A stretch of DNA of 43,155 nucleotides from an uncultured Flavobacteriales bacterium (lineage in GTDB: Bacteria; Bacteroidota; Bacteroidia; Flavobacteriales; Flavobacteriaceae): the NCBI GenBank assembly GCA_913058295.1, contig CAJXRD010000028.1, forward strand, positions 1 to 43,155, written 5' to 3'. Of this stretch, positions 1 through 43,155 are shown in pieces. A program made the position numbers and the translations under genes. The notes under the pieces are model-generated. The model saw only the letters and a list, made by a program, of their open reading frames with translations, was not told where the DNA came from and ran no database searches. Within the stretch, counting starts at the first letter, position 1. The number at the start of each line of letters is the position of its first letter.

Positions 1-47
1 GAGATGCTCAGGAGTCTCGTGGGCTCGGAGATGTGTATAAGAGACAG
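1..47 (+). other. Nextera read-2 adapter and i7 index (artefact)
   Basis: Positions 14-47 are the 34-base Nextera read-2 transposase adapter, ending in the Tn5 mosaic end AGATGTGTATAAGAGACAG at 29-47. Positions 1-5 (GAGAT) match the end of the P7 primer, and 6-13 (GCTCAGGA) fit an 8-base i7 index. This is library construct, not genome. Genomic sequence starts at 48. Confidence 0.97.
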
Positions 48-344
48 CTATTTCTATTTTCAGTAACGCTTTCACATGCCCAAGAAATTACCAAATATGA
101 TTATTTAGAAGTGATTGTAATTCAGAAAATGAATAATAGCGGAAAAATTAAAAGGGTAAAAGTAGAAGATCAAAATTCGCTGGTTGGAAAAACAATCACC
201 ATTAAAGAAATGGAAGCGATAAAAGCAACTTCAGATTTACTTAATTATATGAATGCAAATAATTGGGAATATTTAGACAGAAAAGCAGTTACAGAAGAAA
301 GTGAACCTGTCTGGATGAGTTATATATTTAGGAAGCAGAAGTAG
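48..344 (+). CDS. Hypothetical exported protein, 5' end missing
   Basis: The open frame enters from the contig end. The genomic part starts at 48 on a codon boundary with the tail of a hydrophobic signal peptide (LFLFSVTLSHAQ), so cleavage after Ala-Gln is likely. About 86 mature residues follow. The body is a small, charged alpha/beta-type domain with the end motif NNWEYLDRKA...YIFRKQK, loosely like small DUF4177-type proteins; that resemblance is weak and I do not assign a family. Apparent start codons before 48 lie in the adapter and give a false N-terminus reading MYKRQ. A lipoprotein gene follows closely, so the two are probably co-transcribed. Confidence 0.7.
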   Translation, partial: LFLFSVTLSHAQEITKYDYLEVIVIQKMNNSGKIKRVKVEDQNSLVGKTITIKEMEAIKATSDLLNYMNANNWEYLDRKAVTEESEPVWMSYIFRKQK

Positions 345-379
345 TCTATTATGAGTTATTTTTTTAGACGGTATAATTA

Positions 380-907
380 TTGATTATAATTTTTTCAACT
401 TTTTATTCTTGTATCCCAGTTAAAATTGCACCAAATTTAGAAGAAGGAAAAGTGCTTAAAGCACGAAGATTTATACCCACACTAGGAAATAGATATGCTT
501 ATGTATTTGAAGATCTAAAAGATGCCAACGAGTTTTTTAAGTATGTAAATGCAAAATATCAAATCTCATATGATGACCTTGACGGGAATATTAAATTCTT
601 CATGGATGAGAATTCTTATTATTTAACCTTCTATGAAGTTAATAAAGAAACCAAAACTATTAATTTAATTCCAATGGTTACAGATGGTTTGTTAGAGGAG
701 AATGGTTATTCTCGGTCGTTTGAAAACCAATACACAAGTAGAATCGGAAAATGGTATATTGCTATTACGGTAACTGATGAAAAAATGAAAGATTGCTTGC
801 GACCAAAGTATGAGGAAAAAGCAGAAATGGAAAAATATTTAACAGAGCTTCAAGATGAATATTTGTCTACTGCCCATTATATTGAAGTGTACTTAAAAAG
901 TAAATAA
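380..907 (+). CDS. Hypothetical lipoprotein
   Basis: From a TTG start at 380 the product has 175 residues, with a hydrophobic N-terminus ending in FYSC at residues 8-11. This fits a lipobox and an acylated Cys11. The family is not recognised. The mature part is acidic and charged, with no cysteine cluster or enzyme motif I can see. The start is doubtful. A frame opening at ATG 351 encodes MSYFFRRYNY and stops at 381. If one T were missing near 378-380, the two frames would join into a textbook lipoprotein signal with two arginines before the hydrophobic stretch. It is followed at once by a strong terminator. Confidence 0.65.
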   Translation: MIIIFSTFYSCIPVKIAPNLEEGKVLKARRFIPTLGNRYAYVFEDLKDANEFFKYVNAKYQISYDDLDGNIKFFMDENSYYLTFYEVNKETKTINLIPMVTDGLLEENGYSRSFENQYTSRIGKWYIAITVTDEKMKDCLRPKYEEKAEMEKYLTELQDEYLSTAHYIEVYLKSK

Positions 908-910
908 AAT

Positions 911-943
911 AAAAAGCCCTTAACTTAAATTAAGGGCTTTTTT
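911..943 (+). terminator. Rho-independent terminator
   Basis: AAAAAGCCCTTAA (911-923) pairs with TTAAGGGCTTTTT (930-942) around a 6-base loop and ends in a T-run. It sits just behind the lipoprotein stop. The A-rich left side also lets it act for ahcY transcripts coming from the other side. Confidence 0.85.
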
Positions 944-960
944 ATTATGAAATTCTTTGG

Positions 961-981
961 TCACTGAGCTTGTCGAAGTGA
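961..981. repeat. Palindromic element, TCGACAAG-CTC core (copy 1)
   Basis: Arms TCACT / AGTGA enclose the core GAGCTTGTCGA, which is the reverse complement of TCGACAAGCTC. It lies between the convergent lipoprotein and ahcY genes. It belongs to the same family as the copies near 13.1, 13.7 and 19.4 kb. Confidence 0.8.
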
Positions 982-999
982 GCAAATTCTGAATGATAA

Positions 1000-2316
1000 C
1001 TAGTATCTATAATGCTCAGGCTTATAAGGACCATCTACTGTTACGCCAATATAACTTGCTTGGTCTTCACGTAATTCAGTTAGTTCCACACCTATTTTTG
1101 CTAAATGTAATTTTGCTACTTTTTCATCTAAAGATTTAGGTAACATATACACTTCATTTTCATAAGCATCTTTGTTTGTCCAAAGCTCTATCTGTGCTAA
1201 TGTTTGGTTGGTAAATGAGTTGCTCATTACAAAGCTTGGATGACCAGTTGCACAACCTAAGTTTACCAAACGTCCTTCAGCAAGAATGATAATGTCTTTG
1301 CCATTAATAGTATATTTATCTACTTGTGGTTTAATAGTATCTTTAGTGTTTCCATGGTTTTCATTTAACCATGCCATATCAATTTCATTATCAAAGTGCC
1401 CAATATTACAAACAATAATCTTGTCCTTCATTGCTTCAAAATGTCGTCCTTGAATAATATCTTTATTTCCAGTTGTAGTAATTACGATATCTGCATTACC
1501 AATAACTGTTTCTAATTTCTTTACTTCAAAACCGTCCATTGCAGCTTGTAAAGCACAGATAGGATCAATTTCAGTAACCGTAACGATACTTCCTGCACCA
1601 CTAAAAGAAGCGGCAGTACCTTTACCAACATCACCATAACCACAAACTACCACACGTTTACCAGCTAACATTACATCTGTAGCACGACGAATTGCATCTA
1701 CAGCACTTTCGCGGCATCCGTATTTATTATCGAATTTAGATTTAGTAACCGAATCGTTTACATTAATAGCAGGCATCGGCAATGTTCCATTTTTTACACG
1801 TTCGTATAATCTATGAACACCAGTTGTAGTTTCTTCACTTAATCCATTAATTCCATCTGCTAATTCAGGAAAACGATCTAAAACCATATTGGTTAAATCT
1901 CCACCATCATCAAGAATCATATTAAGTGGTTTTCTGTCTTCACCAAAGAATAAGGTTTGTTCGATACACCAATCAAATTCTTCTTCGGTCATATCTTTCC
2001 AAGCATAAACAGAAGTTCCTGCAGCAGCAATTGCAGCAGCAGCTTGATCTTGGGTTGAAAAAATATTACAAGAACTCCAAGTTACTTCTGCTCCAAGTGC
2101 TTGTAAAGTTTCAATTAAAACTGCAGTTTGGATAGTCATATGCAAACAACCAGCAATACGAGCACCTTTTAAAGGTTGTTCGTTTTTATACTCATCACGT
2201 AAGGACATTAGCCCTGGCATTTCTGCTTCGGCAAGTTTTATTTCTTTTCGTCCCCAATCAGATAGGGAAATATCTTTTACTTTAAAGGCTGTGTAAGCTT
2301 TCGTTTTAGTTGACAT
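1000..2316 (-). CDS. ahcY: Adenosylhomocysteinase
   Basis: This cytosolic enzyme hydrolyses S-adenosylhomocysteine to adenosine and homocysteine, closing the methyl cycle after SAM-dependent methylation. The 438-residue length is normal for the bacterial family. Visible signatures are [17 protein letters not shown] near residues 55-71, the substrate region with [11 protein letters not shown] (187-197) and Cys201, the NAD-binding loop GYGDVGKG (226-233) and the family-typical C-terminal tail KPEHYRY. The gene stands alone, divergent from the phosphopantetheinyl transferase operon. Nothing in it looks damaged. Confidence 0.97.
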
Positions 2317-2322
2317 AATTAT

Positions 2323-2330
2323 TATCTTTG
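2323..2330 (+). promoter_or_regulatory. Candidate -7 promoter element of the 2426-6862 operon
   Basis: TATCTTTG matches the Bacteroidota -7 consensus TAnnTTTG, 96 bases before the first start codon. No clear -33 TTTG is seen at the usual spacing. A hairpin (2336-2353) would lie at the very 5' end of such a transcript. Confidence 0.35.
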
Positions 2331-2335
2331 TTTCG

Positions 2336-2353
2336 TTCCTGCAAAGGCAGGAA
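2336..2353. repeat. Short perfect inverted repeat TTCCTGC / GCAGGAA
   Basis: Two 7-base arms are separated by AAAG in the gap between ahcY and the phosphopantetheinyl transferase gene. There is no T-run, so it is not an obvious terminator. It could be a dispersed palindrome or a 5' UTR hairpin. Confidence 0.6.
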
Positions 2354-2425
2354 TATTATTATTAATACTGAATTTACCTTCGGTTTTTTCGAATTGCAAA
2401 AGTAAGTAATATACTTTAATATTTT

Positions 2426-3073
2426 ATGCCTCTTTACAAAACTATAACAGTAAATTCTACAACTAAAGTGCTCATTTGGAAGATTGAAGAATCTTTTGAA
2501 ACGCTATCTGAAGATCTTGTGCTTACAGAAAGGAGTAAGAGTAGAGTTGTTGGAATGAGAAGCGAATTACATCGAAGAGGATTTATTAGTATTCGACATT
2601 TATTAGCTTCAGAAGGATATACAGATCGCGATTTGTTTTATGATGAAAATGGGAAGCCGCATTTAAAAGACGGGAAACATATTTCGATAACACATTCTTT
2701 TAATTTTTCAGCAATCATTATTAGTGATATTGAAGTAGGAATAGATGTAGAGAAAAAACGTGAAAAAATATTAAGAATAGCCCATAAGTTCACCAATTTT
2801 GAGGATTATCAAAATTTAATTCATAAAGATGTAATTGTTAGAAAGCTTACTATTGTTTGGTGTGCAAAGGAATCGCTTTATAAAAGTTTTAATAGGGTAG
2901 GCTTGACATTTCTAAACCATATTAATGTAGAAGATTTTAGTTTGTACCAAAACGAGACTACTGCAAATGTGGATTTTGAAGATAAAATAGAAGGATATCA
3001 TATATCGTTTTTAGAGTTTGAAGGGTTTACTTGCGCCTATGCTTTGCTTAATGACAGAAAGAAGAATGGGTAA
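2426..3073 (+). CDS. 4'-phosphopantetheinyl transferase, Sfp type
   Basis: The enzyme moves the phosphopantetheine arm of CoA onto carrier proteins (ACP, PCP or similar). The 215-residue length fits the Sfp group rather than the short AcpS group. Motifs are ISITHS at 86-91, the Mg-binding GIDVE at 105-109 (Asp107) and WCAKESLYK at 145-153 (Glu149 and Lys153 positions). It is the first gene of a tight six-gene run and its 3' end overlaps the GGGP synthase start by 8 bases. Whether it serves fatty acid ACP or a secondary-metabolite carrier cannot be told from this window, which holds no carrier protein. Confidence 0.9.
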   Translation: MPLYKTITVNSTTKVLIWKIEESFETLSEDLVLTERSKSRVVGMRSELHRRGFISIRHLLASEGYTDRDLFYDENGKPHLKDGKHISITHSFNFSAIIISDIEVGIDVEKKREKILRIAHKFTNFEDYQNLIHKDVIVRKLTIVWCAKESLYKSFNRVGLTFLNHINVEDFSLYQNETTANVDFEDKIEGYHISFLEFEGFTCAYALLNDRKKNG

Positions 3074-3767
3074 AAATAAATTCATTTCATTTTTAAATAC
3101 TTCAATTTCTAAAAAGGAAAAGCAATTAGCGATCTTAATCGATCCAGATGTTTTTGATAATTCTGAAGCAGCATATTTTTTAAATAAATTACCAGCACAA
3201 ACCACTCATTTATTTGTAGGTGGTAGTACTGTTGAAAAGGATAAGACAGAAGCTACTGTAATTGCATTAAAAAAGTATTGTTCCTTACCTGTTTTTCTAT
3301 TTCCTGGAGATGAATCACAAATCACGCAAAGTGCAGATGGGATTCTATTTTTATCTCTTATTTCTGGAAGAAATCCTGAATATTTAATTGAGCAACAAGT
3401 AAAATCTGTTTCTAAACTTAGAGATTCAAGTTTAGAAATAATGCCAACAGGGTATCTATTAATTGAAGGAGGAAATAAATCTGCTGTAGAAAGAGTAAGT
3501 GAAACGAAACCTATATCTCAGGATGATATTCAGACCATAGTGGATACTGCTTTAGCGGGAGAATATTTAGGAATGAAATTAATATATTTAGAAGCGGGAT
3601 CTGGTGCTAAAAATCCAGTGAATACAAATATTATAAGTGCTGTAAAGGAAGCGATTAATATTCCGTTATTTGTTGGAGGAGGAATTAAAAACGAAATGCA
3701 AAAAAAAGAAGCCTATGCTGCTGGAGCAGATTTGGTAGTGATGGGAACTTTTTTTGAAAACAAATAA
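3066..3767 (+). CDS. Geranylgeranylglyceryl phosphate synthase family protein
   Basis: This TIM-barrel prenyltransferase joins a polyprenyl diphosphate to sn-glycerol-1-phosphate, the chemistry that makes archaeal ether lipids. Bacteroidota carry a family branch that keeps this activity. Visible motifs include AILIDPD near the N-terminus, FVGGSTVEKDKT, GYLLIEGG, YLEAGSGAKNPV and the phosphate-binding LFVGGGIKN. ATG 3066 gives 233 residues, the normal size. An upstream in-frame GTG at 3018 would start inside the preceding gene and adds a non-conserved stretch. The gene overlaps the upstream transferase and is followed by pnuC after 2 bases. Confidence 0.88.
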   Translation: MGKNKFISFLNTSISKKEKQLAILIDPDVFDNSEAAYFLNKLPAQTTHLFVGGSTVEKDKTEATVIALKKYCSLPVFLFPGDESQITQSADGILFLSLISGRNPEYLIEQQVKSVSKLRDSSLEIMPTGYLLIEGGNKSAVERVSETKPISQDDIQTIVDTALAGEYLGMKLIYLEAGSGAKNPVNTNIISAVKEAINIPLFVGGGIKNEMQKKEAYAAGADLVVMGTFFENK

Positions 3768-3769
3768 CT

Positions 3770-4399
3770 ATGGAGCCTATTTTTGATTTTTTCCTTGAAC
3801 CTTATAAAACAGCTACAACGGCTAATATTAATTTAGAAGTTTTAGCGGCTGTTTTCGGTATCGCTAGCGTATGGTTTGCCAAGAAAGAAAGTATTTGGGT
3901 ATTCCCAACAGGAATTATTAGTACGGCGATTTATGTGTATATCTGCTTCAATTTTACCTTGTATGGCGATTTAATAATCAATATATACTATACTTTAATG
4001 AGTGTTTATGGCTGGTATATGTGGTCGAAAATGGTAAAAGGTCATCATTTAGAGATTACTGTATTAAATAAAAAAGACAGTTTAAAAGCCTTAGGAATAT
4101 TTGTAAGTACAGCTGTTTTTGTAATTTTAGTGTATTTGTATTTTGATCGATTTGATAGAATGACAGATTATTTTGATACGTTCACAACAGGAGTGTTTTT
4201 TGCAGCAATGTGGTTAATGGCAAATAAAAAAGTGGAACATTGGCTGCTTTGGATTGCAGGAAATATCATTTCAATACCCTTATATTTTATCAAAGGACTA
4301 GGATTTACAGGAATACAATTTATTATCTTTTTAATATTAGCAATTTTAGGATATCTAGAATGGAAAAAAATCTTAAACAAGCAAAATCAAACTGCTTAA
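3770..4399 (+). CDS. PnuC-family vitamin transporter (nicotinamide riboside or thiamine)
   Basis: This is a 209-residue inner-membrane protein with about seven hydrophobic segments. PnuC-family transporters are energy-independent facilitators whose substrate is trapped by phosphorylation inside the cell. The C-terminal signature WLMANKKVEHWLLWIAGN (148-165) includes a WxxW pair (Trp158, Trp161), and NIYYTLMSVYGWYMW (71-85) matches the family core. The next gene is a NadR-like kinase whose start lies 40 bases inside this gene, which suggests translational coupling. That pairing argues for nicotinamide riboside (PnuC). The TPP riboswitch and receptor 2.5 kb downstream argue for thiamine (PnuT). 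I cannot decide between them. Confidence 0.85.
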   Translation: MEPIFDFFLEPYKTATTANINLEVLAAVFGIASVWFAKKESIWVFPTGIISTAIYVYICFNFTLYGDLIINIYYTLMSVYGWYMWSKMVKGHHLEITVLNKKDSLKALGIFVSTAVFVILVYLYFDRFDRMTDYFDTFTTGVFFAAMWLMANKKVEHWLLWIAGNIISIPLYFIKGLGFTGIQFIIFLILAILGYLEWKKILNKQNQTA

Positions 4400-4929
4400 A
4401 AGTAACCTTATTTGGTCCTGAATCTACAGGAAAAACAACCTTAGCAAAACAGTTAGCTAGGTATTATAATTCGATTTGGGTTCCAGAATATGCAAGGGCA
4501 TATTTACAAAGAAAATGGAACGATGAACGAAAAACCTGTGAGCAATCTGATCTTTTACCCATAGCCACAGGACAGATGAAACTTGAAAATGAATCGGCAC
4601 AAAAAACAGATACCGTATTAATTTGTGATACAGATTTATTGGAAACCAAGGTGTATTCTGAGGAATATTATGAAGGAACTTGCGATCCCATATTAGAAAA
4701 ATATGCTTTAGAGAATACTTACGATTTGTATTTTTTAACTTATATTGATTCACCTTGGGAAGCAGATGATTTAAGAGATAAGCCCGACGAAAGAAAACAA
4801 ATGTTTACTGCATTTGAAGACACATTAATAAAATATAATAGACCCTATGTTTTATTAAAAGGAAGTAAAGCTGAACGATTAGAAGAAGCAGTTAAACATA
4901 TAGATTTATTATTAAAAGCGAAACATTGA
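4360..4929 (+). CDS. NadR-like P-loop kinase (ribosylnicotinamide kinase type)
   Basis: The product has 189 residues from ATG 4360. Walker A is GPESTGKTT at 19-27. VPEYAR at 41-46, ICDTD at 88-92 and SPWEADDLRDKPDERKQMF near 131-149 match the kinase domain of NadR, which phosphorylates nicotinamide riboside. The NMN adenylyltransferase domain and DNA-binding domain of full NadR are absent. A longer reading from 4240 would run antiparallel to no signal and lies wholly within pnuC, so it is rejected. The gene overlaps pnuC by 40 bases and DUF4301 by 4. It is the likely trapping kinase for whatever the transporter imports. Confidence 0.85.
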   Translation: MEKNLKQAKSNCLKVTLFGPESTGKTTLAKQLARYYNSIWVPEYARAYLQRKWNDERKTCEQSDLLPIATGQMKLENESAQKTDTVLICDTDLLETKVYSEEYYEGTCDPILEKYALENTYDLYFLTYIDSPWEADDLRDKPDERKQMFTAFEDTLIKYNRPYVLLKGSKAERLEEAVKHIDLLLKAKH

Positions 4930-6458
4930 ATTTAACTAAGAAAGATATTCAGCAATTAAAAGACCATGGGCTTACTATAGAAAAGGTATATAGACAACTA
5001 GAGTCTTTTTCTAATGGAATTCCCTTTGTAGATATAGTGACAGCAGCCTCTGTTGGCAATGGTATTGAGGTAATTGTGCCAGAGAATCAGCAAAAGTTGA
5101 TTGATTTTTATGAAGATAGAAAAGATAAAAAGGATATTGTAAAATTCATTCCTGCTTCTGGAGCTGCCACAAGAATGTTTAAGTTTCTTTTCGAGTTTTT
5201 AGAAAGTTATGATCCAGAAAAAGAAACGTTGAACGCTTTTTTAAAGAATGGAGATTATAAAGATCTTTCCGCTTTTGTAAATTCCATAAAAGACTTTGCT
5301 TTTTTAAGTGCTGTTAGAAAAAAAATAAGAAATAAATACCCAGATTTTAAACATGGCACCAAAGGATTGCGAGCTCATCTGTTCGTGAAGACAATGTTGG
5401 AAGAAAGTGGACTTAATTATTCTAACATGCCAAAAGGATTGATTCCATTTCATAAGTATAATAAATATGCGACTACTGCCTTTGAAGAGCATTTGTATGA
5501 AACCGCTTTTTATGCTTCGGTGAATGATAATGTTTATTTGCATTTTACTTTTTCAGAAAAACATGTGCCATTTTTTAAGGAGGAATTTGAATCTGTGAAA
5601 AACAGGGTTTCCAAAAAAACTAAAACAGAATTTCATATTTCTTATTCATTTCAGAAAAAAGGAACAGATACTATTGCAGTTAAAACAAACAATACTTTGT
5701 TTAGGGATGTAGATAATAATTTGGTGTTTCGTCCTTCTGGTCATGGGGCATTGCTAGAGAATCTAAATGAAGTAGATGCAGATATTATATTTGTAAAAAA
5801 CATAGACAATGTAGCTGCAGAAGAATATGTAGAAGAGATTGCATATTATAAAAAGGTATTGGCTGGGAAATTATTATGGATTCAAGAAAAAGCTTTTTTA
5901 TACCTAAAAGAAGTGTTAAAAGAGGGGGTTTCTCAGGATAAAGTTAACGAGATAAAATCTTTTCTTTGGAACGAATTAAACATAAAAGAATCTCCTAGTG
6001 ATCCAAAATTAATAGGAGAAATTTTAGATAGGCCTATTCGTGTATGTGGTGTTGTGAAAAATACAGGAGCTCCAGGCGGTGGTCCTTTTTGGGTTAAAAA
6101 TAAAAACGAAGAGATCTCTTTGCAAATTGTAGAAATGACTCAAATAGATTCTAATGACTCTCGCCTAGATGCAATGATTAGTGAAGCTACTCATTTTAAT
6201 CCCGTAGACATTGTTTGTGGAGTAAGGAATTATAAAGGGGAAAAGTATGATTTAGCAAAATACTTAGATCCCAATGCTGGAATTATTTCAGAGAAATCTC
6301 AAGATGGAAAATCGTTAAAGGCATTAGAACTTCCAGGATTATGGAATGGCGCTATGGCTGGTTGGAATACCGCTTTTGTTGAAGTGCCATTAGAAACTTT
6401 TAATCCTGTAAAAACAGTAATCGATTTATTAAATAAGGAACATCGCCCTAATGCATAA
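4926..6458 (+). CDS. DUF4301 family protein, nucleotidyltransferase-like
   Basis: This is a 510-residue cytosolic protein of a Bacteroidota family without a known role. The sequence shows IPASGAATRMFK at 75-86, which resembles the GxGTRM loop of sugar-1-phosphate nucleotidyltransferases. RPSGHGALLENL (269-280) followed by FVKNIDN (289-295) resembles the GHG...NxDN segment of UDP-sugar pyrophosphorylases. GAPGGGPFWV (381-390) and LWNGAMAGWNTAF (472-484) are further glycine- and tryptophan-rich blocks. I infer a GT-A-type nucleotidyltransferase fold with an unknown substrate. The TTG start overlaps the kinase stop (TTGA), a sign of coupled translation and shared function. Confidence 0.82.
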   Translation: MNLTKKDIQQLKDHGLTIEKVYRQLESFSNGIPFVDIVTAASVGNGIEVIVPENQQKLIDFYEDRKDKKDIVKFIPASGAATRMFKFLFEFLESYDPEKETLNAFLKNGDYKDLSAFVNSIKDFAFLSAVRKKIRNKYPDFKHGTKGLRAHLFVKTMLEESGLNYSNMPKGLIPFHKYNKYATTAFEEHLYETAFYASVNDNVYLHFTFSEKHVPFFKEEFESVKNRVSKKTKTEFHISYSFQKKGTDTIAVKTNNTLFRDVDNNLVFRPSGHGALLENLNEVDADIIFVKNIDNVAAEEYVEEIAYYKKVLAGKLLWIQEKAFLYLKEVLKEGVSQDKVNEIKSFLWNELNIKESPSDPKLIGEILDRPIRVCGVVKNTGAPGGGPFWVKNKNEEISLQIVEMTQIDSNDSRLDAMISEATHFNPVDIVCGVRNYKGEKYDLAKYLDPNAGIISEKSQDGKSLKALELPGLWNGAMAGWNTAFVEVPLETFNPVKTVIDLLNKEHRPNA

Positions 6459-6862
6459 TGAATGTAAATGTTATACTCACCGAGTTAAGATTTAAGGCAG
6501 TACGGAGCAGTGGTCCTGGAGGACAACATGTAAATAAAACTGCAACAAAAATTGAACTTAGTTTAGGGATTGCGGATTCTCTTGCTTTTTCTGAAGAGGA
6601 GAGAGAACTCTTATTAAAAAAATTAAAAACGAAACTTTCTTCGGAAGGGGTTCTCCAGCTTTCTTGTGGAGAAACTAGAAGTCAGCATCGAAATAAAGCT
6701 ATTGTCATTGATCGTCTAATAGAATTATTGACTAAAAGCTTAAAAAAGCAGAAGCCTCGTAAAAAAACAAAACCCTCTAGACGTGCAATAGAAAAAAGGT
6801 TAAACACTAAAAAGAATAAAGCCTTAAAAAAAACAAATAGGAAACCTCCAAAAATTGATTAA
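6458..6862 (+). CDS. arfB: Alternative ribosome-rescue factor ArfB (YaeJ-like)
   Basis: This peptidyl-tRNA hydrolase frees ribosomes stalled on mRNAs lacking a stop codon. The GGQ catalytic motif is in SSGPGGQHVNKTATK (17-31). The C-terminal third is a lysine/arginine-rich tail (KKQKPRKKTKPSRRAIEKR and onward) that in this family inserts into the empty mRNA channel. The length of 134 residues is usual, and too short for RF1 or RF2. Its start overlaps the DUF4301 stop (TAATG). It ends the operon. Confidence 0.93.
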   Translation: MNVNVILTELRFKAVRSSGPGGQHVNKTATKIELSLGIADSLAFSEEERELLLKKLKTKLSSEGVLQLSCGETRSQHRNKAIVIDRLIELLTKSLKKQKPRKKTKPSRRAIEKRLNTKKNKALKKTNRKPPKID

Positions 6863-6867
6863 TTAAT

Positions 6868-6875
6868 TATCTTTG
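6868..6875 (+). promoter_or_regulatory. -7 promoter element driving the TPP riboswitch transcript
   Basis: TATCTTTG fits TAnnTTTG. The predicted start of transcription, a few bases downstream, falls directly at the 5' edge of the riboswitch (about 6884). That placement supports it, although no well-spaced -33 element is visible. Confidence 0.5.
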
Positions 6876-6883
6876 TCGCATCT

Positions 6884-6985
6884 CAAAGGGGTGCCTATAG
6901 AATGTAGGTTTTATTATAAAACCGTAATTCCAGAAGCTGAGATTATACCCATAGAACCTGGAACAGGTAATGCTGTTTAGGAAAA
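6884..6985 (+). promoter_or_regulatory. TPP riboswitch (THI element)
   Basis: The conserved TPP aptamer blocks appear in order: AAAGGGGTGCC (6885-6895), an internal P3 hairpin GGTTTTA-TTA-TAAAACC (6907-6923), CTGAGA (6937-6942) followed by TTATACCC, GAACCTG (6954-6960) and GGTAATGC (6966-6973). Riboswitches of this class switch off thiamine synthesis or uptake genes when TPP is plentiful. The only gene directly downstream is the TonB-dependent receptor, so that receptor is probably a thiamine or thiamine-precursor importer. AAAGGGGT (6885-6892) is complementary to ACCCCTTT (7038-7045) just before the start codon, a possible switch contact. Confidence 0.93.
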
Positions 6986-7051
6986 TAAAGAGGAATATTT
7001 CCTTGAACAAACTATTTTAAATTAATAATAAATAATTACCCCTTTTATTTA

Positions 7052-9250
7052 ATGAAACATCGTTTTATTAAAATGAAAAAATTAATTATTTCCGCTATTT
7101 TAGGTTTATTGTTTTTAAACCTTAATGCTCAAGAAGTCGTAACCGACTCCACAACGGTACAAGTTTTAGATGAAGTACTTATTAAATCTGTTAGAGTAGA
7201 TGCAGATTCTCCAATTACGCATTCTAATATTGACAAAGAAGAAATTAAAAAAAGAAATTTAGGTCAGGATATTCCTATTATATTGAATTATTTGCCTTCC
7301 GTAGTAACTACATCAGATGCTGGTGCAGGGGTAGGATATACAGGAATTAGGGTTAGAGGTATTGATTCTGGACAAATAAACATTACAATTAATGGAATCC
7401 CTTATAATGATTCAGAAAGTCATGGTACATTTTGGGTAAATATGCCCGATTTTGCTTCTTCTGTAGAGAACCTTCAATTACAACGAGGTGTTGGAACATC
7501 CACCAATGGCTCAGGTGCTTTTGGTGCTAGTTTAAATATATTAAGTGAAGCTTTTTCTAAAGAAGCTTATGGAGAAGTAGGAGCCTCTTTAGGGTCCTAT
7601 AATACCCAAAAATATAATGTGAAATTTAGTACAGGTCTATTAAATGAACATATTGAAATTTCTGGTAGACTTTCAAAAATTACTTCCGATGGGTATGTGG
7701 ATAGAGCAAGTTCAGACTTGAAATCCTATTTTTTACAAGGTACTTTTGTAGATGATAATACCTTGATTAAAGCCTTGGTTTTTGGCGGTAAAGAGATTAC
7801 CTACCAAGCCTGGTATGGAATAGATGGAGAGACTTTAGAAAACGATAGAACTTATAATCCTGCAGGGCTGTACACCGATGAAGATGGTAATGAATATTTT
7901 TATGATAATGAAGTAGATAATTATTCGCAAGATCATTATCAATTACATTGGAACCAGAAGTATTCTAATAATTGGTCAACAAACATTGGTTTAAATTATA
8001 CCTATGGAAGAGGTTATTACGAACAATATAAGGAAGATGAAGATTTTGATTTTTACGATTTTACTCCTATTGAAATTGGGGGAGAGGTAATTAATACAAC
8101 CGATTTAATTCGTCGTCGTTGGTTGGACAATGATTTTTATGTAGTTAATGCAAATGTCAATTATAAGAAGGACGCATTAGATGTTACAGCAGGGGCTTTT
8201 TATAGTTATTATGATGGAGATCATTATGGGGAAGTGATTTGGGCGCAAAATGCTGGAGGATCCGAAATTAGGGATCGTTATTATGATGGTAATGGAAAGA
8301 AAAATGAATTTACTGTTTTTGCTAAAGCAACCTATATGGTAAATGACCAATGGAGTATTTATGGAGATTTACAAGAACGGTTTATAAACTATAAAACTAC
8401 TGGGGTGACTTCAGATAGAGTTCCTTTAGAAGTAGATGAAAATTATAGTTTTTTTAATCCAAAAGCTGGCCTTTCATTCAAATTGAGTCAAAAAAATCAA
8501 TTATATACCTCTTACGGTAGAGCAAATAGAGAGCCTAGAAGAGGTGATTTTGAGGATGGAATTACCGAACCTGAGAAGCTAGATGATTATGAATTGGGGT
8601 GGAGATTTACAACTGAGAAGACAAAAATAAATTCTAATTTATTCTTTATGAATTACCAAGATCAAATGGTTTTGACTGGAGAAATAGACGATACGGGATC
8701 ACCAGTTAGAACAACCAGTGGAAAAAGCTATCGATTAGGGTTAGAGATAGATGCGGAGTTTACAATTTTAAAGAATTTAAGCATCTTACCTAATATTGCT
8801 TTAAGCTCTAATAAGAACGAAGATTTTGTTGCACCAAAAGATGGAGAATTGGTAAATTTTGGAACCACTAATATTTCCTATTCACCAAGTGTAGTTGCTG
8901 GAAATATAATTAATTATGAACCTATAAAGAACCTTCAATTAGCACTATTATCTAAATATGTAGGTGAGCAATATATGGGGAATGTAGATAGCGATGCCTC
9001 TAAGTTAGATGCTTACTTTGTAAATGATTTCAATATTGTTTATACGCTAGAAAATGTTCCTTATGTTCAGGAAATAGTATTTACAGGCTTGGTTAATAAT
9101 ATCTTTAATGAAGAATATGTTTCCAATGGCTATTATTATACTTATGATGATACATGGACAGATCCAGATAGCACCACTACCATAGAAGGTACTGGCTATT
9201 ATCCTCAAGCAGAGATTAACTTTTTATTGGGGATGACGGTAAGGTTTTAA
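7052..9250 (+). CDS. TonB-dependent outer-membrane receptor, TPP-regulated (probable thiamine uptake)
   Basis: The 732-residue product has a Sec signal peptide ending ...LNLNAQ (residue 27). A plug domain follows at about 40-165 (IRVRGIDSGQINITINGIPY, FWVNMPDF, SGAFGASLNI), then a 22-strand-type beta barrel with a C-terminal aromatic residue (GMTVRF). The N-terminal carboxypeptidase-regulatory-like domain common in SusC-type receptors is missing, which places it among cofactor and metal receptors. Control by a TPP riboswitch points to thiamine. ATG 7073 (MKKLIISAILG) is an alternative start. The stop overlaps that of the convergent lipoprotein gene by 4 bases. Confidence 0.92.
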   Translation: MKHRFIKMKKLIISAILGLLFLNLNAQEVVTDSTTVQVLDEVLIKSVRVDADSPITHSNIDKEEIKKRNLGQDIPIILNYLPSVVTTSDAGAGVGYTGIRVRGIDSGQINITINGIPYNDSESHGTFWVNMPDFASSVENLQLQRGVGTSTNGSGAFGASLNILSEAFSKEAYGEVGASLGSYNTQKYNVKFSTGLLNEHIEISGRLSKITSDGYVDRASSDLKSYFLQGTFVDDNTLIKALVFGGKEITYQAWYGIDGETLENDRTYNPAGLYTDEDGNEYFYDNEVDNYSQDHYQLHWNQKYSNNWSTNIGLNYTYGRGYYEQYKEDEDFDFYDFTPIEIGGEVINTTDLIRRRWLDNDFYVVNANVNYKKDALDVTAGAFYSYYDGDHYGEVIWAQNAGGSEIRDRYYDGNGKKNEFTVFAKATYMVNDQWSIYGDLQERFINYKTTGVTSDRVPLEVDENYSFFNPKAGLSFKLSQKNQLYTSYGRANREPRRGDFEDGITEPEKLDDYELGWRFTTEKTKINSNLFFMNYQDQMVLTGEIDDTGSPVRTTSGKSYRLGLEIDAEFTILKNLSILPNIALSSNKNEDFVAPKDGELVNFGTTNISYSPSVVAGNIINYEPIKNLQLALLSKYVGEQYMGNVDSDASKLDAYFVNDFNIVYTLENVPYVQEIVFTGLVNNIFNEEYVSNGYYYTYDDTWTDPDSTTTIEGTGYYPQAEINFLLGMTVRF

Positions 9251-9684
9251 TTAGTAACGTAAACAATGTCCCCTGATCTTTCGGTGCGATATTGTTGCAT
9301 TGGGTAACGAGACTGGTCGTCTTGATGTTGCCCTGTAACAATATCGTATCTATTTTCATCATCGCATTGACAAGTAGCTACAATTCCTTCTACCGCCATT
9401 CTAGAACAAGAGCTAGGGTTATGGTTAGGGTCACTAATTTCGAAAGCAGTGTATATGCTATTGTTAACATTATAAACCACCACTCCTTTAATACCTTGAT
9501 TAGTGATTACCACACTATTTCCAGGAAACTTTAAGGGATTATATTCTGGAAGATTTAAATTAAGATTTAAATTAACAACAGGAATAGTTAAATAAGGATT
9601 GTTGTTATTATTAGTTTGGTCATCATCGCTGTTACAAGCTAATAATGATAGGCTGATAAAAAGAGTAAAAATTATTTTTTTCAT
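9247..9684 (-). CDS. Lipoprotein, degenerate Rieske-like
   Basis: This is a 145-residue protein with a clear lipoprotein signal peptide (SLSLLAC, Cys17) and an acidic, Asn-rich linker (SDDDQTNNNNN). The following domain, with VAVY-type strands, DPNHNPSSCSRM, ATCQCDD and YDIVTGQ...YPMQQYRTE, resembles small Bacteroidota Rieske-like proteins. The usual CxH...CxxH cluster ligands are not preserved, as only a CxC remains at the second site. I therefore call it a structural relative without a predicted [2Fe-2S] cluster. It is convergent with the receptor gene. A promoter lies just upstream. Confidence 0.75.
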   Translation of the reverse strand: MKKIIFTLFISLSLLACNSDDDQTNNNNNPYLTIPVVNLNLNLNLPEYNPLKFPGNSVVITNQGIKGVVVYNVNNSIYTAFEISDPNHNPSSCSRMAVEGIVATCQCDDENRYDIVTGQHQDDQSRYPMQQYRTERSGDIVYVTN

Positions 9685-10012
9685 TTCATAGATAAATAGG
9701 AGGCCAAAAATACAATTTATTGCTTATACAACAATTGTAAATTAAAGTATTAACTTATAATTAAGCAATCTCCCCTTATTTTTTTGGATGAGTTTTATTA
9801 TATCTGTATTTGCTGCGATTAAATAATAAACCTCTAATTCTTAATAATTTGTTGCTTATATAATTTATGGTTCCGTAGAATAGTAAATAAAAAATAGAAT
9901 AATTTATTTTTTAGTATCTTTGTACTTTAAGATCCCGTCTCGTATGGGATTTTTATGTTTATGAACAGATAGCCTATAAAAAACAATAACATGGCTATAA
10001 AAATGAAGCGTT
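9685..10012 (+). promoter_or_regulatory. Intergenic region and greA leader with possible attenuator hairpin
   Basis: This is the longest unique gap in the window. It holds the lipoprotein promoter on the minus strand and, at 9915-9922, TATCTTTG as -7 element of greA. Just downstream of the expected transcription start, AAGATCCC (9929-9936) can pair with GGGATTTT (9946-9953) around a 9-base loop, followed by a short T-run. A 9-codon reading frame (9991-10020) overlaps the greA start. Between 9740 and 9900 I see only AT-rich sequence. Confidence 0.45.
9705..9734 (-). promoter_or_regulatory. Promoter of the Rieske-like lipoprotein gene
   Basis: Read on the minus strand, TTG (9734-9732) is followed after 19 bases by TATTTTTG (9712-9705), a full -33/-7 pair of the Bacteroidota type. 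The start codon at 9684 lies about 20 bases further on. Confidence 0.5.
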
Positions 10013-10489
10013 ATGAGTAAAGTATCTTATTATACCAAAGAAGGATTAAAAAAATTAACAGACGAGTTAAATCAGTTAAAAGACATAGAGCGTCCAAAAG
10101 CATCTAATGATATTGCTGAGGCACGTGATAAAGGAGATTTAAGTGAAAATGCAGAATATGATGCTGCAAAAGAAGCACAAGGAATGTTAGAAATGAGAAT
10201 TTCTAAATTAGAAGAAATTGCATCTTCTGCTAGAATTATTGACGAATCACAATTAGATGATTCTAAAGCATTGATTCATTCTACCGTAAAAATTAAGAAT
10301 CAAATGAACGGTATGGAAATGGTGTATAAATTGGTAGCACAAAGTGAATCGGATTTAGCCTCTGGAAAAATATCTGTAGATTCTCCAATTGGAAAAGGAT
10401 TGTTAGGTAAGGAAGTTGGCGATGTAGCCGAAGTAGAAGTGCCTAATGGAATTATGAAATTTGATGTATTAGAAGTATCTAGATTATAA
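10013..10489 (+). CDS. greA: Transcript cleavage/elongation factor GreA
   Basis: GreA inserts its coiled coil into the RNA polymerase secondary channel and triggers cleavage of backtracked RNA. The product has 158 residues, the usual size. The N-terminal coiled coil carries the acidic tip DKGDLSENAEYDAAKEAQG near residues 39-57, and the C-terminal globular domain includes SPIGKGLLGKEVGD. The HIT gene follows 2 bases downstream, so the two form an operon. The leader contains a hairpin that may attenuate transcription. Confidence 0.96.
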   Translation: MSKVSYYTKEGLKKLTDELNQLKDIERPKASNDIAEARDKGDLSENAEYDAAKEAQGMLEMRISKLEEIASSARIIDESQLDDSKALIHSTVKIKNQMNGMEMVYKLVAQSESDLASGKISVDSPIGKGLLGKEVGDVAEVEVPNGIMKFDVLEVSRL

Positions 10490-10491
10490 AA

Positions 10492-10878
10492 ATGTCCATA
10501 TTTACTAAAATCATAAATGGTGAAATTCCCTGCTATAAAGTAGCAGAGGATGAGGAGTTTATCGCTTTTTTAGATATCAATCCAAATGCAAAAGGGCATA
10601 CGTTATGTGTGCCTAAAAAAGTGGTAGATAAAATATTAGACTTAGAGGAAGATCTTTACTTGCGATTAATGAAATTTTCAAGAAAGGTTGGTATCGCTTT
10701 AGAAAAAACAATTCCTTGCAAAAGAGTAGGGATGGCAGTAATTGGTTTAGAAGTGCCGCATGTTCATGTGCATTTAATCCCTTTAAATGAAATGAAAGAA
10801 ATGACTTTTGCACATAAGGTTTCTTTATCTCCAGAAGAGTTTAATAACTTGGCGGAAGCAATTAATAAAAACCTTTAG
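10492..10878 (+). CDS. HIT family (histidine triad) nucleotide-binding protein
   Basis: This small cytosolic hydrolase of the Hint branch acts on purine nucleoside phosphoramidates and related adenylates. The 128-residue length is typical. Motifs are IINGEIPCYKV near the N-terminus and the triad HVHVHLIPL with His90, His92 and His94. It follows greA after 2 bases, and its end overlaps the convergent histidine kinase gene by 4 bases. The true physiological substrate is not evident. Confidence 0.92.
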   Translation: MSIFTKIINGEIPCYKVAEDEEFIAFLDINPNAKGHTLCVPKKVVDKILDLEEDLYLRLMKFSRKVGIALEKTIPCKRVGMAVIGLEVPHVHVHLIPLNEMKEMTFAHKVSLSPEEFNNLAEAINKNL

Positions 10879-12014
10879 TTTTCTTCCAAGCGTAAAGCTA
10901 TTTCCATAGTAGTGCCTTCAGAACTACTTTTTAAAACTTTAATTTTACCTTTATGGTAATCTTCAATAATACGTTTTGCAAAAGAAAGACCTAAGCCCCA
11001 ACCTCGTTTTTTGGTGGTATGGCCTGGATTAAATATGGTAGAAAAGTCTCTTTTACTAATTCCTTTTCCAGTATCCGAAATTCTTATAAAGACATATTTA
11101 GCGTTCGTTTCTATCGAAATGTTGATCTCGCCTTTTCCTTTCATGGCGTCGATACCATTTTTCACTAAGTTTTCAATGGTCCAACTAAACAGCTGTGGGT
11201 TTAATTTTACCATAATAAAAGTGTCTGGAATGTCTGATGAAAACTTAATAAGTTTAGAAAACCTTCTTTTTAAATAATCATAAGAATCTTGTGTTTCGGC
11301 AATTAAATCACATTTGGTCATGGTAGGAACAGAGCCCACTTTCGAAAACCGTTCTGTAATGGTCTTAAGTCGATCAATGTCTTTTTCCATCTCAAGAATA
11401 TACTCTGGGTCGACATTTTCAGATTTAAGAATTTCTGTCCAACCCACTAAAGAGGATAGTGGTGTTCCAATTTGATGTGCAGTTTCTTTTGCCATTCCTG
11501 CCCATAATTTATTTTGTTCGGAAGCTTTTGCGGTCTTAAAAAAGAAATAGATTGCAGAAAAGAACAAGAGCATTATTAATATTAATGCTGCAGGATAATA
11601 TTTTATTTTATTGATAATGGGGGAGTTTCCAAAATAGATGGTTTGCAAAACTGCTTCTTCATAAATAATCTCAATGGGTTCAAATTCTTCAGAAAATTGT
11701 GCAATAAGTTTTTGAATTTTTTCTGGGCTATCAATATCTTCTTTTGGGATATTTTTTTCGGTATAGCTATCCTGTATATGACTATACAACAACATAGGAG
11801 TTGTAGTGTTACTTTGTAAAATATTTAAAATTAAATCACTGGGTTCGTCTTCTACCGCAATATTATTTTGAGCAACTCCCCAGATATCCATTTTAGTACG
11901 TTCACTTTCTTTTAAAATATTAAAAAAAGTAAAGGTATTCCACATGATAAGTATGATGATGCATAGGGAAGTAAGAAAGAATAACCAACGTGTCGTTGCA
12001 GAGTTTTTAAGCAT
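10875..12014 (-). CDS. Membrane sensor histidine kinase (orphan)
   Basis: The 379-residue protein has two membrane segments (about 10-33 and 139-160) flanking a periplasmic sensor region of about 105 residues. The HisKA dimerisation box is ETAHQIGTPLSSLVGW with phospho-acceptor His180. The ATPase domain shows the N box ENLVKNGIDA (281-290), G1 DTGKGIS (314-320) and G2 GWGLGL (338-343). No response regulator lies next to it, so its partner is encoded elsewhere. It is divergent from the flavin reductase-like gene, with about 100 bases between their starts. Confidence 0.9.
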   Translation of the reverse strand: MLKNSATTRWLFFLTSLCIIILIMWNTFTFFNILKESERTKMDIWGVAQNNIAVEDEPSDLILNILQSNTTTPMLLYSHIQDSYTEKNIPKEDIDSPEKIQKLIAQFSEEFEPIEIIYEEAVLQTIYFGNSPIINKIKYYPAALILIMLLFFSAIYFFFKTAKASEQNKLWAGMAKETAHQIGTPLSSLVGWTEILKSENVDPEYILEMEKDIDRLKTITERFSKVGSVPTMTKCDLIAETQDSYDYLKRRFSKLIKFSSDIPDTFIMVKLNPQLFSWTIENLVKNGIDAMKGKGEINISIETNAKYVFIRISDTGKGISKRDFSTIFNPGHTTKKRGWGLGLSFAKRIIEDYHKGKIKVLKSSSEGTTMEIALRLEEN

Positions 12015-12103
12015 AATAATTAATATAAAAAGCGCATTTAAATATAAGGCAAATATGTTGATATTATTGTATAAACATATTTTTACAAACTATTTAGTTT
12101 GGG

Positions 12104-12111
12104 TACATTTG
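12104..12111 (+). promoter_or_regulatory. -7 promoter element of the flavin reductase-like gene
   Basis: TACATTTG fits TAnnTTTG and ends only 6 bases before the ATG at 12118. If used, transcription would start at or next to the start codon, giving a leaderless or nearly leaderless mRNA. Confidence 0.4.
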
Positions 12112-12117
12112 CAATCC

Positions 12118-13008
12118 ATGATTTCAATTACACCACAAGAAATAAGTACCGGTAAATTACACGGTTATCTTTTAGGAGCGATATCTCCACGTCCTATTGC
12201 CTTTGCAAGTACTGTAGATGCTAATGGGAATGTAAATTTATCCCCTTTTAGTTTTTTTAATGTATTTAGTGCCAATCCACCAATACTCGTTTTTTCTCCT
12301 GCAAGAAGAGTGAGAGATAATACGACAAAACATACTTTAGAAAATGTTTTGGCTACCAAAGAAGTGGTGATAAATATGGTGAGTTACGATATGGTGCAAC
12401 AAATGTCATTGTCTTCTACGGAATATCCAGAAGGAGTTAATGAATTTGAAAAAGCAGGATTTACAGAAGTTGCTTCAGATTTGGTAAAGCCACCAAGAGT
12501 TGCAGAGTCACCAGTGCAATTTGAATGTAAAGTAAATGAAGTTATTGCTTTAGGTACTGAAGGTGGTGCTGGAAACTTGATCATTGCTGAGGTTGTAAAA
12601 CTTCATATAAAGGAGAGTATTTTAGATGAAGAAGGAAAAATAGATCCAATTAAAATGGATACGGTTGCACGTATGGGAGGTAATTGGTACAATAGGGCAA
12701 AAGAAGGAGTTTTTGAAGTAGAAAAACCAATAAGAACAATGGGAATAGGAGTAGATGCATTACCTGAATTTATTAGAACTAGTGATATTTTAACAGGAAA
12801 TGATTTAGGTATTTTAGGGAATGTAGAAAAAATACCTTCGGAAGAAGAAGTAATGATGTTTGTAAAAATGGGAATTGAAAAATGTCCACATATCAATATA
12901 GCAAACAAAGAAAATACGCAAAAGCAAGCACAAGATATGTTGCAAAAAGGTGACGTTTATGACGCCTTTAGATTGTTATTAGCGATAGATTTAATGAAGA
13001 TTAAATAG
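12118..13008 (+). CDS. Flavin reductase-like domain protein
   Basis: The 296-residue protein belongs to the FMN-binding split-barrel flavin reductase-like family, which binds FMN and uses NAD(P)H in its characterised members. SPRPIAFASTVDANGNVNLSPFSFFN near residues 22-47 is the family's flavin-contact region, followed by TKHTLENVL and VINMVSYDM. The C-terminal 60 residues form a helical extension seen in many Bacteroidota members. I chose ATG 12118 because the upstream in-frame region runs through the promoter and into the divergent kinase gene. The substrate is unknown. Confidence 0.85.
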   Translation: MISITPQEISTGKLHGYLLGAISPRPIAFASTVDANGNVNLSPFSFFNVFSANPPILVFSPARRVRDNTTKHTLENVLATKEVVINMVSYDMVQQMSLSSTEYPEGVNEFEKAGFTEVASDLVKPPRVAESPVQFECKVNEVIALGTEGGAGNLIIAEVVKLHIKESILDEEGKIDPIKMDTVARMGGNWYNRAKEGVFEVEKPIRTMGIGVDALPEFIRTSDILTGNDLGILGNVEKIPSEEEVMMFVKMGIEKCPHINIANKENTQKQAQDMLQKGDVYDAFRLLLAIDLMKIK

Positions 13009-13017
13009 GGTTTTGTT

Positions 13018-13057
13018 CTCTGAGTGTTCCGACAAAGTCGGAAAGTTTCGAAGAGAG
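13018..13057. repeat. Palindromic element with inserted hairpin (copy 2)
   Basis: Outer arms are CTCT / AGAG. On the minus strand the core reads TCGAAAC, then an inner hairpin TTCCGAC-TTT-GTCGGAA, then CACTC. It is a close inverted relative of the copy at 13628-13672 on the other side of the DUF3127 gene. Confidence 0.75.
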
Positions 13058-13075
13058 TAAAAATAGTACTAGAAT

Positions 13076-13112
13076 CCCTTCGATACGATTTCAAAAATGA
13101 AATCACTCAGGG
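13076..13112. repeat. Palindromic element with inserted hairpin (copy 3)
   Basis: Arms CCCT / AGGG enclose TCGATACG, an inner hairpin ATTTCA-AAAA-TGAAAT, and CACTC. It shares TTCGATACGATTTCA and TGAAATCACTCA with the reverse complement of 13681-13725. Confidence 0.8.
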
Positions 13113-13134
13113 AACTTCAATAAAAAATAAGAAT

Positions 13135-13157
13135 GGGCTTCGACACGCTCAGCCACC
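13135..13157. repeat. Palindromic element, short form (copy 4)
   Basis: Arms GGCT / AGCC enclose the 11-base core TCGACACGCTC. The right flank CACC is shared with the copies at 13191 and 19553. Confidence 0.8.
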
Positions 13158-13190
13158 TAAGAATAAAAATAAGTATAAGTTATTAAAACA

Positions 13191-13212
13191 GGCTTCGACA
13201 AGCTCAGCCACC
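13191..13212. repeat. Palindromic element, short form (copy 5)
   Basis: Arms GGCT / AGCC enclose the core TCGACAAGCTC, 33 bases before the DUF3127 start codon. It would be part of that gene's 5' UTR if transcription begins upstream. Confidence 0.8.
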
Positions 13213-13244
13213 ATAGATTAAGAATATTAATAGAAAAGAACACG

Positions 13245-13622
13245 ATGGAAGTACAAGGGAAAATTAAAGTAATAGGAGAAACGCAAACTTTCGGATCTAA
13301 TGGATTCAGAAAAAGAGAAGTAGTAGTAACTACGGAAGAGCAATACCCACAAGCTATTATGATAGAGTTTGTGCAGGACAAAACCGATTTATTAAACGCT
13401 TATGCGGTAGGGCAAAATGTAAAAATCAGCATCAACCTAAGAGGTAGAGAATGGGCTAATCCACAGGGAGAGATTAAATATTTTAACTCGATTCAAGGAT
13501 GGCGTATAGAGAACTTAGCAGAAGCTGCAGGTTCTACAGAGATGCCTCCAATGCCACCAGCAGATGCCTTTGAGCCAGCAAACGATCTAGATTCGAAAGA
13601 ACACGACGATTTGCCATTTTAG
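13245..13622 (+). CDS. DUF3127 family protein with SSB-like acidic tail
   Basis: This 125-residue soluble protein has an N-terminal beta-rich, OB-fold-like domain (MEVQGKIKVIGETQTF, REVVVTTEEQYPQ, ISINLRGREW...FNSIQGWRIE). A Pro/Ala-rich linker (PPMPPADAFEPAN) leads to the acidic tail HDDLPF. That tail is the same type as the C-terminal peptide by which single-stranded DNA-binding protein recruits repair and replication enzymes. DUF3127 itself has no assigned role. A DNA-binding or DNA-repair link is my inference from the tail and fold. The gene is flanked by palindromic repeats on both sides. Confidence 0.85.
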   Translation: MEVQGKIKVIGETQTFGSNGFRKREVVVTTEEQYPQAIMIEFVQDKTDLLNAYAVGQNVKISINLRGREWANPQGEIKYFNSIQGWRIENLAEAAGSTEMPPMPPADAFEPANDLDSKEHDDLPF

Positions 13623-13627
13623 TATAG

Positions 13628-13672
13628 GGGTCATTTCGATACGTTCCGACTCTGTCGAAACACTCAATGACC
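13628..13672. repeat. Palindromic element with inserted hairpin (copy 6)
   Basis: Perfect 7-base arms GGTCATT / AATGACC enclose TCGATACG, an imperfect inner hairpin TTCCGAC-TCT-GTCGAAA, and CACTC. It starts 5 bases after the DUF3127 stop. Confidence 0.85.
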
Positions 13673-13680
13673 AAAAACTC

Positions 13681-13725
13681 GTTCCTTGAGTGATTTCATT
13701 TTTCTGAAATCGTATCGAAAGGAAC
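13681..13725. repeat. Palindromic element with inserted hairpin (copy 7)
   Basis: Perfect 7-base arms GTTCCTT / AAGGAAC enclose, in minus orientation, TCGATACG, the inner hairpin ATTTCA-GAAAAA-TGAAAT, and CACTC. It is the inverted counterpart of 13076-13112. Confidence 0.85.
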
Positions 13726-13740
13726 AAGTGACATTAATTT

Positions 13741-13780
13741 AAAAGCCTAAAGATTACTTAATAGTAATCTTTAGGCTTTT
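13741..13780 (+). terminator. Rho-independent terminator
   Basis: AAAAGCCTAAAGATTACT (13741-13758) pairs perfectly with the segment ending AGTAATCTTTAGGCTTTT around TAAT. The long stem and flanking A- and T-runs make it strong and possibly bidirectional. It separates DUF3127 from the AtoE-like gene. Confidence 0.92.
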
Positions 13781-13794
13781 TGTATTTTTAAAGC

Positions 13795-15171
13795 ATGAAT
13801 ATTACAAAAACCGTAGAATCTCTTTTTAAGAGATTTATGCCTTCTCCATTTGCAATAGCAATTATACTTACGATACTTACTATGGTATTGGCCTTGTTAT
13901 TTACAGAAGCGCCTAAAGACCAATCTCCTGTTTTTGCCATACTTTCTTATTGGGAAAAAGGGATTTGGAATAATTCTCTTTTAGTATTTGCCTACCAAAT
14001 GATGTTGATTTTAGTTTTAGGTCATATTTTGGTATTGAGCAAGCCCATGAATTTTTTAATTTCAAAACTCACCAATCTGGTGAGCAATACTTCTAATGCG
14101 GTATTGTTGGTTAGTGCTTGTACCATGATTGTTTCGTTTTTTAATTGGGGTTTGGGACTTATTTTTGGAGCCATTATGGCTCGTAAAGTAGCAGAAGCAT
14201 CTCAATTGCGAGGTTTTAGTATCAACTATCCATTAGTTGGCGCATCGGGTTATGTAGGTTTAATGATTTGGCATGGAGGGATTAGCGGATCAGCTCCTTT
14301 AAAAGTTGCCGAAAGTGGACATTTGGCAAGTTTAATGACAGGAGTTGGAGATAGTAATTTGATAAGTCAATTACCCGATTTTATCCCGTTTAGTGAAACG
14401 GTTTTTAGTGGCTTTAATATGATTTTATTTGGAGTTTTATTGGTGGTAATCCCATTATTCTTATATAAGATTGGAAAGAAAGCTCCTGCCACCGTAGTTA
14501 ATTTACCCATATATAAAGGGGTTAATTCTGAAGAAGCCAAAATGGAAGGTGCTGAAAAAATAGACCATTCAAAAATTCTCGGAATTGGTTTTGGAACATT
14601 GATTCTTATCGCCTTTATATATCAATATCAGGAAGCTTTATTAGCATTAGTGATAACTCCTAATATGCTTAACTTTTTTATGTTAGGATTGGCATTAATC
14701 TTACACGGAAACTTTAGAAATTTTTTAAATGCAGTAGAAGAAGCAATAAAAGGTGCTTCCGGAATATTAATTCAGTTTCCCCTCTATTTCGGGATTATGG
14801 GAATTATGAGAGATAGTGGAATGGTAATACAGATTTCTGACTTTTTTGTTTCTATAGCAACACCAATGACCCTACCCATTTTTACTTTTTTTAGTGGAGG
14901 TTTGGTTAATATATTTGTGCCAAGTGGAGGAGGACAATGGGCAATACAAGGTCCTATTGTTGTAGAATCTGCATTAAAACTAGGGGTGCCATTACCCAAA
15001 ACAATAATGGCATTGGCTTATGGCGATCAGATTACCAATATGCTGCAACCATTTTGGGCATTGCCTTTATTGGGTATTACAAAATTAAAAGCCAGAGAAA
15101 TTCTGCCCTATACCATCATGTTAATGGCAATTGGAACCGTAGTTTACCTTTTAGGCTTGATGTTTTTATAG
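13795..15171 (+). CDS. Short-chain fatty acid transporter, AtoE family
   Basis: This 458-residue inner-membrane protein has roughly 11 hydrophobic segments. AtoE-family permeases carry acetoacetate, butyrate and similar short-chain acids. The family signature FVPSGGGQWAIQGPI lies near residues 368-382, and MPSPFAIAIILTILT near the N-terminus is typical. The AtoA/AtoD CoA-transferase and AtoB genes that accompany atoE in enterobacteria are not here, so the substrate stays open. It follows a strong terminator and leads directly into aat (6-base gap), so the two may share a transcript. Confidence 0.9.
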   Translation: MNITKTVESLFKRFMPSPFAIAIILTILTMVLALLFTEAPKDQSPVFAILSYWEKGIWNNSLLVFAYQMMLILVLGHILVLSKPMNFLISKLTNLVSNTSNAVLLVSACTMIVSFFNWGLGLIFGAIMARKVAEASQLRGFSINYPLVGASGYVGLMIWHGGISGSAPLKVAESGHLASLMTGVGDSNLISQLPDFIPFSETVFSGFNMILFGVLLVVIPLFLYKIGKKAPATVVNLPIYKGVNSEEAKMEGAEKIDHSKILGIGFGTLILIAFIYQYQEALLALVITPNMLNFFMLGLALILHGNFRNFLNAVEEAIKGASGILIQFPLYFGIMGIMRDSGMVIQISDFFVSIATPMTLPIFTFFSGGLVNIFVPSGGGQWAIQGPIVVESALKLGVPLPKTIMALAYGDQITNMLQPFWALPLLGITKLKAREILPYTIMLMAIGTVVYLLGLMFL

Positions 15172-15177
15172 AATAAT

Positions 15178-15819
15178 ATGAATCTTTTAACAACAAAACT
15201 TTGGTTTCCGAAACCTGAAGAAACAGATTTTGACGGACTACTTGCTGTAGGTGGAGATTTGAGTGTAGAGCGTTTGTTACTTGCATATCATTCTGGTATT
15301 TTTCCTTGGTATGATGAAGGGCAACCAATTATGTGGTGGAGCCCAGATCCTAGGATGGTATTGTTTCTTTACAATTTTAAAGTCTCTAAAAGCCTTCAAA
15401 AAACGATAGATAGAAATAAATTTAGAGTAACCTTTAATTCTTGTTTTTCAGAAGTACTAAAAAATTGTTCTACTATAAAACGAAATGGACAAACAGGAAC
15501 TTGGATTACTGAAGAAATGCAAAAGGCTTATACAGAATTACATCTATTAGGACATGCATTATCGGTTGAGGTTTGGGAAGGGGAAGAATTAGTTGGCGGA
15601 TTATACGGTGTAGATTTGCCTGAGAAGAAATTGTTTTGTGGGGAAAGTATGTTTTCAAAAGTTAGCGATGCTTCAAAAGTTGGCTTTTGCTTTTTAATAG
15701 AAAAACTGAAAATAGATAACTACAAATTAATAGATTGTCAGATGTATACGCCCCATTTGGAAAGCCTTGGAGCCGATGAAATACCCAGAATTGCCTTTTT
15801 GAAATACTTAGATTCCTAA
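15178..15819 (+). CDS. aat: Leucyl/phenylalanyl-tRNA-protein transferase
   Basis: This cytosolic enzyme adds Leu or Phe from aminoacyl-tRNA to proteins with N-terminal Arg or Lys, marking them for ClpAP/ClpS degradation by the N-end rule. The 213-residue length fits the family. Motifs are GLLAVGGDLS, LLLAYHSGIFPWYDEGQPIM, WWSPDPRMVL and GLYGVDLPEKKLFCGESMFS. It follows the AtoE-like gene by 6 bases. Confidence 0.95.
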   Translation: MNLLTTKLWFPKPEETDFDGLLAVGGDLSVERLLLAYHSGIFPWYDEGQPIMWWSPDPRMVLFLYNFKVSKSLQKTIDRNKFRVTFNSCFSEVLKNCSTIKRNGQTGTWITEEMQKAYTELHLLGHALSVEVWEGEELVGGLYGVDLPEKKLFCGESMFSKVSDASKVGFCFLIEKLKIDNYKLIDCQMYTPHLESLGADEIPRIAFLKYLDS

Positions 15820-15883
15820 GGGAATTAACACTATAAGATAGGAAAATGATTATCTTCGTCATTATTTTTTAAATCTATCCATA

Positions 15884-17638
15884 ATGAAGTTTTTACCCCA
15901 AAAATTCGCCTTTTTATTCTTATTCTTATTAGTATTTAGTACTACCCTTGTATTTTCTCAAGAAGAGGAAGTGCTTCCTAAAGGACTTACAGAATCTGAA
16001 AAAGGAATTCTATCTCAATTTCAATTTAAGAATAATGTAATGTCAGACCCTCCTTCTGGACCTGTACGAGCAGCTGCAGAATGGGAAGAAGTAGAATATC
16101 TAGTGGTGCGTTGGACTTCAAGTTTTCAAAATATTCTAAGACAAATCGTTGAGGTTGGTGTAAGTGAGTGTAAGGTGATTATCACTACCCAAGACGAATC
16201 TTCAGTAGCTAATTATTTAACCAATGCTGGGGTAGATTTAACGAATGTTATTTTCTTGGACGAAAATAGCAATAGTATTTGGATACGAGATTATGGCGGA
16301 AACACCATCTATTCAGATGATGTAGGGGAAATAGCTTTAGCAGATTGGATCTACAACCGTCCTCGTCCTTTTGATAATGTGATGCCTACTGCTCATGCAA
16401 ACCTTTTGGGAATTCCAATTTATGAAACCAATACTGGTATTAATGATTTGGTAAATACTGGAGGTAATTTTATGTCGGATGGTTTAGGAAATGCATTTGC
16501 TTCTAATTTGATTTTAGATGAAAACTCTGCTGGGAATCCTTATGGTGTTTCTGTTAAAACAGAAGCTCAAATAGATGGAATCATGAACGAGTATATGGGA
16601 ATTGAGAACTATATAAAAATGGAAAATCTTCCTTACGACGCCATTCATCATATTGATATGCATATGAAACTTTTAGATGAAGAAACGCTTTTGGTGAGTA
16701 GATATCCAGAAGGAGTTGCAGATGGCCCACAAATTGAAGATAATATTGAATATGTATTGAGTAATTTTCAATCTCCTTTCGGAACTCCTTATGAGGTGGA
16801 ATGGATAGATGCTCCACCAAGTTCTGGAGGTAATTATCCTGATACAGGAGGTTCTTACCGTACTTTTAGTAATTCAGTTTTTATTAATAAATCTGTAATT
16901 GTGCCTATTTATAGAGCTGAAGTTGACGGTCCAGCATTAGAAAAATACCAAGAATTATTACCTGGATATAATATTGTAGGGGTGGATGTTGATAATCCAG
17001 ATGAAAACCTAATTTCTCTTTTTGGAGCAATACATTGTATTACCCATACTATTGGAGTTGAAGATCCATTATGGATTGTTCACCAACCTATTGATCAAGC
17101 TAATCCTAGTTCAACGGTTTCTGTGGATGCTATGATAAAGCATGATTCCGGGATTAGTACTGCAACAGTATTTTGGCGAGAGGAAGGAACTTCAGATTTT
17201 AGCCAAACGGCTATGTCTTTGGTTAGTGGCGACGATTGGTCTGCAGATCTTAATATGCCGAATACCACAATTAATATAGAATATTATATAGAAGCCGAAG
17301 CTAATTCTGGTAAAACCTTAGCCCGCCCAATTGTAGCTCCAGAAGGATTTTGGACCATACTTGTTGACATTCTTTCGAATGAAGAATGGGCAAATAATAA
17401 TATTTCTGCTCCTTTTCCTAATCCGAGTCAAAATAAAGTTTCATTTGATTTAAATAATATTGGAGGACCGATACAGGTTGTTATATACAATATATTAGGC
17501 CAAAAACTGTTTGAAACTAATATCGATAAAGGTAATGGAATTATAAGTTTAGATTTAAATCAAGATTGGAAAGGCTCTTTATTTGTCTCTTTTAATGGTG
17601 ATTTTGGAACTGTTACCAAGAAAGTTATTAAAATTTAA
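15884..17638 (+). CDS. Secreted peptidylarginine-deiminase-like enzyme with T9SS sorting domain
   Basis: The 584-residue product has a Sec signal peptide (cleavage near VFSQ, 26) and a guanidino-modifying (agmatine deiminase/PPAD-type) domain at about 60-400. An Ig-like domain follows at about 400-495, then a type-A T9SS C-terminal domain (from about 503, FPNPSQNKVSF, IYNILGQKL). Putative active-site residues are Asp136 (IRDYGG), Arg159 and Arg161 (YNRPRP), His256 and Asp258 (HHIDMH), Asn330 (TFSNS) and Cys385 (GAIHCITH). They match in order and spacing the catalytic and substrate residues I recall for Porphyromonas gingivalis PPAD. It would convert arginine, perhaps C-terminal arginine of peptides, to citrulline outside the cell. 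Confidence 0.88.
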   Translation: MKFLPQKFAFLFLFLLVFSTTLVFSQEEEVLPKGLTESEKGILSQFQFKNNVMSDPPSGPVRAAAEWEEVEYLVVRWTSSFQNILRQIVEVGVSECKVIITTQDESSVANYLTNAGVDLTNVIFLDENSNSIWIRDYGGNTIYSDDVGEIALADWIYNRPRPFDNVMPTAHANLLGIPIYETNTGINDLVNTGGNFMSDGLGNAFASNLILDENSAGNPYGVSVKTEAQIDGIMNEYMGIENYIKMENLPYDAIHHIDMHMKLLDEETLLVSRYPEGVADGPQIEDNIEYVLSNFQSPFGTPYEVEWIDAPPSSGGNYPDTGGSYRTFSNSVFINKSVIVPIYRAEVDGPALEKYQELLPGYNIVGVDVDNPDENLISLFGAIHCITHTIGVEDPLWIVHQPIDQANPSSTVSVDAMIKHDSGISTATVFWREEGTSDFSQTAMSLVSGDDWSADLNMPNTTINIEYYIEAEANSGKTLARPIVAPEGFWTILVDILSNEEWANNNISAPFPNPSQNKVSFDLNNIGGPIQVVIYNILGQKLFETNIDKGNGIISLDLNQDWKGSLFVSFNGDFGTVTKKVIKI

Positions 17639-17654
17639 TCAGCATATTTGCTGA
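17639..17654 (+). terminator. Hairpin after the deiminase gene, weak terminator
   Basis: TCAGCA-TATT-TGCTGA follows the stop codon directly. No proper T-run follows, so termination would be partial and the small gene at 17674 may be reached by read-through. Confidence 0.35.
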
Positions 17655-17673
17655 CTAATTTATATTCCTATTA

Positions 17674-18018
17674 ATGCAAACGAATAAAATATATTTAATT
17701 TTATTAGGGATCTGTTTATCTTGTACTACTTACTCTCAGACGCAGGGAGAATCAGGTGTAAGTAAGGATATTGATATAGTAAAGGTATATACCCAAGTAG
17801 TCAACGAAGGCTATGGTACCGTTTTAATATATAAAGAATTAGCAAACGCTTATTATTTTAGAAGTAATTATACAGAATCTAAAAAATGGTTTGAAAAATT
17901 ATTTTCAGAAGTAGAACCTCAAGAAAAAATACTTCTATATCGATATCAGCAATCTTTAAAAGCATTAAAGCTATATACAGAAGATAATGTTTATCTAACG
18001 GATTTCGTTATTGATTAA
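17674..18018 (+). CDS. Small exported TPR-like protein
   Basis: The 114-residue protein has an N-terminal signal (LGICLSCTTYSQ; Cys17 could be a lipid site, or cleavage may follow YSQ). One to two tetratricopeptide-like units follow (YKELANAYYFRSNYTESKKWFEKLFS...LLYRYQQSLKAL). The same pattern begins the much larger OmpA/WD40-type envelope proteins of flavobacteria, so this may be a stand-alone or shortened relative. No further domain follows before the stop. It overlaps the convergent tag gene by 4 bases. Function unknown. Confidence 0.75.
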   Translation: MQTNKIYLILLGICLSCTTYSQTQGESGVSKDIDIVKVYTQVVNEGYGTVLIYKELANAYYFRSNYTESKKWFEKLFSEVEPQEKILLYRYQQSLKALKLYTEDNVYLTDFVID

Positions 18019-18584
18019 TCCTTTACTTCCTTATACCTAAAGCAACTTTCTAAATGGTCATTTACCATGCCTGTAGCTTGCATATGCGCATAAACAACAG
18101 TAGACCCTACAAATTTAAATCCACGCTTTTTTAAGTCTTTGCTTATCGTATCACTTAAAGGAGTATTGGCTGGCATTTCGGACATGGTTTTAAATGTATT
18201 TTGTATAGGTTTACCATCTACAAAGTCCCAAATATATTTTTTAAAACTTCCAAATTCCTTTTGAATTTCAATAAAGGCTAGGGCATTTGTAACTGCCGAT
18301 CTTACTTTTAATTTATTACGGATAATTCCTGCATCTTGAAGAAGTTCAGCTATTTTTTCTTCGGAATAATTTGCGATTTTTTTATAATCAAAACCATCAA
18401 AGGCTTTTCTAAAGTTTTCACGTTTTCTTAAAATAGTAATCCAACTTAAACCCGCCTGAAAAGTTTCTAAAAGTAAAAACTCAAAAAGTTTTGTTTCATC
18501 GTAAACGGGAACACCCCATTCTTCATCATGATAACTAAGGTATAAAGGGTCTTTTCCAGGCCAAGCACATCGTTGTTTTTCCAT
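18015..18584 (-). CDS. tag: DNA-3-methyladenine glycosylase I
   Basis: The enzyme removes 3-methyladenine from alkylated DNA as the first step of base excision repair. The 189-residue length matches the family. The zinc ligands are visible as Cys6 (RCAWPG), His19 (YHDEEWG), His177 and Cys181 (NDHLESC), each shifted by two from the E. coli numbering I recall. EEWGVPVYD, FQAGLSWITILRKRENFR and KKRGFKFVGSTVVYAHMQA are conserved substrate-pocket blocks. It is convergent with the small TPR-like gene and divergent from the thioredoxin-like gene. Confidence 0.96.
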   Translation of the reverse strand: MEKQRCAWPGKDPLYLSYHDEEWGVPVYDETKLFEFLLLETFQAGLSWITILRKRENFRKAFDGFDYKKIANYSEEKIAELLQDAGIIRNKLKVRSAVTNALAFIEIQKEFGSFKKYIWDFVDGKPIQNTFKTMSEMPANTPLSDTISKDLKKRGFKFVGSTVVYAHMQATGMVNDHLESCFRYKEVKD

Positions 18585-18644
18585 CGTAAAATATTAGAAA
18601 ATCTAAAGTAGTAAGTTTTTTTTAATTAGTACGTCTTAGTACCT

Positions 18645-19268
18645 ATGGAAAAAAACATCAATACCAATACAGAAATAAACGCCTTAGTAAATAATAGTAT
18701 CCACAAGGCAATTAGTTATGACGAGTTTAGAACTCAAGTAGCAGAGCATGTAGAAAACGGAACAAGTTCTGGGCCATATCAATCGGAAGCTCTTTCTCAA
18801 TATACTTTATTAAATAATTCGAGAATGAAGCGTTTAGATAAGACTACGAAGATTTCAGAAGAAATTTCAGAAAAATTTCAAAACTATAAAAACAATGTCA
18901 CTTGGTTAGTACTTACTGAAAGTTGGTGTGGAGATGCTGCTCATGCTATGCCAGTTATGAATAAATTAACTGGACTATCCAACAATATAGATTTTAAGGT
19001 TTTGCATCGGGATGAAAACGAAGAATTGATGAATGAATTTTTAACCAATGGGACTAAATCGATTCCAAAATTGATTGCTTTTGATAATGAAACGAAAGAA
19101 GTTATTAGCGATTGGGGACCTTCCCCTTCAAAAGTGATGGCTATGACAAAAGATTTTAAAGAAAATAATAAAGTTCTAACGCCAGAATTTAAAAAGGATA
19201 TTCAGGTTTGGTATAATAAGGATAAGGGAAATAGTATTGCAATCGATTTAATGCAGATGATAGCTTAA
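18645..19268 (+). CDS. Thioredoxin-fold protein with single active-site cysteine
   Basis: This 207-residue cytosolic protein has no signal peptide. A helical N-terminal part of about 80 residues precedes a thioredoxin fold. The active-site region is LVLTESWCGDAAHAMP with Cys95 in a WCGD motif, so the second cysteine of the usual CxxC is replaced by Ala or His. A cis-proline loop, TKSIPKLIAFD, is kept. The family is common in Bacteroidota under the name thioredoxin family protein. A single cysteine argues against ordinary dithiol reductase action and for thiol transfer or peroxidase-like chemistry, which is inference. It is followed by the repeat array. Confidence 0.85.
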   Translation: MEKNINTNTEINALVNNSIHKAISYDEFRTQVAEHVENGTSSGPYQSEALSQYTLLNNSRMKRLDKTTKISEEISEKFQNYKNNVTWLVLTESWCGDAAHAMPVMNKLTGLSNNIDFKVLHRDENEELMNEFLTNGTKSIPKLIAFDNETKEVISDWGPSPSKVMAMTKDFKENNKVLTPEFKKDIQVWYNKDKGNSIAIDLMQMIA

Positions 19269-19285
19269 TTAATTAATTATTAATA

Positions 19286-19311
19286 AGACTCTTCGACAAG
19301 CTCAGAGTCCG
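19286..19311. repeat. Palindromic element (copy 8, array unit F1)
   Basis: Arms GACTCT / AGAGTC (6 bases, perfect) enclose the core TCGACAAGCTC. It is the first of six alternating units between two convergent genes. Confidence 0.85.
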
Positions 19312-19329
19312 TTTGAATTTAGTTGTTTT

Positions 19330-19354
19330 CCGGTGGCTGAGCCTGTCGAAGCCA
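19330..19354. repeat. Palindromic element (copy 9, array unit R1)
   Basis: Opposite orientation to F1. Arms TGGCT / AGCCA enclose the core GAGCCTGTCGA, the reverse complement of TCGACAGGCTC, with CCGG to the left. Confidence 0.85.
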
Positions 19355-19403
19355 TTTTAAAATGGAAATAAGTTAGGGTAGCTTGAATTTTATTCTATGC
19401 TAT

Positions 19404-19428
19404 GTCTCTTCGACAGGCTCAGAGTCCG
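19404..19428. repeat. Palindromic element (copy 10, array unit F2)
   Basis: Arms CTCT / AGAG enclose the core TCGACAGGCTC, followed by TCCG as in F1. Confidence 0.85.
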
Positions 19429-19456
19429 TCTTAACTATTCTTTAAATTTGTTAATT

Positions 19457-19478
19457 GGTGGCTGAGCTTGTCGAAGCC
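19457..19478. repeat. Palindromic element (copy 11, array unit R2)
   Basis: Arms TGGCT / AGCCA enclose the core GAGCTTGTCGA. Orientation as R1. Confidence 0.85.
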
Positions 19479-19499
19479 ATATTTATTTAATGCCTAAAA

Positions 19500-19524
19500 C
19501 TTTTCGGCAGGCTCAGAGCCCGAG
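19500..19524. repeat. Palindromic element, diverged (copy 12, array unit F3)
   Basis: Arms CTTT / AGAG (one G-T wobble) enclose TCGGCAGGCTC, the most diverged core of the array. Confidence 0.75.
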
Positions 19525-19552
19525 ACTATTAGCAGATTATAATTCTAATTCT

Positions 19553-19579
19553 CCGGTGGCTGAGCTTGTCGAAGCCACC
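19553..19579. repeat. Palindromic element (copy 13, array unit R3)
   Basis: Perfect 7-base arms GGTGGCT / AGCCACC enclose the core GAGCTTGTCGA. It ends 3 bases before the stop codon of the TonB-like gene. Confidence 0.85.
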
Positions 19580-19582
19580 TCA

Positions 19583-20290
19583 TTATCGCTGTCCAGGAAA
19601 AATATAGGTGATACTTCCCATTTGTAATGACTTGTTTGAAGCAGCATTAAATCGAGTTTCTTTTGCGTATTTAATAGCACTATCTATTAAGCATTCGTTA
19701 GCGGTCGTAGATGAATTTTTATTGAATGTTGCTAAAACAACCTTGCCTAAATTGTTTACTTCAATGCGCAAGACTACTTTTCCAAAACTATCGCAGGTAT
19801 ATACTGGATTAGGAAAATGTATTGCATTACGGTTTACTAATCGATAACTGTTGGTGCTGTTTGAATTATTAGATCCTACATCATTTATTGAATTAGTAAG
19901 GGAAGTTTCTTTAGTTTCTTTCTTGTCGGGACTAGGTTTTTTAGAAACTTTGGATGCAGTCTGATTGGTATTTGTTCCTTCAATAGCATCATTCATTTCC
20001 TCTAACTTATCTTGAGTGCTTTCTGAAAGTTCACTGCGCTCATTTTCTTGTTCTGAAATAAATTTTTCAGCTTCATTAAAAGCTTTATGAGTTTCTACTT
20101 TTACTTTTTCAGAAGTAAGGCTTGCTAGTTCTTCTACTGGGAATAGATCTTCAGCAGCAATTTCTAGAATATACTCTTCTTCTTGAACTTCTTCCACTTT
20201 TGAAAGCTTTATACTATACATAAGCAGCACTAGATTGCCAACCAATAAGCTTGCAATTAAAAATGCTTTATAAGAATAGTTGAAATTCAT
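19583..20290 (-). CDS. TonB-like periplasmic protein
   Basis: This 235-residue protein has one N-terminal membrane segment (about 9-27), a long acidic and charged periplasmic linker (about 35-150), and a C-terminal domain from NPVYTCDSFGKVVLRIEV to SITYIFPGQ that looks like the TonB C-terminal fold. TonB proteins pass inner-membrane energy to outer-membrane receptors. The linker lacks the usual Pro-Lys/Pro-Glu repeats and no ExbB/ExbD genes are near. It may be an accessory TonB or a structural relative. It lies 37 bases behind truB in the same direction, so it probably ends the ftsX-truB transcript. Confidence 0.72.
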   Translation of the reverse strand: MNFNYSYKAFLIASLLVGNLVLLMYSIKLSKVEEVQEEEYILEIAAEDLFPVEELASLTSEKVKVETHKAFNEAEKFISEQENERSELSESTQDKLEEMNDAIEGTNTNQTASKVSKKPSPDKKETKETSLTNSINDVGSNNSNSTNSYRLVNRNAIHFPNPVYTCDSFGKVVLRIEVNNLGKVVLATFNKNSSTTANECLIDSAIKYAKETRFNAASNKSLQMGSITYIFPGQR

Positions 20291-20327
20291 ATTCTAAAAA
20301 TAATGAATTTATTTAATAATGAATAGT

Positions 20328-21020
20328 TTATAACTTAAATGCTTCCTCAAAACCTTCAATTGAAACCGCATTTTCTAACGAGAAATCACCAATTTTAGTT
20401 CTTCTAAGTGCAGAAAGATGTGCACCATTGTTTAGTGCTATTCCAAAATCGTGAGCTAAAGAACGGATATAAGTTCCCTTGCTACATACTACTCTAAAAT
20501 CAATATTTGGTAGTTCAATATTAGTGATTTCAAATTCTGAAATTTGAATTGTTCTTTTTGGTATCTCCACATGTTCACCAGCACGAGCATATTCATACAA
20601 ACGTTTTCCATCTTTTTTTAATGCTGAAAAAACCGGAGGTTGCTGTTGTATTTCTCCAATGAATTGCAGTGTAGCATTCTGTATTTCTTCCAAAGTAATA
20701 TTCGAAACATCAAAAGTTTTATCTATTTCAGATTCTAAGTCGTAGCTTGGTGTAGTTGCACCTAATGTAATGGTTCCTGTATATTCCTTTATTTGTGCTT
20801 GGTAGGTTTCAATCTTTTTGGTAAATTTTCCAGTGCAAAGAATGAGTAAGCCAGTCGCCAATGGATCTAAAGTACCCGCATGACCAACCTTAATTTTTTT
20901 AATCTCGAATTGTTGCTTGATTAGCCAACGAATTTTATTTACTACCTGAAAAGAAGTCCAATTTAAGGGCTTGTCAATAAGCAGTACTTTTCCTTCTTTA
21001 TAATCTTCGAGCGTATTCAT
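20328..21020 (-). CDS. truB: tRNA pseudouridine(55) synthase
   Basis: TruB makes pseudouridine 55 in the T-loop of tRNAs. The 230-residue length is that of the compact form without a full C-terminal PUA domain, as usual in Bacteroidota. The catalytic block GHAGTLDPLATGLL (46-59) holds Asp52. DKPLNWTSFQVVNKIR and CSKGTYIRSLAHDFG are further signatures. It starts 2 bases after uppP, in one operon with it. Confidence 0.97.
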   Translation of the reverse strand: MNTLEDYKEGKVLLIDKPLNWTSFQVVNKIRWLIKQQFEIKKIKVGHAGTLDPLATGLLILCTGKFTKKIETYQAQIKEYTGTITLGATTPSYDLESEIDKTFDVSNITLEEIQNATLQFIGEIQQQPPVFSALKKDGKRLYEYARAGEHVEIPKRTIQISEFEITNIELPNIDFRVVCSKGTYIRSLAHDFGIALNNGAHLSALRRTKIGDFSLENAVSIEGFEEAFKL

Positions 21021-21022
21021 AA

Positions 21023-21817
21023 TTAATTATAAAAACTAAATCCAATTGCAATTAAACCAACAATTAGACAGTAAATAGCAAAGTAAGAAAGTTTGCTTTG
21101 TCGTACCAATTTAATCATCCAAGTACAAGCAATTAGTCCGCAAACAAAAGCTGAAATAAAACCTAAGCTAAGAGAGGTGTAATCTATGGTATTGGAAAAT
21201 AGTTCACCACTTAACACATCTTTTGCAATTTTTCCGAAGATTAATGGAACCACCATTAAAAACGAAAAACGTGCCGCTTTACTTTTATCATTTCCTAAAA
21301 GGACAGAAGTGGAAATGGTGGCGCCACTTCTAGAAATTCCAGGTAACATGGCAATTGCCTGTGAAATACCAATAATAAATGCATTACTATTAGATACTTT
21401 TTTACCTGTGTTTTTAGATCGGTCTGCCAACCAAAGTAACAAAGCGGTTACTAGTAGCATAGCGCCTACAAAAGCAATGTTTCCACCAAAAAAGGATTCT
21501 AATTGTTCTTCAAAAAACAAACCTATGATAACTGCTGGAATCATAGAGATAATAATTTTCACAGAAAATTGACTTTCTTCATTCCATTTAAACTGTAACA
21601 GGCCACTAATAATTTCCCAGATGTCTTTTCTAAAAACAACAATAGTACTCAGTGCAGTTGCAAAATGTAAGACTACGGTAAAAAGCATACTATCTTCAGG
21701 AATAGAATCATCTCCTAAAATAGCTTTTCCTAACTCTAAATGTCCACTGGAAGAAACCGGTAAAAACTCTGTAAACCCTTGGATAATACCAAGGATTATA
21801 GCATCTAAACTATCCAT
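21023..21817 (-). CDS. uppP: Undecaprenyl-diphosphatase
   Basis: This integral inner-membrane enzyme dephosphorylates undecaprenyl diphosphate so that the lipid carrier of peptidoglycan and polysaccharides can be reused. Loss or overproduction affects bacitracin tolerance. It has 264 residues and about eight membrane segments. The two catalytic blocks are IQGFTEFLPVSSSGHLEL (12-29) and LPGISRSGATISTSVLLG in the second half. It sits between DUF3098 and truB with 1-5 base gaps. Confidence 0.97.
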   Translation of the reverse strand: MDSLDAIILGIIQGFTEFLPVSSSGHLELGKAILGDDSIPEDSMLFTVVLHFATALSTIVVFRKDIWEIISGLLQFKWNEESQFSVKIIISMIPAVIIGLFFEEQLESFFGGNIAFVGAMLLVTALLLWLADRSKNTGKKVSNSNAFIIGISQAIAMLPGISRSGATISTSVLLGNDKSKAARFSFLMVVPLIFGKIAKDVLSGELFSNTIDYTSLSLGFISAFVCGLIACTWMIKLVRQSKLSYFAIYCLIVGLIAIGFSFYN

Positions 21818-21818
21818 T

Positions 21819-22082
21819 TTATTTTTTAGGATTTGGATTTAAAAGGATGGCATATACTTCAATAGCAAAACCAATAAGTATAAATGTTGGAGCCAAACGA
21901 ATACGTCTCCAACTGTAGATTTCTGGATTAAAAACGTTGGGGTCATCACTACCGCCACCGGACATTAAAATAAAACCCAAGACGATAAAGCCAATACCAA
22001 TTAGCATAAACTTATAATTCTTACGACGAAATATAAATTGACCTGTTGCTTTAGTAGCTTCTTTTCGTTTTTTCTCTCCCAT
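21819..22082 (-). CDS. DUF3098 family membrane protein
   Basis: This 87-residue protein has two predicted membrane segments (FMLIGIGFIVLGFILMSGGG and LAPTFILIGFAIEVYAIL), joined by a loop with FNPEIYSWRR. The first 20 residues are basic and cytosolic. DUF3098 has no known function. Its fixed place between ftsX and uppP in Bacteroidota suggests a role in division or wall synthesis, which is inference from order only. Confidence 0.88.
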   Translation of the reverse strand: MGEKKRKEATKATGQFIFRRKNYKFMLIGIGFIVLGFILMSGGGSDDPNVFNPEIYSWRRIRLAPTFILIGFAIEVYAILLNPNPKK

Positions 22083-22209
22083 AATTTAATTCAATAAAAA
22101 CAACCGTCTTATTTACTGTTGTTTATGTGATAATTTCCGTGCTAAAATGCCAATTTTTTGACGGCTGCAAGGTAACTTTTTTGTTCCTAATAATAAGAAA
22201 ACAAAAATA

Positions 22210-23088
22210 TTAATAATACAATTCATCCGTTTTTAAATTCAAGAATCGTTGCGTTGCAATAAAAGTGCTTATCCAAGTGATAAAAATTCCCATAAAAAAT
22301 ATAAAGCCAAACAAAGCGATAAGTATCATTTTGTTTTCTATAAGTTTAAGTTCTACAAAACTATTGTTGAGGTAATATAAAACTACTCCCATACCAATCA
22401 TTGCCAAAATGGAACCTATGATTCCCAATCGTACACTTCGCCATATAAAAGGGCGTCTAATAAAAGTCTTAGTAGCGCCAACCATTTGCATAGTTTTAAT
22501 GGTAAATCGTTTTGCGTAAACCGAAAGGCGAATAGAACTATTGATTAATAAAACAGCGATAAATAGAAAAACACTACTTACAATCAACACCCAAAAGCTT
22601 ATTTTTTTTACATTCTCTGTGAGTTTAGCAATTAGAGGTTTGTCATAAACCACATCGTCGACAAAGTCTTTATTGTTAATTTCAAGAGTGATTTCCTCAA
22701 TTAATTCCGGACTAACATAAGCAGCTATTAAATGAACATCGATACTGTTTTGCAATGGATTATAACCTAAATAATCTGTAAAATTTTCACCAATAGTAAC
22801 ACTGTGTTCTTCTGCTGCTTGTTCTTTAGAGATATATTCTGCAGACTTGGTATATTCTGCGAGTGCTAAACTTTGCTTCAGTTGGGTAACTTCTACTTCT
22901 TTAGCATCGTTTTTTAAGAAAATGGTTACTGAAATCTGTTCTTTAAAATAGTCGGCAACCCTTTTTGAATTTAATACCAATAGCCCTAGTAATCCCAATA
23001 AAAATAATACTAATGAGATACTAATAACAACCGAAAAATAGGAAGATATCAATCTTCGTTTTTGGTATTTTTCAAAAGATGAGGCCAT
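22210..23088 (-). CDS. ftsX: Cell-division ABC transporter permease FtsX
   Basis: With the ATPase FtsE, FtsX activates septal peptidoglycan hydrolases. The 292-residue protein has the expected four membrane segments: one near 18-38, an extracytoplasmic domain of about 130 residues (SVTIFLKNDAKEVEV...), then three in the C-terminal half. No ftsE gene is next to it, which is common in the phylum. It heads the minus-strand run ftsX-DUF3098-uppP-truB, with 127 bases before DUF3098 that hold nothing I can name. Confidence 0.93.
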   Translation of the reverse strand: MASSFEKYQKRRLISSYFSVVISISLVLFLLGLLGLLVLNSKRVADYFKEQISVTIFLKNDAKEVEVTQLKQSLALAEYTKSAEYISKEQAAEEHSVTIGENFTDYLGYNPLQNSIDVHLIAAYVSPELIEEITLEINNKDFVDDVVYDKPLIAKLTENVKKISFWVLIVSSVFLFIAVLLINSSIRLSVYAKRFTIKTMQMVGATKTFIRRPFIWRSVRLGIIGSILAMIGMGVVLYYLNNSFVELKLIENKMILIALFGFIFFMGIFITWISTFIATQRFLNLKTDELYY

Positions 23089-23144
23089 ACTTTATAATTA
23101 AATTTGAAATGTAAAAATACAATTATTATTACAACGTTTAAACT

Positions 23145-23174
23145 TTTGTCTTTCGTACAATACCCTTAAATTTG
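23145..23174 (+). promoter_or_regulatory. leuS promoter
   Basis: TTTG (23145-23148) is followed after 18 bases by TAAATTTG (23167-23174), the best full -33/-7 pair in the window. It covers the in-frame TTG at 23172, which rules that codon out as the start and supports ATG 23196. Confidence 0.65.
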
Positions 23175-23195
23175 CCCTTTCCTGAAAATGAAGAC

Positions 23196-26036
23196 ATGAG
23201 TAAATATCATTTTAACGATATAGAAGCCAAATGGCAAAAATATTGGGCAGAAAATCAGACGTTTAAAGCCCAAAACCAAAGCGACAAACCTAAATATTAT
23301 GTACTAGATATGTTTCCTTACCCGTCTGGGGCAGGACTGCATGTTGGACATCCACTAGGTTATATTGCCAGTGATATTTATGCGAGATATAAAAGGCATA
23401 GAGGCTTTAATGTATTGCATCCTCAAGGATACGATTCTTTTGGTTTACCTGCAGAGCAATATGCGATACAAACGGGACAGCATCCAGCTAAGACTACCAA
23501 AGAAAATATAGCACGTTATAGAGTGCAGCTGGATAAAATTGGTTTTTCATTCGATTGGAGCCGTGAAGTGCGAACTTCAGATCCAAATTATTATCGATGG
23601 ACCCAATGGATTTTTATACAATTATTTGAATCCTGGTATTGCAATGTATTAGAGCAATCCATGCCAATTTCTGAATTGACAGATATTTTTGAAGAAGAAG
23701 GAAATATTGGCTTAAACGCAAAATGCGGAAACAATCAACCCGATTTTTCTGCAGAAATGTGGAATAGCTTTTCAGAAGAAAAGAAACAAAAAGTATTACT
23801 GAATTATCGTTTGACTTATTTAGCGGAAACGGAAGTGAACTGGTGTCCGCAATTAGGAACCGTACTTGCGAATGATGAAATCGTAAATGGTGTTTCAGAA
23901 AGAGGTGGTTTTCCAGTAATTAAAAAGAAGATGACCCAATGGAGTATGCGTATTTCGGTATTTGCCGAGCGTTTACTGAGTGGCTTAAATGAGTTGGATT
24001 GGAGTGAGTCTCTTAAAGAAACCCAACGTAATTGGATTGGTAAATCTGTTGGAGCTTCGGTAGAATTTAGAGTCCTTAATGAAGAAAAAGAATTTCAGGG
24101 AATTGCTATTAAAACTTTTACTACCCGACCAGACACTATTTTTGGAGTTACTTTCTTAACACTAGCTCCAGAACATGAGTTGGTAGATAAAATTACAACC
24201 ATAGAACAACGCATAGAAGTTGGAGAATATATTACTGCTTCTGCTAAGAAAAGTGAGCGCGAACGTATGGCAGATGTAAAAAACATTACGGGTGTTTTTA
24301 CAGGAGCCTATGCTAAGCATCCATTAACCAAAGAATTAATTCCAATTTGGATTGGCGATTATGTATTGGCTGGCTATGGAACAGGAGCTGTTATGGCGGT
24401 ACCTTGTGGAGATCAAAGAGATCATGATTTTGCAAGTAAATTTAATATCCCTATTAAAAATATATTTGAAGGCATAGATGTTTCGGAAGAAGCGCATACC
24501 TTAAAAGAAGGAACTGTAATTGCTAATAGCGATTTTATTTCGGGTCTTTCTTATAAGGATGCCTCAGAAAAAGTAATCGAAGAGTTAGAAAAAAAACATC
24601 GGGGTGCTAAAGAAATCAATTACCGTTTAAGAGATGCAGTTTTCTCCAGACAACGTTATTGGGGAGAGCCTTTTCCTGTTTATTATAAGGAAGGATTACC
24701 ACAAATGATAGATGCAGAGCATTTACCAATTCGTTTGCCAGATGTAGAAAAATATTTGCCTACCAAAACTGGAGAGCCCCCTTTGGGACGTGCCGATGTT
24801 TGGGCTTGGGATACCGAAAACAACAGCATTGTTTCCAATAAAAAAATAGATAATAAAACCATATTTCCTTTAGAAATGAACACCATGCCAGGTTGGGCTG
24901 GGAGTAGTTGGTATATGTTCCGTTATATGGATTCTTTAAATGAAAAGGAATTTGCTTCTAAAGAAGCTATGGACTATTGGGGAAATGTAGATTTATATAT
25001 TGGAGGAAGCGAGCATGCAACAGGACATTTATTATACAGTCGTTTTTGGATAAAATTCCTAAAAGACAGAGGGTTTTTGACAGTTGATGAGCCATTCAAA
25101 AAACTCATCAATCAAGGGATGATTTTGGGGGAGAGTGCTTTTGTATATCGTGTTAAGGGTGAAAACAAATTGGTTTCAAATGGGAAGTTAAGTCAGTATG
25201 AAACTGAACCAATTCATGCGGATGTGTCTTTTGTAAATACTAGTAACGAATTAGATGTGGAAGCTTTTAAAAATTGGCGTCCAGAATTTAAGGATGCAGA
25301 ATTTATCACAGAGGAAGACGGTACTTATAAAGTAGGTCGGGAAGTTGAAAAAATGTCGAAATCCAAATATAATGTGGTAAATCCAGATGATATTTGTGAG
25401 CAATATGGAGCGGATACTCTAAGAATGTACGAGATGTTTTTAGGTCCTTTAGAACAAGCAAAACCTTGGAGTACGGCCGGTATTACTGGAGTGCATTCCT
25501 TTTTAAAGAAAATGTGGCGTCTATTTCATTCTGGCGCGGAAGAAACTTTTATGCTTAGCGAAGAAGTAGCGACTAAGGAAAACCTAAAGACTCTCCATAA
25601 AACGATTAAAAAAGTAGAAGGAGATATTGAGAATTTTAGTTTCAATACATCGGTGTCCACTTTTATGATTGCGATAAACGAACTAACTGCTCAAAAATGT
25701 ACTAGTAGAGAAGTACTATCACCTTTGGTAGTTTTACTTTCTCCTTATGCACCACATATCGCAGAAGAATTATGGAATAAACTTGGAAATACAGATAGTA
25801 TTTCAGAAGCTTCCTTTCCAATTTTTGAAGAGAAATATTTAAAAGAAAATACGAAAGTGTATCCTGTTTCTTTTAATGGAAAAATGAGATTTACATTAGA
25901 GTTATCTTTAGACTTAAGTAAGGATGAAATAGAATCTGCCGTAATGTCACACGAGAAAACCCTTCATTATTTAGATGGCAGAACCCCTAAAAAGGTGATT
26001 ATTGTTCCTGGTAGGATTGTAAATATTGTTGGATAA
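23196..26036 (+). CDS. leuS: Leucyl-tRNA synthetase
   Basis: This class I synthetase charges tRNA-Leu. The product has 946 residues from ATG 23196, slightly longer than the E. coli enzyme, as is common in Bacteroidota. The HIGH motif is HVGH at 49-52 in PYPSGAGLHVGHPLGY. The KMSKS loop is complete at 719-723. The CP1 editing domain is present with FTTRPDTIFGVTF and DQRDHDFA, so post-transfer editing should work. The gene is single, with its own promoter, divergent from ftsX. Confidence 0.98.
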   Translation: MSKYHFNDIEAKWQKYWAENQTFKAQNQSDKPKYYVLDMFPYPSGAGLHVGHPLGYIASDIYARYKRHRGFNVLHPQGYDSFGLPAEQYAIQTGQHPAKTTKENIARYRVQLDKIGFSFDWSREVRTSDPNYYRWTQWIFIQLFESWYCNVLEQSMPISELTDIFEEEGNIGLNAKCGNNQPDFSAEMWNSFSEEKKQKVLLNYRLTYLAETEVNWCPQLGTVLANDEIVNGVSERGGFPVIKKKMTQWSMRISVFAERLLSGLNELDWSESLKETQRNWIGKSVGASVEFRVLNEEKEFQGIAIKTFTTRPDTIFGVTFLTLAPEHELVDKITTIEQRIEVGEYITASAKKSERERMADVKNITGVFTGAYAKHPLTKELIPIWIGDYVLAGYGTGAVMAVPCGDQRDHDFASKFNIPIKNIFEGIDVSEEAHTLKEGTVIANSDFISGLSYKDASEKVIEELEKKHRGAKEINYRLRDAVFSRQRYWGEPFPVYYKEGLPQMIDAEHLPIRLPDVEKYLPTKTGEPPLGRADVWAWDTENNSIVSNKKIDNKTIFPLEMNTMPGWAGSSWYMFRYMDSLNEKEFASKEAMDYWGNVDLYIGGSEHATGHLLYSRFWIKFLKDRGFLTVDEPFKKLINQGMILGESAFVYRVKGENKLVSNGKLSQYETEPIHADVSFVNTSNELDVEAFKNWRPEFKDAEFITEEDGTYKVGREVEKMSKSKYNVVNPDDICEQYGADTLRMYEMFLGPLEQAKPWSTAGITGVHSFLKKMWRLFHSGAEETFMLSEEVATKENLKTLHKTIKKVEGDIENFSFNTSVSTFMIAINELTAQKCTSREVLSPLVVLLSPYAPHIAEELWNKLGNTDSISEASFPIFEEKYLKENTKVYPVSFNGKMRFTLELSLDLSKDEIESAVMSHEKTLHYLDGRTPKKVIIVPGRIVNIVG

Positions 26037-26091
26037 ATTATTGCACGCTTTTTGCAATAGTAATAGGATTAATATAAAATTGATATAAATC

Positions 26092-26781
26092 ATGGGTGGA
26101 TACTATTTATTAGCAGGAATCATATTTTTAGTGAGTATGTATGTGAGTAATCGACTAAAAAGCAAGTTTAAGAAATACTCAAAAATTCAACTTAGAAATG
26201 GATTAAGCGGAAAAGAAATTGCTGAAAAAATGTTAGCCGATAATGGAATAAGAGATGTTCAGGTAGTTTCGGTTAAAGGACAATTAACAGATCATTATAA
26301 CCCAGCTAATAAAACAGTAAATCTTAGTGAATCGGTTTATTCGCAACGTAATGCTGCTGCTGCAGCTGTTGCTGCTCACGAATGTGGTCATGCAGTACAA
26401 CATGCACAAGCTTATTCTTGGTTGACTTTACGTTCTCAAATAGTACCTGCTGTTGGGTTTTCAAGTAAAATATCCAATTTTGTAATTATGGCTGGATTAA
26501 TTTTAATGTACTCTGGAAGTGCATTAGGGTCGATGTTGTTTTTAGCTGGAATCGTTTTGTTTTCAGTAACGACACTTTTTACATTTATCACTTTGCCTGT
26601 AGAGTTTGATGCTAGTAATAGAGCTTTGGCTTGGTTAGAAAGTAGTCATATGGTAACTCAAGAAGAACATGCTGGAGCAAAAGATGCTTTAAAATGGGCT
26701 GCAAGAACCTATGTGGTTGCTGCTTTGGGATCCTTAGCTACACTGCTTTATTTTATAAGTATGTTTATGGGTAGAAGGTAA
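26092..26781 (+). CDS. Membrane zinc metallopeptidase, YugP/PF04298 family
   Basis: This 229-residue inner-membrane protein has an N-terminal membrane segment, then the zinc site AAHECGHAVQHA (His96, Glu97, His100), then three further hydrophobic segments. The likely third ligand lies in LPVEFDASNRA. This neutral zinc metallopeptidase family is widespread but its substrates are unknown. It is distinct from HtpX and from site-2 proteases by motif order. It follows leuS by 55 bases and is convergent with the saccharopine dehydrogenase gene. Confidence 0.9.
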   Translation: MGGYYLLAGIIFLVSMYVSNRLKSKFKKYSKIQLRNGLSGKEIAEKMLADNGIRDVQVVSVKGQLTDHYNPANKTVNLSESVYSQRNAAAAAVAAHECGHAVQHAQAYSWLTLRSQIVPAVGFSSKISNFVIMAGLILMYSGSALGSMLFLAGIVLFSVTTLFTFITLPVEFDASNRALAWLESSHMVTQEEHAGAKDALKWAARTYVVAALGSLATLLYFISMFMGRR

Positions 26782-26782
26782 A

Positions 26783-28153
26783 TTAGCCTCCAACATTATT
26801 TGGGTTATACCCCAAATACTCTAATTCTTTTTCAACAAAACTAACACCATAGTTTTCCAATTCTTTTAAGATTGGTTCATAGACTTCTTTTGTAAGTGGC
26901 CTCTGTACACCTGGTGTGGTTATTTCTTTGTTTAGTATTTTTAAGGAAGCAATAGCAACTGGTAAACCTACAGTTTTAGACATAGCAGTAAAAGTTTGGT
27001 CATCTCCAAGGATAACCATGTTACTATCTATTCTATGTTTTTTGCCGTTCAATTCATATCCAAATTTATGATACATTACAATCATATCTTTGTCGTTTTC
27101 GGCTAATGTCCATTGGTCCATTAATATTTTCTGAAGTGCTTTTGCAGGAGTAGCATCTTTAATATCTAGGGTCTTTTCACCATTAAAAATATCTAATTCT
27201 TCCAACTTACCCCACATTAAGTCATCTTGATCTATTTTAAGATTATGGCGTAATTTTAACTCCACAGAATCTGTTGGGGAATAAGGTAAAAATAGGTTGA
27301 TGTACTCTCGATAAGTTAAATTTTCAGAGTTTGGAATAGTATAACTATCATCAGTCATTCCCAGTTGTACAAAAATATTCCATGCCTTACTAAAACCTAC
27401 TCTTCTAATGGTACCTCTATATAAGGTAAGAATATCTTCAAGCTTATAAACAGATTGATATTTTAAGGAGTTTCTATTGGCATAGACTTCAAATTTACCA
27501 TAACCATCGATTTCAATAATTTCGGTTCTTCTAAAAAGCCTATTATATGGAATATATTTATATTTTCCTTCCTGAATAAATTCCGCAGCACCACCTTGAC
27601 CTGCTAGTACTACATTTCTTGGGTTCCAAGTAAATTTATAATTCCAAAGATTATTGTCGCTTTCTGGTGCGATTAATCCACCCGTAAAAGATTCGAACAT
27701 TAATAATTTTCCACCCGCACCTTTAATACGGTCTATCACTTGCATAGCACTCATATGATCAATTCCTGGGTCTACCCCAATTTCATTCATAAATACCAAG
27801 CCTTTTTCTTTTGCAGCAGTATCAAGAGCTTGCATTTCGTCACTGATATAAGAAGCGGTAACCAAGTTTTTTTCGAAAGTGATACAATCTTTAGCTACTT
27901 CAATATGAAAACGAGCAGGTAGCATTGAGATTACCATATCACAACTTTTCACAGCTGTTTCTCGCTGTTCTTTATTAAAAACATCTAATAGAATACCTTT
28001 TGCATTGGGATGCCCATTTGTAAATTTTTGAGCAGATTCTATAGAAATATCACCTATAGTGATAAATAGATTTTCAGACTGAGATTTCTCAAGTAAATAT
28101 TGAATTAAACTCGATGCTGATTGTCCTGCTCCTATAATTAAAATGTTTCTCAT
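26783..28153 (-). CDS. Saccharopine dehydrogenase family protein
   Basis: The 456-residue product begins with a Rossmann dinucleotide site ILIIGAGQSASSL (4-16). MNEIGVDPGIDHMSAMQV is the family's second signature, and ESFTGGLIAPESDNNLWNYKFTWNPRN matches the C-terminal catalytic domain of the Lys9/glutamate-forming type. The enzyme interconverts saccharopine with glutamate and aminoadipate semialdehyde, here most likely in lysine breakdown. ATG 28153 is chosen because upstream in-frame codons run through the DUF423 gene on the other strand. No partner lysine-ketoglutarate reductase is nearby. Confidence 0.9.
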   Translation of the reverse strand: MRNILIIGAGQSASSLIQYLLEKSQSENLFITIGDISIESAQKFTNGHPNAKGILLDVFNKEQRETAVKSCDMVISMLPARFHIEVAKDCITFEKNLVTASYISDEMQALDTAAKEKGLVFMNEIGVDPGIDHMSAMQVIDRIKGAGGKLLMFESFTGGLIAPESDNNLWNYKFTWNPRNVVLAGQGGAAEFIQEGKYKYIPYNRLFRRTEIIEIDGYGKFEVYANRNSLKYQSVYKLEDILTLYRGTIRRVGFSKAWNIFVQLGMTDDSYTIPNSENLTYREYINLFLPYSPTDSVELKLRHNLKIDQDDLMWGKLEELDIFNGEKTLDIKDATPAKALQKILMDQWTLAENDKDMIVMYHKFGYELNGKKHRIDSNMVILGDDQTFTAMSKTVGLPVAIASLKILNKEITTPGVQRPLTKEVYEPILKELENYGVSFVEKELEYLGYNPNNVGG

Positions 28154-28226
28154 TGCTTGGGTTTTCGTAAATTTGAAGATTCGTTTAAAACAAGGCGAAA
28201 ATACTAAATTATACCCGTTTCTTATG

Positions 28227-28625
28227 ATGAAAATTGATAAAAATATTGTGGTTGTTGCTTCATTTTTGGGAGCATTAACTATTGCTATTGGTGCTTTTGG
28301 AGCCCATGGATTAAAAGAATTAATCAACACGAAAGCACTTGCTACATTCGAAACTGGAGTACGATACCAAATGTATCATGTTTTTGCTCTTTTTATTCTT
28401 GGAAATGCAACTAGGATTCCTTTAAACACAAAAAAGTGGGTATTTCGATTCTTTATTTTGGGAATTATCTTCTTTTCGGGATCCATTTATTTATTATCCT
28501 TGGATACTTTGTTGCCTTTTAATGCAAAATCTTTAGGATTTATAACTCCTATTGGAGGAATGTTTTTAATATTAGGCTGGTTAAGACTAGGATTTGGACT
28601 AATTGTGAATAAAAAAGAAGAATAA
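28227..28625 (+). CDS. DUF423 family membrane protein
   Basis: This 132-residue inner-membrane protein has four hydrophobic segments and the family hallmark GAFGAHGLK close to the N-terminus (IAIGAFGAHGLKEL). YQMYHVFALFILG and PIGGMFLILGWLRL follow. Function is unknown in all organisms. The start could also be ATG 28224, one codon earlier. Longer readings would overlap the divergent dehydrogenase. It lies 68 bases before pckA. Confidence 0.9.
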   Translation: MKIDKNIVVVASFLGALTIAIGAFGAHGLKELINTKALATFETGVRYQMYHVFALFILGNATRIPLNTKKWVFRFFILGIIFFSGSIYLLSLDTLLPFNAKSLGFITPIGGMFLILGWLRLGFGLIVNKKEE

Positions 28626-28660
28626 TTTGTAATTAAAAGGTCTGTTTTTAATAGAATTAT

Positions 28661-28668
28661 TAATTTTG
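28661..28668 (+). promoter_or_regulatory. Candidate -7 promoter element of pckA
   Basis: TAATTTTG fits TAnnTTTG, 25 bases before the pckA start. The best -33 candidate (TCTG, 28641-28644) is imperfect. Confidence 0.4.
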
Positions 28669-28693
28669 TGCGATACAACAATTAAACCTTGTT

Positions 28694-30295
28694 ATGGTCG
28701 ATAAAAACCAAACTGCAAAAATGATTTCGTTAGATAGTTACGGGATTTCAAACGCAAAAGTAAACTATCAACTTACCTCAAAAGAATTACATCAAGAAAT
28801 ATTAGATAAGGAACTCGGTAAAGAAGCTAACAGTGGCGCGATTGCTATTGATACTGGTGAATTTACAGGGAGATCCCCAAAGGATCGTTTTATAGTAAAA
28901 GACGACATTACACAAGATAAGGTGTGGTGGGGAGATATTAATATTCCGTTTTCTTCTGATAAATTTGATGCACTTTATAAAAGAGTAACAGATTATCTTT
29001 CTGAAAAAGAACTATATGTGCGAGACAGTTATGCTTGTGCCGACGAAGACTATAAGTTAAATATTAGACTAATCAATGAATACCCTTGGTCTAATATGTT
29101 TGCCTATAATATGTTTTTACGACCTACTGAAGAAGAACTTGAAGGTTTTGATCCAGAATGGTTGGTGGTTAATGCTCCAGGTTTTATGGCAGATCCTAAA
29201 AGGGATGGTACCAGACAGCATAATTTTGCAATTTTAGATTTCACAAAAAAGATTGCTCTTATTGGTGGTACAGGATATACTGGAGAGATTAAAAAAGGAA
29301 TATTTTCTGCTTTAAACTTTATACTTCCAGTATTTAAAAATACTTTACCAATGCATTGCTCAGCAAATGTTGGTGAAAATGGAGAGACTGCAATATTCTT
29401 TGGTTTATCCGGAACAGGAAAAACAACTTTATCTGCAGATCCTAAGCGTAAATTAATAGGAGATGATGAGCATGGTTGGACTTCAGAGAACACCATTTTT
29501 AATTTTGAAGGTGGATGCTATGCGAAAGTTATAAATCTTTCCGCTGAAAATGAACCCGATATCTATAATGCCATTAGACCTGGTGCGATATTGGAAAACA
29601 TTATTATGGGTGAAAGTGGTGAAGTTGATTTTGATAATACTTCTATCACTCAAAACACACGTGTTAGTTATCCAATATATAATATAGACAATATTCAGGT
29701 TCCTTCTATTGGAAAGAACCCTAAAAACATATTCTTTTTAACAGCAGATGCTTTTGGAGTTTTACCTCCAATTTCTAAACTTACTCCTGGGCAAGCAGCA
29801 TATCATTTTATTAGTGGTTATACTGCAAAGGTTGCAGGAACAGAAGCTGGAATTAATGAGCCTCTTCCAAGTTTTTCAGCTTGTTTTGGTGCGCCGTTTA
29901 TGCCACTTCATCCTACTAAATATGCAGAAATGCTTAGTAAGAAAATGCAAGATGCAAATGTAAATGTTTGGTTGATTAATACTGGTTGGACCGGAGGTCC
30001 TTACGGTATTGGTACTCGTATGAAATTAAAGTTCACAAGAGCTATGATTACTGCTGCTTTAGAAGGAAAATTAGTGGATGTTAAATTTAAACAACACCCT
30101 ATTTTTGGATTGAATGTTCCGCAAACATGTGAAAATGTACCTTCTGAAGTATTAAATCCAAGAAAAACTTGGAAAGATGGAGATGCTTACGATAAAAAAG
30201 CATTAGAATTAGCTGCTTCTTTTAAGAAGAACTTTAAAGAATTTGAAGAGCATGCAAATAAAGAAATTTTAGAGGGAGCTCCTATTAAGGGGTAA
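28694..30295 (+). CDS. pckA: Phosphoenolpyruvate carboxykinase (ATP)
   Basis: The enzyme converts oxaloacetate and ATP to PEP, CO2 and ADP, the entry to gluconeogenesis. The 533-residue length is normal. The kinase-1a P-loop GLSGTGKTTLS begins at 237, and the kinase-2/metal region LIGDDEHGW follows near 255-263. Substrate residues are in GEFTGRSPKDRF and in the C-terminal WLINTGWTGGPYGIGTRM. A strong terminator follows. Confidence 0.98.
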   Translation: MVDKNQTAKMISLDSYGISNAKVNYQLTSKELHQEILDKELGKEANSGAIAIDTGEFTGRSPKDRFIVKDDITQDKVWWGDINIPFSSDKFDALYKRVTDYLSEKELYVRDSYACADEDYKLNIRLINEYPWSNMFAYNMFLRPTEEELEGFDPEWLVVNAPGFMADPKRDGTRQHNFAILDFTKKIALIGGTGYTGEIKKGIFSALNFILPVFKNTLPMHCSANVGENGETAIFFGLSGTGKTTLSADPKRKLIGDDEHGWTSENTIFNFEGGCYAKVINLSAENEPDIYNAIRPGAILENIIMGESGEVDFDNTSITQNTRVSYPIYNIDNIQVPSIGKNPKNIFFLTADAFGVLPPISKLTPGQAAYHFISGYTAKVAGTEAGINEPLPSFSACFGAPFMPLHPTKYAEMLSKKMQDANVNVWLINTGWTGGPYGIGTRMKLKFTRAMITAALEGKLVDVKFKQHPIFGLNVPQTCENVPSEVLNPRKTWKDGDAYDKKALELAASFKKNFKEFEEHANKEILEGAPIKG

Positions 30296-30316
30296 CTTTA
30301 AAAAACAATTACAATT

Positions 30317-30354
30317 AAAAAAGGCTTTTAAATTAATTTGAAAGCCTTTTTTTA
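30317..30354 (+). terminator. Bidirectional terminator between pckA and hemD
   Basis: AAAAAAGGCTTT (30317-30328) pairs with AAAGCCTTTTTT (30341-30352) and is bounded by A- and T-runs, so it can end both convergent transcripts. Confidence 0.88.
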
Positions 30355-30373
30355 ATATTATATGAAAGATGTT

Positions 30374-31123
30374 TTACTTTCTTTTATTAACTTCTATAAT
30401 GTATTTTTCTAAAGCCATAGTCATCGATGGGTTTTCGGGAGTTGGAGCTTGAATATCTACTCGAAGATCTTTGTCCTCAGCAGCTTTAACTGTAGTATTT
30501 CCAAAAACAGCTATTCGTGTATCCTTTTGTTCAAATCCTGGAAAGTTTTCAAATAAAGATTTTATTCCACTAGGACTAAAGAATACAAGAATGTCATAGT
30601 AGACATTTCTTAAATCTGAAAGGTCACTTACCACAGTTGTAAAAAAAGTAGCTTGTTTCCAGGTTACTCCTAATTCATCCATTAATGTTGGAACTAAAGG
30701 CTTTAATTTGTCTGATGACGGAAGTAAGAATTTTTCCGTTTTATATTTTTTAATGATAGGGATAAGTTCAGCAAAAGTTCTTTTACCTACATATATTTTA
30801 CGCTTTCTATACACTACATATTTTTGCAAATAGTAAGCAACTGCTTCGCTTTGGCAAAAATACTTCATAGAATCCGGCACTTTAAAACGCATTTCTTCTG
30901 CTATTCTAAAATAATGATCCACCGCATTTCTACTCGTTAAAACAATTGCAGTATACTTTGTAAGGTCCACTTTTTGTGCTCGAACATCTTTGCTAGAAAC
31001 CCCTTCCACATGAATAAAACATCTAAAGTCTATCTTAACTTTCTGTCTGTCAATTAAATCGAAGTAAGGAGAGTTTTCCACCGTAGGTTCTGGTTGAGAA
31101 ACTAAAATAGTTTTCACTTTCAT
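30374..31123 (-). CDS. hemD: Uroporphyrinogen-III synthase
   Basis: HemD closes hydroxymethylbilane with inversion of ring D, leading to haem and sirohaem. The 249-residue length fits. HemD sequences are weakly conserved. Here TAIVLTSRNAVDHYF, MKYFCQSEAVAYYLQKY, FLLPSSD and ILVFFSPSGIKSLFENFP show the two-domain pattern. It lies directly behind the DUF4271 gene (27-base gap), a pairing usual in flavobacteria. No other haem genes are in the window. Confidence 0.88.
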   Translation of the reverse strand: MKVKTILVSQPEPTVENSPYFDLIDRQKVKIDFRCFIHVEGVSSKDVRAQKVDLTKYTAIVLTSRNAVDHYFRIAEEMRFKVPDSMKYFCQSEAVAYYLQKYVVYRKRKIYVGKRTFAELIPIIKKYKTEKFLLPSSDKLKPLVPTLMDELGVTWKQATFFTTVVSDLSDLRNVYYDILVFFSPSGIKSLFENFPGFEQKDTRIAVFGNTTVKAAEDKDLRVDIQAPTPENPSMTMALEKYIIEVNKRK

Positions 31124-31150
31124 ACAAAAATATTTTATTAATTATCCTAA

Positions 31151-31792
31151 TTATACAACAGCTTTATAAAGTATAATAAAGGGGGAGATTTCGAGAGTGC
31201 AAAGATACAAAATAAAATAAAATAAGTTGCTTAAAATTAAAGTTCTATGATTTTTAAGACTATAATATATTATGACGCTGTAAAATAGGATGAATATTGA
31301 AGTGAAGAGGAATAGGGTATTTAGATTGGGTTTAAAATAATAGTAAAAGATTAAGTTGGATAAAAATATAAAGAGAGTTAAGTAATTGGTATAGGTTAAT
31401 TTCTTAAAAAGATAAGGGTTTATAACAGAATCAATAGAAAATATAGTGCCTATCATTTTTTCGATAAATACTTTTATTGCTATAAAAACACTGGTTCCAA
31501 TTAAAATTTGAAAAAACAAACTTGAATTTATAAGACCTTCTTTTGAAAAAAATAAAAGAATAAATAGAGATATTGAAACTAACTGAACACCAAAAAGAAG
31601 AATATTGAATGGGTGTTTTAATTCTTCGGTATCTCCTTTTGCAATAAAAAAGTTGTTCGATATTGGAAGTTTTATAAAATCCTCAAAACGTTTCTTGTAT
31701 TTTACACTTAAAAAAGCTAAAATCACAAAACATCCTGCCAATATTAATGTAACCCAATCTTGTGATTCAATAGATCTTTCAATGTATTGCAT
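31151..31792 (-). CDS. DUF4271 family membrane protein
   Basis: This 213-residue inner-membrane protein has about six to seven hydrophobic segments, starting with WVTLILAGCFVILAFLSVKY. The motif FLSVKYKKRFEDFIKLPISNNFF after the first segment is typical of DUF4271. Its role is unknown. Co-transcription with hemD suggests an envelope or haem-related job, but this is order-based inference only. Confidence 0.85.
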   Translation of the reverse strand: MQYIERSIESQDWVTLILAGCFVILAFLSVKYKKRFEDFIKLPISNNFFIAKGDTEELKHPFNILLFGVQLVSISLFILLFFSKEGLINSSLFFQILIGTSVFIAIKVFIEKMIGTIFSIDSVINPYLFKKLTYTNYLTLFIFLSNLIFYYYFKPNLNTLFLFTSIFILFYSVIIYYSLKNHRTLILSNLFYFILYLCTLEISPFIILYKAVV

Positions 31793-31885
31793 GCAATATA
31801 ATTTGTTGGATAAAGGTACAGTTTTTTAATGCATCAAAAAGTGCTCATTTACAAAATCCTTCACATTTTATTAAGCAAAAAAAAG

Positions 31886-31893
31886 TACATTTG
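31886..31893 (+). promoter_or_regulatory. -7 promoter element of the glycosyltransferase-pyrC operon
   Basis: TACATTTG fits TAnnTTTG, 15 bases before ATG 31909. It covers the in-frame TTG at 31891, so that codon cannot be the start if this promoter is used. Confidence 0.45.
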
Positions 31894-31908
31894 CTTAAAA
31901 TGGGGAAT

Positions 31909-32640
31909 ATGCATAATGCCTTGGTAGTGATACCTACCTTTAATGAAATTGAGAATATTGAAAACATCATTCGTGCTGTTTTTAATTTACCTGATGGATT
32001 TGATATTTTGGTAGTTGATGATAATTCTCCAGACAATACTTCGGCGATAGTTGAAAAGCTAATAACCGAATTTCCATCTCAACTTTTTTTAGAAAAGAGA
32101 AAGGGAAAATTAGGATTAGGTACTGCCTATATTCATGGCTTTAAGTGGGCGTTGCAAAGAGATTATGAATTTGTAATCGAAATGGATGCAGATTTTTCTC
32201 ATAATCCAAAAGATTTGATCAAATTGTACAATGCTTGTACATTAGATGGGTTGGATATGTCTATAGGCTCTCGTTATAAAACAGGAGTTAATGTAGTTAA
32301 TTGGCCAATGAGCAGAGTATTATTGTCTTGGTTGGCATCAAAGTATGTGCGGTTTGTCACAGGGATGAATATTTGTGATACTACTGCCGGTTTTGTGTGT
32401 TATAAACGCGAGGTCTTAGAGAAGATTAATCTAGATAAAATTCAGTTTGTGGGTTATGCGTTTCAGATTGAAATGAAATTTAAGACCTATTTAAATAAGT
32501 TTAAAATAGTAGAGGTTCCTGTGATATTTACAGATAGAACCCAAGGGGAATCGAAAATGAGTGGTGGAATTATTTCCGAAGCAATTTTTGGAGTAATATC
32601 TATGAAGTTTAAAAGTATGTTTACAAAATACGAGATTTAA
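31909..32640 (+). CDS. Polyprenol-phosphate mannosyltransferase-like glycosyltransferase (GT2)
   Basis: The 243-residue cytosolic or membrane-associated GT-A enzyme resembles dolichol-phosphate-mannose synthase. ALVVIPTFNEIENIENII, the nucleotide-sugar pair LVVDDNSPD and the metal site EMDADFSHNP (DxD-type) are clear, followed by SRYKTGVNVVNWPMSR and TDRTQGESKM. It lacks C-terminal membrane helices, as in the short soluble class. It probably loads a sugar onto undecaprenyl phosphate. ATG 31900 is an alternative start. Its stop overlaps the pyrC start (TAATG). Confidence 0.9.
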   Translation: MHNALVVIPTFNEIENIENIIRAVFNLPDGFDILVVDDNSPDNTSAIVEKLITEFPSQLFLEKRKGKLGLGTAYIHGFKWALQRDYEFVIEMDADFSHNPKDLIKLYNACTLDGLDMSIGSRYKTGVNVVNWPMSRVLLSWLASKYVRFVTGMNICDTTAGFVCYKREVLEKINLDKIQFVGYAFQIEMKFKTYLNKFKIVEVPVIFTDRTQGESKMSGGIISEAIFGVISMKFKSMFTKYEI

Positions 32641-33980
32641 TGAAAACGGTTTTAATAAAAAACGCAAAAATAGTCAATGAAGGAGTCATTAAAAACGGAG
32701 ACGTTTATATTGAAAATGATCGCATTGTAGAAATTGAGGATAGCATTAGTGTAAAAACTTCAATTACTCAGGTAATTGATGCTGAAGGGCGTTATTTACT
32801 TCCAGGAATGATAGATGACCAAGTTCACTTTAGAGAGCCTGGACTTACCCATAAAGCAACTATTGAAACAGAATCTAGAGCAGCAGTCGCAGGAGGAATC
32901 ACCTCTTTTATTGAAATGCCAAATACAGTTCCTCAAGCAACTACCATCGAAAAATTAGAAGAAAAATTCTCTATTGCCAAAAAAACTTCTTGGGCCAATT
33001 ATTCCTTTATGTTTGGAGGAACTAATGACAATCTAGATGAAATTCTAAAAGTGGATAAAAATAAAGTAGCTGGACTTAAATTGTTTTTAGGATCTTCTAC
33101 AGGGAATATGCTAGTGGATAATCCAGAAGTTTTAGAGGAGATTTTCAGTAAAACAGATTTATTGATATCTGTGCATTGTGAAGATGAAGCGACTATTAAA
33201 AAGAATTTAGAGGAATATCTTTCAAAATATGGTGAGGATATTCCAATCGAAATGCATCCTAAAATACGAAGTGGAGAAGCTTGTTATATTTCTTCTTCAA
33301 AAGCGATTGAGCTTGCGAAAAAAACAGGAGCACGTCTGCATGTTTTTCATCTTTCTACGGAAAAAGAAACACACCTTTTCTCCAATAAAAAGAAACTTTC
33401 TGAAAAGAAAATTACTTCCGAAGTTTGTGTGCATCATTTATGGTTTACCGACAAAGATTATAAAACAAAAGGGACAAAAATTAAATGGAATCCTGCCGTT
33501 AAAAGTCAAAAGGATCAAGATGGATTATGGAAGGCGTTATTAGACGGTCGTATTGATGTAATTGCAACAGATCATGCCCCACATACTTTAGAAGAAAAAA
33601 ACAATGGTTATACCAAAGCTCCTTCAGGAGGGCCTTTAGTGCAGCATGCATTGGTTGCCTTATTTGAAATGTATCATAAAGGAAAAATTTCTCTGGAAAA
33701 AATTGTGGAGAAAACAGCCCACAATCCTGCTATTTTATTTCAAATTAAAGATAGAGGCTATATTAGAGAAGGCTATAAAGCCGATTTGGTATTGGTAGAT
33801 TTGGTGGCGCCATGGAGTGTAAATAAAGATAATATTTTTTACAAATGTGGATGGTCTCCTTTTGAAGGCACTGCTTTTAAATCTAGAATAACTCATACCT
33901 TTGTAAATGGAGTGCTAACTTATCATAATTTTAAGTTTCCAAATAGAAGTACTCCAGAAAGATTAACATTTAACCGATAA
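32640..33980 (+). CDS. pyrC: Dihydroorotase, class I
   Basis: The enzyme closes carbamoyl aspartate to dihydroorotate in pyrimidine synthesis. The 446-residue length and GGITSFIEMPNT place it in the long, class I type. The catalytic ATDHAPHT block is present, and the likely carbamylated lysine is in GLKLFLGSSTG. In the first metal motif, usually HxH, the sequence is DDQVHFREPG, so Gln61 replaces the first histidine. My recollection is that other Bacteroidota share this. It is the middle gene of an operon with one-base overlaps on both sides. Confidence 0.93.
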   Translation: MKTVLIKNAKIVNEGVIKNGDVYIENDRIVEIEDSISVKTSITQVIDAEGRYLLPGMIDDQVHFREPGLTHKATIETESRAAVAGGITSFIEMPNTVPQATTIEKLEEKFSIAKKTSWANYSFMFGGTNDNLDEILKVDKNKVAGLKLFLGSSTGNMLVDNPEVLEEIFSKTDLLISVHCEDEATIKKNLEEYLSKYGEDIPIEMHPKIRSGEACYISSSKAIELAKKTGARLHVFHLSTEKETHLFSNKKKLSEKKITSEVCVHHLWFTDKDYKTKGTKIKWNPAVKSQKDQDGLWKALLDGRIDVIATDHAPHTLEEKNNGYTKAPSGGPLVQHALVALFEMYHKGKISLEKIVEKTAHNPAILFQIKDRGYIREGYKADLVLVDLVAPWSVNKDNIFYKCGWSPFEGTAFKSRITHTFVNGVLTYHNFKFPNRSTPERLTFNR

Positions 33981-34441
33981 TGAAATATCTATCTATACTA
34001 ATTTGCGCCATTTTGTTTTTTGGCTGTCAGGATATAAAAGAAGTTGAAAAACCTGAGAACCTGATTTCACAAGAGGTAATGGTTACTATTTTAACCGATG
34101 TCTATATTAGCAATGCTTCCCGAAGCGTAAATAACAAGTTGTTAAAGGAATATAATATTAGATTAGATTCTGTGATTTATAATAAATACCATATAGATAG
34201 TCTTCAGTTTGTAGAAAGCAATGCTTATTATAGTTCCGATTTAAAAACCTATAAGGGTATGATTACTAAGGTGCAAGAGGGCTTAATTATCTTGCAAAAA
34301 GAAAAGGATAGTGTTTTTGAAAAAATTAAAAAAGAAAAAGAAGATTCTACTAAGGCTAAGAAAAAAGAAGATTCTACTAAGATTAAGATAAAAGAAACCC
34401 CAAAATTATTAGCCAATCCAATAGAAAGTGATATTAACTAA
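33980..34441 (+). CDS. DUF4296 lipoprotein
   Basis: The 153-residue protein has a lipoprotein signal (AILFFGC, Cys16). Its conserved DUF4296 part begins EKPENLISQEVMVTILTDVYI and includes YNIRLDSVIYNKYHIDSLQF. The last 50 residues are a highly charged Lys/Glu tail with a duplicated KKEDSTK unit that is also visible as a direct DNA repeat near 34338-34381. Function is unknown. It closes the glycosyltransferase-pyrC operon and overlaps the convergent epimerase gene by 8 bases. Confidence 0.88.
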   Translation: MKYLSILICAILFFGCQDIKEVEKPENLISQEVMVTILTDVYISNASRSVNNKLLKEYNIRLDSVIYNKYHIDSLQFVESNAYYSSDLKTYKGMITKVQEGLIILQKEKDSVFEKIKKEKEDSTKAKKKEDSTKIKIKETPKLLANPIESDIN

Positions 34442-35468
34442 AATCTCTTAGATAATTTCTAGATATTCGTTCTAGTGACTTTTCATAATCTTTAAATTCG
34501 AAATTGAGCTCCTTTTTAATTTTTGAGGCATCGTAATAAGATTCCTTATATAATGAGGTGACAGTAGCTTTTAAAAGTCTTCTTTTAGTTCTGAATACCT
34601 TGTTTGAAAACCAATCTATAGTACTAAACAGGTTCATTTTCCATTTTTCAATTAATTTAAAAGGAGGTTTTTTATGAAGGTTAATCGCTAATTTAGATAG
34701 AAAATCTTGATAAGAAATATTAGCACTCACCAATAAGTAATTATTGTTTTTAACTTCACTATTCATTAATAAAACCATAGCCTTTACTACATCTTGAACA
34801 TCTACAATGCCAATACCTCCTGAAGTATAAAATTTAATTCCTTTGGAAGCAGAACGCAAAATTCCTCCACTAGCAGAGCTCCAAATTCCATCGCCCACAA
34901 TAACGCCAGGATGAACAATAATGGCATCTAAACCTTCTTGTGTGCCTCGCCAAACTTCCATTTCTGCATCGTATTTAGTTATGGTATAAACACTGTTTTT
35001 ATCTTCGGGGTTGTATTCTGATTCTTCGGTGGATAAGGAACCATTTAGATTTTTTCCTAAGGTAGCAATAGAGCTAACGTAACAAAGTTTTTTAACCCCT
35101 TGGGATAAGCAAAGATTTACCACATTTGCCGTTCCTTCTACATTTACTTTTTTGAGAGTATTAAAATGCCTTGGGTTAAAACTTATATAAGCGGCACAAT
35201 GGTAAACAAATTCAATGTCTTTAAATGCAGGAGTTAGGGAAGGTACATCGGTAATATCTGCCTCCATCCATTCTATTTTAGAAAAAAGAGATTCATAGTC
35301 ATTGGTGTAAAAGGAGAATACATTTTTAACCGCATTTAAATCGCTGGATTTTCTATGTATTGCTCTAACTTTTTCGCTGCTCTGTAGGGTGCTTGTCGAA
35401 GTGCTATTTATTAAAGCATATAATAAATGTGCACCTACCAAACCAGTTCCTCCTGTTACTAATATCAT
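34434..35468 (-). CDS. NAD-dependent epimerase/dehydratase family protein
   Basis: This 344-residue SDR enzyme has the extended-type Rossmann motif TGGTGLVG at 5-12, the catalytic SSIATL...YTITKYDAE (YxxxK) region and HPGVIVGDG. It resembles dihydroflavonol-reductase or sterol-dehydrogenase-like SDRs of flavobacteria, substrate unknown. Residues 21-30 (NSTSTSTLQS) look like an insertion between the first helix and the second strand. The DNA there contains GCTTGTCGAAGTG, the same 13 bases as in the palindromic repeat at 961-981. It is divergent from the propeller gene. Confidence 0.87.
   Translation of the reverse strand: MILVTGGTGLVGAHLLYALINSTSTSTLQSSEKVRAIHRKSSDLNAVKNVFSFYTNDYESLFSKIEWMEADITDVPSLTPAFKDIEFVYHCAAYISFNPRHFNTLKKVNVEGTANVVNLCLSQGVKKLCYVSSIATLGKNLNGSLSTEESEYNPEDKNSVYTITKYDAEMEVWRGTQEGLDAIIVHPGVIVGDGIWSSASGGILRSASKGIKFYTSGGIGIVDVQDVVKAMVLLMNSEVKNNNYLLVSANISYQDFLSKLAINLHKKPPFKLIEKWKMNLFSTIDWFSNKVFRTKRRLLKATVTSLYKESYYDASKIKKELNFEFKDYEKSLERISRNYLRDFS
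35387..35405. repeat. Decayed palindromic element inside the epimerase gene
   Basis: GCTTGTCGAAGTG is identical to the core and right arm of the copy at 961-981. The CTC side is altered (CAC) and the arms no longer pair. Read as protein it gives part of a Ser/Thr-rich stretch at the point where the epimerase seems to have extra residues. Confidence 0.5.
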
Positions 35469-35525
35469 AAGTACAATGTAGGAATATTATATTATAAATT
35501 AATCTAGTTTTTCTATATTTATAAA

Positions 35526-36896
35526 ATGAAAAATATAGTTTTAACCATATTATTAATTTCTCCTTTTTGTTTTTATGCTCAATTTAGTGAACAAAAAATA
35601 ATAAGTGAAGATGCTATATCTTCTTGGTCAATTTATGCTGCCGATATGGATGGAGATGGTAAGATAGATCTGCTATCTGCTTCTTCAGGAGATGATACTT
35701 TAGCTTGGTATAAAAATTTAGATGGATTAGGTGATTTTGGCTCTAAACAAACTATTGCTTTATTAGACCAAACAAGATATGTAATAGCTTCAGATCTAGA
35801 TAACGATGGAGATCTAGATGTTTTAGCAACTACCGGATCTATTAATTTAGTGGTGTGGTATGAAAATGAAGATGGTCTTGGTAATTTTGGTTCCCAACAA
35901 ATTATTAGTTCAGATTTACTCCTCCCTAAAATGCTTATTTCAGAAGATGTAGATAATGATGGAGATTTAGATGTTATTATTGCATCTAAACTAGATGGTA
36001 AAGTAACTTGGTTTGAAAATTTAGACGGTTTGGGAAATTTTGGAACCCAACAAATTATAAGCAATAATTCTTTAACTCCAATTTCTGTTTATTTTGCAGA
36101 TATAGATGGCGATGGCGATGGTGATGTTTTATCCGATAGTTCTAGTAATAATTTTCCATGTTGGTATGAAAATGAAGGGAACGGTAATTTTGGTACCCAA
36201 CAAGAAATTACCCAAGATACTTTAGGTACTCATTATGTTTTAGCAAACGATGTAGATGGCGATGGCGATATGGATGTATTAAATATAGAATTTGGAGGAG
36301 AAACTATTGCTTGGTACGAAAATACAGATGGGCTAGGCACTTTTGGTCTCAAACAAATCATAACTAATGACTTAAATGCACCTTTTTCTATTTTTATGGC
36401 AGATTTAGATAATGATGGGGATCATGATATTTTATATAACTCCCAAGAAGTAGTGGACTCAGATTATCTAGCTTGGCAAGAAAATGATGGTCATGGTAAT
36501 TTTGGAGAAGTACAAGTAATTACAACTAATGTAATAGCACCTAGAGGGTTATTTGCTGCAGATATAGACAATGATGGGGACATGGATGTTTTTTCTACCT
36601 CTATAGCAGATAATAAAATAGCTTGGCACGAAAACTATACTATTTTAGGTGTAGAAGAATCGCTAGAAATTAAGATGAACCTACATCCAAATCCAGCGAA
36701 TACTCATATAAATTTAACAAGTAATGGCAATTTCATTATTAACTCTATTGTGATTTATGATGTGATGGGAAGACAAGCAAAACAAGAATTTGAAAACACA
36801 AATCAAATAGATATTTCAAATTTAGAAGCTGGAGTATATTTTGTAACTATTAGAACAGATAAGGGAGAGCTTGTTAAAAAAATTATTAAGGAGTGA
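35526..36896 (+). CDS. Secreted seven-repeat FG-GAP/VCBS beta-propeller with T9SS sorting domain
   Basis: The 456-residue product has a Sec signal ending ...CFYAQ (19). Seven repeats follow, each with a calcium-loop motif of the type ADxDGDGxxDxL (for example AADMDGDGKIDLL, ASDLDNDGDLDVL, SEDVDNDGDLDVI) and an AWYEN-type strand. Seven repeats fit a closed seven-bladed propeller. From about residue 380 a type-A T9SS domain follows (LHPNPANTHINLTS, IYDVMGRQ, GVYFVTI). It is probably a surface or released binding protein. The ligand is unknown. Confidence 0.92.
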   Translation: MKNIVLTILLISPFCFYAQFSEQKIISEDAISSWSIYAADMDGDGKIDLLSASSGDDTLAWYKNLDGLGDFGSKQTIALLDQTRYVIASDLDNDGDLDVLATTGSINLVVWYENEDGLGNFGSQQIISSDLLLPKMLISEDVDNDGDLDVIIASKLDGKVTWFENLDGLGNFGTQQIISNNSLTPISVYFADIDGDGDGDVLSDSSSNNFPCWYENEGNGNFGTQQEITQDTLGTHYVLANDVDGDGDMDVLNIEFGGETIAWYENTDGLGTFGLKQIITNDLNAPFSIFMADLDNDGDHDILYNSQEVVDSDYLAWQENDGHGNFGEVQVITTNVIAPRGLFAADIDNDGDMDVFSTSIADNKIAWHENYTILGVEESLEIKMNLHPNPANTHINLTSNGNFIINSIVIYDVMGRQAKQEFENTNQIDISNLEAGVYFVTIRTDKGELVKKIIKE

Positions 36897-36900
36897 TACA

Positions 36901-37233
36901 TTAATACTTTAACAAATCATTCAATGTTTTTTTAATAATACCAATATCTTTCTTTGAAACTACACCTAACTTCTTTTTTAAGCGCTCCTTGGAGACAGAA
37001 CGAATATGGAAAGTAAGAATTTCTGAAGCATTTTTAAGTCCGTTTTCATGACTTGGGTTTAAAACAACATTTCCTTTAAACTCCTTTATGTTTGTAGTTA
37101 GTGGGCAAACAATTACAATGTTTAAGTTCTCGTTAAGCATGTTTCCACTAATAATTAGCGAGGGTCTTCTGCCTCCTTGCTCACTTCCTTTAATGGGGTC
37201 AAAATACATTTCCCAAATTTCACCCTGCTTCAT
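36901..37233 (-). CDS. MazF/PemK-family toxin (endoribonuclease)
   Basis: The 110-residue protein has the family hallmarks KQGEIWEMYFDPIKGSEQGGRRPSLIIS, VCPLTTN and SEILTFHIRSVSKERL. MazF-type toxins cleave mRNA at short sequences and halt growth until neutralised. Its start overlaps the end of the antitoxin gene by 14 bases, the usual antitoxin-first layout. The length is complete and the conserved Arg and Thr of the active region are present, so it should be active. Confidence 0.93.
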   Translation of the reverse strand: MKQGEIWEMYFDPIKGSEQGGRRPSLIISGNMLNENLNIVIVCPLTTNIKEFKGNVVLNPSHENGLKNASEILTFHIRSVSKERLKKKLGVVSKKDIGIIKKTLNDLLKY

Positions 37234-37468
37234 CTTCTACGTCTAATTGGTTTAAATAATGGGTCATTCCTTCTTCCGCCATTGCTAAAATATCGGCATC
37301 ATCTTTATGTTTTCTGTAAGATCTAACATACTCAGCGCGTTCTAATTGATCTAAATATAAAGTCAATGCTTTTTGAATGAGTTTATTTTTTGGCATTTTC
37401 AATTTTTTAGAATAATCGTTTAGCTGTTCTAATAATTGATCTGGCAGTGTTGAAGTGAAAGTGGACAT
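37220..37468 (-). CDS. Ribbon-helix-helix antitoxin
   Basis: The 82-residue protein starts at ATG 37468. The N-terminal half MSTFTSTLPDQLLEQLNDYS...MPKNKLIQKALTLYLDQLE is a ribbon-helix-helix DNA-binding fold. The C-terminal half is acidic and likely binds and blocks the toxin. A longer in-frame start at 37498 would place ten residues across the operator and promoter, so it is rejected. As in other pairs it should repress its own operon through the palindrome at 37474-37489. Confidence 0.88.
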   Translation of the reverse strand: MSTFTSTLPDQLLEQLNDYSKKLKMPKNKLIQKALTLYLDQLERAEYVRSYRKHKDDADILAMAEEGMTHYLNQLDVEDEAG

Positions 37469-37473
37469 AACCA

Positions 37474-37489
37474 ATAAATATGTATTTAT
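37474..37489 (-). promoter_or_regulatory. Toxin-antitoxin operator palindrome
   Basis: ATAAATA-TG-TATTTAT is a perfect inverted repeat of 7-base arms, 6 bases upstream of the antitoxin start. It lies between a -7 match and the start codon, the right place for autorepression by the ribbon-helix-helix protein. Confidence 0.6.
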
Positions 37490-37495
37490 GAAACA

Positions 37496-37503
37496 CAAAT
37501 ATA
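37496..37503 (-). promoter_or_regulatory. -7 promoter element of the toxin-antitoxin operon
   Basis: On the minus strand TATATTTG fits TAnnTTTG. The predicted start of transcription falls at the edge of the operator palindrome. Confidence 0.45.
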
Positions 37504-37559
37504 ATATTATTTATATCAATTGTTTTATAATTAATGTTTTATCTTAAAATTTAGAAATA

Positions 37560-37567
37560 TATCTTTG
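37560..37567 (+). promoter_or_regulatory. -7 promoter element of tyrS
   Basis: TATCTTTG lies 16 bases before the tyrS start codon and fits TAnnTTTG. No well-spaced -33 motif is seen. Confidence 0.45.
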
Positions 37568-37583
37568 TTGAAAATTTATAAAA

Positions 37584-38876
37584 ATGCTTAAAAATTTCGT
37601 TGAAGAATTAAAATGGAGAGGGATGATTCACGATGTCATGCCAGATACAGAAACCCATCTAATGGAGCAAATGCGAACGGCTTATGTTGGTTTCGATCCT
37701 ACTGCAGATTCTCTTCATATTGGGAACCTTGTTCCTATTATGTTATTGGCATTTTTTCAGCGCAGCGGACATCAGCCTATCGCCTTGGTAGGAGGTGCTA
37801 CAGGTATGATTGGTGATCCTTCAGGGAAGTCTAACGAACGTAATTTGTTAGATGAAGAAACATTAAGACATAACCAAGAATGTGTTAGAAAGCAATTGGC
37901 TCAGTTTTTAGATTTTAGCTCTGGAGTAGAAAATAAAGCTATCATGGTGAACAATTACGATTGGATGAAAGAGTTTTCTTTTTTAGATTTTATCCGAGAT
38001 GTAGGGAAGCATATCACCGTAAACTATATGATGGCAAAAGATTCTGTAAAGAGTCGTTTAACAGCCGATGGCGAAGGAATGTCATTTACAGAATTTACCT
38101 ATCAAATGGTACAGGGTTACGATTTCCTTCATTTATATAAAGAGAAAAACTGTACCCTAGAAATGGGAGGTAGTGACCAATGGGGAAATATTACCACCGG
38201 TACAGAATTGGTTCGTCGAATTGGTGGTGGAAAAGGCTATGCACTTACCTGTCCTTTAATTACTAAAAGTGATGGAAGTAAGTTTGGAAAAAGCGAAGGT
38301 GGAAATATTTGGTTGGATGCCAATAGAACCTCTCCTTATAAATTTTACCAATACTGGATGAATACCAGCGATGAAGATGCTGAAAAATATATAAAGATCT
38401 TTACTTTTTTAGATAAGGAAACTATTGATGCTTTGATTCTTGAGCATAAAGAAGCGCCACATATGCGTTTGCTTCAAAAGCGTTTGGCAGAAGAAGTAAC
38501 CGTAACAGTTCATAATAAAGAGGCCTTAGATAATGCGATTAAAGCTTCTAATATGTTATTCGGAAAATCAACTTCCGAAGATTTAAAAAATTTAGATACC
38601 AATACTTTTTTAGATGTTTTTGAAGGAGTTACGCAAGCGGAAATTTCTAAATCTGAAATAGAAAGTGGATTAGATATTATTGGAGCATTAGCTGAGAAAA
38701 CAGGATTCTTAAAATCTAATGGAGATGCAAGACGTTCCTTAAAGGAGAACTCTGTTTCCGTAAATAAAGAGAAAGTTAAAGAAGGGTTTTCAATTACTAA
38801 ATCCGATTTAATCAATGAGCAGTTTGTGTTATTGCAACGCGGAAAGAAAAATTATTTTATCATTAAAGTGGTTTAA
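37584..38876 (+). CDS. tyrS: Tyrosyl-tRNA synthetase
   Basis: This class I synthetase charges tRNA-Tyr. The 430-residue length is normal. The HIGH-type motif is HIGN (45-48) within [18 protein letters not shown]. The KFGKS loop is at 233-237. [12 protein letters not shown] is the tyrosine-binding region. The C-terminal S4-like RNA-binding domain includes [17 protein letters not shown] and ends [16 protein letters not shown]. The gene is single and followed by a long palindromic terminator. Confidence 0.98.
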
Positions 38877-38906
38877 TAAACATCTTAAGAAATAAAACAT
38901 ACTAAA

Positions 38907-38938
38907 AGTCCCCAAGTCTATTAATAGACTTGGGGACT
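38907..38938. terminator. 32-base perfect palindrome, terminator between tyrS and the YHS gene
   Basis: AGTCCCCAAGTCTATT is followed without spacer by its exact reverse complement. On the minus strand it is followed by TTTTAGTATGTTTT, so it should end the minus-strand YHS transcript well and the tyrS transcript at least partly. Confidence 0.8.
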
Positions 38939-38995
38939 GAATCAAACTAACCAACCATTACTTTGAAGCCTCACAACACTCAGATCAACAGAGTA

Positions 38996-39445
38996 TTAAT
39001 TTTCCTTTTTCAAAAGATTATTCCAATTAGAATTGGCTTGTTTAAGTAATTCTTCTGGACCTTCATCTATCCATTTTTCTAGAGTATTTACTCCCCAACT
39101 ATCGTAAAACAAATACAATTTATCATCTAGTATTTGAAATGACTTAGGGTTGATACTCACTTTTTCATTATTAACCGCAATGGCATAAGCGCAATATCCA
39201 CCATATTGAGGGATATACATTTCTGGGTTTTTCTTAAAGGCTTCCAAGTTTTCATTGGATGAAAACGAATACATAACATTCTTATACGTATAGGTTATGT
39301 TCTTATCTCCTTTAATTGCTTCATTGTTAAAATAAGCTACAACGTCATATCCTTCAGCAGCATATCCGTTTTTTAAATTTATATTCTCTTGGGCTTGTAC
39401 TATCGTAAACAGTAGAATTGCAAAAAGGGTTATGACTGGCTTCAA
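38996..39445 (-). CDS. Secreted YHS domain protein
   Basis: The 149-residue protein has a Sec signal (cleavage after ...TIVQAQ, 19). A YHS-type domain follows, with YAAEGYDVVAYFNNEAIKGD, YTYKNVMYSFSSNENLEAFKKNPEMYIPQYGGYCAYAI. YHS domains bind metals, often copper or iron, in transporters and oxygenase components. The Cys in GGYCAYA is the residue most often kept. It stands alone on the minus strand. The metal is not predictable from this. Confidence 0.9.
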   Translation of the reverse strand: MKPVITLFAILLFTIVQAQENINLKNGYAAEGYDVVAYFNNEAIKGDKNITYTYKNVMYSFSSNENLEAFKKNPEMYIPQYGGYCAYAIAVNNEKVSINPKSFQILDDKLYLFYDSWGVNTLEKWIDEGPEELLKQANSNWNNLLKKEN

Positions 39446-39501
39446 GTTATTTTTTTATCTCTTTTTTTAGTCGAGTATTTAAAAGAATACTTACATAAAT
39501 A

Positions 39502-40017
39502 TTATAAAAAATTAGAAACTTGGGGGTAAGGAACTAGGGAGCTAATTAATAATGCAATACTGTCTTTTAGTATTATGGTAATGCTTATTAATATGGTTAC
39601 CACTAAAATGGAAACAGAAATATTATTGTTCTTTATTTCTTTAAATTCATCTACACCTCTGGTAAGTATGGAGAAAAGAAAAAATACCGAAGTGTTTATC
39701 AGTACCGAAACTACAAAACCAATAAGTAAATAAAGTCCGGAGTAAAGAATAATAGTAGAGGTTTCCACAACCTCTATTTGTGTTGTTGAAAGCCTGATAA
39801 TATTAGTAATAGAAGGTAAAATGGCACTTAATATGATACCAGTGGAAAGTATAACTCCAGAAGTGAATATCGTAAACGCAAGGTTGTTTCCTCTTAAATC
39901 GTGTTCTCTAAAAAACAGCCATTTTAGTATTTTATAAGTGGTATAAATAATGACCACAGTAATAAGGATCGATAAGATAATTTCGATTAAGGATAAGGTA
40001 AATAGTTTTGTGTTCAT
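39502..40017 (-). CDS. DUF350-like four-helix membrane protein
   Basis: This 171-residue inner-membrane protein has four long hydrophobic segments (about 10-32, 45-68, 90-113 and 133-156). LAFTIFTSGVILSTGIILSAI resembles the DUF350 repeat signature. DUF350 proteins occur with membrane-stress and polyamine-related modules but have no proven function. It lies 7 bases behind the transglutaminase-like gene, so the two should be co-transcribed. The family call is from pattern only and moderately sure. Confidence 0.65.
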   Translation of the reverse strand: MNTKLFTLSLIEIILSILITVVIIYTTYKILKWLFFREHDLRGNNLAFTIFTSGVILSTGIILSAILPSITNIIRLSTTQIEVVETSTIILYSGLYLLIGFVVSVLINTSVFFLFSILTRGVDEFKEIKNNNISVSILVVTILISITIILKDSIALLISSLVPYPQVSNFL

Positions 40018-40024
40018 AATAATA

Positions 40025-41050
40025 TTATTTACTTGTTAGTACTATATTCCAATGCGCAACATCGTCAAAACCTGGAGAGAGATAGCCCGGTTCAAAATAT
40101 TTGGCGGTGGTTTCCCAAAGGGTATATTTTTTTCCTTTATAAATTTTATGCAATCCACTTGCTGGAAGGTTTATTCCGATAATGGAATGTCGATAAAAAT
40201 TACTGTTTACAATTGCGACATCGTAATTAAAATAGTTTAAAATACTATAGATGATTACCGTTCTGGTATCGCAATCACCCTTTAAATTTTTAATAAAAGA
40301 CACTGGGTTTTGGATGCCATATTTAATATTTCCGATACAGCATTCTGGGCAATCTTCTAAAACGTGTTTTGTGTTAGAATCATAATTTTCCGTAGGACAT
40401 TCTTTTTGTAATACGAATGAATAAGGGATGTCTTGTATGCAACTTACCACCATTTCGGCAAATTCCATTTGGTTTAAATTTTTGTCTTGATTTATTTTAA
40501 CAAACATCTCCATAATCAAGTCTAAACTTGGAGTATCTGTTTGTGAAATATAAGCGTAGAGTTCTCCCCAGAAATATTTTTCAGAACTAGGCTTATAGTT
40601 GTTTATGTGGTTTTTAAGACTGTGATAATCTTTCTCTCTAACACTAAGATTACCAATATAATTATTGCCGTAATTATCTCGCCAATTTCGATTACTTGTA
40701 TATAAAACGATGGAGTCGTTTTCTTCTAATATTTTAATTTTTTCAGTTCTTTCTTCTTTGCTAATCGTGTTTTCATTTTTTGGGTTGAGGATGTTTAGAA
40801 AAAAGTAGAACACAAATTGCAATCCAAATAATAGGAAGTAAATTAAAAAACCCGATTTAATAAGGTTCTTAATAACCGCTTTATCAAAAACGTATTTTAA
40901 GAATATAATAGAAATTACAATTGCAATAATTCCCGAAATATTTACAGAGAATGGAAAGAGGATTCGAATAACAATAAAACTTAAAAAAGAGAATACTCCT
41001 AAAATGAAAAATGGAAGACAGCCTTTATTTTCTTTTTTAGTTGGAGACAT
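40025..41050 (-). CDS. Membrane-anchored transglutaminase-like protein
   Basis: The 341-residue protein has three membrane segments in its first 90 residues and a soluble C-terminal part with a transglutaminase/cysteine-protease-like triad: Cys260 (LKGDCDTRT), His288 (YRHSIIG) and Glu313 (LWETTA). A cysteine-rich patch DCPECCIG (233-240) precedes the catalytic core, with Cys218 also near, and could bind metal or form disulfides. Whether it hydrolyses, cross-links or is inactive is not decidable here. It overlaps the LuxE-like gene by one base. Confidence 0.8.
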   Translation of the reverse strand: MSPTKKENKGCLPFFILGVFSFLSFIVIRILFPFSVNISGIIAIVISIIFLKYVFDKAVIKNLIKSGFLIYFLLFGLQFVFYFFLNILNPKNENTISKEERTEKIKILEENDSIVLYTSNRNWRDNYGNNYIGNLSVREKDYHSLKNHINNYKPSSEKYFWGELYAYISQTDTPSLDLIMEMFVKINQDKNLNQMEFAEMVVSCIQDIPYSFVLQKECPTENYDSNTKHVLEDCPECCIGNIKYGIQNPVSFIKNLKGDCDTRTVIIYSILNYFNYDVAIVNSNFYRHSIIGINLPASGLHKIYKGKKYTLWETTAKYFEPGYLSPGFDDVAHWNIVLTSK

Positions 41051-42027
41051 TAAAATACCATTAAATTACATCCACGAATATCACTATCATCAAATCTACC
41101 TAAGATTTCGAAACTTTGGTCAATAGATTTCTTTCCAAGATCTTGCGTAGCAATAAAGGAACAGGAATATAAGTTTGCCAAATCGATTACATTTATTCCT
41201 CCAGTTTTTTCGTTAATATACGATTGTGCATCTTCAGTATCTCGGGTAATAATTTTCATCCAGGGAGGACAATTAAATATACCATTTCCTTTGGAATATG
41301 CCTGCGAAAGAAGTTCTGTCATTCCGTATTCGCTATAGATTTCATTAACTCCAAAGCCATTTTTTAATAAGGCATGAAGCTCTTCTTTAATCATTTCTTT
41401 TCTACGCCCTTTCATTCCGCCAGTTTCCATAATAATCGTGTTCTTTAACTGAAACTGTTTTTCTTCCATTAAATCTAAAAGGGCATAGGAAACTCCTAAT
41501 AAAATAGTTTTTTGCTTGGTCTTTTCCAGAAATTCCAGTTTGTCAATTAGGTCTGAAGTATTATCAAGATAAAACCCACTATGAGAACTATTGCTTTGTT
41601 TAATAAGTTCATCCACCATAAATACTAAAGAGGAATTTCCTTGCTCTAAATAAGATGGTAATAATGCTAAAATGGTCATTTCTTCACTAGAACCGAAAAA
41701 GTATTCAAATGCTTTGAAAAAGCTTTCTTGGTAAAGAGATAGCTTTGCGATAAAATGTTTGCTTGTTGTAGTTCCGGTTGTTCCACTACTGCTAAACATC
41801 TTTTCACTAGTAAACGATTCAGGAATTATTTGATGACTTTTAAAAAATTGTATGGGTAAAAATGGTATGTCTTTTACATTAGTAATTTTAGAAGGGTCAA
41901 TCTTTAATAAATCACAAAATTCTCGGTAAACTTTTACGTTTTTATATTGAAATTGAAATACCTCTAATGCAACAGTATTAAATTCTTCAGGTGAAGAAAT
42001 CGCAAATATTTTCTTTTCTAAATTCAC
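41050..42027 (-). CDS. LuxE-like acyl-protein synthetase/adenylate-forming enzyme
   Basis: From GTG 42027 the product has 325 residues. The adenylation loop SSSGTTGTTTSKH (79-91), METGGMKGRRKEM and YSEYGMTELLSQAY fit the LuxE/PaaK-like branch, which activates an acid as acyl-AMP. An ATG at 42075 in the same frame is rejected: the 16 residues it would add are the translation of the upstream gene's terminator hairpin. No luxC or lux genes are present, so bioluminescence is not implied. The acid and acceptor are unknown. It heads the run with the transglutaminase-like and DUF350-like genes. Confidence 0.85.
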   Translation of the reverse strand: MNLEKKIFAISSPEEFNTVALEVFQFQYKNVKVYREFCDLLKIDPSKITNVKDIPFLPIQFFKSHQIIPESFTSEKMFSSSGTTGTTTSKHFIAKLSLYQESFFKAFEYFFGSSEEMTILALLPSYLEQGNSSLVFMVDELIKQSNSSHSGFYLDNTSDLIDKLEFLEKTKQKTILLGVSYALLDLMEEKQFQLKNTIIMETGGMKGRRKEMIKEELHALLKNGFGVNEIYSEYGMTELLSQAYSKGNGIFNCPPWMKIITRDTEDAQSYINEKTGGINVIDLANLYSCSFIATQDLGKKSIDQSFEILGRFDDSDIRGCNLMVF

Positions 42028-42040
42028 TTGATAAAAATAG

Positions 42041-42073
42041 ATAAAAAAAGCTTCTGCAAAAACAGAAGCTTTC
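42041..42073 (-). terminator. Rho-independent terminator of the T9SS cargo gene
   Basis: On the minus strand AAAGCTTCTG, loop TTTTTG, CAGAAGCTTT and a T-run follow 22 bases after the stop at 42096. It separates the cargo gene from the LuxE-like run. Confidence 0.9.
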
Positions 42074-42095
42074 AATAAAATAATAAAAGGAGAAT

Positions 42096-43022
42096 TTATT
42101 TCACCACTAATTTTTTAGTGCTAGAAACTCCATTCTGAGATATTTTCATAATATATACTCCACTTGTAAGATTAGAAATATCTACTCTTTCTGTAGTGAT
42201 TGTTTCGATAGTTAGTTTTCCTAAAATATTATAAATAGCAATATGTTTATTACCACTTGAATGAGATGAGATGTTTACAAAACCATTTGCTGGGTTAGGA
42301 AAAACAGAAAAGAATTTATTATTATTTTCATCTAAACCTAAAATTCCTTCAAAATGAATATTGTCAAAAAAGAAAGCTTCATTAGCTGAATTACATCTTA
42401 CTTCTATTACTAATTGATATATCGCGTTACTATCTAATTCTATTTCACCCCACTGCCATATTCCTTGAATCCCAAGGTCATTGATGTCTGATCCTGTTGA
42501 ATTTAAAATATCGAGCTCAATACTATTAGTTAAATCCTTCACATAGATTCTAATTCTATCAGACCCACTTTCGTTTATAGTTCCATCTCCTTCAAATCCT
42601 TCATCTGCAATAAAATAGTTTAAAAAAATATGGCCAGGCCATTCAATAAATTCTACTTCATCAAATTCTAAAATAAAATTTCCATCCACATCACTAATTT
42701 TATATCCTTTGTCTCCATCTGGATAAGGGTTGTCTCCAGGAGGTGTGGAAGTTGTAACTCCTACGGAATCTCCATCTGTTAATCCAACACCTGGTGTGTC
42801 ATAAGGAACATATGATGCAGTAAACCCTATTTCACCTCCAGTAGAAGTAAAGTTTACAAAAGGTTCTCCATCGTTGTTAATTAAATCATGAGCAACAGCT
42901 GGATCACCAGTATCCATATAATCTCCGCCAATTGCTTCAGGTTCTTCAAAACTTGTGCTTTCATCTTGAGCTATAGAAATAGCACTAATAAAAAGCATTA
43001 CTAAAAAAGTAGCTTTTTTCAT
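42096..43022 (-). CDS. T9SS-sorted secreted protein of unknown function
   Basis: The 308-residue product has a Sec signal ending ...ISIAQ (19). The central beta-rich domain of about 200 residues (FEEPEAIGGDYMDTGDP, GYKISDVDGNFILEFDEVEF, IFLNYFIADEGFEGDG, FFFDNIHFEG) looks like a jelly-roll, carbohydrate-binding type module, though I cannot name the family. A type-A T9SS domain closes it (FPNPANGFVNISS, IYNILGKL, GVYIMKIS). The protein is strongly acidic. It is the most upstream gene on this strand and its promoter region runs towards the contig end. Confidence 0.85.
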   Translation of the reverse strand: MKKATFLVMLFISAISIAQDESTSFEEPEAIGGDYMDTGDPAVAHDLINNDGEPFVNFTSTGGEIGFTASYVPYDTPGVGLTDGDSVGVTTSTPPGDNPYPDGDKGYKISDVDGNFILEFDEVEFIEWPGHIFLNYFIADEGFEGDGTINESGSDRIRIYVKDLTNSIELDILNSTGSDINDLGIQGIWQWGEIELDSNAIYQLVIEVRCNSANEAFFFDNIHFEGILGLDENNNKFFSVFPNPANGFVNISSHSSGNKHIAIYNILGKLTIETITTERVDISNLTSGVYIMKISQNGVSSTKKLVVK

Positions 43023-43107
43023 AATAAATGATTTTAAAAAAATTAGGGGGAGAAATATAAAGATACAACAAAATACTTAGTTTATAGCATGTTACTATAT
43101 TGTTAAC

Positions 43108-43155
43108 CTGTCTCTTATACACATCTGACGCTGCCGACGATCTACTCTGTGTAGA
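43108..43155 (+). other. Nextera read-1 adapter and i5 index (artefact)
   Basis: CTGTCTCTTATACACATCT (43108-43126), the Tn5 mosaic end in reverse, is followed by GACGCTGCCGACGA, 8 bases that fit an i5 index (TCTACTCT) and GTGTAGA from the P5 side. It is library construct, not genome. Confidence 0.97.

Follow-up and report, generated by a model that had tools for sequence, protein, structure and literature searches.

REP-like hairpins with variable, complementary stems between genes of an uncultured Flavobacteriales bacterium and in other phyla

Introduction

The closest published counterparts of the element described here are the transposase-less CGTC-tagged REPs (PMC3733652; Di Nocera, De Gregorio, Rocco 2013), from which it differs in stem and tag. 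According to the text of that paper, their stems are 8-9 bp long and start with A and T, their loops comprise 4-5 bases, the terminal unpaired tag is CGTC, TGTC or CCTC and a short unpaired tail, mostly CCA, is present. Neisseria dRS3 and Rickettsia RPE-4 and RPE-6 are classed among them, while the origin and spread of such transposase-less REPs are left open in the same text (PMC3733652).

The window analyzed here is the whole stretch of 43,155 nucleotides of contig CAJXRD010000028.1 (assembly GCA_913058295.1). Its element is a very small hairpin located between genes, with a stem that varies yet still pairs, and it comes and goes among close relatives.

Results

Copies in the window

Both strands of the window were scanned for TCGA...CTC flanked by arms of 4 bp or more that are perfectly complementary. 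Twelve copies were retrieved, from 961-981 to 19555-19579, whereas 50 dinucleotide shuffles of the window averaged 0.58 and never exceeded 3. With a further, imperfect copy, the approximately 13 dispersed intergenic palindromes described in the earlier note are confirmed (Table 1). All of them are confined to four intergenic stretches (907-1000, 13008-13245, 13622-13795 and 19268-19583). The extra hairpin between the two core halves that had been reported for some copies was seen in four of the 12 perfect-arm copies. The pattern TCGAYANGCTC occurs 30 times in the genome of origin, with eight of these occurrences in the window; the reversed pattern occurs twice.

Table 1. Element copies and adjoining hairpins in the window. 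The strand sign of a copy is that of its GAG strand, the inferred folding strand.
Feature	Position	Strand	Basis
Terminator-like (intrinsic) hairpin with T-run; adjoins a copy, not part of the element	911..943	.	
Short form, arms TCACT/AGTGA	961..981	+	pattern scan
Long form, arms TCTCT/AGAGA, inner apex hairpin	13017..13056	+	pattern scan
Long form, arms TCCCT/AGGGA, apex hairpin GATTTCA/TGAAATC; ortholog in G008	13075..13113	-	
Short form TCGACACGCTC, arms GGCT/AGCC	13136..13154	-	pattern scan
Short form, arms GGCT/AGCC	13191..13209	-	pattern scan
Long form, arms GGTCATT/AATGACC, apex hairpin	13629..13672	-	
Long form, arms GTTCCTT/AAGGAAC, apex hairpin	13681..13725	+	
Terminator-like hairpin 3' of DUF3127 gene; similar hairpin there in element-free relatives	13741..13781	.	
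Short form, arms GACTCT/AGAGTC; half 1 of inverted doublet 19287-19354	19287..19309	-	
Short form, arms TGGCT/AGCCA; half 2 of doublet 19287-19354	19334..19354	+	
Short form, arms CTCT/AGAG; half 1 of doublet 19404-19479	19406..19424	-	
Short form, arms TGGCT/AGCCA; half 2 of doublet 19404-19479	19459..19479	+	
Imperfect copy, core TCGGCAGGCTC; half 1 of third, degenerate doublet	19500..19520	-	
Short form, arms GGTGGCT/AGCCACC	19555..19579	+	pattern scan

Hairpin anatomy, covariation and folding strand

The family-wide stem is 4 bp long and of the form NNCT/AGN'N', with the two outer pairs taking all four Watson-Crick types. Stem pairs 1 and 2 are mostly T-A and C-G (24 and 20 of the 30 copies in the genome of origin, respectively), pairs 3 and 4 vary freely but covary, and from about pair 6 outward pairing is near chance. 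Longer arms, e.g., GGTGGCT/AGCCACC, were found in single copies. Thus, the complementarity of the arms claimed earlier holds, but not their copy-specific character over 4-8 bp. Watson-Crick pairs at positions 3 and 4 were counted in 20 and 21 of the 30 copies (shuffle means 7.8 and 8.9), in 43 and 45 of 52 copies from relatives, in 169 and 156 of 190 loci of the genome_contigs set and in 124 and 103 of 153 loci on viral contigs. None of 2000 shuffles reached the counts in any of these sets, supporting the view that the hairpin rather than the arm sequence is maintained. In this genus the tip of the long form bears a further helix that is likewise variable and covarying. Over 125 distinct sequences, the proportion of Watson-Crick pairing at its pairs 2-8 is 65-91%, which none of 2000 shuffles reached at any of these pairs. 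When the apex partner was slid by one base, the excess was gone except at pair 3 and, as a trace, at pair 4. In the standard fold, the stems of the short form enclose 11 bases.

On the GAG strand G.T mismatches outnumber A.C mismatches (87 vs. 28). When only the free pairs are counted the numbers are 76 vs. 21, with P 1e-4 even when tested against the column composition. It thus appears that this is the strand that folds. An excess of G.T is not seen at stem pairs 1-2 (11 vs. 7), and apex pairs 2-6 contain only 13 G.T vs. 5 A.C in 115 sequences, while the first apex pair is G.T in 58, G.C in 56, G.A in 15 and G.G in one of 130 distinct sequences. Tolerance of G.T by itself fits single-stranded DNA and RNA alike. 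DNA folding energies of five copies compared with shuffles were modest, i.e., no better for the Plantibacter copy (z 0.45), slightly better for the proteobacterial one (z -0.74) and better for the remaining three (z -2.7 to -3.3). The tags on the GAG strand are CCGGT in Plantibacter, CCGTTCG in many proteobacterial copies and TGTCA in only part of the Bacteroidota copies.

Distribution and copy number

The core CTTCGACARGCTCAG is repeated within genomes of eight phyla, and single loci add further phyla. In a class-wide sample the element was detected in 108 of 295 genomes, with no control matches, and its frequency in flavobacteria, stated in the earlier note, is thus borne out, as is its presence beyond them. 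Among 59 relatives, the genome of origin included, 18 are copy-bearing and 41 copy-free. The number of copies ranges from 4 to 517 in 50 copy-bearing genomes, the highest value being that of Plantibacter, and two copies were found in the 150 kb sampled of Sphingomonas HJP_bin13. Identical arms within one species, previously regarded as a sign of simple recent copying, do occur in part; in Plantibacter 55 of 95 copies carry CCCT/AGGG and 18 carry CACT/AGTG, so that the copies of this genus go back to a small number of arm types. Among the matches listed, many lie on contigs labelled as viral. Phage records gave partial matches only; in two of 54, the match spanned 80% of the query, with 86% identity.

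Search for a mover

The reading of the family as a dispersed REP-like element is supported by its build, namely a tag on one strand, an imperfect hairpin, inverted doublets and an intergenic 3' location. This build would also suit ordinary REPs moved by a RAYT, and some Y1_Tnp gene is present in 28 of the 50 copy-bearing genomes. However, no Y1 transposase was found in the genome of origin, and Y1_Tnp is absent from 22 of the 50, including Plantibacter with its 517 copies and eight of 11 Sphingomonadales. Its presence does not track that of the copies either, since it was found in seven of the 18 copy-bearing and 13 of the 41 copy-free relatives, and the median number of copies without Y1 (between 38 and 56) is not below that with Y1 (38). 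Of 38 Y1 loci examined, only one has a clear doublet of the element close to the gene (L337, 144 bp downstream), and the tags are those given above rather than GTAG. The RAYT-type mover proposed in the earlier note was therefore rejected as the present one. In the text of PMC6006769, gene loss is suspected where genomes carry REPs but no tnpA-REP; for the present family, copying by a Y1 transposase now lost, or located in a different genome or replicon, seems unlikely.

Neighboring ORFs were also compared, 38 of them between nearby Microbacterium copies and 127 of 138 adjoining copies, the latter after exclusion of those below 90 or above 700 aa. No transposase was present among the best 25 of 34 and the best 25 of 250 families, respectively, and the commonest family among those listed comprised two of the 38 and three of the 127 ORFs. 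The test is weak, because in each genome the mover gene may have no more than a single copy next to it.

Presence/absence, doublets and tip breaks

Empty sites among close relatives, envisaged in the earlier note, were found in Sphingobium, in the genus of the window and in Plantibacter, the presence of the element differing between relatives. At Sphingobium sites 1-4, which occur with and without the insert, the inverted doublet was inserted as a unit, i.e., two inverted copies went in together, as is characteristic of REPINs. At site 1, base changes cluster in a run right beside the insert, at the end of etfB, and this allele may thus stem from recombination rather than transposition. Neither a target-site duplication nor an exact target rule was found.

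In Plantibacter, tandem half-elements break just past GAGC, and 19 of 75 left-half matches reaching GAGC stop there or one base further. Nested copies inserted at the hairpin tip were observed in close relatives, and at a place where the genome of origin carries a quasi-palindromic copy, G008 has a 28-bp perfect inverted repeat. These observations, together with the absence of a mover enzyme among the neighboring ORFs and in the Y1 searches, would agree with a process lacking a dedicated mover, in which host replication stalls at hairpins, the tip is cut and template-switch repair reiterates halves, renders arms complementary and captures copies. Such a process would account for growth in place but not for one 15-base core being shared by eight or more phyla, and it leaves insertion at new sites unexplained. 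Moreover, CCCT/AGGG has been retained in G008, G011 and G012 at the ortholog of the copy at 13075-13113, indicating that the arms are not drifting fast through correction. We consider this process improbable as the full account of the family.

Position relative to genes and transcription

The 64 Flavobacteriales copies are found between tandem (34), convergent (17) or divergent (5) genes or at an edge (8), with none inside an ORF; 51 of the 56 classifiable ones are thus between tandem or convergent genes. Among the genome_contigs loci, 58 of 167 copies fell inside ORFs by crude ORF calling. In tandem cases, coding strand and GAG strand coincide for 18 of the 34 Flavobacteriales copies and for 27 of 49 in the genome_contigs set, and this even orientation points to single-stranded DNA over RNA. 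No T-run exists at the window copies, and terminator-like hairpins stand separately beside them, which, along with the even orientation, speaks against the termination hairpin suggested earlier. No match above the gathering score was obtained in the window with 4227 Rfam families, and an Rfam RNA family was set aside. A transcribed RNA hairpin retained for a role in processing, stability or attenuation at the 3' ends of genes would fit the placement of the Flavobacteriales copies and the G.T(U) wobble retained on one strand, but it is very unlikely given the even orientation, the patchy presence between species, the true terminators adjoining copies and the lack of an Rfam match. Regarding a possible replication-strand bias in Plantibacter G109, the first 2.22 Mb has, among the matches listed, at least 98/126 TCGA-plus and at least 74/117 GAG-plus (P 0.016, hand count); sampled GC skew gave no clear replication origin.

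Discussion

Proposed explanation

In our opinion, the element is probably a REP-type non-autonomous mobile hairpin, with the GAG strand serving as single-stranded DNA, that is moved in trans by an enzyme which is either not Y1 or since lost. The folded, recognized form would be the GAG strand with a 5' tag followed by NNCT-GA-G-(apex)-C-GA-AG-N'N'. Common to short and long forms are a T-A pair, a G-C pair and an internal loop in which GA faces GA, presumably as tandem G-A pairs; the outer stem pairs and the inner apex could have any sequence provided that pairing is kept. The usual travelling unit appears to be the inverted doublet, at times within a larger MITE-like element, and the trans-acting enzyme, other than Y1 (RAYT) or gone from the genome, would insert it beside gene 3' ends. 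The tip of the hairpin is a weak spot, at which copies break, become reiterated and take in further copies.

More tentatively, the copies may constitute one family of minimal single-stranded DNA hairpins of about 22-25 bases that are recognized by shape (tandem G-A pairs plus tag, with two free stem pairs) and have spread across many phyla through either an enzyme from a class hitherto unconnected with REPs or nothing more than the cleavage and repair of hairpins by the host. The tip would then be the cut site, which could account for the half-elements, for copies nested in one another and for the endless variety of apex helices.

The family offers an exact 15-base core and up to hundreds of copies per genome, also in cultured genera (Plantibacter, Microbacterium, Sphingomonas and Pedobacter). 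Given the known filled and empty sites, the defined folding strand and the weak point, the search for the mover becomes bench-sized, with one oligonucleotide as bait. Its natural strong covariation could mislead RNA-structure screens, because paired changes here need not mean RNA.

Comparison with known systems

The exact 14-mer of the core was found in no paper in a search of literature text, which covers neither figures nor supplements, so that a printed drawing is possible. Core-derived 12-13-mers do occur, none of them in papers about such an element as judged by titles and abstract starts. The Caulobacter CIR repeats, which carry GANTC and are ~110 bp long, have no anatomy in common with the element as far as the text of PMC2229807 describes them. 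The attC-like sites, weighed on general knowledge only, were also set aside.

The ends of IS200/IS605 and their MITEs carry subterminal hairpins and follow a single-stranded DNA logic. The element resembles these ends in both respects, but no TnpA is found in its genome. With the RAYT-moved GTAG REPs, BIMEs and REPINs it shares a strand-specific imperfect hairpin, a tag on one side and the inverted doublet as a unit; it differs from GTAG REPs in that no GTAG tag was seen, many copy-rich genomes lack a RAYT and one core extends across phyla.

The likeness to the CGTC REPs, as described in the text of PMC3733652, includes small palindromes in several phyla (Bacteroidetes among them), inverted doublets, complementary stem changes, no associated transposase within the searches made and a location mostly near 3' ends between tandem or convergent genes. 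In contrast to their 8-9 bp stem and 4-5-base loop, the present element has a 4-bp stem with two free pairs and a GAGCYTGTCGA center or a tip helix, and its tags differ by group, theirs being CGTC, TGTC or CCTC. The copy TGTCATTCTGAGCTTGTCGAAGAAT at locus L159 bridges the two kinds, joining a TGTC tag and an AT-first stem (ATTCT) to the present core.

Copies and Distribution

The hairpin element is real, widespread, strand-specific and mobile among close species. The window was found to contain 12 copies with perfect arms and one imperfect copy, every one between genes, while 50 shuffles of the window yielded a mean of 0.58 copies and a maximum of 3; the roughly 13 intergenic copies reported in the earlier note are thus confirmed. 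According to Pfam, the neighboring genes are ordinary chromosomal ones (S-adenosylhomocysteinase, flavin reductase-like protein, DUF3127, short-chain fatty acid transporter, leucyl/phenylalanyl-tRNA transferase and thioredoxin). In the whole assembly (3.07 Mb, 97.6% complete, of which the window represents 43,155 bases of contig C28), TCGAYANGCTC occurs 30 times vs. twice for the reversed pattern.

Among 59 relatives, own genome included, 18 carry the core form having A, with counts of 0 to 16 within the genus, and 108 of 295 sampled genomes of the class carry the element with 0 control matches. A species-genome scan for CTTCGACARGCTCAG returned at least 119 stretches; going by the titles of 80 of them, the genomes include Bacteroidetes, Chloroflexi, Actinobacteria, Alpha-, Beta-, Gamma- and Deltaproteobacteria, Myxococcales, Cyanobacteria, Armatimonadetes, Eremiobacterota, Neomarinimicrobiota and candidate phyla, some class names being assigned from genus names and many genomes being MAGs with taxonomy as binned. 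In fifty CTTCGACARGCTCAG genomes, from eight phyla by title, copy numbers range from 4 to 517 per genome, against 2 reversed-pattern matches in total. In each of seven Plantibacter genomes there are between 112 and 382 exact matches to the 22-base form including the tag, which is CCGGT (right-hand ACCGG, 77–96% per position); CCGTTCG is the tag of many proteobacterial copies and TGTCA of many Bacteroidota copies. On C1 of the Plantibacter genome G109, the first 2.22 Mb (54% of the chromosome) hold more than their share of copies, 172 of 243 by hand count among the matches listed. The core is also present in many IMG/VR contigs (L193-L272), which may be host DNA or prophage edges, and the GenBank phage collection gave partial matches only.

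Structure of the Element

On the GAG strand the element reads tag - N4 N3 C T - GA - G - apex - C - GA - A G - N3' N4', the apex being CYTGT in the short form and T, a hairpin and GTAT in the long form. T-A predominates at pair 1 and C-G at pair 2 (24/30 and 20/30 in own genome; 176/190 and 164/190 in the genome_contigs loci, where, as in all sets other than own genome, the collecting pattern fixed both pairs in one or more copies of each locus). Pairs 3 and 4 show all four Watson-Crick types in each set, and pairing exceeds all 2000 shuffles in own genome (20/30 and 21/30), relatives (43/52 and 45/52), genome_contigs loci (169/190 and 156/190) and viral loci (124/153 and 103/153). Pair 5 is partially paired in the two larger sets (genome_contigs and viral loci), while from pair 6 outwards pairing is close to chance, scattered positions excepted, so the family-wide stem is 4 bp. 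The variable, self-complementary arms described previously therefore hold as regards covariation, but the common stem is shorter than claimed. Both forms place T-GA-G opposite C-GA-A, and the facing GA/GA probably forms tandem G-A pairs; 5'-pyrimidine-GA-purine steps in DNA favor sheared G-A pairing, and d(GCGNAGC) is a very stable mini-hairpin.

Own genome has 24 matches to the long-form pattern TGAGTG...GTATCGA, and the same-genus genomes G011, G008, G015, G009, G012 and G017 have 40, 21, 17, 15, 14 and 12, whereas the reversed pattern matches 0 to 2 times per genome; outside the genus matches are few, approximately at control level. Apex pairs 2–8 are Watson-Crick in 65–91% of 125 distinct long-form sequences, a level reached by 0 of 2000 shuffles at every pair; the tip thus forms a second helix whose sequence can vary freely. 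When the partner is shifted by one base, pairing is no better than in shuffles, save at pair 3 and, as a trace, at pair 4. Many apex helices contain a second recurrent centre, as though two units of the same build were stacked (Table).

Features located at individual loci
Locus	Position	Observation
G011:C22	20303	Second recurrent apex centre, CGAC..GGAG or GAG..CGA
G012:C74	6722	As G011:C22
L354 (G012); G011		Different palindrome TCCCGATAGTTATCGGGA inserted at tip of some long-form copies
L359	15680-15705	Sphingobium site 1 flank: ~20 bases with clustered changes, end of etfB, adjoining inserted doublet
L361	22712-22863	Larger palindromic element, ends TTAGAGCAT / GCTCTAA, enclosing Sphingobium doublet; present or absent by strain
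L362	39961-40112	As L361
L364	40179-40373	As L361; site 3 in TomTYG74, both doublet copies with extra sequence in or beside tips vs. TomMM7A
L117 (rumen Bacteroidales MAG)	7138	Compound element, near-identical to that of L127, inner copy CCTTCGACARGCTCAGGACGGCG nested in tip
L127 (Litorilinea, Chloroflexi MAG)	3439	Compound element, as L117
L142	4740	Single copy within longer palindrome, outer arms ~8-18 bp
L048, L084, L129		As L142; L048 core only related

The Folding Strand

Mismatch counts can indicate which strand folds, because a G.T mismatch becomes A.C when the complementary strand is read. Over pairs 1–4 of 515 copies in five sets, the GAG strand shows 87 G.T vs. 28 A.C, and 27 vs. 7 in the three sets without genome_contigs and viral loci (P 8e-4). 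The free pairs alone give 76 vs. 21, where 59% G.T is expected from column composition (P 1e-4), whereas pairs 1–2 do not differ (11 vs. 7). The first apex pair is G.T in 58, G.C in 56, G.A in 15 and G.G in 1 of 130 distinct sequences; the next five (115 sequences) give 13 G.T vs. 5 A.C, numbers too small to tell. As G.T is kept more often than A.C there, selection or recognition seems to act on the single-stranded GAG strand. Folding as RNA predicts that GAG lies mostly on the coding strand, but this was the case in only 18/34 Flavobacteriales copies between tandem genes and in 27/49 copies of the genome_contigs loci. These counts favor single-stranded DNA as the probable folded substrate, by analogy with REPs and IS200/IS605 ends. 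Five copies were folded with standard DNA energies and compared with shuffles: three gave support for the fold (z -2.7 to -3.3), a fourth gave hardly any (z -0.74) and the Plantibacter copy gave none (z 0.45).

Presence and Absence among Relatives

Empty sites in close relatives, which the earlier note proposed to look for, were found both in own genus and in Sphingobium. In the stretch upstream of the DUF3127 gene, compared in 14 relatives, copies are present in 4 (G008, G009, where decayed, G011 and G012), while the remaining 10 show nothing but a short intergenic gap (~10–25 bases by eye). The copies downstream of the gene were seen in none of 15 relatives within the first 200 bases inspected, and copy-free relatives have a terminator-like hairpin there (e.g., at L345, L346, L351, L357 and L358).

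Sphingobium Tom chromids (93–97% identical) differ at four sites. At site 1 a 114-bp doublet lies between etfB and etfA, which overlap in the three other strains; judging from the clustered changes flanking it in etfB, this allele may have been imported by recombination. The insert of site 2 (152 bp, terminal inverted repeats TTAGAGCAT...ATGCTCTAA around a doublet) is absent in three strains, the similar 152-bp insert of site 3 is absent in one and altered (195 bp) in another, and that of site 4 is absent in two. No target duplication was readable at these sites. In two orthologous 3' stretches of Plantibacter, numbers of copies and half-copies vary by species, from ~1 to 7 in the first by eye.

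The Tip as a Weak Point

The hairpin tip is a weak point. Within 366 kb of Plantibacter, 69 of 99 GGTCMCTGAGC left halves continue into the right half; 5 of the other 30 look like point-mutated full copies, and in most of the remainder a further left half or full copy begins within ~30 bases. When extended from the tag, 75 matches reach GAGC, of which 19 end at that point or one base later (where a chance match is expected half the time) and 47 reach the end; 6 further matches stop one base short of GAGC. Copies nested at the tip occur at loci L035, L036, L117 and L127 and in genomes G109 and G110. In G008 a 28-bp perfect inverted repeat replaces a quasi-palindromic copy, as expected if one arm templated the other. 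Single copies within longer palindromes (Table) look as though they had been inserted into larger hairpins or had grown into them.

Search for a Mover and Relation to Published REPs

The Y1 (RAYT-type) transposase suggested previously as mover was not supported, as the search of own genome for PF01797 gave 0 matches, with E. coli and four others matching in the control. Among the 59 relatives PF01797 was found in 7/18 with and 13/41 without the core; it is absent from 22/50 copy-bearing genomes, including those with 283 and 517 copies, and from 8/11 Sphingomonadales. Median copy number is not lower in genomes without it, and a clear doublet adjoins the gene at 1/38 Y1 loci. ORFs adjoining copies showed no recurrent transposase among the families listed, a weak test. 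These searches gave no candidate mover for the element.

A search for the core in the running text of papers returned no relevant paper. Among published groups the CGTC REPs come closest; according to the authors, they apparently lack a dedicated transposase, with 0 tyrosine transposase genes flanked by CGTC REPs in the species bearing them (PMC3733652). Genomic place, doublets and the missing enzyme are common to both, but stem, loop and tag all differ, and we therefore do not file the element as a member. Common descent is likely, given the bridging copy in L159, in which a TGTC tag and an AT-first stem are combined with the element core. The element is a variant of the transposase-less REP kind, distinct in stem, loop and tag.
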